From positions 62,001 to 126,000 of the forward strand of contig VCJN01001647.1 in NCBI GenBank assembly GCA_006384855.1: a DNA stretch of 64,000 nt, written 5' to 3'. Made by a program: the position numbers and the translations under genes. Source of the DNA: Tetraselmis striata. Lineage: Eukaryota; Chlorophyta; Chlorodendrophyceae; Chlorodendrales; Chlorodendraceae. Below are positions 1 to 64,000 of the stretch, one piece after another; within the stretch, counting starts at the first letter, position 1; each line of letters begins with the position of its first letter. The notes beneath the pieces were generated by a model. The model ran no database searches. It had not been told where the DNA came from and was given only the letters and a program-made list of their open reading frames with translations.

Positions 1-85
1 CACAACTATTTGCCGAATCACGGTTATTGTCAACTGTGTTGATTTCTAACTTTCTCCCTAGAAAGCGGTGGCACCTCACGATTAC

Positions 86-2830
86 TTACTTGAGTTTACG
101 ATTGCGGAAAAATGGGAAAGGCCTGCTTGTGTCATAAAACGGGTCGCCGCTGCTGGGCACCGGGCGCTGCTGTTGGGTCATGGGCTGCTGCTGGCTGGGA
201 GAGCTGCTCCAGCTGGGCGCGAGGCTCCTCCAGAAAGCCCACCAACTGTACAGCATATTCATGTTTCCGCCATCGAGGGTGAACGCATCAGGCTTCGACA
301 TGCCGAAGTTGGGAGAGTCCATGCGGTCGTCGAACATGTTGCCGGGGGGGGAGGCCACTGGCGGAGGCGTGCGTGGGGAGGGCAGCTCGCAGCGCCCGGA
401 GTTGGACAAGTCTGCGGCCTGCAGAGATGCGGGAAGCCCGCCTCCGGCAGAGATGCCGACCACCCGAGCACTGAACGACAGCACCTTGACAAAACCAATG
501 CCGATGCGACCATCCTCAAAGAGAGCGATCTGGAAGTCGTTGCGGTGGAAGGGGCTGCCAAACTGCGGCACGTTACGGAACGTGATCACGACGGTGTCGC
601 CAGTCTCCTTCCATGAGACCTCGGACTCGCTGTCTGGCGCCAGATCCGAGAGGAGCCCAGAGATGCGCGGCTTGTCAAAGTGCAGCACGGCGAGATCAGC
701 GCCAGCGAAACTGGCATCCTCTCCGTCCCCGAAGGTCACGTAGCCATTGCTGGCCACGTACGCAGACGTGTACACCTTGCCTGGAGCACAGCAGCGCCAG
801 ATCGTGTGAGCAAGATTGTGAAGTACACGAAGGGTACAATCTCAATGCGGGAGGGACAGTGAGGCAAGGTGACACGCTTGGTCCGCAACGGTCACTGCGT
901 ACCGAAGAAGGGGAAGTTAAAGTTTCGGAAGGTGATCTTGACCACACTCTCATCCGTGAGGGGCAGCGCTTCGCTGCCGTATGTGTCGATTGGGAACACT
1001 TTGCCGCCCGTTGTCTTGCAGACAGTGTACTCTGACATGCCCAAATCGCCTGGCGTGAAGGTCAGCGATGTGCCCTGGAGATCGAAGGTTGTCCCCCGAG
1101 GAAAAAACTCGACGGGAGGCAGCGTCGCCTGGTACTCCTCCATGGCTTGAGACAACAGACCGTCGGCACATTTCAGTTCAGCTCACTCATTCACTCATGG
1201 AATCTGAAGTGTAGGCATGCAGCAAGTCGATTGGAAACAAATCACCAGATAGAGGGAGAGAGCTTACCAGGCTCAGACTCGGGCGCATATGTGGGACCAG
1301 AAAACGGCTCCAGCGACAAGTCCGGTGTGGATGACCCCAAACCCTCGGTCGTGGGAGGTGCGGAGGTAGTAGGCAGAGGGACATCAGCAACCTCAGCAGT
1401 GGTTGGCGCCGGGGTGGTGGTGGCGGCGTCCTCAACCATGTCTTGCCCCGGAGTGGCGGCGTCGTCCTGAGGGCCAAATACCCACCCTGCATCGGTCCAA
1501 TACCACCTCGGTATGGACGACTCCGAGGTTGGCTCAGGGGTGGTGGTGGGGACCGCCTCCTCGGTCGTGGTTGGCTCAGGAGTGGTGGTGACGGCCTTCT
1601 CAGTCACGAGTGGCTCCGGAGTGATAAACACAACCTCCTCAGTCACAGTTGGCTCAGGGGTGGTGGTGGGGACCGCCTCCTCGGTCGTGGTTGGCTCAGG
1701 AGTGGTGGTGACGGCCTTCTCAGTCACGACTGACTCCGGAGTGATAAACACAACCTCCTCAGTCACAGGTGGCTCAGGGGTGGTGGTGGGGACCGCCTCC
1801 TCGGTCGTGGTTGGCACTGGAGTGGTGGTGACGGCCTTCTCAGTCATGACTGACTCCGGAGTGATAAACACAACCTCCTCAGTCACAGGTGGCTCAGGGG
1901 GGGTGGTGGGGACCGCCTCCTCGGTCGTGGTTGGCTCAGGAGTGGTTGAGACGGCCTTCTCAGTCACGACTGGCTCCGGAGTGATAAACACAACCTCCTC
2001 AGTCACAGGTGGCTCAGGGGTGGTGGTGGGGACCGCCTCCTCGGTCGTGGTTGGCTCAGGAGTGGTTGAGACGGCCTTCTCAGTCACGACTGGCTCCGGA
2101 GTGATAAACACAACCTCCTCAGTCACAGGTGGCTCCGGAGTGGTGGTGGGGACCGCCTCCTCGGTCGTGGTTGGCTCAGGAGTGGTGGAGACGGCCTTCT
2201 CAGTCACGACTGGCTCCGGAGTGATAAACACAACCTCCTCAGACACAGTTGGCTCCGGAGTGGTGGTGGGGACCGCCTCCTCGGTCGTGAATGGCTCAGG
2301 AGTGGCGGTGACGGCCTTCTCAGTCACAACTGGCTCCGGAGTAATAAAAATTCCCTCTTGAGTCACAATTGTCTCCGCAGAAGTTGTGGTGACAGCCTCT
2401 TCGGTCGTCGATGCCTCCATTGGGGTTGGCTCCGGGGTCTTTACCACAGCATCCTCCGCCATGGTTGGCTCTGGAGTAATAAAGGTCACCGCCTCAGTCA
2501 CGATTGGCTCCGGGTTGCTGGTGACAGCCTCCTCAGTCACGATTGGTTCCGGAGTGGCGGTGATCACAGCCTCAGGGGTACCCGAAGCATCTGGAGCAAC
2601 GAAGCAAACCGGCACTCGTTTCAGTCGTTGGTGAATTTCAACCACAGGAAAAGGGTGCGCTTCCTCAGATGCTGCGTGTCGATGTCGACGACGGCAAATC
2701 ACGCACAGTCAGGCTCACTGGTGTGTCCAGGGTCACACTTACCGGCCGGTCGAAAAAAAGCTGACCCTGGGCAAGCCGAGCAGAGAAGCAGGAATGCCGC
2801 GAACGCGGCCGCCATCTGTCTCGACGCCAT
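86..2830 (-). CDS. Secreted Thr/Pro/Glu-repeat protein with nidogen-like (NIDO) domain
   Basis: Four exons joined by GT-AG introns, all in phase 1: 2830-2719, 2590-1268, 1145-903 and 780-86. The model gives about 790 residues. It starts at the Met of MASRQMAAAFAAFLLLCSAC, a good signal peptide. An upstream in-frame Met exists, and the donor of exon 1 could also be a few bases downstream. Exon 2 encodes a long array of TTPEPTTTEEAV-type repeats, which is mucin-like and probably O-glycosylated. Exons 3-4 form a NIDO-like beta domain: NFPFFG at the exon 3 end, then YTSAYVASNGYVTFG, GLLSDLAPD, VVITFRNVP and FQIALFEDGRIGIGF. The C-terminal 100 residues are Pro/Ser/Gln-rich with no membrane helix, so the product is probably exported to the wall or matrix. 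The domain match is by pattern only; function is unknown. Confidence 0.75.
1520..2345. repeat. 120-bp coding minisatellite
   Basis: About seven head-to-tail copies of a 120-bp unit, aligned at 1561, 1681, 1801, 1921, 2041, 2161 and 2281, with few substitutions. The period is 40 codons, so copy-number change keeps the frame of the Thr/Pro/Glu-rich exon. The flanks (1268-1520 and 2345-2590) hold shorter, more diverged TPEP repeats. Confidence 0.95.
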
Positions 2831-4242
2831 CGGTCTACTGGCGCGCCCGGCACCAGGGTGTCGCGCCATGCGGTCAGCGTCTGGCCCTGTTTGGATCACG
2901 AGACGTCAGCCGGCGTCTACTTCGACCCTCAACTCCTCGATGATCGATATGGGCCACAGGTTCGGCTCGTTGCAGACGATAACGCTGTCACAGCGACACG
3001 ACTCGTGATGCGGCGCGGGGCAGTGCTACGGAAGTGCTGTGTGCGTCGTTTCCATATCTCGCAAAGGAGGGATAGCAAGATGCGTATGACGCGCCGGTGT
3101 CGTCCCGGCAAGTTCACCGCACCTGTTCACGGGCTGGAAGTGCTCAGAATGCCTGATTCTGGACTGTCTCGGAGTGCCGGGCAGGGCTGTCAAGGTGAGA
3201 GCGCTCCTGGGTGGGCGCTTGACTTCACGATCCGCCACTCTCTATCGTAGGACCGAGTGTGTCTCGGTACATAAGCAGGTACGAGTACTGATAGCGACTA
3301 GACGCTAGCTAGCAGATGCACTAGGGTAAAGCGACTCCTGGACTGCTTGCTCCGCGTGCTGAACGAAGTGAGCGCCTGCCACGACGCGCCGCATGCGTGC
3401 TGCCTCTAACCTGGTACTGTACAAGTATCTCGTCGTACCCGGGTACTGGTATTGATTTTTTCAAAATACTGTACTGCAGTCGGCTGCTGTCGTCACTTCA
3501 AGAACAATGCGCGCATCGCACGCCAGACAAATGTCGTCCGCGCGAAATGGTCGATCATCCGCGACGCGACGACGATACGTCGTCGCTCGGATTCCCTCTG
3601 CGCGGCTGCCCGCGTCCGCCTCGTCGTCTACGGGCGGCAGCAGTCCGCCAGGTGGCCGCTACAGCGCCACGTTCAGCAGGTATACAGAGGTATATGTACA
3701 GGGTATGTACATTCTCGCGGAATTTTTTAATTACATAAGGGCTTCCACAAAAGCGCACTAGAAACAGAACTAACTTCAACGCGGAATTTTTTAGATAGCA
3801 CTATAGCACTGTAGCAGTATAGGTAGCTATGCTGCGGCCTGCGGGTAGTAGTGATATATTAGTACAGTACATCGTAATTGTGGTTGTCGCGTCGCTCATC
3901 GTGTTCTGTAAATCCGCCTACAGGTATACATGTAGAGGTTCCCGCGGAGTTGCTGGGCATATATGTCAATTTGTCAATTTTTCCGCCCCCGGGACAGGAC
4001 TGGCAACAGTGAAATGCTTGGCGGGCATATGTTATGTTTAGGACACACGCTCTTCATATCGACAAGGCCCGGCCGTCGTACAGTGCCAGTAGCACTCCGC
4101 ACGAGTACCAGTTTGAATTACAAAAGCGTAAGCAACAAGAGCCTACCGCGTAGTACGTCACGGGCAACCAGTATCCGACAAGACACGACCACCGGCGCAC
4201 ATAGGGACTACTTGCTTCCGGAGGAGCGCCGCCCCCTACCTG
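2831..4242. other. Intergenic, no gene recognised
   Basis: This is the upstream side of the NIDO-like gene and presumably holds its promoter. ORFs are short and mutually overlapping, and no domain or splice-consistent exon series was found. The stretch 3720-3960 is AT-rich and contains two similar GCGGAATTTTTTA motifs at about 3717 and 3780. Confidence 0.5.
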
Positions 4243-4302
4243 TTTCGGTGCATTACGAGCTTGCAAGTCCTAGAGTGGCAAGGCAAGCTACTGACAACGA
4301 GG
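4243..4302 (-). repeat. B2 split repeat (3' end of old PAT element)
   Basis: It aligns with 4726-4793: both start TTTCGGTGCAWTACGA and both contain GGCAAGGCAAGCTAC. It marks the 3' terminus of the minus-strand element. Confidence 0.75.
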
Positions 4303-4566
4303 GCGCGAGGTACAAAAGCCTGATTGTGTCCAGAAATAGGTACTTTGAGAACCCCTACATACTCCGCGCCGCCAATAAAATGATTAGAAATCACTGCGGC
4401 ACACATTACTTTGTTAAAAGGCGGACAAACCCGCAAGGCTATAGGGGTAAGCCGGAAAATTGGGAGACTCACAATAATAATCGTCCCGTTTGTACAGAAC
4501 AAGGGACAACATGACGGTTAGTACGTTGCGTTAAAGCAGTATGCGGGGGCGGGTGGGGAGGAGCAG

Positions 4567-4793
4567 ACTGAATTACAGAGAACTGCGAGATTGACGAGTA
4601 GCTCGGGGCTGCCAGATAGAGTGAAGTTGTGTCGGTGGGCACGGGTCAAGACCCTTGACAGCTTTGCTGCACGAATCCGGGATTTCACTGCATTCCTAAA
4701 GTACTGCAAGAAACTCTAGTCAAAGTTTCGGTGCAATACGAAGAGCTTGCCTGTGCGAAATGTTTGGCAAGGCAAGCTACAGACGGCGAGAGT
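4567..4793 (-). repeat. Internal B1-A2 junction of old PAT element
   Basis: A2 (4567-4725) matches the 5' terminal repeat at 9744-9908, and B1 (4726-4793) matches 4243-4302. The direct B1-A2 joint corresponds to the circle junction that PAT and DIRS elements need to template full-length replication. Confidence 0.75.
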
Positions 4794-5018
4794 GCTTGGA
4801 ATAAAGATGCGAGCGAACAATACCTAGCGCCATGTCTACGTTATTGAACGGAGGACGGCTTGGGATCCCTGACTTCGGAGAAGGCCAAGTCAACGGGACG
4901 GGATGGGAGTCCATAGATAGCGTATATGTTGGTGTTAAAGGTGGCGGCCCAGCCCGCATGGCGAACGCGAGCGTTGCGCAGGACATTGCCGTCGGCAACG
5001 ATAGTGCAGCCGCCTAAT

Positions 5019-5480
5019 TTAGCAACCAAATGAGAGCCGTAATTTTGAAAAAAAAAACTCCTCATCATCTATACCGAGTACCGGGCCATCCAACGGGCGC
5101 AAGCCGCAAACAGTACTGGTAGCAGTAGGACATGGGCATGGGCAAGGGACGGGCAGCCCACGGATCGTGCGCATGTGGATGATGTGCCCGTCGAAGGCGG
5201 GAAACATTAAAGCAGCGGCCGAGGCGTCGCGCAGGCGGGGGTGCCCTCGTGCCATGCCAATAGCAGCGATACGGGGCAGAAGCCGCCAACCGTAGTTGGG
5301 ATTGTTGGCTAGCGTGATGTGTTGGCCACAACGGACTTGGTCGGTCTTGCGTTTGGTGATGTGGACGACCACGCCGTCGGCGTAGTGTTCCTCCACGCGA
5401 GGCCACGCGAGGGCAATAAGGGCCTCCTCAACGCGCATGGCGCCGGGCAGCATGCACAACGTAGGGATGAAGCCGACCAC
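5019..5480 (-). pseudogene. Tyrosine recombinase remnant (old PAT element)
   Basis: The minus-strand frame holds AMRVEEALIALAW followed by VVVHITKRKTDQVRCGQ. This fits the region around the first catalytic Arg in phage-integrase-type recombinases (R-x-x-E, then a beta-strand with a Lys). Its place at the 3' end of the element, just before B1, matches the DIRS order. The C-terminal H-x-x-R and Tyr region is not continuous. The assignment rests on context as much as on motif. Confidence 0.6.
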
Positions 5481-6329
5481 GAGGGGGCACGGCTGGTCGG
5501 ATGCGACCGCAGTAGCCAGTTAAATCTCGGACAAGGGGCCACGTAAACGCGGCCTTATGGTTGCGGGGAGTAGACCGATCGAACGAGAAGCAGCATGACG
5601 TACCAAACCGGGGACGGTCCGTGGGGGTAGGGTGGGGATTAATCACGTGCATGTAATTAATCGCCGCCGAGGTTGTTTTTACCGTGATGTACGCCTATCC
5701 GGATTGGGCGCGATATCGGAGGTACATGGCCACCGCCATCGGACAAAGGGAGGGAGTGCGGCCACTACAGCTCCACTTATTGACCCAGACATTCCATGAG
5801 TATGCATGCATGGTTGAGTCCGCGGAAGCGCCCCCATGGCGACGTCTAGACGTCCGAGTACAAGGCAGCGCCCGCGGTGTTGTCCGCGGCCGCGACCGGG
5901 CAGGCGGGCCAATTGGAGGACCCGACCGCGATGGCCGGGCCGCCGTCCTCGAGGACGCGGCCAGGGCGTGAAAGCGCGCGCATGCGGGGTACCCGTGTGC
6001 CGTCGGCGGGAGATAGGCACGACAACCCGGCCATCGCCACGGCTAGCGCCACGGGCGGTGGCCACGATGCCATACTCAGAAGAAACGGGTGATGTAGCGC
6101 TGCATTTGCGAAAGGGGGCGAGCGCCATGCCGGAAGTGGACACGTAGCGCGACGAGGACGCGCCACTGGGTGGCGGCTTGGGTGACGCGATGGCCCGAAG
6201 CCTCGCCATGTAGAGGGCGAGGTCGGGGCTGCCGTGGGGTAGGGCCGACGCGACGATCGCGAAATCGGCCAGGTGGCGGCCATCGGAGGCCGCCACTGCC
6301 CGCCAGTGGCGGCCCTTCCGATCGTCTAG

Positions 6330-6584
6330 GATCACAAGGATAGCGACCGCCCGGTCCTCCAGTAGTTTACGCAAAACTCTGCCGATGAGGAAGAAAGGGG
6401 GATTAATCCAATTATCGTCGCTAGACCAATCGGACAGAAAATAATCGACATCTTCCGTACCCGGACACCAAAAGCGCGAGTTAAAATGCGCGCACATGTG
6501 GTTAAGGTGGGTCGCAAGCCGGTCGACCGAGTGAGGTCCCCAGCACTGGTCCAAAACAACCATGAAAATTCTAGGGTTCAGCAT
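6330..6584 (-). pseudogene. DIRS methyltransferase-domain remnant (old PAT element)
   Basis: The minus frame reads NPRIFMVVLDQCWGPHSVDR, then HFNSRFWCPGTEDVDYF, then INPPFFLIGRVLRKLLE. It is collinear with the domain of the young element at 34-39 kb (NPRIFRYVDRIW, HTVDRFA, YNSRWTVPGTEAVDS, CNPPWQLLDDLVLKL). NPPF stands in the position of the N6-adenine methyltransferase NPPW/DPPY motif. The rest of the 301-residue open frame (down to 5679) is not clearly homologous. Confidence 0.8.
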
Positions 6585-6740
6585 ATCGAGTCGTTGGCGT
6601 CGCTATACTTAGACATCTTCGGCGGCCGTATTTTGAGTACGGGGGGACCCATTGTACGACCAGCCGGACTAGGTCGATGTCGTACTCCGCGCGCAGACGC
6701 ACGCCACTTCCTTGGCGAGGAAGTTAAGGGCCGATTTCCG

Positions 6741-6986
6741 TTAACCATGGTCAACGATGTGGACGACGTTATGGCTGTCCACCGAAACGGCCACGCGGCC
6801 CCGAGGGAGCCACCGCCCAAATGACCGCTGCGCCATCAAGAGGCCCCGCATCTCGCGATGTGTGGACAATTCCATGCGCTCGTGCGGCAACAAAATCCGT
6901 GGGCAAGCAGCTTGGACGCGTCCAAGGTGACTGCGGCTTACCCCTTGTCCGGAGCGTCGACAATGAAGCGAAACGCCGGGCCACAC
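6741..6986 (-). pseudogene. RNase H remnant (old PAT element)
   Basis: The minus frame reads ERMELSTHREMRGLLMAQ followed by VAVSVDSHNVVHIVDHG. This has the layout of the retroelement RNase H core: the Glu of an E-x3-A-type helix, then a beta-strand with Asp and a V-V-x-I pattern. It lies between the reverse transcriptase and methyltransferase remnants, in the order seen in the young element. Confidence 0.65.
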
Positions 6987-7063
6987 TCAGCCACCGGGGA
7001 AATAAGGGGGTGAGTGTGTGTGTGGGGATGGGGGGGGGGGGGGGGGGGGGGGGGAATCCCGTA

Positions 7064-7853
7064 CTACCGCCAACTTCCAAAAAACAATCCATCACGGACT
7101 TCCGCCGACAGCCGTACCCGGGTACCCCAGGCCCCGCGTACACCAGCGGCGGCCTCCGCCGCTGTCTGAGAGGCGCGCGTGAACATGCGGGCCGTGCCTT
7201 GGACGGCTAGTCCGAAGGACGGGATCAAGCCGGAGAATGATGGAGACCAGACGGCGGGGGGTGATCCAGCCTGCGGATATGGTGTCCGCGATGTCGGCAT
7301 GGACGCGGTCCCGTCGCGGTCAGCGGGACCTTGAAGACCCCGTCGTCTATGACGGAGAGTGACAAACTCTAGGTGTTTGAGCTGGAGAGCCGGCTCGTCT
7401 AGGACGGACTTACCCTCGTTGATCACGATCCCCGCGGCGGCGCAGTCAGCGCACACGCGGGAGCTAGCGCGTGGGGGCGCGCATGTTTCCGTATAAACCA
7501 ACCGATCATCGAGGTACGCGATCATGCGGGTACCGTATCCGCGTCATCGGCGGACCGTCTTAGCGAAGACCCGTGGGCCGTGCGCATGCCTAAAGGGAGC
7601 ACCGCGTACTCGTAGTAGTACTCGTCCCTCTACTCGAAAGCGCAATAATGGCGGGAATCGGGGTTGAGTTCGACGTGTTGATAGCTCTATATGAGGTAGT
7701 CCACAGCCAACATGCCGTCGCCTCGGCTCGCGAAATCACGTGCGCACAGTAACGGCTCAATCTTAACGAAACATCGGTCCTGTCTTCGTTCCGTTCCCCT
7801 TGATCTAGAATTAAGTGTATTTTGGACGAGCCAGTCTTGGTAAACACGCCCAA
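7064..7853 (-). pseudogene. Reverse transcriptase remnants (old PAT element)
   Basis: Two frame-shifted pieces. The 5' piece (7853-7590) has VFTKTGSSKIHLILD, equivalent to VPKPGCNQWRLVIDLRHLN in the young element. The 3' piece (7525-7064) has IAYLDDRLVYTE, the YxDD catalytic box, then GIVINEGKSVLDEPALQLKHLEF, the usual thumb-side motif. A 25-base G run (7030-7054) interrupts the downstream part. Confidence 0.8.
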
Positions 7854-8756
7854 GGGTTAACCACATAATACGGGCGTTGGAGGATCTTGAGCACGACGGC
7901 GCCGTGCGTACGAGGTCGCCGACTTCCTTGTCGACAGTCCCCGTCGTGGTCGTACGCGGATTATTGGTTGGGACGTACCGACGATGAGGGCGCCGGACTG
8001 GCCGGGCCCCACTCCATGGAGTAGCCATTCGTGACCCAATCCATCGCATCATCTTCGCCGTCTCGGCACGGGTGGCACATCCGCCTCCGGCGGAAAGGGA
8101 GATCGTGTCGAACGCGCCCACCCATGCCGGGCTTTGGGGTGGGCGCATGCAGCATAGGGGCTACAATAAAACGCAAAAGCAACCGATCAAATCTCGACGG
8201 CGAGAAATGACCCGGAAAACGAAAAATGCACCGGTACCATTACGCCCGGGGTATATAGCGCACGAAGAACGTTACCGAGAGTACGGTGGTCGAGTGGTAC
8301 GAGTATGCGCGACCTTCGCGGCCGAGATCGAGCGTGCGACGCGCGCGCAAATCCACCCGAAAATCTATTAATCCGGGACGATGTACCGGTTAGAGACTTG
8401 CTGGACCGACTACCGTTACACGAAAACCAAAATTTTGAACTAAATTTTGGTTTTTTTTGAAGCAAAGTCGACAACTGAGTAGGCACCCCAAGACCGCGAA
8501 AAGAGGGGTAAAACGGCAAGTGCGGCGGGCGAGCGGTCGGCAACATGCGGGGAGAGACCAGCCAACATGTGGGGTCGTTCGAACATACGCGGGGCGGGAA
8601 CGTGCCCGCCCCGAGGTTGGCTCTCTGTCGTAGCACTAGCGTGGCACTTTGATGCGTGGTACCCATTGCAAATGGGCGCATATTTGACGGAGAAATTGAA
8701 AAAATATTACACATTTGACTAAGTCACTCGGATGTGACCGGGAAAAAGCGCAATCG

Positions 8757-9600
8757 CTAGGGACGCAGCCACCTACGTGGGGCGGGGGTTGGACTACAGC
8801 TAGATCGCACGCGAGTACTATTTGCAGTGCGCCAATCGAGCGATATATAGTCACGGTAGTAGTGGCCCGGTTGGCCGCACATGTGGCATTTGCCACGGAC
8901 GGGGGCATGGGGGGCCACTGGGATGCGAGGGGCTGCCGGTGCAGCCGAGGTGGATGGTTTGGGGCGCAGGGGGTGGTGCGGTTGGGGCGCGTGCACTTCC
9001 TTGCGCATCCGTATGGTGCTTGACGCCCTCCTCGGCGAGCTTGAGGGCCTTGGCCGAGGCGGGGTCAGGGCTCGCCGCGTTGTCTTTCAGGGGGCGTTCA
9101 CGCGGTAGTGCCAAACTAGGCAAGGGTTCGCGTAGGTGTGGGCCACGTGCAATTGCGAGTAGCGGTGGGTCGCAAACTCGAGATTGGCGACGACGAGGTT
9201 GTCATGCCGCGAGGCGAATGAGGACGTAGCGGTAACATTTGACTCGACTCGGGTCGGGTCTAGATTATCGAGCTCACCTATGATATATGTGAGTCGCTCA
9301 ACGAAAATAATCGCGCACGAGGGTGGTGAGGGCGCGTAGGGCGTCGACCTCGGCTTGCACGACCAAGGCTTTGTAGATGTGGCGGGCGTGGATGGCCATC
9401 CAAACGTGGGTGGTCCCGCTAGTACCTTTCGGTGCCTTGACGGTCTCGACGAACGCCTTGTCGTCCGGAGCACGCTTGGCGGGAGCTGCGACCGCCTGAG
9501 CGGCCACGGGAGCAGCGGCGGCGGGCGCCGGGACTGGCCGGCTAGCAGCGTGACGCACGAACGCAGGCGGCGGGCGTCGCGAACTGCGCTTGGACGGCAT
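8757..9600 (-). pseudogene. Gag remnant with CCHC zinc knuckle (old PAT element)
   Basis: A Met-initiated frame at 9600 gives a basic, Ala/Pro-rich N-terminus followed by a helical stretch. After frame changes, 8890-8850 encodes CHMCGQPGHYYRD, a CX2CX4HX4C knuckle whose last Cys codon has become Tyr. Position and content fit a retroelement Gag. Confidence 0.6.
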
Positions 9601-9908
9601 GACTCCGCTTTGGCGACGCGGTCGTACGTGGAGGAGCTAGAGGCGATGTGGCGTGGACCTGGCGCATGAGCCAGTCTCTGTGGGGGCGTGTGAAGAGGAA
9701 GCCATTTTTTGACACTGAGAGAGGGAAGAGTGGACATAGAGCTGACTGAACTACATATATAGCACAATTGCGAAATTGACAAGCAACTAATAGCTGCGAG
9801 GGTTAAGTAGTGCCCGTGGGCATGGGTCTAGACCTTGGAACGACAACTCTGCCGCACGAAATAAACGGAATCTACTGCAGTCCTAAAGTATTGCAAGAAA
9901 CTCCAAAG

Positions 9909-12368
9909 TTCTTTGAATAGTCTCCTCTGAGACATATCATGCAATTATGACAAGCCCCGCCCTTCCCCCCGCGCGCGCGCGCGCGGATAACTAGTCATGA
10001 CGGCGCTCCACCAACAAAGGCGACGTTCGACGGGTTTTTCGACCCGCCTACTCACCGCCGTCTCACTTCAAATCGAGCAACATGCCAACATCATCGGACA
10101 TCGACATGACGACATTTATGGCAACACCAACACCAACGACATCCACAACCACTGGGCTGCCCACGGGGCCACTTCCGTGACCAAAAAAGCTTCGAGATTC
10201 ACCTTCGTCAGATTCACTCTACGACGGCCGTGAAGTTAGGCAGCGATATCATCCAGGTACGGAAAGCCCCCGGCGGTGGGCGAGGCTCTGTTATACTCAA
10301 CAAACAAATTGCCGAAGGAAGACTAATTAAATGCCAGTGACGGAATACCATGTGCTGCATAAGTATCACGATGTGTCGCCGATGCCCTCTTCCTCAAGCA
10401 TCTCTCTTTCTCGATGTAGTCGCATCTTTCCCCACTGCTCCAACTGCATGCGCTCTATATAATATTCATAAATCTCGATGCCGATATATAGCCTCCTCCT
10501 TATTTGCTGCTGGTTGCTTCTCCGCTGCCGGCTCTTGCTGCGCGGCTGTTGCAAGCCATGTTAATGTTGCTGCCTGATTTATCTTCGCCGCTGCACGCGT
10601 TGTCGTTGCGCGCCTCCGTGCGCCCCAAGCCCTGAAATAGCATCGCCTTGCTGCTGTTTGACTTGCTGTTGCCACGAACGGATCCTCTGCCCCGTGTTGC
10701 CTGCAAGTGGGGCTCGCTGGAAGAACAACGTTGAAAAAGGGAAGCCGCTCCTCGTCCACAGTGCCATCTTCGTGGTTGCCACCGTTGGCACTGTACGTGC
10801 AAAGTCATTGGGATGATGCACTTGTGGTCGCCCTGGCAGTAGAATATGTCCGTCAGTGGATGGGTAGCCTCCAGTGGCTTCATCCCACCGGGAGAGGGGT
10901 CACTATCACCCGACTCCTCCTCTCCTCCAGCGTCAGCAGCACACCACAACAGCCAGCCTCGGCATCAACAAACAGATTTTCTCAGCAGTTCCAGCATAGA
11001 TATTCAGACAGCAGTGCATGCGCACCACATACATCATCGACTACTCTTTGGGTTGTTGCTGCCTCTCTCGTGTCGACACGTCAGCTTGACTTGAGTATAC
11101 GCTGAACCGAAAGCCGTCCTTGAAGCTACGATCTTCGGCGTCTGCGACTGTCGCAGCGTGCGCTCGACTGTCGCAGTTTTCCTTGGTTGCCCCAAACCTT
11201 TTTCGAACCCAAACGAGTCACGAGGTAGTGGATCGTAACGCGGCCCAGTCTGACCTCGTCTTCTGGCGCTAGCTTCTCAAGGTGACTTCAGGGCATTATA
11301 GCAACGTTTCAGCATGTCGAAATGCGTGTTATAGAGGTAGCCCATCAGTCGGGGGACATAACAACTGCGCAGCGCTTGCCCAGGGGTACGTCGTCCCACT
11401 TCACGGACACGTCTGACAGCATGTAGTTCCTTGGCCGACCAGGCGGGTGTCCTCCGCCATGTTTTTCGCGCGAATGTTTCAAAATATTGTTGGTGGTCCT
11501 ATTGGCAGTCGGCGGCAAAGCTATGACGATGCATGACAGCGTGCGCTGCCGCCACACCTACGCGCGCGGGGGATATATTGATAGGTAGATCTGATGATAG
11601 CGGCTGGCGCTGCCCTCCACCACGTGCGACAATTACGCGCGCAGTAACTGACTCGTCAGCAGTTGGGAGCTGAGGCTAAAGTAGTGGTTCAGTCGCTGAC
11701 GGAGTTTCCCGGCAGCAGAAGCTCCTCTCCCCCCCCCCCCCCCCCCCGGGAAATCGCTGGGTAAACCAGAACTTTACTTCGGGATCACCATCATGCATCC
11801 AACCATCAGCACATTCAGTGACCACACACACACACACACCAGATGCTATCTTGTCTGTGATTAAGGGGGCAATCAGACACCGCTACGACCATTTCTGCAT
11901 GGCCTGTTGGCTGTCCAGGTACCAGTACCACGTGAGGCTGCACTGCAGTGGGAAGCGGGGGTGAAATGAGAGATGACGCACCATCAGTTATGCTCAATGG
12001 AGACTGGGGCGCATCTGCGGTGAGGATCCCCAGCACTGCAATATTGCGCTTGTACATGCGCCACCGGTGAACGCGAAAGGGTGCCAATGGGTGGTGCATC
12101 CAAGAAACCCGCCGACCATTATGCCGTGATTGGGATACAGACCGACGTTGTGTTCGTTTCAAATCCTTCTCGATGCAAACGCCCGCACCATCGCGCTGCC
12201 AAAATAGCATAGGTGCTGCAATAGAGGTGCAGACTGAACGTAGACGGCATCGCCCTCGCAGCAGCGGTGGTCAGGTAAGAGGCAAACAGATGTTCGACAA
12301 TAAATTCGGACAATGACGGCGCATCAGCAAACCATGTCGTTGCGGCCTTGCGCACATGCTGCGGCGCC
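9909..12368. other. Unassigned region between old PAT element and PsbP-domain gene
   Basis: No gene is supported. It holds a (CG)n tract near 9970, a (CA)n tract near 11825 and a 19-base C run at 11729-11747. A minus-strand frame at 11557-11345 (basic, starts with ATG, contains KWDDVPLGKRCAVVMS) and an adjacent frame reading LMGYLYNTHFDMLKRCYNALK look protein-like but do not join cleanly. They could be a decayed gene. The part next to 12368 should include the PsbP-domain gene's 3' UTR. Confidence 0.4.
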
Positions 12369-13937
12369 CTAGAAAAAGAGCCAGGGGTCCTTGTCGGGCG
12401 GCACGTAGGCCTTGGTGGTCGCCGTCAGATGGAAGGCGTCAACGCACTCCTGAAAGTATGGCAGCAGGTCGTCCCAGGTGTCATCGGGGCATGCCAGGTT
12501 GAGGGTGTACAGGTAGAGGGAGCCATCCATCGCGGGCCGCGTCGTCGTAACTGCCAGCGCGTGGCGGTAGCTCTCCAGCTTGCCGCTCGCCAGGTTTGGA
12601 GCTCCCTGGGCGTTGGCAGCAGCGGCAGCGCACATAGGTCACGCAGCTGCCGGGTGAGACATCGGCCAAAGGGCACATGGCGCGGCATCGCAGCTCGCAC
12701 CTGTGACACATGCTCGTACAGGAAGTACGGCGCACCACTGCGCTCCTCCTTGGTAGCAGCTTCAATGCTATTCAGAGCCACGCGCTGGCCAGAGGTCACG
12801 CGCGCAGTGGACCTGTATTGCGGCCCCAGGGGTGGAGGGGCGCAAGCGGTGAGTTGGCGGACAGGGGCCAGCTGGCTCTAGCAAGCGGCGGGCGGGCATC
12901 ACAAGCAGCAGCGGCAGGTGCGCAACCTGTCTGCCAGCACCAGCTCCGCAACATCCTGGGCCTCCCACTCATCCAGAGGCAGCTTCTTCAGCTTGCCGAT
13001 TGCGGGCCCCACCTGCGAGCGGGGCAGCGTCAGGCAGGCCGCCGCATGCGCCCACACGGCAGGCAAGCACGGCGGAGCGGTGTGCCATAGGCGCACCGTC
13101 ACAGAGACAGTGACCGCCCGAACCAGGTCGATGACCTCCGCCACGATTCTCTGCCGGGCGTCAGCGGACAATGGGGCCGCTGAGGAATACTTTTCCGGCT
13201 TCCTGCTTAAGGCCATCTGCGCTCGCAAGGCATCATGGGACAATGTGAGCTGCGAAGTCAACATGAAGCAATTCCAGTGATGAAAGGGAGTCAAGACGCT
13301 CACAGCATGGCGTAGACGTGACGCATGTGTGCTCACCGACAGCGGCTTTCCAGACGTTGTCTTCACAGGGTACTTAAACTCGTACGCCAAGGTCGCATCA
13401 GCCACCGTCTTGAGAGCCTCCTGCGTGGCGCGTTCATGGGGGAGGCGATGATCCAGGGGCACGCCTTGGGAATGCATATGCACGGTGATCCCACATACGC
13501 AGAGATCATGCTGCGCGCAGGTCTCACCTCGGCAGCGAGCGCATCCTGCCGCGGCGCGAGAGCAAGGAGCAGGGCGGCCAGGCCCACTTGGCGCCGATCG
13601 ATGGAGATCCCTGCAGCTGAGCCTACATGAAGATTGCGCAGATACGACAGTGGCCAAAGAATCTGAGAATTCGAACTTGCCGCTCCATGCTATGGCGATT
13701 GGGAAGGTTGCGAAGCGGGGGAGGAGGAGGGATGAGGTGAGGATGAGGAGGGAAGGTACTGTTTGGCCCATCGACGCTGCGCCCCTGGCTGTCTCGGCTG
13801 GCAGCTGCTCGCAGTGGTGAAGCGGGGCTGCCTACCACGCGCCCGCCGAGAGTTGCGCGTGATCGACAAGGGCCAAGCGTTGGGCGGCGGTTCGCGACCC
13901 CGCCCACGGACGCCGCAGCGCACGCCATGCTTGCCAT
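12369..13937 (-). CDS. PsbP-domain protein of the thylakoid lumen (PPD-like)
   Basis: Seven exons with consistent phases: 13937-13760, 13610-13528, 13420-13337, 13216-13097, 13012-12927, 12812-12701 and 12605-12369, giving 299 residues. Exon 4 could instead start at 13249. Residues 1 to about 60 are a basic, Ala/Ser-rich transit peptide. Exon 2 supplies SIDRRQVGLAALLLALAP...ALA, a twin-arginine lumen signal with an ALA cleavage site. The rest is a PsbP fold: YEFKYPV, SRKPEKYSSAAPLSADAR, VGPAIGKLKKLPLDEW, DVAELVLADR, GAPYFLYEHVSQ, LYLYTLNLACPDDTWDDL and VDAFHL. SRKPE-YSSAAPLS is typical of plant PPD proteins rather than PsbP itself. Plant homologs assist photosystem assembly or lumen functions. 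Which PPD this corresponds to is uncertain. Confidence 0.88.
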
Positions 13938-14115
13938 CGGAGGTGCGGCTAATCAGTTGATCACCGGGGGCGGGGGGGAGGACTGCGCTGCTGGCACGGA
14001 TCCGACCGGCCACTTCAACGTAAGAGGGCGTCTCTGCGCGCGACAAGTCTCCCCGAAACAGCCTCCAGGCTCGGATGAAGGCAGTGCGCTCCACTTAAGG
14101 AAGATTGCCTGGGGC

Positions 14116-14151
<36 letters not shown>

Positions 14152-15615
14152 CGCGACGGCAGATCAAACACAACACCGGAGCGCGGCGCTCAGCTGCTGG
14201 CGTATGGTAAGGATCAATCCTCCTACACTGATTGCGGATAGAACAGCGCGAATATATTGGGATCGATGCGGCGAGACCATCGGAAGGCGGCGGCGCGGCA
14301 ACCTAACTACTGGTACCAGTAGCGCTAGTACTGGTATCAGTTGTATGGTAACGGCGGCATCACGGCCTGACGGAGTGACGGGGCGGAACATACTACTGCG
14401 AAGTACTGGCACCTCGCATAGAAATATCCTCGGGACATACGAGATTACGAGGATTCGTCCCCAGGTGGTGCCGCGCGCGCATGATTTATATTTTGATGGC
14501 GCTTCATTTTTAGCTTCGCAGTACATGCATGGCGGGCTATGCCAGTCCTGTCCTGGGGCGAATAAAAATATGGGGCTATATTATGAAAATATCATCGTCG
14601 CCCGCCGCCCGCCCCCCCCCCCCCCCCCCCCCCCCCCCAAACTAATATCAACACATATTCTAGAAGCTCGGAGAATTCCTAGCTTGCTGTTGGGAGAGAG
14701 TCTGTGGGATCAGAATATTGTAACTAATTACAAATGATGAGAAATGTCCCATTATATTCTGATCTGCAGGATGCCCTTGCAGATGGGCATGCTCCATCTG
14801 CTCACCTGTCCATTTATCATGCTTCTTGATCTGGTTCGAATATCTTAAAGCCTATTCAGGTTCAGTCGGACACCTGTCAGAAATCTGGGGTATGTTTGAT
14901 CAAGTGTTATATGAGGCATGTCTCCACATCCCTCACACCTGTCTTGCTCTGCAGGTCCAGTATATATGTCACTTGATGGTACCAGTACAACATTCCATCA
15001 TTTCTGCAGTAGCCATAATTTATACTGCACTAGTACGAATATAATCATCAGGCTTGTTTGCCTATAAGCCAGATGGGCTCACTTACATTTCAGTGGACCA
15101 GTTGATCACCTGCTTCGACCAGTGTTCGTCAACATATATATGGATTATGCAATAATAACGCTCATCGGCTGCATGTTCCACCCAGCATGGCACATGCAAT
15201 ACTCTGATAAACATCGGCGACGTAGTCGACACAGTGATTTGCAGCCTGACGACTCCTGGATATGACGAAGCAGATATCAAACAATTGAAATGGTGTGGCT
15301 CTGCTATGACAGCTAGGGCGCGCCAATTGTGGCCACTCTACAACTGCCAACAAGCAGAGACGGTGAATTATTCGAATGACGTTCGTAACGTTTACATTAC
15401 TTGCTGTAATGTAGGCTGACATCTTAGGTGTTATGTCTCAAAAGTGCTGGCCGTGTGGCAGCTAGGGACTGTGGATGCAGTGTGATGTCCCAAAATATCC
15501 AGCGAGTGCCAATCGCCGCCAGGCCGTCCTTGCCAAAGAGTTTGGCTGTTATCCATGAACGTCTACGTGCCTCAAGCAGCATGGCTTGGTCGGCGCCAAA
15601 TCCAGTGTTGCGATT
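13938..15615. other. Intergenic, rich in homopolymer tracts
   Basis: It separates the PsbP-domain gene (its 5' side) from the 3' end of the first propeller gene. It contains a 34-base G run (14118-14151), the longest in the window, and a 27-base C run (14612-14638). Around 14300-14340 there is a palindromic ACTGGTACCAGT-type sequence. A TGTAA on the minus strand (15396-15392), about 220 nt past the stop at 15616, could be the polyadenylation signal of that gene. No further gene was seen. Confidence 0.5.
14118..14151. repeat. Poly(G) run, 34 bases
   Basis: This is the longest of about 25 G or C runs of at least 14 bases in the window. It lies upstream of the PsbP-domain gene. Exact length is uncertain because such runs are hard to sequence. 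Confidence 0.9.
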
Positions 15616-18222
15616 TCACGCATGTCCCGCAGCAGCTTGCTCGGCATGTGTTGCGATGACCCAGCTGCCCGATCTGGAAGCCATCTGCAGCACCACCTCC
15701 TCCTTCAGCTCTTGCGCACCGGCCGCGCTCCCGGGTTTCCCTATCTTGGCCTCAGTGGCAGCGGCTTGGACGGTGCCTTGAGCACTGCGGCGCCTGAGGC
15801 ACCATACCGCTGCAGAGCCACCCATCAGCAACAGCAGTCCCGCCCCGGCGGCGATGAGACAAGTGAGCAGGTTGAAGTTGAAGCTGTCAGCCTCAAAGCG
15901 CACAGTGATCACATCACCGTGTTGCTCGGTGGGGTTGTCCAGCATCGGATAGTGCTCAGGTGCCATTGGCGCCTGCTGCACGCCGCGGCCCAGCACTGCC
16001 ACCGACTGAAGACCTGTCAGCCCGGACTTGCCCAGGTCAGCAGCAAACGCGCCTGATTCAATGGCTGCCTCGATTTTGCGGGACAGTGCCTTTGCGTGCG
16101 CTGGCGTCTCTCCCAAGATGCTGAGGCGGACGACGCAGCCAGGCTGTCCACCGGTGAGCTCCGCCAGATCAGCAGGGACAGGCTCTGCTTGCAGAAGTCC
16201 ACGGCGCTGGATGCCCCATGGCTGGCTTAGGCCAAACATGATGGAGGCTTCAGGGGAACCGAACGCCGTCTCGGCGGAGTTGGCCAGGATGGCCTCCTCC
16301 TGGACGGTGTCTAAGCCGCCGACAGGGCCATTGAGAACCAAGCTCAGGAGCGCCAGGTAGCCATTCTGAAGCTCCTCGTCCTCTGCTTCGTCATCCGCCG
16401 GCGGAGTCTGGCTGGCGAGCGCGGCAGCGGCAATGGGGTCCAGCGCCACACGAAGCCTGTCCTGCAATATGGCAGGTTGCTGTGCGTCCACATTCATGCT
16501 GCTCGCAGGCATGGGAGCCACTGGCTGGCGCGGCAAGGGCGGAGAGACCCCGGCAGACGGTGCCTCTGGCAGCGCAGGGCTCGCTGGCGCATCATAATTG
16601 TCATCATTAATTGGGTCTTCGCCGGCATAAGAGCACCACCAGCCACCGCAGGTACCGACGCAGTTGTCGACATTGTCCCGGCAAAAGGCTGTGCCCTCAG
16701 GAATGCCGTCGCACCGGCTCCAGCTGCAGTACTCACCCTCGCGAGGCTCTTCCCCAACTTCCATGTCGGAGGGGGCTTCTGACGAATCGGGCTTGCTGCC
16801 AGTGTTCGCCGGGTACTGCTCCAACATGTCATCACTTGGTGACCAGCTGCAGCTGCCTGTGCTGCTCTTGACCAGCAGGTCGTGGGGCTCCGCCACAACG
16901 AACATCAGCGCACCATCAGTTGTGAACGTCAGCCCCTCAGGAATGCGGCCTATATTCACTGAGCTCTGTTGTCCTGGCTCAAGGGTACCATCCCCGTCAA
17001 GCTTGAGCACACTCCTACTGCCTCGGGACAGCACGTAGACGCCGTCGTCGCCTGGGCGATAGTACATGCCAGCGAAGTCGCGCAGCTCCCTTGAGCGCTC
17101 CGCTCGCCTCAAGACACGCTCAGTTCTCCCGCTGCGCGGGTCCACCCGGTAGCCGGCGATTGGGTCCATCTCTTGCCCGACGATGAACTCCTCGCTAATA
17201 GGGTCCCAGGTAATGGATTCTAGCCCCTTGTTATTTGCCTGCCGAAAATCGTCGATCAAGAGGGTGCGGACGTGACGTGCGCGACGGTCCCATGGGTTGA
17301 GATCAAAGATGGTGATCTGCGACTTGCGCCGGCTTGGCCTGTCATTGTCGGAGCGCTCCTGGCTGACCGCAAAGCGATGGTCGTGCATCCAGGTAATTCC
17401 TGCGAGCCATCACCGAGCAGGGCGTGGTTGAGTTTGATGGTGTGCACCTGGCTGCTTTTGAGATTGCGGTACGCTTTGTCCCCCCCAGGGAACAACAAGA
17501 ATTCGCAGAAGCGGCGTCCCCCGATAACACGGAAAACCCCCCGAAAGAAATAGCGACTATGGACATGGGATGGTCGACAGTTTCCGGGACAGGACAGTAT
17601 GCAGCTAAAATAAGAATCAAGTGTCTGCCACAAGAGCTCGTCGAGTAGCGAATGGCAGCCATCGGGCCGCGCTTCCGTTAGCGTCACTCGTTCGACAGCT
17701 CGAACACAACACTGTAACTGTACGCTGCAGTGAGCAACACATCCGCAGCGGCGACACATCAGTATGGAACAGCGGCCCAGCGACCGCTGCGCTAAGTACA
17801 GCTACCGGATGCAAACATCGGGGGAAAGGGGGGCTCGAATCGGGCATGCATGGTTCGTGAAGGGCGTTTTCTTCGAACGGCCGCCTCCAAGAGGAGGCGG
17901 CGTGCGAAAGAGTGCAAATCCGGGGCGTCATACCTTCTGGGTCTTTGAATCGGAACCCGTCAAGGTTGGTCACACGCCGCAGGAGGTCGCCATCTATGTC
18001 GTATTCGAAGACACCCATCGGCTTCAGGGTCACCACCCAAATTGTGTTGGTCACCGGAGAATAGGTTAGACCGGAGGCCTCGGAGCGTATGCCACTAAGG
18101 CGAGTTTTCTTGCAGATGCGATCATAGTTCCTAAGGTCCCAGGGCGTACCGCCATGCACCGCACCGAGGATGGTCAAGGACGCCGCTGCAAGCAGCAGCG
18201 CCACTCGGACGAGACTAACCAT
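15616..18222 (-). CDS. Type-I membrane protein, SdiA-regulated/YjiK-like propeller (paralog A)
   Basis: Two exons, 18222-17934 and 17399-15616, joined by a phase-1 intron inside the codon for G of DPEG|ITW; 690 residues. Residues 1-25 are a signal peptide (MVSLVRVALLLAAASLTILG). About 26-300 form an SdiA-regulated/YjiK-like beta-propeller: SGLTYSPVTNTIWVV, VFEYDIDGDLLRRV, GLESITWDP, LRDFAGMYYRP and IPEGLTFTTDGAL. One six-Cys module follows (YCSWSRCDG...GGWWC). After it come a Pro-rich linker, an SEA-like region containing RRGLLQ and LTGG, a transmembrane helix near residue 610 (LLTCLIAAGAGLLLLMGG) and a short tail. It lacks the second Cys module and the Ser/Thr-rich tail of the other two paralogs. 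It is probably a cell-surface protein; ligand unknown. Confidence 0.87.
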
Positions 18223-20134
18223 GCGGGCGAGGCTCAATATCCACAACCTTGCCTAGAATAACGTAGAAAGTGGCTGCTGCAGCTATGCTGCGCTGCATGC
18301 CGGCACCCCTCTAGCGTTGGTTATTAAATGGTTTGTGGCAGACGTGCTGTTTTGAGGCGTTGTGCCGTGCGTGTGTCGTCTGCCGGTACCGGGTACGGAT
18401 AGGACGACGGCTGGCAGCCGACGGGCCGCCGCGGCACGGTACGTGTCCCAGTACGCGAGTGGTAAGGATCATTGTCAGATTATATCTCGTAGTAGTTACT
18501 CAAAGTAGACGGTATAAGGATGTGTACTCCTCGTAGTCACATGGGGCGCAGGCATTCCGCGCCGTATACCTGTAGTGCGCACCCCACGGGCCCATACCGC
18601 GTTACAGTCACATGCAGTTAGTTACCTTGCAGTTACGACTCGTACCATCTACGACGACTCAGCATCGTCACGTGGCCGACAATCTGGCGGAGCATTTTGC
18701 GTATGAAACTCGTATTGCACCTCATATCATTGCGTATAGAGACCGCCGTAAATATCAGCCCCAATCATCTGTAATCTATTTTGCGGTGGTAAACGACTCC
18801 GTCGTGATAAAATTATTACGTACAGCTGTCGCTTCCGCCATCAGCATCAGCAGAATGTGTTATCAGGTAAACAGGTACCATCAGTATATACGAGTACAGT
18901 AGGCAGCAGTTACAAACACAATAATATATCCAAACAATATTAATATCTAATATATCACCATTGTACTTGCGAGCAGTAGTCATCGCGGGGCGTACAGTAG
19001 GTATCGGTACCGGTGCAGCCATCACTTGGCGCCCCGGGGTCGTTCGGGCCGGGGACGCCGGCAGCGACGCACGGTGTCGACGACGGCGATATCAGGGTTG
19101 CCAGTCGCTAAATCCACCGCTGTACTCGCTCCCGGGCTGAGCAGGCATGCTGACAATATTCTGCTCAATCTATCCAGAGTACTCATATCGGACCGCAATC
19201 ATCGCGAACTTTTTAACCTGGTTCGGCTACGCTACCAGGACAGCAGCAAGCCAGTAACCGACCGGCAGCGGGTAGTCTGATGAAGTGGGGCGAATACAGG
19301 TCGCCTGGAGTGGGCTCTGCACGATTGCTGCTACAGTCCTGTACAGATATATAATTGTCGATATGTACGTGTGTCCCATATACGTGTGTGTATTACAAAG
19401 CACTTGAGGCAGCAGCACTGCCACTGCCAGCCCCTACCTTGCACACTATATAGCTCACCCATTCATAGCGACAGTTATATCTATGTATAACTGTATGAAT
19501 ATATATATATATATATATATTTGTATGCTACATGGTTGAAACAATGCCATTTATGTATTTGTAGCTATCTCAATTTTATTTGTCTTGCGGGGGCACAGCT
19601 GCACACAGGGCATTTATTGGTGCCCCTGTGTGCAAGCTGACAATACACGCAACGAAAAGCAAGCGTTAGATCGAGAATTCTGCCTAGAATATATATGTGC
19701 CTGCCAGGAAAGGAAAGCCGGTGCTATCATTCAATGCTCTCTTCTTGCGCACACCTCCTGGGGATGGTGCATACTGTCAGAAATGCAGCTTGTCAGCCTC
19801 CACGAGGATTTACATGGGCACGCCTACGACTGGAGATGCTTGTAGTTAGTTTTGTATTCACATGCCAACAGTAGGGACTCCAAAGTGTGCATCTTAATTG
19901 AGCCATTCTGGCAGCTGCAGAGTGAATTTAATGTGGATGTAGGGGGTTGCTGTGGCAGCTAGGGGCGCGCGTATTGGGCACCACAACTGCCGCCAGCAAG
20001 TGAATAGTATGCCGAATCACAGCTTTATCGTGTCATCAATTAGCACGACTATTACGCGACAACCTACAATTAATGATAATCAGGTGGTCCCCACTTGATC
20101 GATTGCTGTCTGAAACGCCAGGCTGTTGCTGATC
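18223..20134. other. Intergenic between tandem paralogs A and B
   Basis: Mostly AT-rich; it should contain the promoter of paralog A and the 3' flank of paralog B. It includes a (TA)n tract at about 19496-19520 and GGTACC-type sequence near 18380 and 19010. ORFs are short and show no domain. Confidence 0.5.
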
Positions 20135-23100
20135 TCAGGCAGTGCCATCGCCGCTCAGCATGCTGGTCTGGCGGGAATGACCCGGGGTCCCCATTGGCGT
20201 GGTGGGTGCCGTCTCAAGCGCTGTGAGCAGCTCGCAGGTGGATGAAGCGTCACTGGGACTGCGGCGGTGGCCAGGCCCGGCAGCTTTCGCGGTGGGGGAG
20301 ATGCGTGCTGGGCGGGGCGGCCGCGCAGCTGTTGGCGTCATCTGCAGCACCGTCTCGTCCTTCAGCTGCTGAGCTCCCGCCACACTGCTTGCCTGAGAAA
20401 CGTCAGCTGCTGAGTAGGCAGCCTTGCCAGCGGCACGGCGCTTGATGCACCACACCGCTGCAGAGACGCAGATGAGCAGGAGCAGCCCCGCCAAGGCGGC
20501 CACGGTGCCAGTGAGCAGATCGACGGCAAAGCTGCTGGATTTGCCATCCAGAAGCACGATGATCACATCGCCCTGCTCCTCGTTGGGGTTGTCCAGCATC
20601 GGGAAGTGCTGCGGTGCCATCGGCGCCTGCTGCACGCCGCTGCCCAGCACTGCCACCGACTGCAGCTCCGCCAGGCCCGACTCGCCCAGGTGGGCGGCGA
20701 ACACGCCTGACTCTATGGCTGCTTCAAGGTTGCGCACCAAAGGAGGCGGCGTGCTCCTTTGTGACTCCCAGCATGCTGAGACGGATGACGGAGGCAGGCT
20801 TGCCGCCGGTGATCTCACTCACATCAGCTGGAATTATGGGCTCTGCCTGCAGGAGTCCCCGCTGCGGGAGAGTGAATCTCAATGGCTGGTCCAAGCGGAA
20901 CAGGGCGGAGGCGTCCGAGGAGCCAAAGGTTGTATCGGCTGCGTTCGCAAGGATAGCCTCCTCCTCGGCGATGCTGAAGCCACTGCTCGGACCGGCGAGC
21001 ACCAAGCTCATGAGAGCCAGGTACCCATTCTGAAGCTCCTCATCCGCAACCTCCTCAGAATGTGTCTGGCTGGCCAGCGCGGCAGCGACAATGGGGTCCA
21101 TCGCTTCCTCAGGCGTTGCGGCAGGTGTTGCACTGGGCTCCGTCTGCTCAGGCTCCTGGGCGGCAGCCTTGTGGAGGTCATGCTCCTGGAAAAGCTCCTC
21201 ATACCGCTCCATATCGACAGGTTCCATACGGGCCCAGCTGCTTGTGTCTCTGGGGCACCATGTACCCATGCAGGCGACGCACTCGGCGACACCCGAGCGG
21301 CACCAGTCGTTGCCCTGCGCCTCCCCATTGCAGCCATCCCAGTTGCAGTAGCCATCCTCGCCATCATTATTGCCGTCGGCAAACCATGCGGGTCTTGGAG
21401 GAGGGGGAGGGGGGAAGGGCGGCGGCGGACTGGACGGCCCCACGTAGTTGTCCTTTGTGATTGGCGGAATACCGGTATGGACGGAACACCACATGCCCTC
21501 ACAGACGTCCACGCAATTGTCGACAGAGTCGCGGCAAAACGCGGTGCCCTGCGCCCCGCCGTTGCAGTCGTCCCAGTTGCAGTACCCCTCGGTGCGCGGG
21601 GGGCCAACCAAGGCGCCGCTGGAGCTTTCTGCATCGCCTCCGACGTTGTTCCGATTGTCGCTGATGTAGTCGTACAGGTTAGTCATGCCCGGGCGCCAGT
21701 CGCAGGTGCCGATGCTGCTCTTGATAAGCAGCTCGTTGGGCTCCCCGACCGTGATGATCAACGCGCCGTCCGCTGTGAATGTGAGCCCCTCTGGCATGCG
21801 GCCAGACACTTCCGTCTCTTGCCCAGGGATTCGGTGCCCGTCCAGATCGAGCTTGAACACAGTGTCGGTAGGCTCGGAGAGCACGTAGATGCCAGTGTCA
21901 CCTGGGCGGTAGTACATGCCAGCAAAGTCGCGCAGCTCGCGGTTGCGGTCGGCATCCTGGAGAACTTCGATGGCACTGCCAGTGCGCGGGTTGATGCGCC
22001 AGCCTGTCATGGGATTCATCTCCTGGCCCGCGATAAACTCTTGGTTGTCTGGGTCCCAGGTGATGGACTCAAGCCCTTGGTTGTTCACCTGGCGGAAGTT
22101 GTCAATCAAAAGCGTCCGCACGTGCCGTGCGCGCCGCTCCCACGGCGGAAGGTCGAAGATCGTGATCTGGGACTTGCGGTTGCGCGGTGTGTCGCTGTTC
22201 GACCGCTCCTGGCTCACCGCAAATCGGTAATCGTGCATCCAGGTGATCCCTGCAACAACCGCAAGACAAGGCTTGCCTACTCAGGGTGCGGCGCCCTGTT
22301 TGTTGCTGGTGAACGGAGTCGGATAAACGAAGCAGGCAATAGGCTGTCGGGCAGATGCGCGCCACCCCACGGGACTGCGTTCCCACGCCAGCTGTGGCGA
22401 GCTGGGGACAGCGCTCGCCTATAGGGGATATACGCGAAATCCAAGGCGCTCGTCATGGCAAGGTGCGTGCGGATACGGCGGTAGCGGCAGGGCGGATTTC
22501 ATAGGCCGCTATTGGCGGCGGCTGTTCGGCGTCGATTATTTACCGACTAACAAGTAAGAACGATGTAACGACCATACCGGTACCGCCGAGGGGCGGATTC
22601 GCGTAGTCGCGACGCGCCGGGCCAGCCCGCGGGGCTGCACCGCAAGACAAGGCAGGCGGCAAGGGCGCGGCCTACAAGGCGCGAATATGCCTTTCCCGAC
22701 TCACTGTCATGACCCAGATAGAAGGCCCGTGGAGGGGGCTCGGAGGAAGCAGCCCCCCCCCCCCCCCCCCCCCCCCCCAACGGGGGGCCAGCATGCTAAC
22801 CGAACTTGTGGGGATAAAGTACTGGCAATGTCGCTATGGGGGGGGGGGGACAGTTGTAAGTTTGTAACGCCGTAGTTGAATAAGTGGGCGGGCGGAGCGG
22901 TCGCCTTGCTCACCTTCCGGGTCTTGGAAGCGAATGTTCCCGGTGTCAACACGGCGCAGGAATTCGCCGTTGATGTCATACTCATACAGTCCCATCGGCA
23001 CTCGAGCCACCACCCAGATGGTGTTGGTCACCGGGGAATACGTCACGCCGGAGGCGTCCCTTCGGATGCCGCGAAGGCGAGTTTTCGTGCAGGTGCGGTC

Positions 23101-23199
23101 ATAGTCGCGAAGGTCCCACGGCACGCTAAGCACCGCGAAAGGGAGCACTAGCCCTACAACCATCGCAACGAAAACTGACATTTGAGCAGCGCCTGGCAT
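20135..23199 (-). CDS. SdiA-regulated/YjiK-like propeller membrane protein, frameshifted (paralog B)
   Basis: Two exons, 23199-22914 and 22249-20135, with the same phase-1 intron as paralogs A and C. Start 23199 matches the paralogs' leader length; 23181 is the alternative. It has a signal peptide, then the propeller (SGVTYSPVTNTIWVV, GLESITWDPDNQEF, MPEGLTFTADGAL). Two six-Cys modules follow (YCNWDDCNG and YCNWDGCNG types) separated by a Pro-rich linker. Then come an SEA-like region, a transmembrane helix (LLTGTVAALAGLLLLICV) and a Ser/Thr/Pro tail with GTPGHSRQTS. The frame breaks once: upstream coding ends ...GVTKEHAASFGAQP-stop, and downstream coding resumes as LVRNLEAAIESG in another frame. 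One extra base in the AAA at 20739-20741 (plus strand) explains this. About 799 residues if the break is a sequencing error, otherwise a pseudogene. Confidence 0.8.
20737..20745 (-). other. Single-base frameshift in paralog B
   Basis: Both frames aligned to paralogs A and C are collinear on either side of this point with no missing residues. That fits one inserted base in a short homopolymer (T3 on the coding strand) rather than an intron; no splice sites are present. Confidence 0.8.
22753..22778. repeat. Poly(C) run, 26 bases, in paralog B intron
   Basis: It lies within intron 22250-22913 of the minus-strand gene, so the transcript would carry a G26 run. A second G run of 12 bases follows near 22840. 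Confidence 0.9.
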
Positions 23200-23870
23200 C
23201 ACCAATATCTGGCGATGGGCGGTCACGGCAGATGAGAGGGCCGGTGGAGGGAAGTTGTGCAGGTCGTGAGTGGGAGCGGCTGAAGTTACGCTACCAGTAC
23301 CTGCATTATATTTAATATGTTCGACCCGCAAAGGTCCGGCGGGCTTATATTTATTATTATCGTCCCAATCACCCTAGATACTGATGTTAGTTGTTTTTTC
23401 GCCCCCGGGACAGGACAGATGTTAGTACAGGTGGTCGCTACTAGTACGACGAGTATTGAGACACCGCGGTACGAAGACACGCGCGATGAGATGAGAGGAT
23501 GTGTCGCCAGCAATCATCACTTGACCACTTGGACGAAATGAATAGCGCGCAGCGACAGTATTTCGGGCGGCGGGGGTACCGTACCAGTAAGACTCTTTAC
23601 CTGTACTGCAGTAGCGACTGGATTTCTCACCGTCTGTAGCGACGTAGCGACCATAAATTCTTCTGGTGTAGATACTGCGACAGCTGGCGGCGTGGCCCTG
23701 CCGCTTGCGCTGGCCCGTACCAGTACCGTATATGCTGTGGACTATACGATGACGGCGGCGGGCGCGGCGCCGCCAGCAGGAGTGGTGTGAATTACAAAAA
23801 GGCCAGTCGTGTAACAAATCCACCGCGCTAGCTAAGACTGGACCCGACAGCAGCATGCGCAGTTCATGGA
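23200..23870. other. Upstream flank of paralog B
   Basis: No gene seen. It should include the promoter of paralog B. It contains scattered GTACC motifs near 23570 and 23720. It ends at the B2 repeat of the truncated PAT element. Confidence 0.5.
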
Positions 23871-23871
23871 G

Positions 23872-24145
23872 ATTTCACAAGGAACGTCTAGTTTGCTGCC
23901 GAAGAATGCCCCAGGTATGGATACAGATTGTGATAATCAGGAACGTGCAGGAGGCAAACATGCAAACATAGGGAGGGTTGGGCGGGCTGCGGTGCGCTCA
24001 ATGTAGCGTGCCACAGCGAAGGAGAGTGGACCGGTGGACGCGCTCTGGGCGCCGCGCCTGGGCTATCCCGTATAGTGAGGGAAACCACATAATCTAGTTA
24101 AGAGCCTTTCACATGGAACGTTTGGTTTGTTGACTAGTGAATGCC
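23872..24145 (-). repeat. B2, A2 and B1 repeats of deleted PAT element
   Basis: B2 at 23872-23912, A2 at 23985-24107 and B1 at 24108-24145. The B1-A2 joint is intact, as in the other two elements of the window. Confidence 0.7.
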
Positions 24146-24229
24146 GGGCGTAGCCACCGGCGGGGCCACTTGCGGGAATAATGAGGGCGACGACATGCCA
24201 GCAACGGGGCGCGCCAACGAGAAGAAGGC

Positions 24230-24500
24230 CATCGCCAGTACAACCATGAATGAAGAGGCCGTGGCACTGCTATTCCGGGTCGGAGCGCATGTCGGAGCAC
24301 ATCTCCGAGAGGAGCGGGTACCAAGCTTTGTCAGGCCATTAGGGAACAATGACGATGGCAGGGGCACCACTGGACTCCAGTTTGGAAACAAGATTGCCGA
24401 TGAGGTTCCGGGGTGGTTACACCAGCTACGTTCGCAACGCCATGCGTCGTCGGAGAGGCGCAGGGCGTCGACGGCCTCGCACCGCGGATCGCGCCCGCGG
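24230..24500 (-). pseudogene. DIRS methyltransferase-domain remnant (deleted PAT element)
   Basis: One minus frame reads YNARGRDPRCEAVDALRLSD then WCNHPG. After a frame change it continues NLIGNLVSKLESSGAPAIVI, stop, WPDKAWYPLLSEM. This is collinear with YNSRWTVPGTEAVDSLAQSD, WCNPPWQLLDDLVLKLQQSG and HGRPWLQQLHEM of the young element. The catalytic NPPW has become NHPG. Confidence 0.8.
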
Positions 24501-24739
24501 GCGTTGTAACGGGTTAGGAGAGCGTTTTCGAACTTCGCGAAACGGTCGATGGTGCATGCGCCTCACTTAGTAGCAGTGAGCGAGGCGAATCGACGCGGGT
24601 TGAACTGCCAGTCGTCGAAGTCAATACTCTCGTGACTGAGGCGGTGACCCCAGATATTCGCCTTAGAATAAATATAGATATAGCGTATGGAAAGGGTTAT
24701 GGCGTGTGTGTCCATGAGATACCGTGTTTTTTTGTACCT

Positions 24740-25020
24740 CAACTATGAGGCACGGGGAGCAAGAGGTGAGGCTGATGAGAGTGCCGACAACCGATTGGCT
24801 ATCCTTGTGCAAGCATATGTGACGGCGGTTGCGGAGCATGGGGCGGAAATAAGATTCAACGACCAAACGGACGGCTTTGATCTCTTTCATGATAATGTGC
24901 ACATAGCGCCATCGGCGTACCCAAACACCGAGCTTCGTGGTGTTTGTCCGGAACGCCCCCCCAACCGTACGCCGAACTACTGTCGACGTGCATGTTATCG
25001 GTTTCGATAGGGCGGTTAAT
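24740..25020 (-). pseudogene. RNase H remnant (deleted PAT element)
   Basis: HVDSSSAYGWGGV (first catalytic Asp), KEIKAVRLVVESYFRPML (catalytic Glu) and ICLHKDSQSVVGTLISLTS align with HTDSSQYGWGAV, KELKAVRLAIQSFLPRLM and FYEDNQAVVHILSNLTT of the young element. In the last motif EDN has become KDS. Confidence 0.85.
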
Positions 25021-25489
25021 GGCATATGCGGCCGTTATTGTGTTGGGTTGGCACGCCTCACCGCCATATATATTACAAGTCACGCTCGAGTTGGCGGGTA
25101 AGCTTGACGCGGCCGGACCATGAGTCGCGAGTCTTGAGCACATCATGCAGTTCACGGAGGTAGAAACGGGAAGGGGCGATGGCCAGGCACGTAGAGAAAC
25201 TTGCACTTGCCCGCGAGGGTGACCAATCAACTCGTGGGCGGGCGGCAAGAGACGGTCGCGTTTCGCTCGTTGTATTACGCGTTTTGCCGTGCGAGCAATG
25301 ACAGCGAGCTTCTCAACGGGCGCACGAAGAGTAGGCGACCCCGACGTGTCAGTTTCTACCTACCCCCGGGTGCACGATCTTTTGGCTGGCTGCTCCCCGA
25401 CAGCCTCGTTTGGGCTGCACAACAAGCCAAGACCCGAGAAGCGGTGTTCGATGTAGTCGCGTTGCCAGATGGCCCCAGCTTGAGTCCGA

Positions 25490-25800
25490 GCTAGAAATAG
25501 GAAATCGTCCATGTAGGGCAACATGCGCATGCCAATCGGCGGCGGGCCGGGACTGGTGTGCCGTCTGCTTTAGTCGTATTACGAAGCAATGCCCTAGTAA
25601 ACAGGACGTTGGCGAACTGACAGAAGTAGTCAGGGGACAGAGACTAGCCCATGGGAAGGTCAAGTAGTCGGTACATAGTGCCGCGGTAATCGACAATGAA
25701 AAAAGCCCATGTCCTCAAGGGCGATTCCACCCGTAAACCCCATTTTGAAGGTCCATTTGCAGCATGTAATCCCTAGGGCACGCCAAATTGCGCAAATGCA
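25490..25800 (-). pseudogene. Reverse transcriptase remnant (deleted PAT element)
   Basis: In one minus frame 25530-25490 encodes LPYMDDFLFLAR, the YxDD box, matching LPFIDDFLFLAP of the young element. Upstream, FKMGFTGGIALEDMGFFHC occupies the place of DLQGGYYALGLREDVRDFF. Stops and frame changes separate the pieces. Confidence 0.75.
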
Positions 25801-26991
25801 AAAGCGTCTCACACTAAAGATCGCGCGTCTCGCAATAGCGGTATATGGGGCGGAGGTCGATGATGAGCCTCCATTAATTTGTTCTAGGCTCACGAACTAG
25901 AACAGCTGCGACACCCATACCATTATGCGCAATAGCTCCGCTCCCATGTCCCAACGGCATGCTGAAGCGATCCAAGTCATCGTCCATAAACTTCAGTTGG
26001 CCCGGTGTAGCATTCTCCATCGACACCCCCTAATGAAAAGAAAGGGAGGCAAGTTGCCCATCCAAAAAACGGGACGCGTACACCTCTAGAGATAGATATA
26101 GTTGAGAACACGGCGCTTCGTACTAGCGGCTTGACAATAGTTGAGATTGCGACGGACGCGATGTCTCACATAGGGAGGTCTGGGGTATTGGAATCGGCGC
26201 GATGGATGTCGCGAGGGGGGCGAGCCCATCGCCATGTCGCTCTGATGGCCCTCTCCGTGTCGGCGTGAGAGTCCACGGTCAGCGGCACAGTAGAAGTGCC
26301 AGAGCGTGGGAGGAGCCATATGCCAATGGGCGCTGGCTTAGCCACTACCACTTTAGAGTCACTTTGTACTCAAATACGTTCTAGACGACAGGCATGCGCC
26401 CCAATCGGAGCTCGTCTCGGCACCTACGCCGACGAGTAGGGGCCAATACGGATTGAGCCATGCCCACACGGAAGGGGCAACCAGAGATCATTGTTGGTCG
26501 ACACTAGTCCACGGGCTTAGATCTTGTTTCGTTGAGTGAGGAAGCGCGGCGGCTTCGTCCGCTCCTCGCATTGGGCGAGAAATCAGTAGCTCGTTTGCCA
26601 ATCAGTAGTAGTTGGCGCGTCGCAATCGGCGCGCGTTCATTAACCACACATACCCCAACGGGTTTTCCCAAAGCGCGGGGAGGGCGGGGCGAAAGGCTAC
26701 GCTCATAGTACATGGTATTTGTACGGAGGCGGACGACCGGCACTACCCTGCGCGGCAAAATATGCCGCGACTTTGGTGTTGTGCGCTCGATAGAGCGTGC
26801 CAAAAGAGAGTGGACCCGTCGGCCGCCGAGGAGGCAGGTGATGGCCTTGACCGGCCCGCCCCGTGAATATGCGCGCGCACTCTCGCGCTACGGGGGCCAC
26901 GCACGGGCTACGCCTTATAGTGAGAGAAACCACATAAACTAGTTTAGAACATGGCTTTTTCTAATCTTTACCTCATGTAGCTCGCGCATAT

Positions 26992-27013
26992 CACTGTGAG
27001 ATTCAGATGTGAC
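26992..27013 (+). repeat. Left terminal inverted repeat
   Basis: 22 bases, identical to the reverse complement of 32978-32999, immediately preceded by TAT. Confidence 0.85.
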
Positions 27014-27691
27014 ATACGGGTGACGAAGCACTACTACGAGCGACTATTATTTATCCGTGAAGGCTGCTGCTGGTGGCGGCACGTCCATCCAGTTACGTGC
27101 GAGTACATCCGGCGTTATTGCCGGCGGGCGATAAATCATTTTTGTAATCATTCTGGTAGTCGTACTAGCCCGGTGACGTGTTACGTGGCACTGGCGTATA
27201 AGGTACAAGGTTGTCTGTGTAGTACCGGGTAGTACGCGATATATTTATTAAGCCGGTACCGGGTATCTAGTACGAACCCGGGCGCGATGACGAGTCGTCC
27301 TGTGGATAACTACGACTATTAGTACATGGGAGCGCCAATCGCAGCCGTACGTATTTGGTAATACTGGGGAGTTTTGTGTACATTATAGCTAGTACTGCTG
27401 AACGGGCCTGCCAGCCGCCCGATCAAAGGTCATCAGATGGGCGGTTTGGCTGCCATGTTTTGCCAAAGAGTGCTCACGTTACATAAATATTCGCGAGGGG
27501 GGAGGGCGGGGGCAGGCAGCGGTATGCCGAAGAATGTGTGGATTACAATATTCGCGACAGCTGCCGTCGGGGCATGTGGCGGGGGGCGGGGGGGGGGGGG
27601 GGGGGGGGGGGGAGGCGGGCGGGCGTGGTCCCCCCCCGCCGCCCGCCGCTCCCGCCGGGGGAGTGAGGGTAGGGGGGTAAGGGGGCGGGGG

Positions 27692-28357
27692 CTACTGCTT
27701 GTTCTTGTTCTTGCGTGCCCGGGGGACCCTCCGCTTCGACGATCTCGCTGCCTCCGCCTCCGCCTCCCCCTCCGCCTCCGCCTCCGCCTCCGCCTGCGCC
27801 TCCGCCTCCGCCTCCGACTCCGCGACCGTCAGTTTCTTACCTCCGCGCTTCTTCACTGGCCTCTTCCGCTTCTTGTCATCCGTCAGTGTCTTCACCACCC
27901 CGGGAGGCTGTGCCGTCGACGACGCCGCCATGAGCTTCCTTACCTTGGCGTCGGGACGCCCCCTGTGCCCAGACGCCCACAACAAGCCACAATCGTTTCG
28001 CCTTTAAGCGGCTGAGGATGCGGCCTCCTCGGCCACCACGAGTTGCGCCGCTGGCACTGTGGAAGCCTTGGCGTTGAGGTGGGCCTTACGGCGCTCCCGG
28101 ACGAACCTGCGCGCGGCACAAGTTAGCCACGAGTGGGTGCGTGCTAATGTGGAGGGTGGAGTGTTTTGTTGCGTGCCCACCTTGTCACGCGTTTCCTCAT
28201 GTCTTTCTCGTCCTCCTCGATGCCGGCGGCGCGGACACGCGAGACAACAAGGCTCGCCGCCCACTTTTGCCCGGGGGGCGAGGTCTGCCATGGCGCTGTG
28301 AGCGGTGAAGGGGGGAGGGGGGGGGGGGGGGGGCGGCCGAGGTGGAGAAACTAACAC
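27692..28357 (-). other. Two protein-like frames inside the DNA transposon
   Basis: A minus frame at 28357-28004 has MADLAPRAKVGG, several Cys residues and FVRERRKAHLNAKAS. A second frame at 27985-27692 is basic (KKRKRPVKKRGGKK, nuclear-localisation-like) and then runs into a Glu/Ala alternating repeat made by imperfect 6-bp repeats. Possible splice sites exist (GACAAG|GTGGGC and CGCGCAG|GT) but the phases do not agree, so no gene model is offered. Confidence 0.25.
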
Positions 28358-29036
28358 CCAGTCGACGACCGCCTTCCGCAGCAGTCAACGACCATCGGAG
28401 GCGAGGAGCAGCGCGCCACTACTATTTATATGCACGTATTGTCAAGAGCTAGTCGGTGCGGCATTGTGTCGGTGTAATTTCGCAATGTTTATTGTTGAAG
28501 TAGCACGGCGTAATGAATACGCGGTTTCACCGAGTGAATCCGGGATAATATGTGCGGTAGGGCGCGCGTATATGTGCGCGACGAATGTGCGCGGATGTGC
28601 GCAGCGTTGTGCGGCGGTGTGCGGCGGTGTGCACCGATGTGAATATAGTGTGAATATTATATCGGCCGTAGACGATCGGGTCTGGCAGCACCGCCCGTGC
28701 TTGTAAATAAGCGACAATGGATCACGTCATGCTCCGGTTGTACTCCTACACTTCCTCCACTTTGGCGGGTGGGGGGGGGGGGGGGGGGGGGGGGGGTCCT
28801 GTCCTTATTACTTGCATCGGTGGACGTGCTGGATATGGAGGTCACCGGGCACATCGCGTGGTTTCGGAGCAGTTAATTCGCGCCTCCTCGTCTTGTTTGC
28901 AATCGTCGCCCTAATCCAATGCAGGGTGAGTAGCGGGACACTGTGCCCCCCCCCCCCCCCCCCCCGGTTTATGTAAACAAATATCTAGCCGTGCATGCGC
29001 CGCAATCGGTACCCAATGAGCGGGGTATGTGACAGT

Positions 29037-30146
29037 GGTTTCGGAGCAGTGCAAGCATTCCGTGCGTGTGCACAAGCACGTACGACTGGGAATGAGGCGG
29101 GGGTTGCGGATGGAGTGCCTTGGCGGTGCATAGAATAGCGTGTTCCTGGGGTTTTGGCTGCATCAGACGCCGTATTCCCATCCATCCGGCACGGAATGTC
29201 CGGTTTTCACACATTTGTGTGTTAATATATTGTGAATATTACGCGTCTTTTACGCCGGGTGGATGGGCATCCGGCGTCCGATGCACCCCAAGTATTTACA
29301 ACACGCTACTCTACGCACCGCCAATGCACTCCGCAAGCCCCGCCTCCATCCGCGTGGGAACCGGTAGTAAGTGTTGTTGTATGCGCACATCGTGACAACA
29401 TTACACGGTGGCAATTGCAATTAGCGGTGTATAATGTGAAGGCGTTTTCGAAATCGACAGAGAATGAGGCGGTGCTGGCGGAGTGCATTGGCGGTGCATA
29501 GAATAGCGTGTTGCTGGGGTTTTGGCTGCATCGGACGCCGTATTCCCATCAATCCGGCACGGAATGTCCGGTTTTCACACATTTGTGTGTTAATATAGTG
29601 TGAATATTACGCGTCTTTTACGCCGGGTGGATGGGCATCCGGCGTCCGATGCACCCCAATTATTTGCAGCACGCTAGTCTGTGCACCGCCAGTGCACTCC
29701 GCAAGCCCCGCCTCCATCCGCGTCGGAACCGGTAGTAAGTGTTGTTGTGTGCGCATATCGTGACAACATTACACGGTGGCAATTGCAAATAGCGGTGTAT
29801 AATGTGAAGGCGTTTTCGAAATCGACAGAGAATGAGGCGGTGCTGGCGGAGTGCATTGGCGATGCATAGAATAGCGTGTTGCTGGGGTTTTGGCTGCATC
29901 GGACGCCGTATTCCCACCCATCCGGCACGGAATGTATGTCCGGTTTTCACACATTTGCGTGTGAATATATATAGTGTGAATATTACGTACGCGTCTTTTA
30001 CGCTGGGTGGATGGGCATCCGGCATCCGATGCACCCCGAATCTCACCAACACGCTACTCTACGCACCCCCAACGCACTCCGCCAGCCCCGCCTCTTTCCG
30101 CGCAGGTCCTACGTTCCATTGTATGTACGTACAATGCTCCGAAACC
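29037..30146. repeat. Tandem array of fold-back units
   Basis: Three units of about 370 bp start at 29094, 29466 and 29834 with GAGGCGG. In each, an arm of about 95 bases (GAGGCGG...GGAGTGC...GCATCGGACGCCG) is followed about 60-70 bases later by its imperfect reverse complement (GGCGTCCGATGCACC...GCACTCCG...CCGCCTC). The whole array is bounded by an inverted GGTTTCGGAGCA (29037-29048) and TGCTCCGAAACC (30135-30146). No coding frame persists. Confidence 0.85.
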
Positions 30147-31778
30147 AGCCCAAACTTAATGAGTGCACAAGTGTAAATGGGGGGGGGGGGGGGGGGGGGA
30201 TGTGGCGGCGGGGCATCCACTCACACATACCCCGGCGATGCATGACAGATATTACATGCCGTGGCGGGTCGGCGGGCCGACCCGGCGGGGGGGGGGGGGG
30301 GGGGGGGGGGGGTCTACTCAACTACACGTGCGACAGTGTCGTTTCGTGGAGCAGTATATGTGCCCGGCCTCATTTATACCGCCCCCTACCTGCGCTGCAT
30401 GGTCCACCCCTACGAATTACTTAGCACAAACCGCCATTACTTAATAGGAACCTAGCTAGCACAGCCATGCTTATATGCCCGCTTTGCCGATCAACTTCTA
30501 TCACTTCAACTTCTATCACTTTCCGTCCCTCAACCGCCGGACATGGGGGTTAAGCCGCCAGCCTCGGCAGTTGCTTAGCCAGACTTGGCATCCCGTACCG
30601 TGTCCATGGCTTCGCAGCTCTGCCGCCGGCACACGCCGAGTCCGGCGCTTGCTGCCGCGGGGTTGCGCACGCATGCACGCACGGTAATACGCCGCCGACG
30701 CCGCCACGCTTATTTCCACCACCTTCGCCAGCCGCAGCTTCGCACGCCGTTCCGCCGACATACGAAACGCACGAATTCCCCCCCCCCCCCCCCCCCCCCC
30801 CCTCGTCCCCGCGTCATGTATAATATATTCGAGGCGACTATGCGGGGCGCAGCACACGCCGCGGCGTGGGTCGGCGGAGCGGCAGGCGACGGGAGCCCTA
30901 ATGGCCGGGCAGTATCCACACCCACACCGGCACCGCCGCTCACCTCCGACGCGGATGAACCGCCTCCCAAAGGAAACATGCCGGTTGGTGGTAAGCCCAG
31001 CAGGCGTGGGGTGCCGGCGCCGGTACCGGTGCGACGGAGCTGTCGCGTCAGGAACCGCACCGCATGTGGAGCAACACATGGCGGTGCCGGCCCCACCTAT
31101 GTCTAGGGCCACCTCCTCACAACACCCCGCCACGACGGCGTCGGCCACCGCCGACGGCGCCGTTGCGGGGGGGGAAGCCCTGCCAGGCGACGATGATGCG
31201 CCTGGTGCGCCGCGTCAGGAGGCGGAGGAGGCCGTGGTCGAGGCGACTGATCGGGCTGAGGGGGTTGTCGAGGCGAGCGAGGCTGCGCTCGCGCCACCCG
31301 CCCCGCAGCCACCTGCAAGCAGTCCTCCATGACCCAGCCGGACTGCACCGTCACCTTGCCTGACCCTGCAGTCATGGAGGGGCATGCCGTCACGCCCACG
31401 CCCACTCCCACGCCCGGGGGGGGGGGGGGGGGGGGGGTTTACCTTTCGACTTCTTGGACACCGCAAACGAAGGGCGCAACCCGCGTCCAAAGTTGCTGGG
31501 TATCGGGACTAAAGCCTAGCGCCGGTCTTCCTGCTTCATAGCTCGGAATCCAATGTGGCCCTGCACGGTGACAAATTTCCTCCAGAAGTCCCTTCCCAAG
31601 CCAAAAAAAACAGGTGGAACGGCGCGAGGGGGAAGAGGTTGACCGTGCTGACATAGCCCAGGACCACAGGCACATGGCAGACGCCATGGCAGCCAGTGTT
31701 CTGCTTGGCCTCCGACAGCCGGGTTGTGTTGAACGCACGCCGGGCAAGGTGCGTGATTCACTGGACAAGTCATCGCCT

Positions 31779-32518
31779 TCATGGACGGTTACCAAGCGAG
31801 CATCCCCGTCCGCATCCACAGGGGGTTGCTCCTGGGCAGCCGCCATAGCCTCCACAACCTGCCACGCCGACCGGGCGGTTGCGTGTGATTCCATACAACC
31901 GCAGTTGAGTGGTGCCACCAGCACGCAGGCCGGGCCCACTCGCCTCTGAACGCAGAAGGTCCACAATGTCACCGTCCTCGAAAACAGCGCGCCACTGGGT
32001 CGCCCGGCCGTAGTCCTCCAACACCCACTCGGTAACAACGCCGGTTATCACGCCGTAGTGCCATACTCCCCGGAACTTTTTGGCGATGACCTTCATGTAG
32101 AAGTCACCGGGATCGCCTTTCCGTATCACGCCCTCATCGGCAGCTTCCACGTCCGCCGGCGGCCACGCAGGCGCGTCGATGTCCATACCGTCTTCGCCAA
32201 CGGGGTCCTCCCCCACACCCATCACATCGTCCTCCGAGACCGGCGCCGGCGGGCCGTTTCCGACGGCTGCAGCTACTCCTGCTGCCGCCCCTGCCGCTGC
32301 TGCTGCTGCTGCTGCCGCCCTGCTGCTGCTGCTTGTAATAAGGCGGCCTTGCGGTGCAACTTAGCCGCACGCTTCAACGAGTGGCTACAGTTCGGGTATT
32401 TCCGGAAGTGCCGCTCTCGCGCCGTCCTTTCACTACTGCCCGTCACGATGCCGTGGCAGTGCTTGCATGTGTACACGCCATTCTTCGACACACTCGATAT
32501 CCATCCCTCTCCCGGCAT
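31779..32518 (-). CDS. Zinc-finger ORF with polyQ tract, interrupted by a stop
   Basis: It starts at ATG 32518. The first 35 residues hold a BED/C2H2-like finger: YTCKHCHG...ARERHFRKYPNC. A basic segment and a CAG-encoded Gln tract follow, then an in-frame TAG near 32273. The same frame reopens and contains GDPGDFYMKVIAKKFRGVWH, GVITGVVTEWVLEDYG and WRAVFEDGDIVDLL, which looks like a small beta-barrel (Tudor-like or chromatin-binding) module. Either the TAG is spliced out or the gene is decayed. It lies near the right end of the DNA transposon, so it may be an element-encoded DNA-binding protein or a captured gene. No family is claimed. Confidence 0.5.
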
Positions 32519-32977
32519 GCCTGCTGCCGCGCGCGCGCGGGGAAGGGGGGGGGGGGGGTTGAGAGTTGGGGTGGATGTAGCCCACCACCGGCAGGGAGCA
32601 CAAATGCTAGTGCGCGGCTGTCCGCGCTTGGTTCAGCGGTGAGCGGCGGTGACCGCCAGGCTACCCCGTACTTCATGCGCGTGCATGGATGTGCAGCGTT
32701 GTATGTGCAGGGATGTGCAGTGATGTGCAGCGATGTGCGGCGATGTGCAGTGAGTACGTGCAACCGCCTGTACTTAGCCCGGGTGCTCCGCGTCGGCGGG
32801 CGACACGCGAGCCCGCGTGCGCATATCAATTTGATGAAATTATGGAAACGAGAAATTCATATAGTACTTTACAGGTCGCGCGCGATAGTCATCGCTACTC
32901 GGTATGAAATCCACGTCCCTCGTCCGTCCCGTATCGTCCCCGTATGTCGTCGTTCGTCACAAGTAGGGCACACTTGC

Positions 32978-32999
32978 GTCACATCTGAATCTCACAGTG
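32978..32999 (-). repeat. Right terminal inverted repeat
   Basis: Exact reverse complement of 26992-27013, immediately followed by TAT. Confidence 0.85.
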
Positions 33000-33984
33000 T
33001 ATCGGCCGCCACTCACCGGCATCTCATTACCTCGCATGCGGGCGCGCGCGCTTTGCAAATACTGTTAAGATACTTGCGGGCGTGCGCGGCTTGCGCGTGG
33101 GCATCTTTACGCTTCGTTTTAGAGTGGCCTCGGGCGGACGTACAGTCCGCATACGGGTATTGCTCCGACGATGAGCAGCTCCCTTCCCCTCCCTCTTGGG
33201 TTGAGCGGAGGAAAAGGAGAGCCGCGTCCGAAATCGACTGGAATACGAGAGAATTGATACCGGTTGCAATACGGTTTTATCACGGAGTTTTAGCCTTCCT
33301 CCGTCCGTCCTCCGTCCTCGGTCCTCGTGTGCTGCGTCCTCGTGAATGAACCGTCATACGTTCGATCTTTGCTCGTTTGATTTCTAGGCACTCCTACCAC
33401 AGTCCGTTAAAATCCTGCGACTAAGAAGAATCTATCGTGAATTATACCGGAAACATACTGCAAAAATCACGAATGTCCTCCGTCCGGTCCTCCGTCATAC
33501 GCGCTTCGTGTATGAACCGTCATACGTTCGGTGGTCGGTCGTTTGATTTCACGGTACAGGTACGAGGACGGTAAGGTTCTAAATGGATGCGCGTGTATTC
33601 TAGCCCAGGCACGTCATATATTCGTCTGAAACGCCAAAATAACGCGGTACCGCAGCGCGTTTTTACTGCTGAATCAGAAAACGAGACTCGCCCTCTTTAT
33701 TTATACAGCGACTATATATACGGTGGTCCGAGTATATGTAAAAAGGGGTCGCCGCGGTGCGGGGGCAGTCCGCCGACCCGGGGCCCGGCGTCCGTCGACG
33801 GACGGGCGACGGTCGAACGACGGCGTCCGGCGTCCGGTGCCGGTACAGGCGGCGGGCATGGCGATTCGCGCCGTGCCCGCCCCGTAGACCTGACGACCGG
33901 CCCGACCTGCGCGGCCTCGTGCAGGATGCGGGCCGCCTGTAGGCGGCTTGTACTGTATTGCTGATCTTGTAGTGCTGCTTTTTT

Positions 33985-34017
<33 letters not shown>

Positions 34018-34140
34018 AATACAACTATTAGCGGTGGGTTGGGTACTGGCCTTTTTGTAATGCACACCAGTAGTCAGCGGCCCGCTTTTACGCGGCTTGC
34101 AGATTTAATCTGTTTTATTTACAAAAATAATACTTCTCCT
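33000..34140. other. Spacer with direct and dispersed repeats
   Basis: A CCTCCGTCC...GAACCGTCATACGTTCG...CGTTTGATTT segment occurs twice in direct orientation (about 33297-33383 and 33477-33549). 33862-33975 is a copy of a dispersed repeat also found at 52813-52912. A 30-base G run lies at 33987-34016, just before the PAT element. No gene was found. Confidence 0.6.
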
Positions 34141-34506
34141 TTAGACAGAGTGCGAGTCACGTTGCCAGAAGCGAGTGTCTTGTCTTACAAGCCCCTCGCC
34201 ACACCAAACAAGATGGGTGGGACGGGTGGGTGCGTGAAGCGCAACAGCAAAGGGATGAGCGCTATGGTCTAGACAGTCGGCTAAGTAGTAGCTGCAGGCA
34301 GGCAGGGAAACAGGTCGGGAGCTGGTGCGGTCGCGAGTCCGCTGCTCACTGTCCCATCCAGGAAGATTCTAGACAGAGCCGATGACTGGCTACTGTGCTA
34401 TATTTTCCAGGTGGTAGTCGTTCGACCGCACAACTCGGTCCGTCGTCTGACTAAACTCAGTTAAGTACTTAACAACGATTAGACAGAGTGCGAGTCACGT
34501 TGCCAG
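34141..34506 (-). repeat. B1-A2-B2 split repeats of young PAT element
   Basis: B2 34141-34168, A2 34229-34479, B1 34479-34506. The B1-A2 joint reproduces the sequence expected when the element's two outer ends are joined in a circle. Confidence 0.9.
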
Positions 34507-34526
34507 GCAAAACCGGAAGGCCACAG

Positions 34527-35710
34527 TTACCGGTGAAAACCAGTCACTGTGAGATTAGCAGCGGAACGCTGCGGTGCCAGGGAGCCGAAGAAGTAGCGGG
34601 CCCCAGCGGAGTCCAGGATGCCTGGCACGATGTAATTGAGGACCACGCCGCTGCCCACTTTCCAGCCGCCAAGCCAGCGAATCGTAGGCATAGGGACGCC
34701 CGTGTCCGAGGCCGCGGACGCCCCGCCACTGCGAAGGCTGTGCGACGACCAGCAGAAACCAGCAGGCGGGGTAGCGTCAACTGCCAAGGCAGCGGCAGTT
34801 ACCCATTCGGAGACAGTAGCCGCGGTCCACGTGCCGGGATCATCATTAGGGAGCTGCCAAAACCGAGTAGCACCGGGCAGCACGTGATCGCGGCAGCTGA
34901 CGAAGAACTCCAAAAGCTCCGCGATTTCGGGGTGCGCCTCGCGGGAAATTTGCAGCACCGGACGAGGCGCCCCGGAAGGCTTGCCCTTAAGTACTCGACG
35001 GTACAGCGTAATGCTGCGGGAATCAACCGCCAAATCGCGCACGCCGCACCCCGTACTAGTACCCGCGCGGTGACAAAAAAGGAAATTGACCGCGGTAACG
35101 AGCAGGGCACGGAATGTGGGCAGGTCGCACGCGATGGACCTGTGAGAAACCAGCCGCTGCGCACGCCGAACAAAGGCGAGGGCGACGTCCGCAGGCGAGG
35201 CACCCGGTAGTCCGGGGCTTCCAGCACCTGCTGAGCCAGCTCCCAACCGCGCATCGCCTGGTTGACGAAAGGCCCAAGCGCCGGCGGCTCCTTGAAATTA
35301 TCGGTGAAAAGGCGTTGATCGCTGAAAGGTAGGGTCCAAAGGCACCAGCCTTGTTGCGGCCACGTGCCGCAACCCAAGAGATGTACCGAACGATGAGCGG
35401 CGGATCCGCCGTGTCCGGCAGTCTCCCATTTTGCGCGCATAACTCGCAGAATATGTTGAATTCAGATCCGTAAGACTGCACGGTACGTTCCGCGCGCGAA
35501 GACATCAAGAAATTCGCGGCACGGCGCCCAACCTCGTCGTCGCCGAGTAACCGCAGTAGCCCAGGTCGCATAATCGCTGCCCATGGTGCAGATGGTACGT
35601 TCGATTTCAACCCGTACCGCACAGCCGGGTGTTGTCTGCTGTGAGCATCTGTACGGGAGATCTGAAAAGCGTCCGCGGAAACGTCCAAGGTAGCAGCAGC
35701 AGCACTTAAC
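34527..35710 (-). pseudogene. Tyrosine recombinase of young PAT element, frame-broken
   Basis: The N-terminal core-binding part (AANFLMSSRAERTVQSYGSE, LIVRYISWVA, YLSAINAF) is in one frame. A middle part (FKEPPALGPFVNQAMRGWEL) is in a second frame. The catalytic part is in a third: SPADVALAFVRRAQ, SSHSLRSGGASAA (the H-x-x-R box), and IRWLGGWKVGSGVVLNYI, whose Tyr is the likely nucleophile. Breaks lie near 35310, at a T4 run on the coding strand, and near 35230. All expected regions are present and no large deletion is seen. This enzyme class replaces the DDE integrase of other LTR-like elements. Confidence 0.88.
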
Positions 35711-37700
35711 GCCCCGTAACCGGCGCGTCGCGACCGGTAGAAGAAGGACGGAAGGGAAGGCGGAAGAGCATCACGCTCCAGGGCGGCGGCCCGACGCCCG
35801 CGCGGCGCCCGAGCAGCCCGGCAAAGAACAGATCGCGCGAAGGAGGGTAGTGCAGTACCTCGGTAGCCATCTCGTGTAGCTGCTGGAGCCAAGGGCGGCC
35901 GTGCCAGGCCGGGGCGACCACGGTCGCCGCGGCCCCCGATTGCTGCAGCTTTAGCACCAGATCGTCCAGCAGCTGCCAAGGGGGATTGCACCAGTTCACT
36001 TCGGCGCGCCACGTGGCGTCCGACTGGGCCAAGGAGTCCACCGCCTCGGTACCTGGGACCGTCCACCGGGAGTTGTACCGAGGTAACAAGGCGTTCTCCA
36101 TAGCTGCGAATCGGTCGACCGTATGTGTTATCCAGATGCGATCGACGTACCGGAATATACGAGGATTGATCATCCAATCGGAAAAGTCCTTCTCCCGCGA
36201 AAGCTTGTCCGCCCATGCGTTCGCCGCAGACCGAATGTACCGTACTCGTAAACGAATATCGTGTACATCCAGCAAATACCATAGCTTGCGAAGTTCCGCC
36301 ATAAGTACCGGTGACCGAGTAGTCAAATTGGACAGGATATGCACCACCGCCTGATTGTCCTCGTAAAAAAGTACTCGGCGCCCCATCAGCCGTGGCAAAA
36401 ATGACTGTATGGCGAGACGTACCGCTTTGAGCTCCTTGTACGTTATATGACGTCGACGATCCTCCTCGTACCAATCGTGCGTGCCTCCGTAGTTTCGCAC
36501 AGTACCGCACCCCAGCCGTACTGGCTGGAGTCCGTGTGCAGATAGGCTGTCTCCACCGGGCGCAGAATCGGTGCGCCGTTGTGGCGCGTGGGAACATCGC
36601 GCCACCACTCCAAATCGCGAATGAGCTGACGCGTCAGAACGACCTTGCCGCTGGGAGAGGAGCATCGGCCCAGGACGGTGTGCGCCTCGCGGAGGTAGAA
36701 ACGTGCCGGAGGAATCGCGAGGCAGAGGAACTGGCCCTGCCCGGCGAGAGACGCAAGGAGTTTGGCCGGCGCGTGGCGGCGGCGGCGCGCAGCGATGCAC
36801 AGGAGGTCGCGGGCCAGGTTGGAGAGCCGACGCAGTTTCGCCGCTGGGGCGCGGAACTGCATAGTGACAAGGTCCAAGTCCAGGCCTAAGTGCTGCAGCT
36901 GCTGGGTGGGCTCGGGGTGCGCCTTGGTGGGGTGCTTGGCCAGGCGCAGGCGCCCCCAGACTCGCTCGACCTCGGCCCGTAGGCGTAGAGCCAGCTGGCG
37001 CGACGGTGCCAGAAACAGGAAGTCGTCGATGAACGGTAGGAGGCAAACGCCGCGCGCCTTGCGGCGACGCAAGCGTCGACGGAAGGGCCGGCCGTAGCTG
37101 CTGTAGGTCGCGAAGTCTGGTTGACGCAGGTAGCGCACCATGACCGCCATCAGAGTGCAGAAGTAGTAAGGGCTTAGCGACCAACCCATGGGGAGGGCCG
37201 CGAAGCGCCACAGGGTGCCACGTACGTTGATTGTAAAGAAGTCGCGGACGTCCTCCCGCAAGCCCAGGGCGTAGTAGCCGCCCTGCAGGTCGAAGGAAAA
37301 CGCCCAGTCGCCGCGTTTCGCCAGGTACCGCAGGCGACGCAGAGTTTCGAATCGCATGGAATAGACCGCGCAGTAAGAGTTTAGATGGCGCAGGTCTATT
37401 ACAAGGCGCCACTGGTTGCAGCCCGGCTTTGGTACTAGGAAGACTCGCGACACGTAGTGCTCGCGCACGCCAGGTTCTAGCCGACTGTTACTAGTCGCTG
37501 GCTCTCCCGCTCCCACCACTCGAGCTGCTGAGGCGTAGCGTCATGTAGAGAGACGCCCCGGTGGAAAGGCGTGGGCGCCGCGCCAGAGAAAGGTAGCGGC
37601 ACTCCCTCGCGAACCCACCGGAGCACGCGCCCGCTCGCCCCGATTCGCCGCCACTCCCGCCAATTCTGCCGCACGCGATGGCGCAGAAACGTGGAGGGGC
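35706..37700 (-). pseudogene. Reverse transcriptase-RNase H-methyltransferase polyprotein, frame-broken
   Basis: The reading begins near 37690 with NWREWRRIGASGRVLRW and continues, after a frame break at about 37488, with HYVSRVFLVPKPGCNQWRLV. The YxDD box is in LLPFIDDFLFLAP. RNase H follows: HTDSSQYGWGAV, a frame break near 36500, ITYKELKAVRLA, and FYEDNQAVVHILSN. Then comes the DIRS-specific DAM-like methyltransferase domain: NPRIFRYVDRIW, YNSRWTVPGTEAVDSL and CNPPWQLLDDLVLKLQQSG, with NPPW as the methyltransferase motif. It ends at 35706, slightly overlapping the recombinase start. The domain order is standard for DIRS elements. The function of the methyltransferase domain in these elements is not established. 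Confidence 0.92.
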
Positions 37701-37732
37701 GTGGTAACGAAGCGGAACGGCGGGCCGCACCG

Positions 37733-38672
37733 TCAAGCCTTGCCCTTGCCCTTGCCCTTGTCGGCGTCGTCGGCTGTGGGGCGGAAGTCTGGGCGTGGGC
37801 GGCGTCCGGAGGGCCGGCGCCGTCGCGCTCTGGATGGTGGCTCGTCGTCGTTGTCCTCCTCCTCGTTGGGGTCTGGTCCCACGCCGAAGCGCTGTTGTAC
37901 GGCTGCCTTTGCCGCCGCCGTGACGCTGTACTCGGCCTCGCGGCGCAAAAGCTCGTCGCTGAGCTGCGCCACTGCTTCCGAACCATAGTCCGCGAAACCG
38001 GGCTTGAGGAGGCTGCGGCGAACCACCTGTGCGACTGTCTTTGTCCGCGCATCCGCATCATTCGACGCGTTGAGGAGGATAAACGCCAGGAAGTCGCGCC
38101 GGTGTTTATTTGAGGCGTCGTAGGCCGCCACGCCCGCTTCAAGGAGGCGAAGGTCCTCCTCACCAGGGGGCTGCGCCGCGCTTGCCACTCTCTTAATCGA
38201 CGCGAGCGCCTCGCAGAGAGCCGCGTGGGCCACCGCATCGTAGAAGCCAAAGCAGTACAGAGAGCGGTGCTGATCCAACGCGCGATGAGCTGGCGGTGCG
38301 TCTCGTCAGATGAGGTCGTACAGTTGGGGAATCGGAGAGAGGCCGGGACTGGGCTGGACGGAAAAGCCGGGGCCAATTAAATGAGCCCACTCCTCCCAGA
38401 CTAAGGAAGGGGCAGCGGCACTAGGGCCACCGCGCTGGGGCTGGGGCACGGAAACCTGCTCTGCGCGAGCCGGTGCGTCGTGCTGGGAGCTCGCCGCGGC
38501 AGCGCTACTAGCGGGCGGGCGCGCGGGGCTCGGTAGGAGTAGAACCACTAGGCCGCTGAAGGTCACTTCGTAGGGCTTCCATAAGCTCCGTAAGCCCCGC
38601 GAAACCGGCCTCCAGCGCGGCGATGCGGTCTTCGGCTAGGCCACTAGGGGCGTCACCGGAGTTGTCAGGCAT
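37733..38672 (-). pseudogene. Gag of young PAT element, frame-broken
   Basis: It starts with MPDNSGDAPSGL and a short coiled-coil-like helix (IAALEAGFAGLTELMEAL). A frame break near 38525 leads to an Ala/Pro-rich linker and WEEWAHLIGPGFSVQ. An in-frame TGA follows near 38308. The same frame then continues with HRSLYCFGFYDAVAHAALCE, a helical capsid-like region typical of DIRS Gag, and ends in a basic KGKGKGKA tail. No zinc knuckle is present. Confidence 0.7.
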
Positions 38673-38774
38673 ACTGAGCCCTGACAATGCCGTGCGCAGG
38701 GCGTCGTGCTAGCGCAGGCGGATAATATCGACAAGGATCGCTTCCCCTCGCGGCACAGGTGCCGCGCGATTGCT

Positions 38775-39026
38775 GGTGCGTGAAGCGCAACAACAAAAGG
38801 GATGAGCGCTATGGTCTAGACAGTTGGCTAAGTAGTAGTTGCAGGCAGGCAGGGAAACAGGTCGGGAGCTGGTGCGGTCGCGAGTCCGATGCTCACTGTC
38901 CCATCCTGGAAGATTCTAGACAGAGCCGATGACTGGCTACTGTGCTATATTTTCCAGGTGGTAGTCGTTCGACCGCACAACTCGGTCCGTCGTCTGACTA
39001 AACTCAGTTAAGTACTTAACAACGAT
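38775..39026 (-). repeat. A1 terminal repeat of young PAT element
   Basis: 252 bp, about 97% identical to 34229-34479. It forms the 5' end of the minus-strand element and presumably holds its promoter. Confidence 0.92.
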
Positions 39027-42000
39027 AAAAATTAAATTACTGACAAATCTAACGCTAAAAGCAGTATTACCCGGAAACAACAGTATTACAAGATCAACAC
39101 TACAAGCCGGCTCAAAGAGGCCCGCATCCCGCACCAGGCTCAACCCAAGAGGTAGGGGCACCTCCACAAATCCCCGGCGCGAAGCGCCGCTTAGTCTAGA
39201 TGACGAGTTTGATAATTGCCAGTAAGCGGGCGGTATTATTAGCCGGGCGGGGAGCTACAGGTACTCCTATATTGCAAATATGAATACGGATGATGATCCA
39301 GTATGATTACATATTTAAAAAAAAAACATATTACGGATGAAGTACAAGTACCGTATTAACTGCAGTTAAGCGGACCCGTTTCGACGAGTGCGCATTTGCT
39401 AGCCTGTGACCTACCTAGTGATACAAAAAACTGGTTGCATAAAAACAAAAAATGGGCATGACAGCCTACATGACTAACGGCGCATTCAGGCTAGCGGGTG
39501 CCTAATCCGAGATATAGCGAAATATGAAATTCGCGGTGCGTTATGTAGTACTCTAGAATAGTATAACGTATTCCCGGTACATTTCGCTCATGTGCTGCGT
39601 AGCAGTGGGCGAAAACGGCCTCTTGTCGGCCGCAACTGCGGACGGGCAATGCCCGTTCGGCTCACGGAAGCGCGCGCGGGGGGGGGGGGGGGGGGGGGGG
39701 AGGGATGCTCACGCCGGCCTCATATGCCCGAGCCGAACGGGGACCACCTCCCTAGGAAACAAGATGGGTCCATAGCATATTTCATAGGGATGCTATACAA
39801 ACATTGAGCTACCGCTATAGAGGTCGGGGGCTCCAGGGACGGTAAGTGCCTCACGCCCCCATGTGGCCCGATTCAAGAAATTATCCGATCTTGGAGCTCG
39901 CGTTTTCGGAAATACATCCCGGCCTCAACCCCTCCCGCGGGAGCGGTTGGGGTAGCTCTTCACTTATCGATCGTGTATGTGGGCTAGTAGAGGCCCATAC
40001 GCAAGGCTGACGCGCGCTGGCGGTAAGTTTACGGTAAATCTCGGTCGATGCCGGCCAGATGGGGCCGACCGACCCGGATTTTCCGTGCTCTCGACCCCTC
40101 CCGCATAGGCATATCCCATGCCACCCGCAATTAACGATTTAGTCCGCCGCGCACGTGTACCGTCTCATGGCCTAGCTCCTAGGGGTTCGGTAGAGCCCAT
40201 GAGTGGCCCATGAGGTGGTCACTACGCGGTGTCCCATCTCTCCCCCTTATTTTTTTTTTGCCGAGATTAGACGGACTGAATGGGGGGCCAGTCAACCACT
40301 ACCCGTAGATAGATCGATGACGACTGGTCGGCGCGCCACCCATCTACCTACGCCTACAGAAGGCCACTGTACCCATATGCTAGCGATAGTGACCAATATG
40401 GGTCGATTCGCCTGTATGTAGGTACACCGGGAGCCGATGGGGTGACGGGTAGCTATGACAATCTTAAAAAATAGCGGAAATACGTTGAACATGCGGAGGT
40501 GAGACACATGTTGAATCGCACGATTCTTCACCCGTGCCTCACCAAATCCCACACGACTCGGCCCATATCCCACCCCTAGCCCCTAAGGGGCCATGGGTGG
40601 TGGTCTGTAGATTTTCGTTCATGTCGTGTGAGCTGCAAGTGGCCGATTCGGGGATGGGACGGAGGTGGTCCGTGTATGGGTACAGGAGGCACCGTACGCG
40701 TACGGTATACCGCTGCGACTTTAAACACCGTGCGGGTGCGCCATGTTGGCATAAAAATCACATGTGATGCGACTACATGTGCGTGAATGCGCAGCAACAT
40801 GTGTGGCGCGTGTGCTACCTCGTGACAATTGCACGGGCAACTATAGGGCATGAGCAACAACGTAAATGGCATATCTTGAAACATTTGCGTGTGCGTGTGT
40901 GCATAATGAGGATCAACGGTGGGCGGGACATAATTGCAAGCATGTCAGAAAAGTGTGCATTGTGCATGAGGCAATAGCTTTAACAGAAAATGTACGCACG
41001 TCCAACAATAAAGACGGCATGAAAGCTTTCTGCACAACATGGTTGCTGGCCTGAATAAGCCTACATCGCAAGACACCGAAAAGCCAAGAGTATTCGGACC
41101 CAAATTCGGCCTAAAACAGCAAGCAAAGCAACATCCAACCTGATATACAACCCATGTCGACACAGTTCCCGACCATACTTAAGTCGCAGACCTACGATGA
41201 CGCCACGAAACGCAGAGGCCGCGCCAAGAGGCGGAGCTGCCCCCTTGCGGGCAGCTCGTACTGGCAAAGGTGGGATGTCGTGAAGTCGGGAACGGGTTGC
41301 TTTGGCCGGCGTACATGCCCTAATAGCCTACGGCCCTACGCCAGCCCGAAATGACGCCATTGTTGTCGAGACGGGGGTAATGACAAGGCGGCCGCCGCTG
41401 CTGCACCAGCGACGGCCGCCGAGATTCCAAACCCGGAGTCGGACAAGGATATTTACGGACACCACGAGACGTCGAGCACGCCGTAGTATAGCTCCCCCCC
41501 CCCCCCCCACACGTATGGCGAGCAGCTCCGGGTTGTCATTGTCCTTGTGACGACGACGTTGCAACATAAAGCGTCGGAAACGCGACGGACCGAGCCGCAC
41601 ATACGCATCCCAGTGCAACTAAAGAAAATGTTGTTGCGGCACATTTCAGAAAATGTTGTTGAGGACAACGAGCCCGCTAAAAACACAAGAGCATAGGCGG
41701 CGCCATCCCCGGAAGGGACCAATTACGCACGTAGTTCGGGAAACCCACAACGTGTAACGACCGTCGATGCCACGACGCCCGGGTGCGAAAGCACGTGGAC
41801 CGAGTTGAAGTGCCTTGCAAGATGGCAAACATTTGTTTTGACGACGCGGACGTCTTCCTCCGTCCGCACCGATCTACCTCTTGCGGTGGGCGTAGTTGTC
41901 ATCGTTGACAACAACCGTAACGAGCTGCGGCCATGGTACCGAGCGCATCCGCCCCACCTAACCTCGGGAATTGATTACCGCGAGGGTACCCCACTGCGGG

Positions 42001-43599
42001 AGACCACGAAAGCCCGTACTGCGACTCGGTTTCTTGTGTAATATTTTAACCCCCCAACGGGGGGACCCCCAGCTCTAATTTCATAACGTGCGCATTGCAC
42101 CCCGAAAACTTCCCATCAACAAAGCCATGGCCAAACCGGAAAGCGAGTTTGCTCAGCCGCACAAGTCGGGAAAACCACATCACTACCGAGGGAATGCATG
42201 GCTATCCTTGCCGATGATGTACCGCAAGTGCGTGCGTGGCACGACGACTCACTACCGGGAACATGAACCTCGGTGCGGACTTGATGAGCCGTTGCGACCC
42301 TCGCGCGCACTAGTACGCAAAGCCGCTGCCGAAGGCAACGAACCGGAAGATGGCAGACGAGCTGGCGGTGGTGGCTGCCCTAAGTAGCTCGATCCCTGAC
42401 CAAGAACGCAGGGCATGTGGGCGATGGGGCAGCCCGAGTACTGAAACCTGGTGGTACCGGTAACTCGACTGGTTGAAACCATGCTTATTGCGTTGAAAAG
42501 CCCCCTTGAGATATCCAGTTCAGGCTGAACTAAATTCAGCTGAATTCAGCTGAACAAACTTTAGCATGAATTCAGCCCCTGAATTCAGCATGAAATATGT
42601 TCCGTTTAGGTATGCAGATCTTCAGGCTGAATTCATGCTTGAAGACCCCCCCCCCCCCCCCCCCCCCCAACACACACACACAACAACAACAATAACGGCG
42701 CGAGCACCACACATAATAGGCATTTTTTGCGGTAAAACAGATTGTTACACATTTGTGACACCCACGGGACCGCCGGTATGGGACACGGACTGAATAGGCG
42801 CGGTAGGGGATTGGGACGAGTTACCAACGCTACGGCGATTTGCAAGGGGGCGGGCGGCGGCACGGCCGCGGGGTGGTGCCGCCTCCGCGCTGCTGGCGGT
42901 CGTCTGTTGGGCGCCTCCCGATGACATCGGAACACCACTTTCACCGGCATTAACTGCATGCTCCGAGGCTGGCTCCGCAACGTCAATATTCGTTGGTATC
43001 GTGAGGGATGAGTGTACGGTTTGGTGAGGCGAACGTGGTAAATGTAAAGCATAGCTCGCGATTGAAACTGGTGTGGCTGTGTTTGATGTGCGTTGCGGTT
43101 AATAGATCATCCTAACATTGTGGCGTCCGGCAGCCGCCAGCAAGGAAGCATGGCCGGCTATATTGGCCAAAATAGCTAGTGCCAAGAATAACATATGCCA
43201 AACCATCATAGCATATTATACAAATTCAAATTGTTTTCTAGCGTTTGTATTTACAATATATTTCAAACGCTCGCGTCAATACTAACCACTCTACTGATAT
43301 AGCGGCTATTCAATACTATCCGCCACACATCTTGGCCATACAGCCTACGCCGGTAGGACACCCTAATGGGCGGCAGAGGACAATATCTCTACGGAATTGG
43401 ACTATTCAGAGGTAGTCAATCATGCAGCCGGGCCCCACACTTACAACTCATATTTCTAGAGGGACTTCATGTAAACGGTATTCATGATTCAGGATGAATT
43501 CAGCTGAAGTTGGAACTTCATGCTGAAGTAATTCTTACCCCGAACTACAGGCCCTTCAGCGCAACTCTGGTTGAGACATGTACCCGTAGTTGGGGTCGG

Positions 43600-44220
43600 C
43601 CCTCGCGAAATTCATTCGCGAACCCTTTGCGAAGTCCCACTTCGCGAACACGACTTCGCGACATTTTGTGGGAAGTCCCCATGTTTTCGCGCGAACTTCC
43701 ACTACGCAGAATCAAGGCTCACGAAATGCTTGCATACAGCTCGAACAAATTCCAGCTCGAAAAGCTCGCTAACTGTTTTCGCCAGTGCGTTCGCGATACG
43801 GCTAGCGCGAACAGCTCGCGAATTCCATATGCGAACTGCCATAATGTACATTTCGCGAGCGTAGTTCGCGAATTCGTTCGCGAATAACACGCACGCGTAG
43901 TCGTTTAGAACTACTCGTACTCGCATCAGCGACTACCTTGTATCGGTACGAGAACCCGTAGCGTATCCGCGGCGCTATCCGTCTTTTTGTGATAGCGAGA
44001 ATCAATTAGCCTACCGCAATAGTCTTCCGAGTTCGGTCCCCAGATTTTTCGCGGCCTAAGGCCGCGATAACACCGTGATGACTCGACGTGTTCGCGAAGT
44101 GTCTGCGAACTCATCGCGAATTCACTCGCGGATTTTCGACTGAAAGTTTGCAAACTACGGTCTGCTCGCGGTGCAGTTCGCGCTTCTCCGGAGTTCGCGA
44201 GTTGTTGTATTCGCGAACAT
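43600..44220. repeat. TTCGCGAA-rich cluster
   Basis: About sixteen copies of TCGCGA or one-base variants in roughly 600 bp, irregularly spaced. The motif is its own reverse complement. The overlapping open frames here (for example 43510-43887) are produced by the repeated motif and are not called as genes. Confidence 0.7.
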
Positions 44221-44446
44221 AGCTCGTGATATGTTTACTACTACCCATAGTTGGGGTTGGGTGTCCCTCGTCGTATACTTAGCAAGCGCGGCACGGCACA
44301 AATGCGGTGCTAATATGCCCGGTGCTAGTATGCCGTTGCGCCCAAGGGGTTGCATCGACCCCGCAGCGCCTCGAGGAGCTGCATCGACATCGCACTCCCG
44401 TACGGCACCTCCGTGTGCGGTTCCCAACGCAGTCATCCCAGTGGCG

Positions 44447-45303
44447 ATGCCCCCGGATGCTGCTTCGTCGTGTGCTTAAAAGCACTAGGGGGCTTGTTCG
44501 TTCCCACCTTTCTTTATTGTCGCGGCGCACCCACTATGGGGTCGCACAGCGACAGAGCTCGTGTCTTCGTGACATGCAAGTCTTTGGTTTTACAAGTCAC
44601 TCAGAAGTGATGCCCCGCGCCCAGCTCGAGGACATGTCTCGCTGCCCGGGAGGCGGTCGACGCTCGTCCAAAGGGCACCGTGCGCCGGCTCTTTGCGCCG
44701 ACAACAAGTGCCATACACGGGCAATTGTTCGACTGATTCGGGGGGAACTCTTTTCACGCCTTGCGACACAAGAGCCCCCTATATATGCCGCCGGCCTTCG
44801 GCTCGCCGGTGAAGAAGACCGCCATTTCCGGGCAAACCGATTTTGAGCCGGTGGGACCTGCGGTTTCAACGCGCTACTCCGCGCCACAATCGGGCAGCCC
44901 CTCGCAGCCCGAAGAACACATATGCTCTGCGCCAACCGGCCACCGCTGTATTCCGCCCCCAGGAACCCGCGCCGGTTGGCGCCATCAAGCCGTCCCTACG
45001 CCATGTGCCTCCCGGTTGCCTCCCCGGCCTAAGCACGCAGCTAGATAGGCGCCGCCAACGGGCCGCCGCTGCACGTCATGTTTCCATGGCCTTCGCAGCC
45101 CCGGACACGCAGTTGATTGGCGCCACGAGACTGTCAATGCACCATGTGCCCCGACCGCTTCCGCGGCATGCACTCGTCGCAGCTGCTCCCCAGTGGCGCT
45201 GTTTCCGGATGCTGCTTCGTCGTGTGCTTAAAAGCACCAGGGGGCTTCTCTGTCCACACCATTCTTTGTCGCGGCGCACCCACCATGGGGTCGCACCGCG
45301 ACA
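44447..45303. repeat. Pair of direct repeats of about 110 bp
   Basis: 44447-44555 and 45192-45303 share CCGGATGCTGCTTCGTCGTG, TGCTTAAAAGCAC, GGGGCTT and GTCGCGGCGCACCCAC. The intervening 640 bp is not repeated. It may be the edges of an unrecognised element or an old segmental duplication. Confidence 0.8.
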
Positions 45304-45779
45304 ACCACACCCGCTCTACCCTCACTTCGTTCACCTTCACGGGTCTGCCTCTTTAGCCCTATGGCCCCTCAAAAATCCTTGTAATTATGCCAAAGGCTCG
45401 TTTCCGCAATGTGCATGCCCCCCCACTACCCTTCCTTGAAATCTCAAAACTGTAGGGTTTCCTTGGGAGGAACGACCTAGGAAACCCTGGTTTTCGCAGC
45501 GCCGTCAGGATTATGTGACGACCCTGTCGGCCCGGTCCGCCGGGACCGGCCGGCGCGCCGGTCCGGCGGCGCCCTTTATCCGAGTTTAAAGGGCGGCCGC
45601 GGACCGGGAGCGCCTACAGTCGTTGGAAGACACCCGACTATATTTGCGGCTGATTCCCCACCCACCCACCGCCGCCTGGGCGGGCCCGACGACCGTCCTC
45701 GGCCCTCGGAATCGCGGGCCCTTCCTCCGCCTCCACCGCCGGCTGGGGATGGGGGCGGGGATCGTGCACGGGTGGCGCC

Positions 45780-46751
45780 TTGCTTGGTTGCCTTGGCCCC
45801 GCCCGTGCTGCCACTGCCGCGGAGGAGCAGTGTGAGCTGGACACCGGCGTCTTACGTCGTTGCTGGTCCGGTCAAGTCCCTGTTCGCTGTTCTTTGAGCA
45901 CCCTCTCCCTTCCTGTCATGTCGGCGCCTCCACATTACATTCGGCCTAGTGCCGCTATTGGAGTGGCCCGGGATGTTGTGCTGGGAAGGGAGTTCTACGT
46001 TCGGCGGAAGGGGACGCGACCGAGCTGGCGGCGGATCTGTCGCTGGGCGGAACAACGTGCGATGGACACCGGCGTCTTACGTCGTTGCTGGTCCGGTCAA
46101 GTCCCTGTTCGCTGTTCTTTGAGCACCCTCTCCCTTCCTGTCCTGTCAGCGCCTCCACATTACATTCGGCCTAGTGCCGCTATTGGAGTGGCCCGGGATG
46201 TTGTGCTGGGAAGGGAGTTCTACGTTCGGCGGAAGGGGACGCGACCGAGCTGGCGGCGGATCTGGCGCTGGGCGGAACAAAGCGCGCTGGACACCGGCGT
46301 CTTACGTCGTTGCTGGCCCGGTCGGCTCTGCATTCCCTACTCGTTGAGCACTTTCTCCCTTCCTGTCATGTCGGCGCCTCCACATTACATTCGGCCTAGT
46401 GCCGCTATTGGAGTGGCCCGGGATGTTGTGCTGGGGAAGGCGTTCTACGTTGGGCGGAAAAGGACGCGACCGAGCTGGCGGCGGATCTGGCGTTGGGTGG
46501 CCTGCGTCTGTTGCACGCCCGTGGCGCCCCGTTCTGGGTTGGACCCCACTTCCGCTCCTTGCTGCGAGACCTCAACTTCGAAGCTCCTTTCCTGTCGGCG
46601 CCTTCACATTACATTCGGCCTAGTGCCGCTATTGGAGTGGCCCGGGATTGTGTGCTGGGGAGAGCGTCCCTACTGCGTGGAGCGGCGGCTGGCTGGTGGC
46701 GATGCCTGGTCGGAGGCTACCATGGTGGTTCCTGACTCTGTTGGCCCGTAG
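45780..46751 (+). CDS. Candidate ORF built from 75-residue repeats
   Basis: The DNA repeats with a 225-bp period: units start at about 45841, 46066 and 46291, and a partial unit runs to about 46670. 225 is divisible by three, so one plus-strand frame stays open for 323 residues. Each repeat has LDTGVLRRCW, SAPPHYIRPSAAIGVARDVV, FYVRRKGTRPSWRRI and RWAEQ. The other frames are closed in each unit. No known domain is recognised, the composition is Arg-rich, and no start context or splice sites support it. It could equally be a satellite whose open frame is a chance result of the period. Confidence 0.35.
   Translation: MLGCLGPARAATAAEEQCELDTGVLRRCWSGQVPVRCSLSTLSLPVMSAPPHYIRPSAAIGVARDVVLGREFYVRRKGTRPSWRRICRWAEQRAMDTGVLRRCWSGQVPVRCSLSTLSLPVLSAPPHYIRPSAAIGVARDVVLGREFYVRRKGTRPSWRRIWRWAEQSALDTGVLRRCWPGRLCIPYSLSTFSLPVMSAPPHYIRPSAAIGVARDVVLGKAFYVGRKRTRPSWRRIWRWVACVCCTPVAPRSGLDPTSAPCCETSTSKLLSCRRLHITFGLVPLLEWPGIVCWGERPYCVERRLAGGDAWSEATMVVPDSVGP
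45841..46670. repeat. 225-bp tandem repeat, about 3.6 copies
   Basis: The first two copies are nearly identical; the third and the partial fourth diverge. Each contains CACATTACATTCGGCCTAGT and GCCGCTATTGGAGTGGCCCG. Confidence 0.95.
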
Positions 46752-47826
46752 CTGTATTTCCTTCTGGATTTCCTTCTGGATTTCTGTGTGGATTTCTTGA
46801 ATGTTGCGTCTAGCTCATGTAATCATATTGTGTGTTGTTTGATCTTTCGGTCCCAGACTCCCAGCCGACCCCGTATGAGATACATATTTTGATGCAAAAT
46901 CCACGCTGTCTAGCTGCGAAAACCGCGAACAATAAACTCTTGGTTAGTATTGCGGGCGCGCTGCCGCCGCCGCCGCCGCGACCATTATATGATAAATGAT
47001 GTGTCGATCTCGTATCGACCAAGCGACTGTGTATGGTACAGTCAGAGGTACTGCTTGTAGAAAGCGGTGGATTACTTATCCGGCTGATCTGCTGCTGTGG
47101 ATGATGCGACCGGGTACTGGCGGTACCAGTACGGGTACTGACATTTTATCGTAATTCAGCAGCAATACACTACGAGTTGTTACTACAGTACTTTGGCGAG
47201 TACGGCTTCGGTGTATGTAGTTCGGTATGGGCCATACCCGGACTGGTTCGGGGTACATACTGCAATAGGGTTTGCGTCCGGGCCGCCAGCTGTACGCGTA
47301 CGCTTCGTGGTACAATAATATCGGGTGGATCGGGACGGTACGTTTGTAGCAGTATAGCGCACGTGTTCGAGGACAGACGACACCTGGACGGCTAGACGCT
47401 ATCTCCTGGATGACATCTAATCCATATTCCTTAACAAAATCCATCATCGTGCCCGACATACATAGGCAGTTCTGTTACTTGTGCGCTTTTGTGCAAGCCC
47501 TTATGTAATAACTAGACATACATAGGCAGTCGCTAGAGGTCCCGTGTTCCGAGTGATCAGTTCGTAATCTACTCGCTAGGCACTGGGCCCTGTCGTCTCC
47601 TCGGCCACCAACAAATAAATATCCAAACCCCGCTACCCGTACTCGCATATCGACTGTCCGTGTATATTCTCTGGACGCTGTCCAGGTAACTATACCCGCC
47701 ACATTGCTACAGCAGAGTACAAACGATCCATTTGCCACCGCGTGAGGTTACAGCCAGTTGGTGCTTTCATTTCGCTCCGCAAGCTACATCTCTCCCATTC
47801 TCAGGCAAATAGGCAGTTGGCTCAGT
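46752..47826. other. Upstream flank of paralog C
   Basis: No gene seen. It contains a short GCC-triplet run near 46970, and GGTACCAGTAC-type motifs near 47115-47140. ACTAGACATACATAGGCAGT-like sequence recurs at about 47458 and 47517. It should include the promoter of the propeller gene that follows. Confidence 0.5.
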
Positions 47827-50800
47827 ATGGCTTTTCTGGCCCGGGCCACGGTGCTCCTTGCGACGGCTGCCCTGGCCCTGCCTCCCGCGGTGCTTGCCTC
47901 ACCTTGGGACCTGCGAGATTACGATCGTGTCTGCGAGGAGACTCGCCTCAGTCGCATCCGCTCCGATGCATCTGGCGTTACATACTCCCCGGTGACCAAC
48001 ACTCTGTGGGTCGTTGCCCGCAAACCGATGGGGCTGTTTGAGTACGACATAGATGGCGACTATCTGCGATACGTCGAGGTTGGCAATATGCGCTTCAAGG
48101 ATCCAGAAGGTGCGCCGCCCTGCCACTGCCCGCCGCTCCGCCCCTTTCCTCGTCCCCAAGATGAAATGCAGTCGCCCTCCTCGGATCGCCTACGCACGTG
48201 TGATCTACAACCCGGAAGCTTGCTACGCATGCAACCGTGAGTATTCGGCGAGCTTAGGTATTCCCATCGTTGCAAGCGACCTGTCACAGTGTCACATCGC
48301 TATGCACAGCTGACATACCGCGCCGCTTTATATCGGTCAATGCGGCGGCCGTTTGATCTGAAATTGTCGCCTCACGTTCGGCATAGGGCGTATCGCTTCC
48401 ACGATGTTCTCAAATGCAAGTCGCGTTCGGGGCTACATGCCGTGTTCCTCCAGCCTGTAACGCCGGCTTGAAATCCCCCCCCCCCCCCCCCCCCCCCCCC
48501 CCCACACGACGGAAGATACTGGTACGAGCTCGCGTTTCCGCCCCAGGCCAGGCGCCAGCTGGAATCGAACCGACGCGCGCGGCTATAACCACGAAGCGCG
48601 ATTGCCGAGTAGTGACGATGGGCGAGTACAGCGCGAGTACTCGTACGCGCGTTCGCGCGCGGGGCAGGCTTGGCAGGCGGCGCGCGCGGAATTAATAACA
48701 CTCACTGTGTTGCCGCTTTGCTTGTGCCGTCCTTTTCCTGCCTTTACATGCAGGGATTACCTGGATGTACGAGCATCGCTTCGCGGTAAGCCAGGAGCGC
48801 TCCGACAATGACAAGCCAGGCAGGCGAAAATCTCAGATCACCATCTTTGACATCAAGCCCTGGGAGCGCCACCCCCGCCACGTCCGCACCCTCCTGGTCG
48901 ATGACTTCCGCCAGTCCAACAACAAGGGGCTGGAGGCCATCACCTGGGACCCGCACAGCGAGGAGTTCATCGTCGGCCAGGAGATGGACCCGCTGGCCAG
49001 CTACCGGGTGGACCCGCGCAGTGGGAGGGCCAAGCAGGTGATGAGGCGAGCGGAGCGCTCAAGGGAGCTGCGCGACTTTGCGGGCATGTACTACCGCCCG
49101 CGCGACGACGGCGCCTACGTGCTGTCCCGAGGCTCCAGGAGTGTGCTCAAGCTGGACGAGGACGGGCGCCCCGTTCCAGGACAAGAGAGCAAGGTGGTGG
49201 TGGGCCGCATCCCCGAGGGGCTGACGTTCTCCTCCGACGGCGCGCTGATGTTCGTCGTGGCCGAGCCCAACCACCTGCTGGTCAAGAGCAGCATCGGGAC
49301 CTGCAGCTGGCGCCCCGACAGGGACATCCTCCGGCAGTACCTGGGCGACGGCGGCTCCAGCCTTAACCCTGATTCAGAGTCGGAAACCCCGTCCGAGTCG
49401 CCCTCCGAGTCGGACTCCGAGGAGGTGGTCTACGGCCCGCTGCGCACGGAGGGCTACTGCAACTTCAACGGATGCAAAGACGGCGCCCAGGGAAGCGAGT
49501 GGTGCCTCGCCACCATCGACAACTGCGTGGCCGGCTGCAACGGCTGGTGGTGCTCCAACATCCCTGCCGTGCCGCCCATCAACCAGGCCAACTACATCGC
49601 CCCGCCCAGCCCTCCGCCGCCGGGGGCGCCGCCAGCCCCGCCCGCACCGCCGAGCCCCCCCGCGCCTGGCGCTCCTCTGCCCTGGTACGAGCAGGGGGAG
49701 GAGAATGGCTACTGCAACTGGGACGGCTGCAACGGCGAGGAGCAGGGGCAGATATGGTGCCGCCGGAGCGTGGGCAACTGCGTCGCCTGCATGGGGACCT
49801 GGTGCGCCAAGGAGCCCAGCAGCGACGGCACAGATCCGGTTGACCCCGAGCGCTACGACGAGCTCTACCCCGACACCGCCGCAGACACTGAGGGCTCCGA
49901 CGCCGGCGCGGCGGACCTCGCGGCGCAGGCGGGCGAGGACGCAGACGAGGCGCTGCCGAATGGCTACCAGGCGCAGGTGAGCGTGATGATCAGCGGCCGC
50001 GTCGGCGGCTTTGACGACGCCGAGCAGGGCGCCATGCTCAAGGTCGCCGCCCGCGCGACGTACGGCTCGCCCGACGCCGACGTCATGCTGAGCATGGCCC
50101 AGCTGGGCGACGGGCGCCGCCGCGCGCTGCTGAACGGAGAGCCCATGCCCGCGGCGCTGTCGGAGCTCACCGGCGGCAAGCCCGCCACCGTTGTCCGCCT
50201 CAGCGCACTGGGCGTGACCGCAGACCACGCGGACAACCTGGAGCGCAGCATCAGGGAAGCCATTGAGTCGGGCGAATTCGCCCGTGAGCTCAATGTGGCC
50301 GGGCTGGCGGACGTTGGCTCGGTGGCGGTGCTGGGCAGCGGCGTGCAGCGGGCGGCCATGCCCGCGGAGGACTTCCCGAGGGTGGACAACCCGGTGGAGC
50401 AGGGCGATGTGATCGTGGTGTACCTTGAGCCGGAGGGCGGCAACCTCACCCTGCTCACCGGCGCCGTCATCGCCCTCGCGAGCGTGCTCGCGCTGCTCAT
50501 CGGCGGGGCGGCCGTCATGTGCTGCCTCAGGCGCCGCGCGGCTTGCGACTCAGCCTGCGCGGCGCCGCACGCGGCTTCCGCTGGCGGCGCGGCGGGCGCG
50601 CGGGAGCTGAAGCAGGACGTGGTGCTGCAGATGACGCCCCCGCCGGCGCGCCCCCTGCGCCCGCCCCGTGCCTCCGCCAAAGAGGGCGCCGCGCCCGGCC
50701 ACCGCCGCAACAACAGCGATGCTTCCTCCACCTGCGGCCTGCTGACCACGCTGGACTCGCCCCTGGGGACACCCGGCCACTCCCGCCAGACCAGCCTGTT

Positions 50801-50924
50801 CAACGGCGCCGACAGGCTGGCGGGCATCAGCGACAGCCTGGTGCTGGAATCCCCGCAGGCCGGGGAGGCCGCCGCTGTCCGCAGCCATGAGGTGCGGGTG
50901 TCCGTGGAGCAGGCGGATCAGTGA
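47827..50924 (+). CDS. Type-I membrane protein, SdiA-regulated/YjiK-like propeller (paralog C)
   Basis: Two exons, 47827-48109 and 48754-50924, joined in phase 1 inside DPEG|ITW; 817 residues. Residues 1-24 are a signal peptide ending AVLA. The propeller spans about 25-300: SGVTYSPVTNTLWVV, LFEYDIDGDYLRYV, GLEAITWDPHSEEFIVGQE, LRDFAGMYYRP and IPEGLTFSSDGALMFVVAE. Two six-Cys modules follow, near 329-361 and about 413-445 (YCNFNGC and YCNWDGC types), linked by PPSPPPPGAPPAPPAPPSPP, a likely hydroxyproline-glycosylated spacer. An SEA-like region with RRRALL and ELTGGKPATVVRLSALG comes next. A transmembrane helix lies at about 660-685 (LLTGAVIALASVLALLIGG), then a CCLRRR stop-transfer and a Ser/Thr/Pro cytosolic tail. 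TGTAA 203 nt after the stop fits a chlorophyte poly(A) signal. It is the most complete of the three paralogs. Function unknown. Confidence 0.92.
48475..48503. repeat. Poly(C) run, 29 bases, in paralog C intron
   Basis: It lies within intron 48110-48753 on the transcribed-sense strand, about 250 nt upstream of the acceptor. Confidence 0.9.
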
Positions 50925-51311
50925 GGGGTCCGCACGACGACGAGTGTTCACCCGGCGTCACCCTCCAGACAAGAACGAGACTAATGCGTGAGATTATCCT
51001 TATGCCAAGACACAATGGCACCAGTAGCATCCGGCTCTCCGATTGAAGCGGGAGCAGGTAGCCAGGCGTGCCCTGCGTCCCGTTGTGACACACGAGGCAG
51101 GCTACGCTGAAGGCTACCTCACATCATGTAATGCATGAACAACAAAAGAATGAGCTGTTTTGCGCCGAGGAGCTGGAGATTCCGTACATTTTGTGTTCAT
51201 GGTATGTTTTTATGTTCATGGTGTGTATGATAGTAATGAGTTGCCAGATGAATACATGGACTCCCTCCCATTGCGCAAGTGGGAGGAGAGCGGGGGGGGG
51301 GGGGGGGGGGG

Positions 51312-51986
51312 CAAATTGCAGAACAGTGTTTTTTAGCAAACCAAAATGAGTGAGGTTATTACGACAGTATGTCTGAGGCCACCATGATTCTCTTATCGAC
51401 AAACATCATCAGCATCCGCCAGCGTTCATTTATTATAAATTGATTTGATTTCCCAGACTGTTGATTTGATTCCCCGCCGCCTGAAGAGTGGGCACTGTAA
51501 TGTTATTATAGGGTATGCTAGTGGCAGTATTAGTAGTAGAGAACGGTACGAGTGTTGCGATATATTGCAGTTGCTACTCCCTTGTTCGTGTACAAGTATA
51601 TCAAGGCGTCTCTGCGGTGCACGTCGCTGCATTGTTGCAAGGGCAAATTGCAGAACAGTGTTTTTTAGCAAACCAAAATGAGTGAGGTTATTACGACAGT
51701 ATGCCAGGCCACCATGATTCTCTTATATATCGACAAACATCATCAGCATCCGCCAGCGTTTATGTATTAAAAATTGTCTGATTCAATTTCCCGGACTGTT
51801 GATTTGATTCCCCGCCGCCTGAAGAGTGGGCACTGTTATGTTATCATAGTGTATGCTGGTGGCGATTTATATCAGTAGTAGAGAACTGTACGAGCCTTGC
51901 GATATATTATAGTCGCTACTCCCTTGTTAGTGGACAAGTATATCGAGGCGTCTGTGCTGTGTAAGTCGCTGCATTGCTGCAAGGGC
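51312..51986. repeat. Tandem duplication, 331-bp period
   Basis: Copy 1 (51312-51642) and copy 2 (51643-51986) both begin GCAAATTGCAGAACAGTGTT and end near CTGCATTGYTGCAAGGGC. They differ by scattered substitutions and small indels. Confidence 0.92.
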
Positions 51987-52812
51987 GCGCCAGGTGGGGA
52001 GAACGGCCACGACTGGGAGGCTACCAGCAGCGTGTGTCTCAGTAACTCGGCATGGCATTGGGCAAGTAGTAGTGCAGCGAAAGCTAGCCGCTGCAGTAAA
52101 AGCACGTGAGCATGGACACGCTTTGGGTGCCGGGTGCGAAATGGTGGGAAGCAGGAGAAGTGGCACCCTGGGAGGTATATATGTAGCGGCGTATTGTTGT
52201 TCATGCCGTCGCCTCTTCGCCTTCCCGCGTGGGGCGCAGTCACCAGCTCCTCCTAAGGGGTCCAATTAGAGGTCCCAATCTTGGGGCCCACGTAGGACAA
52301 CTATGTGGGGTCCCGCCTTACGCGGATGCGCTGCGACTACGTGATGTCGCGCATGCTTGCACACCTCGCCAGTAAAATAACCTCTCACAGATTCCGGCTG
52401 CCACATGAAGCATCCGTACACCATCAATACAACGTCGGGTGAGTGAAGTGTGACAATTATACGGCTACCGTATTCTACGGTTTAGTACGAGCACGATGTG
52501 TACCAATACAAGCACGATGTGTACATACCTGAGACTACGAGTAGATATGCAAGGTGATTGAAATGCTTTTGCTGTGTGGTTTGCGTTGCGGCAACCTTTC
52601 TGACAATGTTGATTTTCTCAAAACACTGAAGGCTCTCGTCTTTGCACCACCACTGCATACCATCTTTGTATTCGAGTCTCGAGCTGGAGACTGTCTCATA
52701 CACGCTGGTATATACAAGTGTGCACAGGTAGCCTGGCACACTGTTAGATATATGGCAATAATGATGAGCCAAGCATGAGAAATGACAGTAATAACGTTGC
52801 TGAGTGCTTGGC

Positions 52813-52912
52813 GTTTCGCGCCGTGCCCGCCCCGTAGACCTGACGACCAGCCCAATCGGCGCGGCCTCGTGCGGGATGCGGGCCGCTTTTAGGCGGCTTG
52901 TAGTGCTGATCT
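52813..52912. repeat. Dispersed repeat, copy of 33862-33975
   Basis: Both copies contain CGCGCCGTGCCCGCCCCGTA followed by GACCTGACGACC, then GCGGCCTCGTGC and TAGGCGGCTTGTA. The two copies are about 19 kb apart and in the same orientation. No coding potential or terminal structure is evident. Confidence 0.85.
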
Positions 52913-55900
52913 CTTAATCCAGCGAAGATAGGATAGCTCTATAGTATCGGACATTTGCATTTTTTGCGCGCGCGGCGGTGGGATTGTATGAAGGAGTAAA
53001 GGACAACGATAGACAACAATGAGCCAGCTAGTCGTCATCCATGTGTAGGTTCGCAAAGTCGGGCAGTGGGGCAGTACAACGACTCGTGATGCAAGACAGG
53101 TATATAACGTTCTCGTTCTGTTACTTTGCTGATATTGGCGCTCCGTCAACGACGCTCCGCCGCAAGAATAAAAATGTATCCTGCAAAATATTATATATAT
53201 GAAAAAGCATTGGCCGACAATACAAGGCAAGAATATGACGCAATGTGTGAGTGTGTTTTGCAGTGCGGATGCTCATCGTCGTCATCCGAGACCAGCACTA
53301 AAAAAATCACCAGCTGCAGTAGTGCAGAGCTTTATGTTCTGCTCGAGTCGGCGGGGACTTGTTTAATCATTCATGAGCTAACAGTGGTGGCGGTGCTGGT
53401 GTGCTACAACATTATTGTGACACATCATCGGTACTCGGTGGTGTTACGAGACGACAGCAGCTGCAGCTCATTACGCGCTGCAAGAAATCGTGACCGATCA
53501 TTATATAATTTATTGAGACGACACGGCATAGCACCTTGCTAGCATAGTTACTGTGATTGTTGTACGCGTACCGGCTCGTTCGTGACTACTCCAGCGTCGT
53601 AACAGCGCTGAAATGCCCGACACCAGCAAAGTGGCAGGTTGTTACTGATTAATATATTGCGCATATATGTTATAATTGTCTTATTCACACAAGTGGGACA
53701 GCTAGGCGTGCCGCATCAGCTAAATAGCAAAGGAACAATATTATCAGTTGGCACAGCTAGGAGGCGCCGATCATCATCAGTATAATTTATAATTCTATTT
53801 TATTTGGCAATCTACTACTGCATCGCGTCGTAGCTTACGACATCAGTGGCTAGCATATCCCGCGCCGGCAGATGAGACTATATTGTCATATATATTGCTG
53901 TACAAAACTACAGCAAAATAATACAATATGATGTGATGGCATGCATATACATGTCACTGTCAAAATAATAAGAAATAAGTGCTGCTGTGAGGGGATACGC
54001 TTATGGTGGCAAGAGTCTGTGCTACTCCGAAGTTGTGAGGGTGAGAGTATTATGATTACAGTCGGCGTGGCGCCGTGCTGATATATCAGCAGGCGCAGTG
54101 CGGCCGACAGGGCGCGGGCGTCCGACATCGGGCGCGCGCTACGCGCCTTAACATGGTTATGGTAATCTAGGGTTAGTGAGGGTATAGGATATATCCTCAC
54201 AGCTGCCGACTACGCGGCATAACTTAGAACACAAACTTCGGTATAGAATTCGCGCGCTCATTTGCTCAGCGATTAGGGTGTCGTCCATCATCACACCGTC
54301 GATGAACACATTTCTTACATAAGTAGTGCCGCCACGACGAATACATTGCGATTAATTCGTCTCAGATATATACAGCGTATTTACGGAAGGCCACCACGGC
54401 TTCTCATAATAATCGTTTTTCAATAATCCACGTATTATAAGTGCATATTGGCACCCGCGCGTTCATCGCATTGGTGTCGCTATGCATACATTTCGGCACC
54501 GGCGCATTATTTACCGCGGCGGCCTACTACAATACGCCGTCATGACTACACTCTTCGAGGTAAGTCTTGGTTTCGGGTATTCAATCGACATTCACATATG
54601 TGCATGTATCGAGGCCGTGCACGCGTGCGTGCATGTTGCTAAGGGTGGGTAGTACGGCTTGAGAGAAATGCTAGACCTGATATCGCCGCGTGTTAAAGCC
54701 GTTCCCATCAGCACTTTCTTTCAGGCAAAACAAAGCGAGTGGCGCTAGCGCTTCAAAACCACATATTGCGCGCCATCCATATGCACATATAGCCATGGAA
54801 CGCATCTACCCCCGTACTACTCATACGACACCGCTCTTGGTATGATAGCTACCCACCACGCGTAAAGGTCATTTTAACTAGATTGTTCAGGGTATGTATG
54901 GGATAAACCCTATATATGGATTCCGCTAGCTTACGAGCAAAATCACAGGTAAAAATGTTATTGTTGTGATCGTCGAACGCGCGCGCATGAGACGGTTCTC
55001 GGGGCCTTCTCGTTGTGAGGCGCAGCTTTCCTATACTAGTGCGTGGCTACATCATGCTGCCTATCGCACGGCACCGCGGGCCGAGTGGTCGCACCAGAAG
55101 TTTGTAACGGCGTGGACTGCAATGCATCGATACTGGTGGAAATATTGCTTTCAAGAGGGGGGGGGGGGGGGACCTGGCGCGGCGGCCGTTTGCATCACTC
55201 AATGGGGACATGTGCCAAGTATGCGTGTTTCGTGTGCGAGTGCACCATGCACATTCTCGCACCACATGGTCTTAGGCATTGAGACGCACGTGGCGTACAA
55301 TTGCACGCCCATGATGTGGCCACATATAACCACGAACGACGTTACGTTTCGCATATGTTTTTTTAACGTTTTTAGCCCGAAACGTACATTAGCGTGCCAT
55401 ACGCCCAGTAGAAGAACTTGAATATGGGCAGCTACGTTCGGCTTGGAATTTATGAGATTTACTTAAGCATTCTGTGAGCAATCCTTGCAATGCGATGAAC
55501 ATCTGCGTGTCTTCTTCGGGTACTCGACGAGGGCGCGACACTGCAGTTTTGATGGTATCAGCACACAACGTGCAGTGGCTTGCGCGTGCATGGCCCCACC
55601 GCGCCCAACAACGTGCTAGCCCCTTTGCTAGCATGTTTCCTCAACCATGCATGGTCATCCCATCATGCCACCGACGCTCCATGCATGCGCAGTGATGGCA
55701 TCACGTGTGGAGCACCAATCACACTGCTGTGGGGGCTCCTTCTAACGCGCTATGTGGTGCCATGTCCACTCGCTACGATATGTGGCGCAGTTGTTAGGAT
55801 GATAGGGTTCGATCAAATCCTATAACAATTAAGGCCGATCACAAATGATGTGCAATAGTATTCTAGGGTTTTTGGTCGTAAACCCTATATTCAGCTGCCC

Positions 55901-56722
55901 ATGACCCATCTCTTCGTAAACCCATAACTGGCGACAAAGGGGCTGGGGCTGATGTGGAGGTGATACAAGCAATGCTGTGTGTACAGTGACGGACTGTCTA
56001 TCGCCAGCGCAAGGTCGCCAGCAGCATCCGCAGCTTATTGCTTGCCATTGTTGTCTACATGCCTGCCTGCCCGATCTTGTATGTATTACCCACCACGCCG
56101 CGTATGCGTACCGTTGCTGATGTATACCCGCCAACAGCCGGTAGGTACCCAGGCGCTGCTTGGTGGCATGTGCATCCCCATCTAATAAAATACGCAACTG
56201 TATGTGTCCCAGCATGGCGCCAGACAAATGGATGCATGATGCGACACCTTCCCCACCGGCAAGTAGGCAGCACACCGGGGCAGGTAGGGATGGATGCGCT
56301 GCGACGTACATATATTACAGTCTGCTGCAATTCCGGATGTTTCTCAGAGTCTGCTGCAAACGCGAAACCAACATGACCTGCCTGAATAGAACACGATTAA
56401 CAAAGAAGAAGAAAAAATGCCGCTGCGAAGTGGGGTCGCCCTCTGGGGCGGTGCAGCGAGAGCAAGCGCCCGCTGCTATAGGCAGGGCGGATAAATGGCG
56501 TGGGACACCACCTGTCTACTACTACGCTGGCATGGGCTTGCACCCAATGCGCGGAAAGAAGGAGGGGGGAGGAGGAGGGGGGGGGGGGGGGGTTTAAGGG
56601 CAGACGCCCTGCGTGATCAATGTTTGGCCCTTTTGTGGCGCTATATACAAGTTCGCTTAGATGGCCAAGAGCAATTGGCCACCTAGCCGAAGCAGGCATT
56701 GATTACTGTCTGCAGGTGCCCT

Positions 56723-59700
56723 TCAGGACTCGAGCTTCACATCCTCGACGTCCACAGGGACAGCAGCGCTGTCGCTGGCGCCTGGCGCCATCTTGTCAAA
56801 CGGACGCTTCTCGCCCCACGGGACGTCAGGCGAGGCCGGCGTCGCGAGCGGGTGATGCCAGTGGCGAATGGCGAACCAGAGCAGAAGGCCAAGGCTCGCG
56901 GTCGCCGCAAGCGCTGCGGCTGCGGCGGTGATGCCAACGTACACCGGCGCGTCCAGGGCACCCGCATGTTGGAAATGGTCTGCAAGGTCACATCACCAGG
57001 GGGGGGGGGGGGGGGGCACGCAGATCAGTGCGGTCACATGCCGTGGCGCGCTCTTGGGTTGGAGCTCGCATATGAGCGCACGGATTGGGGTAATTCAGCA
57101 GAGCGCTCGTGACAATTATCGCGACTGTTATCATAGAGCGTCTGCTCGAGAAAAGACACGCCTTGCTCCGAAACCATGTTATCCATGCTACAGCGAGTTC
57201 AATGGCAGAGGAGTATTGAGCAGCGCCAAACCTCTCTTAAAAACCTCCCCAAGGTTGGAAGCAAACTGATTGCTAACAAACATTTTCAGTGCTCCAAAAC
57301 CACGCACTGTGAGTTTGGAGGTCATACGGCAATTTACCCGTCGTCTTTTTGTGTGTGCCGCAACACAATGGACAATATATCACTTCAGCAAGCATATTGA
57401 GCCCCGTAATAGTACCCCAGCATGCCCCCATCCCTGGACCGCGTATCGAAAGAAATCGTGGAACAGGATGGGTTTCGAGCATACACACACGCGGTTGTGA
57501 ATAGGACTGGTTCATTGGGCGGTGAGTTGCCAAATTGAGACGAGAATCCGGTGCTGTTCACCGATTAATCACGACTGTTGGTAAGGAATGAGATCGTGGT
57601 AAACTTGGAGAGAAACACTTCATGGTGATTGAGATGTGGTTTTGGAGCAGCGTAGTCGCAATCTGCAAGATTGCGTTGCGGCTATGCGTCATCCAGTTAC
57701 GTGGATCAGCGTATGGATACTCAGGTATAGGCATTCTAGAGCCAATACACCCAACGTCAAGGGGTTATGAATGTGGTTTTGGAGCACAAGCGTTCCCCGA
57801 TGTACCCAAAGCAGTGCAGCGCGATGCGGCACGGCGGGGACGCGGGCCTCACCAAGATTCGAAACGAGCGCCGCCGGCACCTGTTGCGTGCTGGCGCCCA
57901 TGGACGAGGGCATGTATGTGACGCCGCCGGTACGGCTGAGTACCTCCCCAACCTCCTCTTGGCTGGTGCCCTCAAGCTTGGCCACCAGAGCAGCAGTGTC
58001 AGGCGTAGCCGCCACGATGATCACCTGACATCGTGGCAAAAGCAGCGCACCGCCTCCATCAGACCCCCATGGCGCCTCAAGCACCGCAACGCGCCTATCC
58101 GAGCAGCCGAGAGAATTATGGGATGTGCGTTACCGTGGACAGGTTGTCCTCCTCGAGTGTGACGGCGGCGGGGTCTTCCAGAATCAAGAGATTGCGTGGT
58201 GCGACACCTGATACCGCGAGAAGCGCCCGGTCAGTTTCCGCAAAGAGCTTATTGATGTTGGGCGGCATGTGCGTGTGCATGTGCGCGGTGGCTGAAGGAG
58301 GATAAGGAGGAGGTACACGGCCAACCTGTGAGCTCTGCCGCCGCAGCCAACAGCTGCGCTTGATCCACATCGCCGCGCAGCTCAGCCAGCTGAACCGAGA
58401 GGAAGACAACGGTCTCGCTGCCGGGGTCGCCCTGCTGGGCCAGCAGCGGGCTCCAGTCCAGCACGTCATCGTCATAGTCGGCGTCGTCCTCGATCAGGTT
58501 GGTATAAAGTAGCTCGGCACGCTCGATCGGCGCCGAATTCATAGCTCCCATCTGCGCGGAGGCCTCCGGATGGAAGGGGGCGCGCGTCATGTCCCACTGC
58601 AGCCCCTCCGCCTCCTCCGCCGTGATGCCGCTGACCGTGTCACCGCACATGGAGGTGTTGAACTGGGTCGGGGGGACCCACGGCGCCGGCTCTGCCTCAT
58701 CACGCGACTCCGCCTTGGTGCGCCGGGCCGGCGCTGGGTCGGCGATGTAGGTGGATGAGTCCACCGGCGCCCAGACGTCCTGCCGGATGGTCGGCGGGCA
58801 CCAAGTCCCGCCACAATGGAGGACACACTGCAGGCATTGGCAGAAATCATCAGTGTCATACACCTGCCCAGCTAGAAATCACAGAGCTACAACATTAAAC
58901 CAGATTACATCGTAATAGAAAATAGCGCGCAGGTGGCAATCGACTACAAACGGCGGGCCTGACCGGGTGTAAATTGCCTCCCTTCCAGCGGTGCAGTAAA
59001 CAGCCTGCAAGCAACCTGATTACTCGAGTTCTGGTACTACCAGGGCGATTAGTACCGATACGAGTACAGCACCTGCTGTGGATGTTGATATCTGCGGATG
59101 ATTATGATGGGGGGGTTACAGGTACTGGTATATCACTCATAATAGTATATCCGATCACGATGAAACACGATACGCAACCGGAAATCGGAAATAAAGAACG
59201 TGAGCCGGTCCATAATGACTGGGCGACACACTATAATTAAACACTGTCCTTGGTGCTTTCCGAAATCAATTTGCACCACGGCTGAAATGTTTCTGTCAGA
59301 TTTCTTTCAAGAAAGGGCAAACGCTCAAGACATTTTCTATTTGTATTTTATTTCTAGTCTATTACAATTGCCGCATTTGCATGCCAAGAGACTGCCGAGT
59401 TTAGCTCACACACTATTGTAGTGTTATTATAATTTTAGTATTATCACAATATGCGGTACTACGGACAAGCTAATGCGATGTCCGACATGCCAAGAGACTG
59501 CCGAGTTTAGCTCACACACTATTGTAGTGTTATTATAATTTTAGTATAATCACAATATGCGGTACTACGGACAAGCTAATGCAATGTCCGACATGCTAAG
59601 AGACTGGTGAGTTTAGCTGACACACTATTGTAGTGTTATTATAATTTTAGTATCATCACAATATGCGGTACTACGGACAAGCTAATGCAATGTCCAACAT

Positions 59701-62700
59701 GCTAAGAGACTGGTGAGTTTAGCTGACACACTATTGTAGTGTTATTATAATTTTAGTATCATCACAATATGCGGTACTACGGACAAGCTAATGCAATGTC
59801 CGACATGCTAAGAGACTGGTGAGTTTAGCTCACACACTATTGTAGTGTTATCATAATTTTAGTATCATCACAATATGCGGTACTACGGACAAGCTAATGC
59901 AATGTCCGACATGCTGCTATATTCACAGTGTGCATTACTGTACTTTGTCTGCTTATTGCTCATATCTCTTAACATGTAATATCTACGACTGAATCGATAT
60001 GTCCTTAACATTGGCCCAATCTCGCATTGGCAGGGGCGCGCCAGTACATTAACAGCAAGAACGACATTATGACGTAATGCACGGCACGGCACGGCGGCAG
60101 CATTACAGGCAGGAGAGCATCAGCCGCAAACCTGCTCGGGGTTGATGCGGCAGTACATCTCGCCCTCTTGCAGCCCGTTGCAGCCGTTCCAGTTGCAGTA
60201 GCCGCCTGGAGTATTGGAGTGGTACCACGGCGCCGGGTCGGTGTAGGTGGAGGAGTTGACAGGCTGCCAGTCGGCCCGCTCGGCGTCCGGGGGGCACCAT
60301 GTCCCGCCGCATCCCATGACACACTGCGATGGGGAGCACATGTCGCAAGATGCTTATGGCCTTACTTTGCAACGGGCGAAGAAGGGCCACGTGCCATAGT
60401 GGCAATAGGTGGCCATCGGTCGCGCACCTGCTCAGCACCCTGACGGCAGTACATGTCACCCTCCTGCCGCCCGTTGCAGCCGTTCCAGTTGCAGTAGCCA
60501 TCCAGGGTATTGGTATGGTACCACGGCGCCGCGGGAGGGGGTGGCGGCGGCGGCGGCTGTGGCGGCGGCGGCGATGGGGCATTGAAGGCTTGCAGCAGCT
60601 GCACGCTGGTGGTGAGGCACTGCGCAGGAGGGCAGGTCCAAGCGCCGCTGTCCAGCATCTCCTCAGCTTCCTCCTTCAGCGCTAGCGCCTCTGACGAGTC
60701 CTCCGAGCTCCTCCGCTTGCCTCCGCTGCTGCTCTCTTGGTCTTCCTCGGCCCTGGTGTGAAACATCTCGAAGTGGCGGTCGTAGCAGACCTCACGCGCT
60801 GCAGTCTCGAGCTTCCGCGCCGCCCTCACTCTGGCCTCCTCCGCTTCGCGAGCTTCCTCGTCCGCGACCCACTCCGAGAGCTCCGCCTTGCATGCGGTCG
60901 CGAAGACGTGCAGACAGGCTTTGCAGGTCGGCCTGCGTCACAGGTGCACAGTGATTATCCAGCCGAGCATGCAATTTCCGATATGCACCATGCTACGAGC
61001 AATATATTCACAGTCGCCACTCGGCACGGCGACGTCGACGACTGTGCCAACTGGCCACGCAGATGAGCGAAGAGAGACTTGTCGGCAGTTCGAACTATCA
61101 GGTGAATTGCGACGCATCCCGTGGTCAAACAGTTAATATACTTTTCATGGGTTATATAGCAACTAAACGTATACAGACCACATTCAACTGCGAGGGATGC
61201 GTGTGTGGGTGTGGGTGTAGGTGCGCGTGCGCGTGTGCGTGGGCATGTAATCCCACTTGCCGGCTATTCGTGCTAACAATGCTTGCTTGCTACACCTCCT
61301 CTGTGACGAAGCCTCTTACCTGTGCCACGGCAGCTTGCGCCTGCCGTCCTCATCGGCATGGCACCCGCTGTACCGGTCGCGGTCGTCATGCCCGCAGCTC
61401 AAGCTCTTGCAGTAGCGGTTTCCCGCCCAGTAGTCCCAGCGCCGGCAGCGCGCGTTCTCGGGCCGGTACCAGCAGGTGCCGAGGCAGAGCCAGTCACTGT
61501 CCGTGTACACAAACTCGTACGCCCCTGTGCCACGCGAGCCGCGCGGTTGGGGGGGGGGGGGGTGTCAGGCACGAAGCTACAATTCCCCGCTGCCAGCCAG
61601 CGAGTAACCGGCGACGACGCACAATCTCGGTCAGGTGCTGACGTGGCGACGAGGTAAAGTGTCAGACGGCTGTACAAAAAGGGTGGCCGGAGCGCCGATG
61701 CGGCATTCGACTGTGTTCCATCCGTATTTCGACATCAGCAGGTGCTTCGACGGCAGTCGCGAAGCTTACCGGCCAGAGCCAGCTCCTCCCAGGTGGGCTT
61801 CCTGACGTCTTTCCAGCCGCCCCCCCTCGCGGGCTTGGAGTTCTTGTTGTCCGAGCACCTCTGTGTACATGCGCGGGCGCCAAGGGCAACGTCAGTGCAC
61901 AGAGAGTTCGCGACCGCCAACGTCGACGCGGTGGTCGTGGTTACGCTACCCGTAGCGACTCCTCTTGCGACCGCTGATGTCAGCATGCTTCCTATCTGTA
62001 GTTTGGAGATCGTCACATCGTCGAGGACGCGCATCGCTTCTGTATTGTACGTGAATTCACCGCCGATTCACTCACGTACCGGTGCCGACGTCAGCAGGGC
62101 AAACACCATCTCACAATAAGCGCATCACAATATATTCGAGCTCACAGTGCTGATAATAGTCGCTTTGGAACAACCTGGAACCCTGCTCATAAGGACTGCT
62201 AATAAGGACTGCTCGTATGGATGGGTCATCCGTACACGCAGCGCACAATTTTCGGATTAGTCGTACTCTTTAAGCCGCAACTCATATTGTAAATCAGTAC
62301 TTCAATGATATCGTACGCTCTTCCTACGATATGTTGCATTGAAGTACTGATTTACAATATGAGTTGCGGCTTAAAGACTTAGCTCTACAGGTAAGCTACA
62401 CGCCGGCCGCTGTTAAGGGCTGCTTGTGCCAGTCATGTTATCACGAGCGACGACGTGGCCGTACAGGTAGTGAAGCCTTTCTTGCTGATCATCTTGCGGT
62501 TTAATTTTCTGATCATGGTAAACATCTTACTAGTAAACATCTATTAATTGAGAGAAGGCGTTTACAGTTCCCCCTCCCCCCCCACGCCAGCCCGCGGCAT
62601 GCTTATGTCTTAAGATGTCGAGATATGTGGGCCGGGGCGGGCGCGACAGGCCGACAGGGCGGGTGGGGGTGACAGAAAGCCGACAATGCCATCTCGTCTG

Positions 62701-62897
62701 CCATCTGAATTACTAGCAAGCGAGCTCTACTAGCAACATACCTCCAGCAGGCACGGCTTGGGGCATGGACCGCGAGCGCGGTGGGCGGTGGTGCACCAAC
62801 GGCGACCCATGCCGTTGCACGTTCCCCCCGCCACGACGGTCGCGAGGCACAGCACAGAGCACATTGCGGCTGCAACGGCGCAGCGAAGTGCCATCAT
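56723..62897 (-). CDS. Cys-rich type-I membrane protein with CNW modules (gene D)
   Basis: Nine exons with consistent phases: 62897-62742, 61860-61770, 61524-61320, 60932-60428, 60323-60132, 58827-58326, 58207-58134, 58024-57853 and 56979-56723. The model gives 717 residues. Signal peptide: MMALRCAVAAAMCSVLCLAT. A Cys/Trp-rich N-terminal region follows (GMGRRWC, DSDWLCLGTCWYRP, YWAGNRYCKSLSCG), then an E/A/R-rich helical segment. A Pro run comes next, then two CNW modules (YCNWNGCNGRQEG and YCNWNGCNGLQEG types) whose last four cysteines sit at the start of the next exon (CVMGCGGTWC, CVLHCGGTWC). An SEA-like region (ETVVFLSVQLAELRGDVD) leads to a transmembrane helix near 650-672 and a 40-residue tail. 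It shares the Cys module with paralogs A-C but lacks the propeller. Function unknown. Confidence 0.87.
59381..59915. repeat. 106-bp satellite in gene D intron
   Basis: Five full copies begin at 59381, 59487, 59593, 59699 and 59805, plus a few bases of a sixth. Each has AAGAGACTG, TTTAGCT, ACACACTATTGTAGTGTTAT and ATGCGGTACTACGGACAAGC. The unit contains the palindrome ACACTATTGTAGTGT. It lies in the intron between exons 5 and 6. Confidence 0.95.
62268..62376. repeat. Perfect hairpin with 40-bp arms in gene D intron 1
   Basis: 62268-62307 is the exact reverse complement of 62337-62376. Inside, ATATCGTA (62308-62315) pairs with TACGATAT (62325-62332), leaving a 9-base loop and a 4-base bulge. 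Intron 1 of gene D spans 62741-61861, so the structure would form in the pre-mRNA. It could be a small-RNA precursor or a short fold-back element. Confidence 0.9.
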
Positions 62898-64000
62898 CGC
62901 CTCCTGGTATCCGGGCTATAAGTGCAAGCGCAAGACGAGTCTTGTGTCAGGGTGTTGAGTCAGCCCAGGGAGCGTCCGGTAGCCACTGTCTGCTACAAGC
63001 ACTGGGAAGTTGAGTACGAGTGTTCGCTTCTGGCAGAGTCCGGAGGGGTAGCGACTATTTATTCGCGACTTCGCGAACAGCGCAGTTACCTGTAGCATAC
63101 AGTAAGGAGGGTAGCGACTTCATGTAGGACGTAAGGAATAATCGCTCCCGGCGGGTACTACCGGTGATGTGAACTAAAAGAATAAGGCCAGGTCCATCGC
63201 TAAAAGCAGTACCAAAAAATCAACAGCAAGCCACCGAAAAGCTACCCGCGCGCGCGCATCCCGGCGGGTAGTACGGACGGGTACGGGCGGTCTGTAGTAC
63301 AGGGTACAGGTACTGGTACGGGTCCAGGTATCATCCGCCGCGCGCGGTGCGCGCTGCTGCTCGCGCGTGCTGTGAATCAGCACAGCATCATCACTGCTGC
63401 GTACTATAGGCGTCAAAATTAGTGAACGGATTTTTGACAGCTCATCTTCAAATCGGTGCCCCACGCGATACAGCGAGCCGTTCGGTACCCGTACTGGGCG
63501 GTATATATATATTGCAAAACCAAGTGTCCTAATTATTTTCAGCCTGCCGTGCGGCCTGAGCGATTAAGCGGCGCTCTCCATCCGCGCGGACGCCCGTGCG
63601 CAGGTTCGATTCTCGCAGTGGGCAGATTTCATTGCAGTGAGGCGGGCCCGCCGCGCATGAACCACTGTGCGTGGATTTAGCGCGGACTTAGCGGGCGCGG
63701 GTGCGGCTAAGTACCGCACACAGTTTACAGCCGCACTTTGACCCTATGTACAGAGCGCTTACATTGCGATTCTTGCGCATTTTATTGCTGACTGGCAGTT
63801 TCCGTTTTCCTTGACTCCCGGCGGTGCGCACTAGCGGGCGGGTATCGCCATTTTTTTAAGCGCAATCGCCAAGCGCAGCCATGGGCTCGCGACGCAAGAT
63901 GGCCGTAACATCACCTCGCATGTTCTCAGCGTAGGGCATAGAAATATCCTAGACGACCCTAAATGTGCACCGCGTACATGCGATTACATTTGGCAAGATG
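62898..64000. other. Upstream flank of gene D
   Basis: It should hold the promoter of gene D. GTACTGGTACGGGT-type sequence lies at about 63290-63330. A GGTTCGATTC B-box-like sequence occurs near 63604 without a foldable tRNA. No coding exon was recognised up to the window edge. Confidence 0.5.

What the first reader, a model, noticed from the sequence alone, without database searches (positions are those of the whole stretch)
15616..62897. A six-cysteine 'CNW' module repeated seven times in four surface-protein genes
Genes A, B, C and D contain one, two, two and two copies of a module of about 33 residues. The pattern is YCNWxGCNGxxxGxxWC, then about 6-8 residues, then CVxxCxGxWC. Cysteine and Trp/Gly spacing is kept while the rest varies. 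I do not recognise it as a named family. It may be an undescribed algal extracellular domain, and it recurs next to Pro-rich spacers and transmembrane helices.
Basis: partly seen in the sequence, partly recalled or inferred. Interest (0 to 1): 0.75.

Follow-up and report, generated by a model that had tools for sequence, protein, structure and literature searches.

The report
Undescribed green-algal cysteine-rich surface module
A small six-cysteine protein building block that the domain libraries searched here do not know is repeated in surface proteins across this green alga's genome, including a sugar-polymer-cutting enzyme, which suggests it helps proteins grip the alga's cell covering.

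Summary
Genes A, B, C and D carry 1, 2, 2 and 2 copies of a six-cysteine module of about 33 residues; in D both copies are split by introns. The genome is a green alga (rubisco small subunit). No credible Pfam or PDB match was found, and scans of prokaryotic and viral contigs gave only chance hits.

New context: A, B and C are type I membrane proteins with an SdiA-regulated (PF06977) propeller, then the modules, a predicted alpha/beta region and a membrane helix. Four of 11 propeller genes read lack the module, so it is optional. Elsewhere it sits between a Pro/Thr linker and a CBM_1 in an LPMO_10 enzyme, in phosphoesterase-type proteins, and as eight tandem copies. This fits an extracellular binding module, most likely for cell-covering polysaccharide. 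Binding is inferred, not shown; other algae and transcription could not be tested.

The parts
17932..18222 (-). Gene A exon 1: hydrophobic N-terminus (signal-like) and first part of SdiA-regulated propeller
   Evidence: PF06977 39.1 bits on 17923-18222; hydropathy; junction GAAG|GT
15616..17400 (-). Gene A exon 2: propeller, one CNW module, C-terminal region, hydrophobic helix (about 15805-15861), short tail
   Evidence: PF06977 52.4 bits; hydropathy
16633..16731 (-). CNW module, gene A
22912..23181 (-). Gene B exon 1: signal-like N-terminus and start of propeller
20726..22250 (-). Gene B exon 2: propeller and two CNW modules; the frame ends early relative to A and C
   Evidence: PF06977 45.1 bits; alignment A4
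20135..20734 (-). Gene B remainder in another frame: C-terminal region, hydrophobic helix (about 20444-20500), tail
21486..21584 (-). CNW module 1, gene B
21255..21350 (-). CNW module 2, gene B
47827..48111 (+). Gene C exon 1: signal-like N-terminus and start of propeller
48753..50924 (+). Gene C exon 2: propeller, two CNW modules with Pro-rich spacer, predicted alpha/beta region (about 49965-50351), hydrophobic helix (about 50466-50522), long tail
   Evidence: PF06977 61 bits; secondary structure from a low-confidence model; hydropathy
49455..49553 (+). CNW module 1, gene C
49710..49805 (+). CNW module 2, gene C
56723..62897 (-). Gene D, multi-exon membrane protein (exon borders by eye): Cys-rich N-terminal region, Pro-rich spacer, two intron-split CNW modules, hydrophobic helix near 56867-56923
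   Evidence: paralogue L009
60428..60496 (-). CNW module 1 of gene D, first half
60294..60323 (-). CNW module 1 of gene D, second half
60132..60200 (-). CNW module 2 of gene D, first half
58798..58827 (-). CNW module 2 of gene D, second half, after a 1.3-kb intron that holds a 106-bp tandem array

Best explanation
The CNW module is a small extracellular domain, probably held by three disulfides: about [YF]C-x-W-xx-C-xG-xx-QG-xx-WC-x6-C-V-xx-C-xG-x-WC, with six cysteines and four mostly aromatic positions. This green alga uses it as a plug-in between other domains of secreted and type I membrane proteins. Its most likely job is to bind the cell covering (polysaccharide, or else glycoprotein). 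In genes A-C it would dock an SdiA-regulated propeller ectodomain, receptor-like in layout, to that layer above the membrane helix. In the LPMO_10 protein it would hold the enzyme on its substrate beside a CBM_1. Shown here: the module, its spread, its domain company, its optional insertion, and purifying selection. Inferred: the disulfides, ligand binding, and that the ligand is carbohydrate.
For: Seven copies in the window. In 35 copies that I chose, the six Cys positions hold C in 35, 35, 34, 35, 33 and 35, and four positions are aromatic in 33, 28, 30 and 34 of 35 (truncated and near-duplicate copies left out, so these figures lean high). PF06977 propeller in A, B, C. In 7 of 11 propeller genes read (allele pairs merged; a partial match on C923 not read) one or two modules follow the propeller, and 4 of 11 lack them. 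One gene has LPMO_10 (46.1 bits), a Pro/Thr linker, CNW and CBM_1 (23.6 bits, cut-off 20.6), with a candidate first exon that would put HGYL after a signal peptide (the N-terminal His rule of LPMOs is recalled). Metallophos domain in L055 (27.6 bits, cut-off 21.5). Eight tandem copies in L083. dN/dS 0.10-0.54 on module codons.
Against: Of 15 module genes whose frames I scanned with Pfam (A-D and 11 other loci) only 1 has a carbohydrate-active domain. Of 4 LPMO_10 loci read, out of 10 matches in the genome, 3 show no CNW module. A genome-wide CBM_1 search found nothing at E 0.001 (it rang in no control either), so the CBM_1 rests. A role of SdiA-regulated propellers in sugar binding is not known to me. 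In A-B-C pairs dN/dS is higher on the module than on the propeller. The structure model is not firm: best pLDDT 73.7, the other four 45-48, no fold match. No binding, disulfide or expression data exist here.
Confidence: 0.5

Rival explanations
1. Protein-protein contact module: CNW joins surface proteins to each other or to partner cells, like EGF or granulin-type repeats, and carbohydrate is not the ligand.
For: Most hosts are receptor-like or of unknown function; a divergent copy follows a vWA-like domain in L100 (by eye); module number per gene varies from 1 to 8.
Against: The LPMO_10 plus CBM_1 context and the aromatic positions suit a sugar binder better, but do not exclude this.
Confidence: 0.27
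2. Structural spacer: disulfide-bonded beads that stiffen Pro-rich stalks or cross-link the covering, with no specific ligand.
For: Tandem use with Pro/Ser/Thr-rich linkers (L019, L082, L083); L062 lacks the module yet keeps the propeller, a following region and a hydrophobic helix.
Against: Four aromatic positions and one Gly are kept in 28-34 of 35 chosen copies, more than a spacer needs. Module codons are under purifying selection, though in A-B-C less than the propeller.
Confidence: 0.15
3. A diverged member of a known family (CBM_10, ShKT, EGF, CBM_1, a chitin-binding type) that the libraries miss.
For: CNW at the start recalls CBM_10 and the C-x3-C end recalls ShKT (both from memory); the model shows three short helices.
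Against: No CBM_10, ShKT, CBM_1 or chitin-binding model matched any of 20 members at E up to 10, and one EGF-type model matched 1 of 20 at E 0.065; no PDB profile or fold match. HMMER filters and the short length limit these tests.
Confidence: 0.15

Closest known systems
Small disulfide-type carbohydrate-binding modules (CBM_1 PF00734, CBM_10 PF02013)
   Same: Short, Cys-rich, aromatic-rich; one CNW copy lies on a Pro/Thr linker beside an LPMO and a CBM_1
   Different: 0 of 20 copies match either Pfam model; mostly in proteins without a recognised enzyme domain; binding untested
SdiA-regulated propeller family PF06977 (bacterial YjiK; CarP of Pseudomonas)
   Same: Genes A-C match over the curated cut-off. 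CarP is listed as a Ca2+-regulated beta-propeller protein with SdiA-regulated homologues (PMC10574481, passages seen); YjiK recalled
   Different: Here in a eukaryote, split by an intron, with signal-like N-terminus, CNW modules and a membrane helix; about 11 genes
Lytic polysaccharide monooxygenases LPMO_10 (PF03067)
   Same: L081 matches over the cut-off and has a candidate N-terminal His exon
   Different: C-terminal CNW, CBM_1 and a basic tail that the pattern searches found only in this gene and in CNW-array genes

Membership tests
SdiA-regulated (PF06977), genes A-C | Match over the curated cut-off of 21 bits | tested here: met
   52.4, 45.1 and 61.0 bits for exon 2 of A, B, C; 39.1 for A exon 1
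SdiA-regulated (PF06977), genes A-C | Beta-propeller fold | tested here: inconclusive
   Model of C is strand-rich there, but mean pLDDT is 36
CBM_10 (PF02013) | Match of the Pfam model | tested here: not met
   0 of 20 members at E up to 10. Attempts to gather CBM_10 sequences for a profile comparison found none in 2 and in 274 genomes, and no control rang either
CBM_1 (PF00734) | Match of the Pfam model to the CNW module | tested here: not met
   CBM_1 matches residues 334-362 of L081, after the module; 0 of 20 members
Carbohydrate-binding module in general | Physically linked to a carbohydrate-active enzyme | tested here: met
   In one gene, LPMO_10-CNW-CBM_1, of 15 module genes scanned
Carbohydrate-binding module in general | Demonstrated carbohydrate binding | not testable with these tools
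   needs protein and ligand
ShKT / EGF-like | Match of the Pfam model | tested here: not met
   No ShKT match; one EGF_STAB1-2 hit at E 0.065 in 1 of 20 members
Any fold in the PDB | Structural match | tested here: inconclusive

The most novel reading that the evidence does not exclude
CNW is an undescribed, mobile carbohydrate-binding domain family of green algae that fixes receptors, phosphatases and an LPMO to the cell covering; and genes A-C stand for a new eukaryotic class of surface receptors that combine a bacterial-type SdiA-regulated propeller with wall-binding modules and a membrane helix.
Probability: 0.35. Interest if true: 0.65.

Novelty: new variant of a known kind. Interest (0 to 1): 0.5.

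Why it matters
How scaly or thecate green algae attach proteins to their unusual covering is, as far as I know, little studied. A review says that 2-keto sugar acids of scales also occur in the theca of Tetraselmis (PMC10762512, passages seen); that this genome is Tetraselmis is only my guess from size and GC. A module that recurs in receptor-like proteins and in a polysaccharide-cutting enzyme would be a handle on covering proteins and a candidate new binding family, testable with one recombinant domain.

Tried and rejected
Known-family readings gave nothing for the module: Pfam, PDB sequence, PDB fold, and NCBIfam for 5 proteins (gene C exon 2, L081, L083, L019, L009). Bacterial or viral origin of the module: degenerate-peptide scans matched 9 and 57 stretches, none confirmed; a fixed-spacing DNA pattern gave 4 matches in genome contigs and 2 in viral contigs, in frames of 10 to 73 residues that do not hold the module by eye. 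These scans catch close relatives only. Comparison with CBM_10 by profile failed because no CBM_10 member was found to align. My impression by eye that the eight-module protein starts with a WSC domain is not supported: no Pfam match. The basic C-terminal tail as a general sorting signal was dropped: a looser pattern hit 8 places against 9 for its reversed control; six of the 8 have the real tail, in CNW-array genes or the LPMO-CNW gene. The model of gene C is too poor to use except as a hint. Paper searches: the motif strings gave 0 papers; the others listed nothing that describes the module as far as the listings show. Of papers I saw passages of three only: PMC10762512, PMC10574481, PMC12028343.
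Full report
WHAT IS THERE. The window lies in a genome of 224 Mb in 2,903 contigs, at C1332:62001-126000. The one rubisco small subunit match found is closest in the PDB to 8q04, 1ir2 and 7jfo, which I recall as green-algal; so the genome is a chlorophyte. Tetraselmis is my guess from size and GC, not tested. A relaxed six-cysteine pattern finds five whole copies in genes A, B and C and none in 60 random windows. Gene D has two more, each split by a phase-0 intron just before the fourth cysteine.

THE FOUR GENES. Exon 1 of A, B and C gives a hydrophobic N-terminus and then the first part of an SdiA-regulated domain; exon 2 gives the rest (PF06977 at 52.4, 45.1 and 61.0 bits against a cut-off of 21). 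After the propeller come one (A) or two (B, C) CNW modules with Pro-rich spacers in B and C. In C a region follows whose predicted secondary structure alternates strands and helices (residues 405-533 of exon 2, low confidence, a hint only). Then come a hydrophobic helix and a tail. In B the last part lies in another frame than expected from A and C; lesion, assembly error or short intron are open. D is a different protein: a Cys-rich N-terminal part, a Pro-rich spacer, two CNW modules, and a hydrophobic helix before a stop near 56723 (exon borders by eye). A paralogue of D with one module and a hydrophobic helix near its end lies at C925:49.8 kb (L009). C925 also carries copies of the C and D stretches (C: 100% over 129 residues) and looks like the other haplotype.

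SPREAD IN THE GENOME. A translated search with the gene C stretch gave 67 matches at E up to 1, the weaker of them often in Pro-rich DNA without the cysteines; a consensus query gave 58. An iterated profile over the window and loci L001-L083 gave 184 matches, 57 distinct sequences, intron-cut pieces of D included; many loci overlap or are alleles. Merging evident allele pairs by eye, I read modules in 22 genes: A-D, one more on C925, and ones on C678, C751, C2388 (two), C835, C2425, C2810, C1482, C759, C1269, C2737, C1722/C2177, C1693, C2764, C119, C2054 and C1568. Further matches on C2764 and C2177 may be more genes or alleles; two divergent ones lie on C1663 and C2354. In 35 copies that I chose, the six cysteines are kept in 33 to 35; truncated copies, near-duplicates and the divergent ones were left out, so this leans high. 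As DNA, C-N-W-xx-C-N occurs 17 times in the genome against 5 for the reversed control; several of the 17 are AT-rich and not modules. Of 11 SdiA-regulated genes read (allele pairs merged; a partial match on C923 not read), 7 carry CNW modules and 4 do not in the stretch held (C1839, C1371/C2492, C751:46 kb, C2502). L062, one of the four, goes from propeller to a further region and a hydrophobic helix without a module. So the module is an optional insert.

OTHER HOST PROTEINS. L081 (C2737) has LPMO_10 at 46.1 bits, a Pro/Thr-rich linker, one CNW module and CBM_1 at 23.6 bits (cut-off 20.6), and an upstream candidate exon that would put HGYL after a signal peptide. A genome search with CBM_1 did not reach E 0.001 anywhere, nor in any control, so that neighbour is weaker than the LPMO. 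L055 has a calcineurin-like phosphoesterase domain (27.6 bits, cut-off 21.5). L038 has a purple acid phosphatase N-terminal match below its cut-off (23.3 against 30). L083 has eight copies, L019 four, L082 four followed by a very long Pro-Ala-Pro-Thr tract. Of 10 LPMO_10 matches in the genome I read 4 (L081, L095, L096, L097); only L081 has CNW. L095 lies at a genome match of 48.8 bits to LPMO_10, though the scan of its frame listed only GH18 (94.8 bits) and a weak Defensin_3 match. In a FastTree of the modules the LPMO copy groups with the eight-copy protein (support 0.80), and the two share a C-terminal tail, so the LPMO may have gained module and tail together by exon shuffling (inference).

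SELECTION. In 7 pairs of propeller genes, one of them allelic, dN/dS is 0.12-0.40 on the propeller and 0.10-0.54 on the module (33 to 70 module codons, so rough). For A-C, A-B and B-C it is 0.54, 0.35 and 0.40 on the module, higher than on the propeller (0.23, 0.20, 0.27).

COMPARISON WITH KNOWN FAMILIES. Twenty copies against 24,736 Pfam models gave four families with one member each, best E 0.05, none credible. The profile against PDB sequences gave one match at E 0.15. The model of gene B copy 1, from the five window copies, has mean pLDDT 73.7 and the other four models 45-48; it shows three short helices. Foldseek found one match at E 5.1 and VIA-align none among 3 chains; for 43 residues this is weak evidence of novelty. 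In prokaryotic and viral contigs no relative was found. No collection of eukaryotic sequences was at hand, so whether other algae have it is unknown; I have a vague memory of similar motifs in other marine algae, which is not evidence.

MECHANISM. The evidence is domain company: propeller proteins with a membrane helix, an LPMO with a probable CBM_1, phosphoesterase-type proteins, Pro-rich stalks and tandem arrays. Where N- or C-termini were read, these are secretory or membrane proteins; several loci were read only in part. To this come the aromatic positions. The simplest account is a disulfide-held binding domain that docks these proteins to the cell covering. Carbohydrate as ligand is favoured by the LPMO gene and the aromatics but rests mainly on one gene. 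Protein binding or a plain spacer remain open.

VERDICT. A real module, spread over the genome of a green alga and unnamed in the libraries searched; ordinary in kind (a small Cys-rich accessory domain), new as a family as far as tested, with an interesting link to a bacterial-type propeller family.

Noticed in passing
L081:2175-3308(-), L083:476-2419(+), L058, L099: The LPMO-CNW-CBM_1 gene and CNW-array genes end in the same tail RKRARSKMLL (RKRAKSKMLLL in L099). The exact pattern hit 5 places and its reversed control none; a looser pattern shows a sixth. It may be a shared exon or a localisation tail.
   Followed up: partly
L095:483-2231(+); L096:476-1699(-): Other LPMO_10-matching genes carry a different Cys-rich repeat (CDA[ST]GxWPS...); in L095 it precedes a GH18 chitinase domain. 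A second candidate undescribed accessory module.
   Followed up: no
L061, L062, L063, L069, L071: SdiA-regulated (PF06977) propeller genes form a family of about 11 in this alga; of 14 control genomes only E. coli rang.
   Followed up: partly
20726-20760: Gene B changes frame here relative to its paralogues A and C.
   Followed up: no
59380-59915: A 106-bp unit repeated 5.1 times lies in the intron that splits CNW module 2 of gene D.
   Followed up: no
34799-38238 and 5679-9737: Minus-strand frames that look by eye like retroelement reverse transcriptase and integrase remains.
   Followed up: no
1242-2462: A 406-aa frame with a 120-bp tandem repeat coding Thr/Pro/Glu-rich units.
   Followed up: no
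L098:1318-2031(-): The one rubisco small subunit match found runs on, in the same open frame, into a Gly-Tyr-Pro-rich C-terminal stretch (GYGPPPP repeats).
   Followed up: no
L100 (C1663:15301-17000), minus strand: A divergent CNW-like module follows a vWA-like domain (by eye).
   Followed up: no
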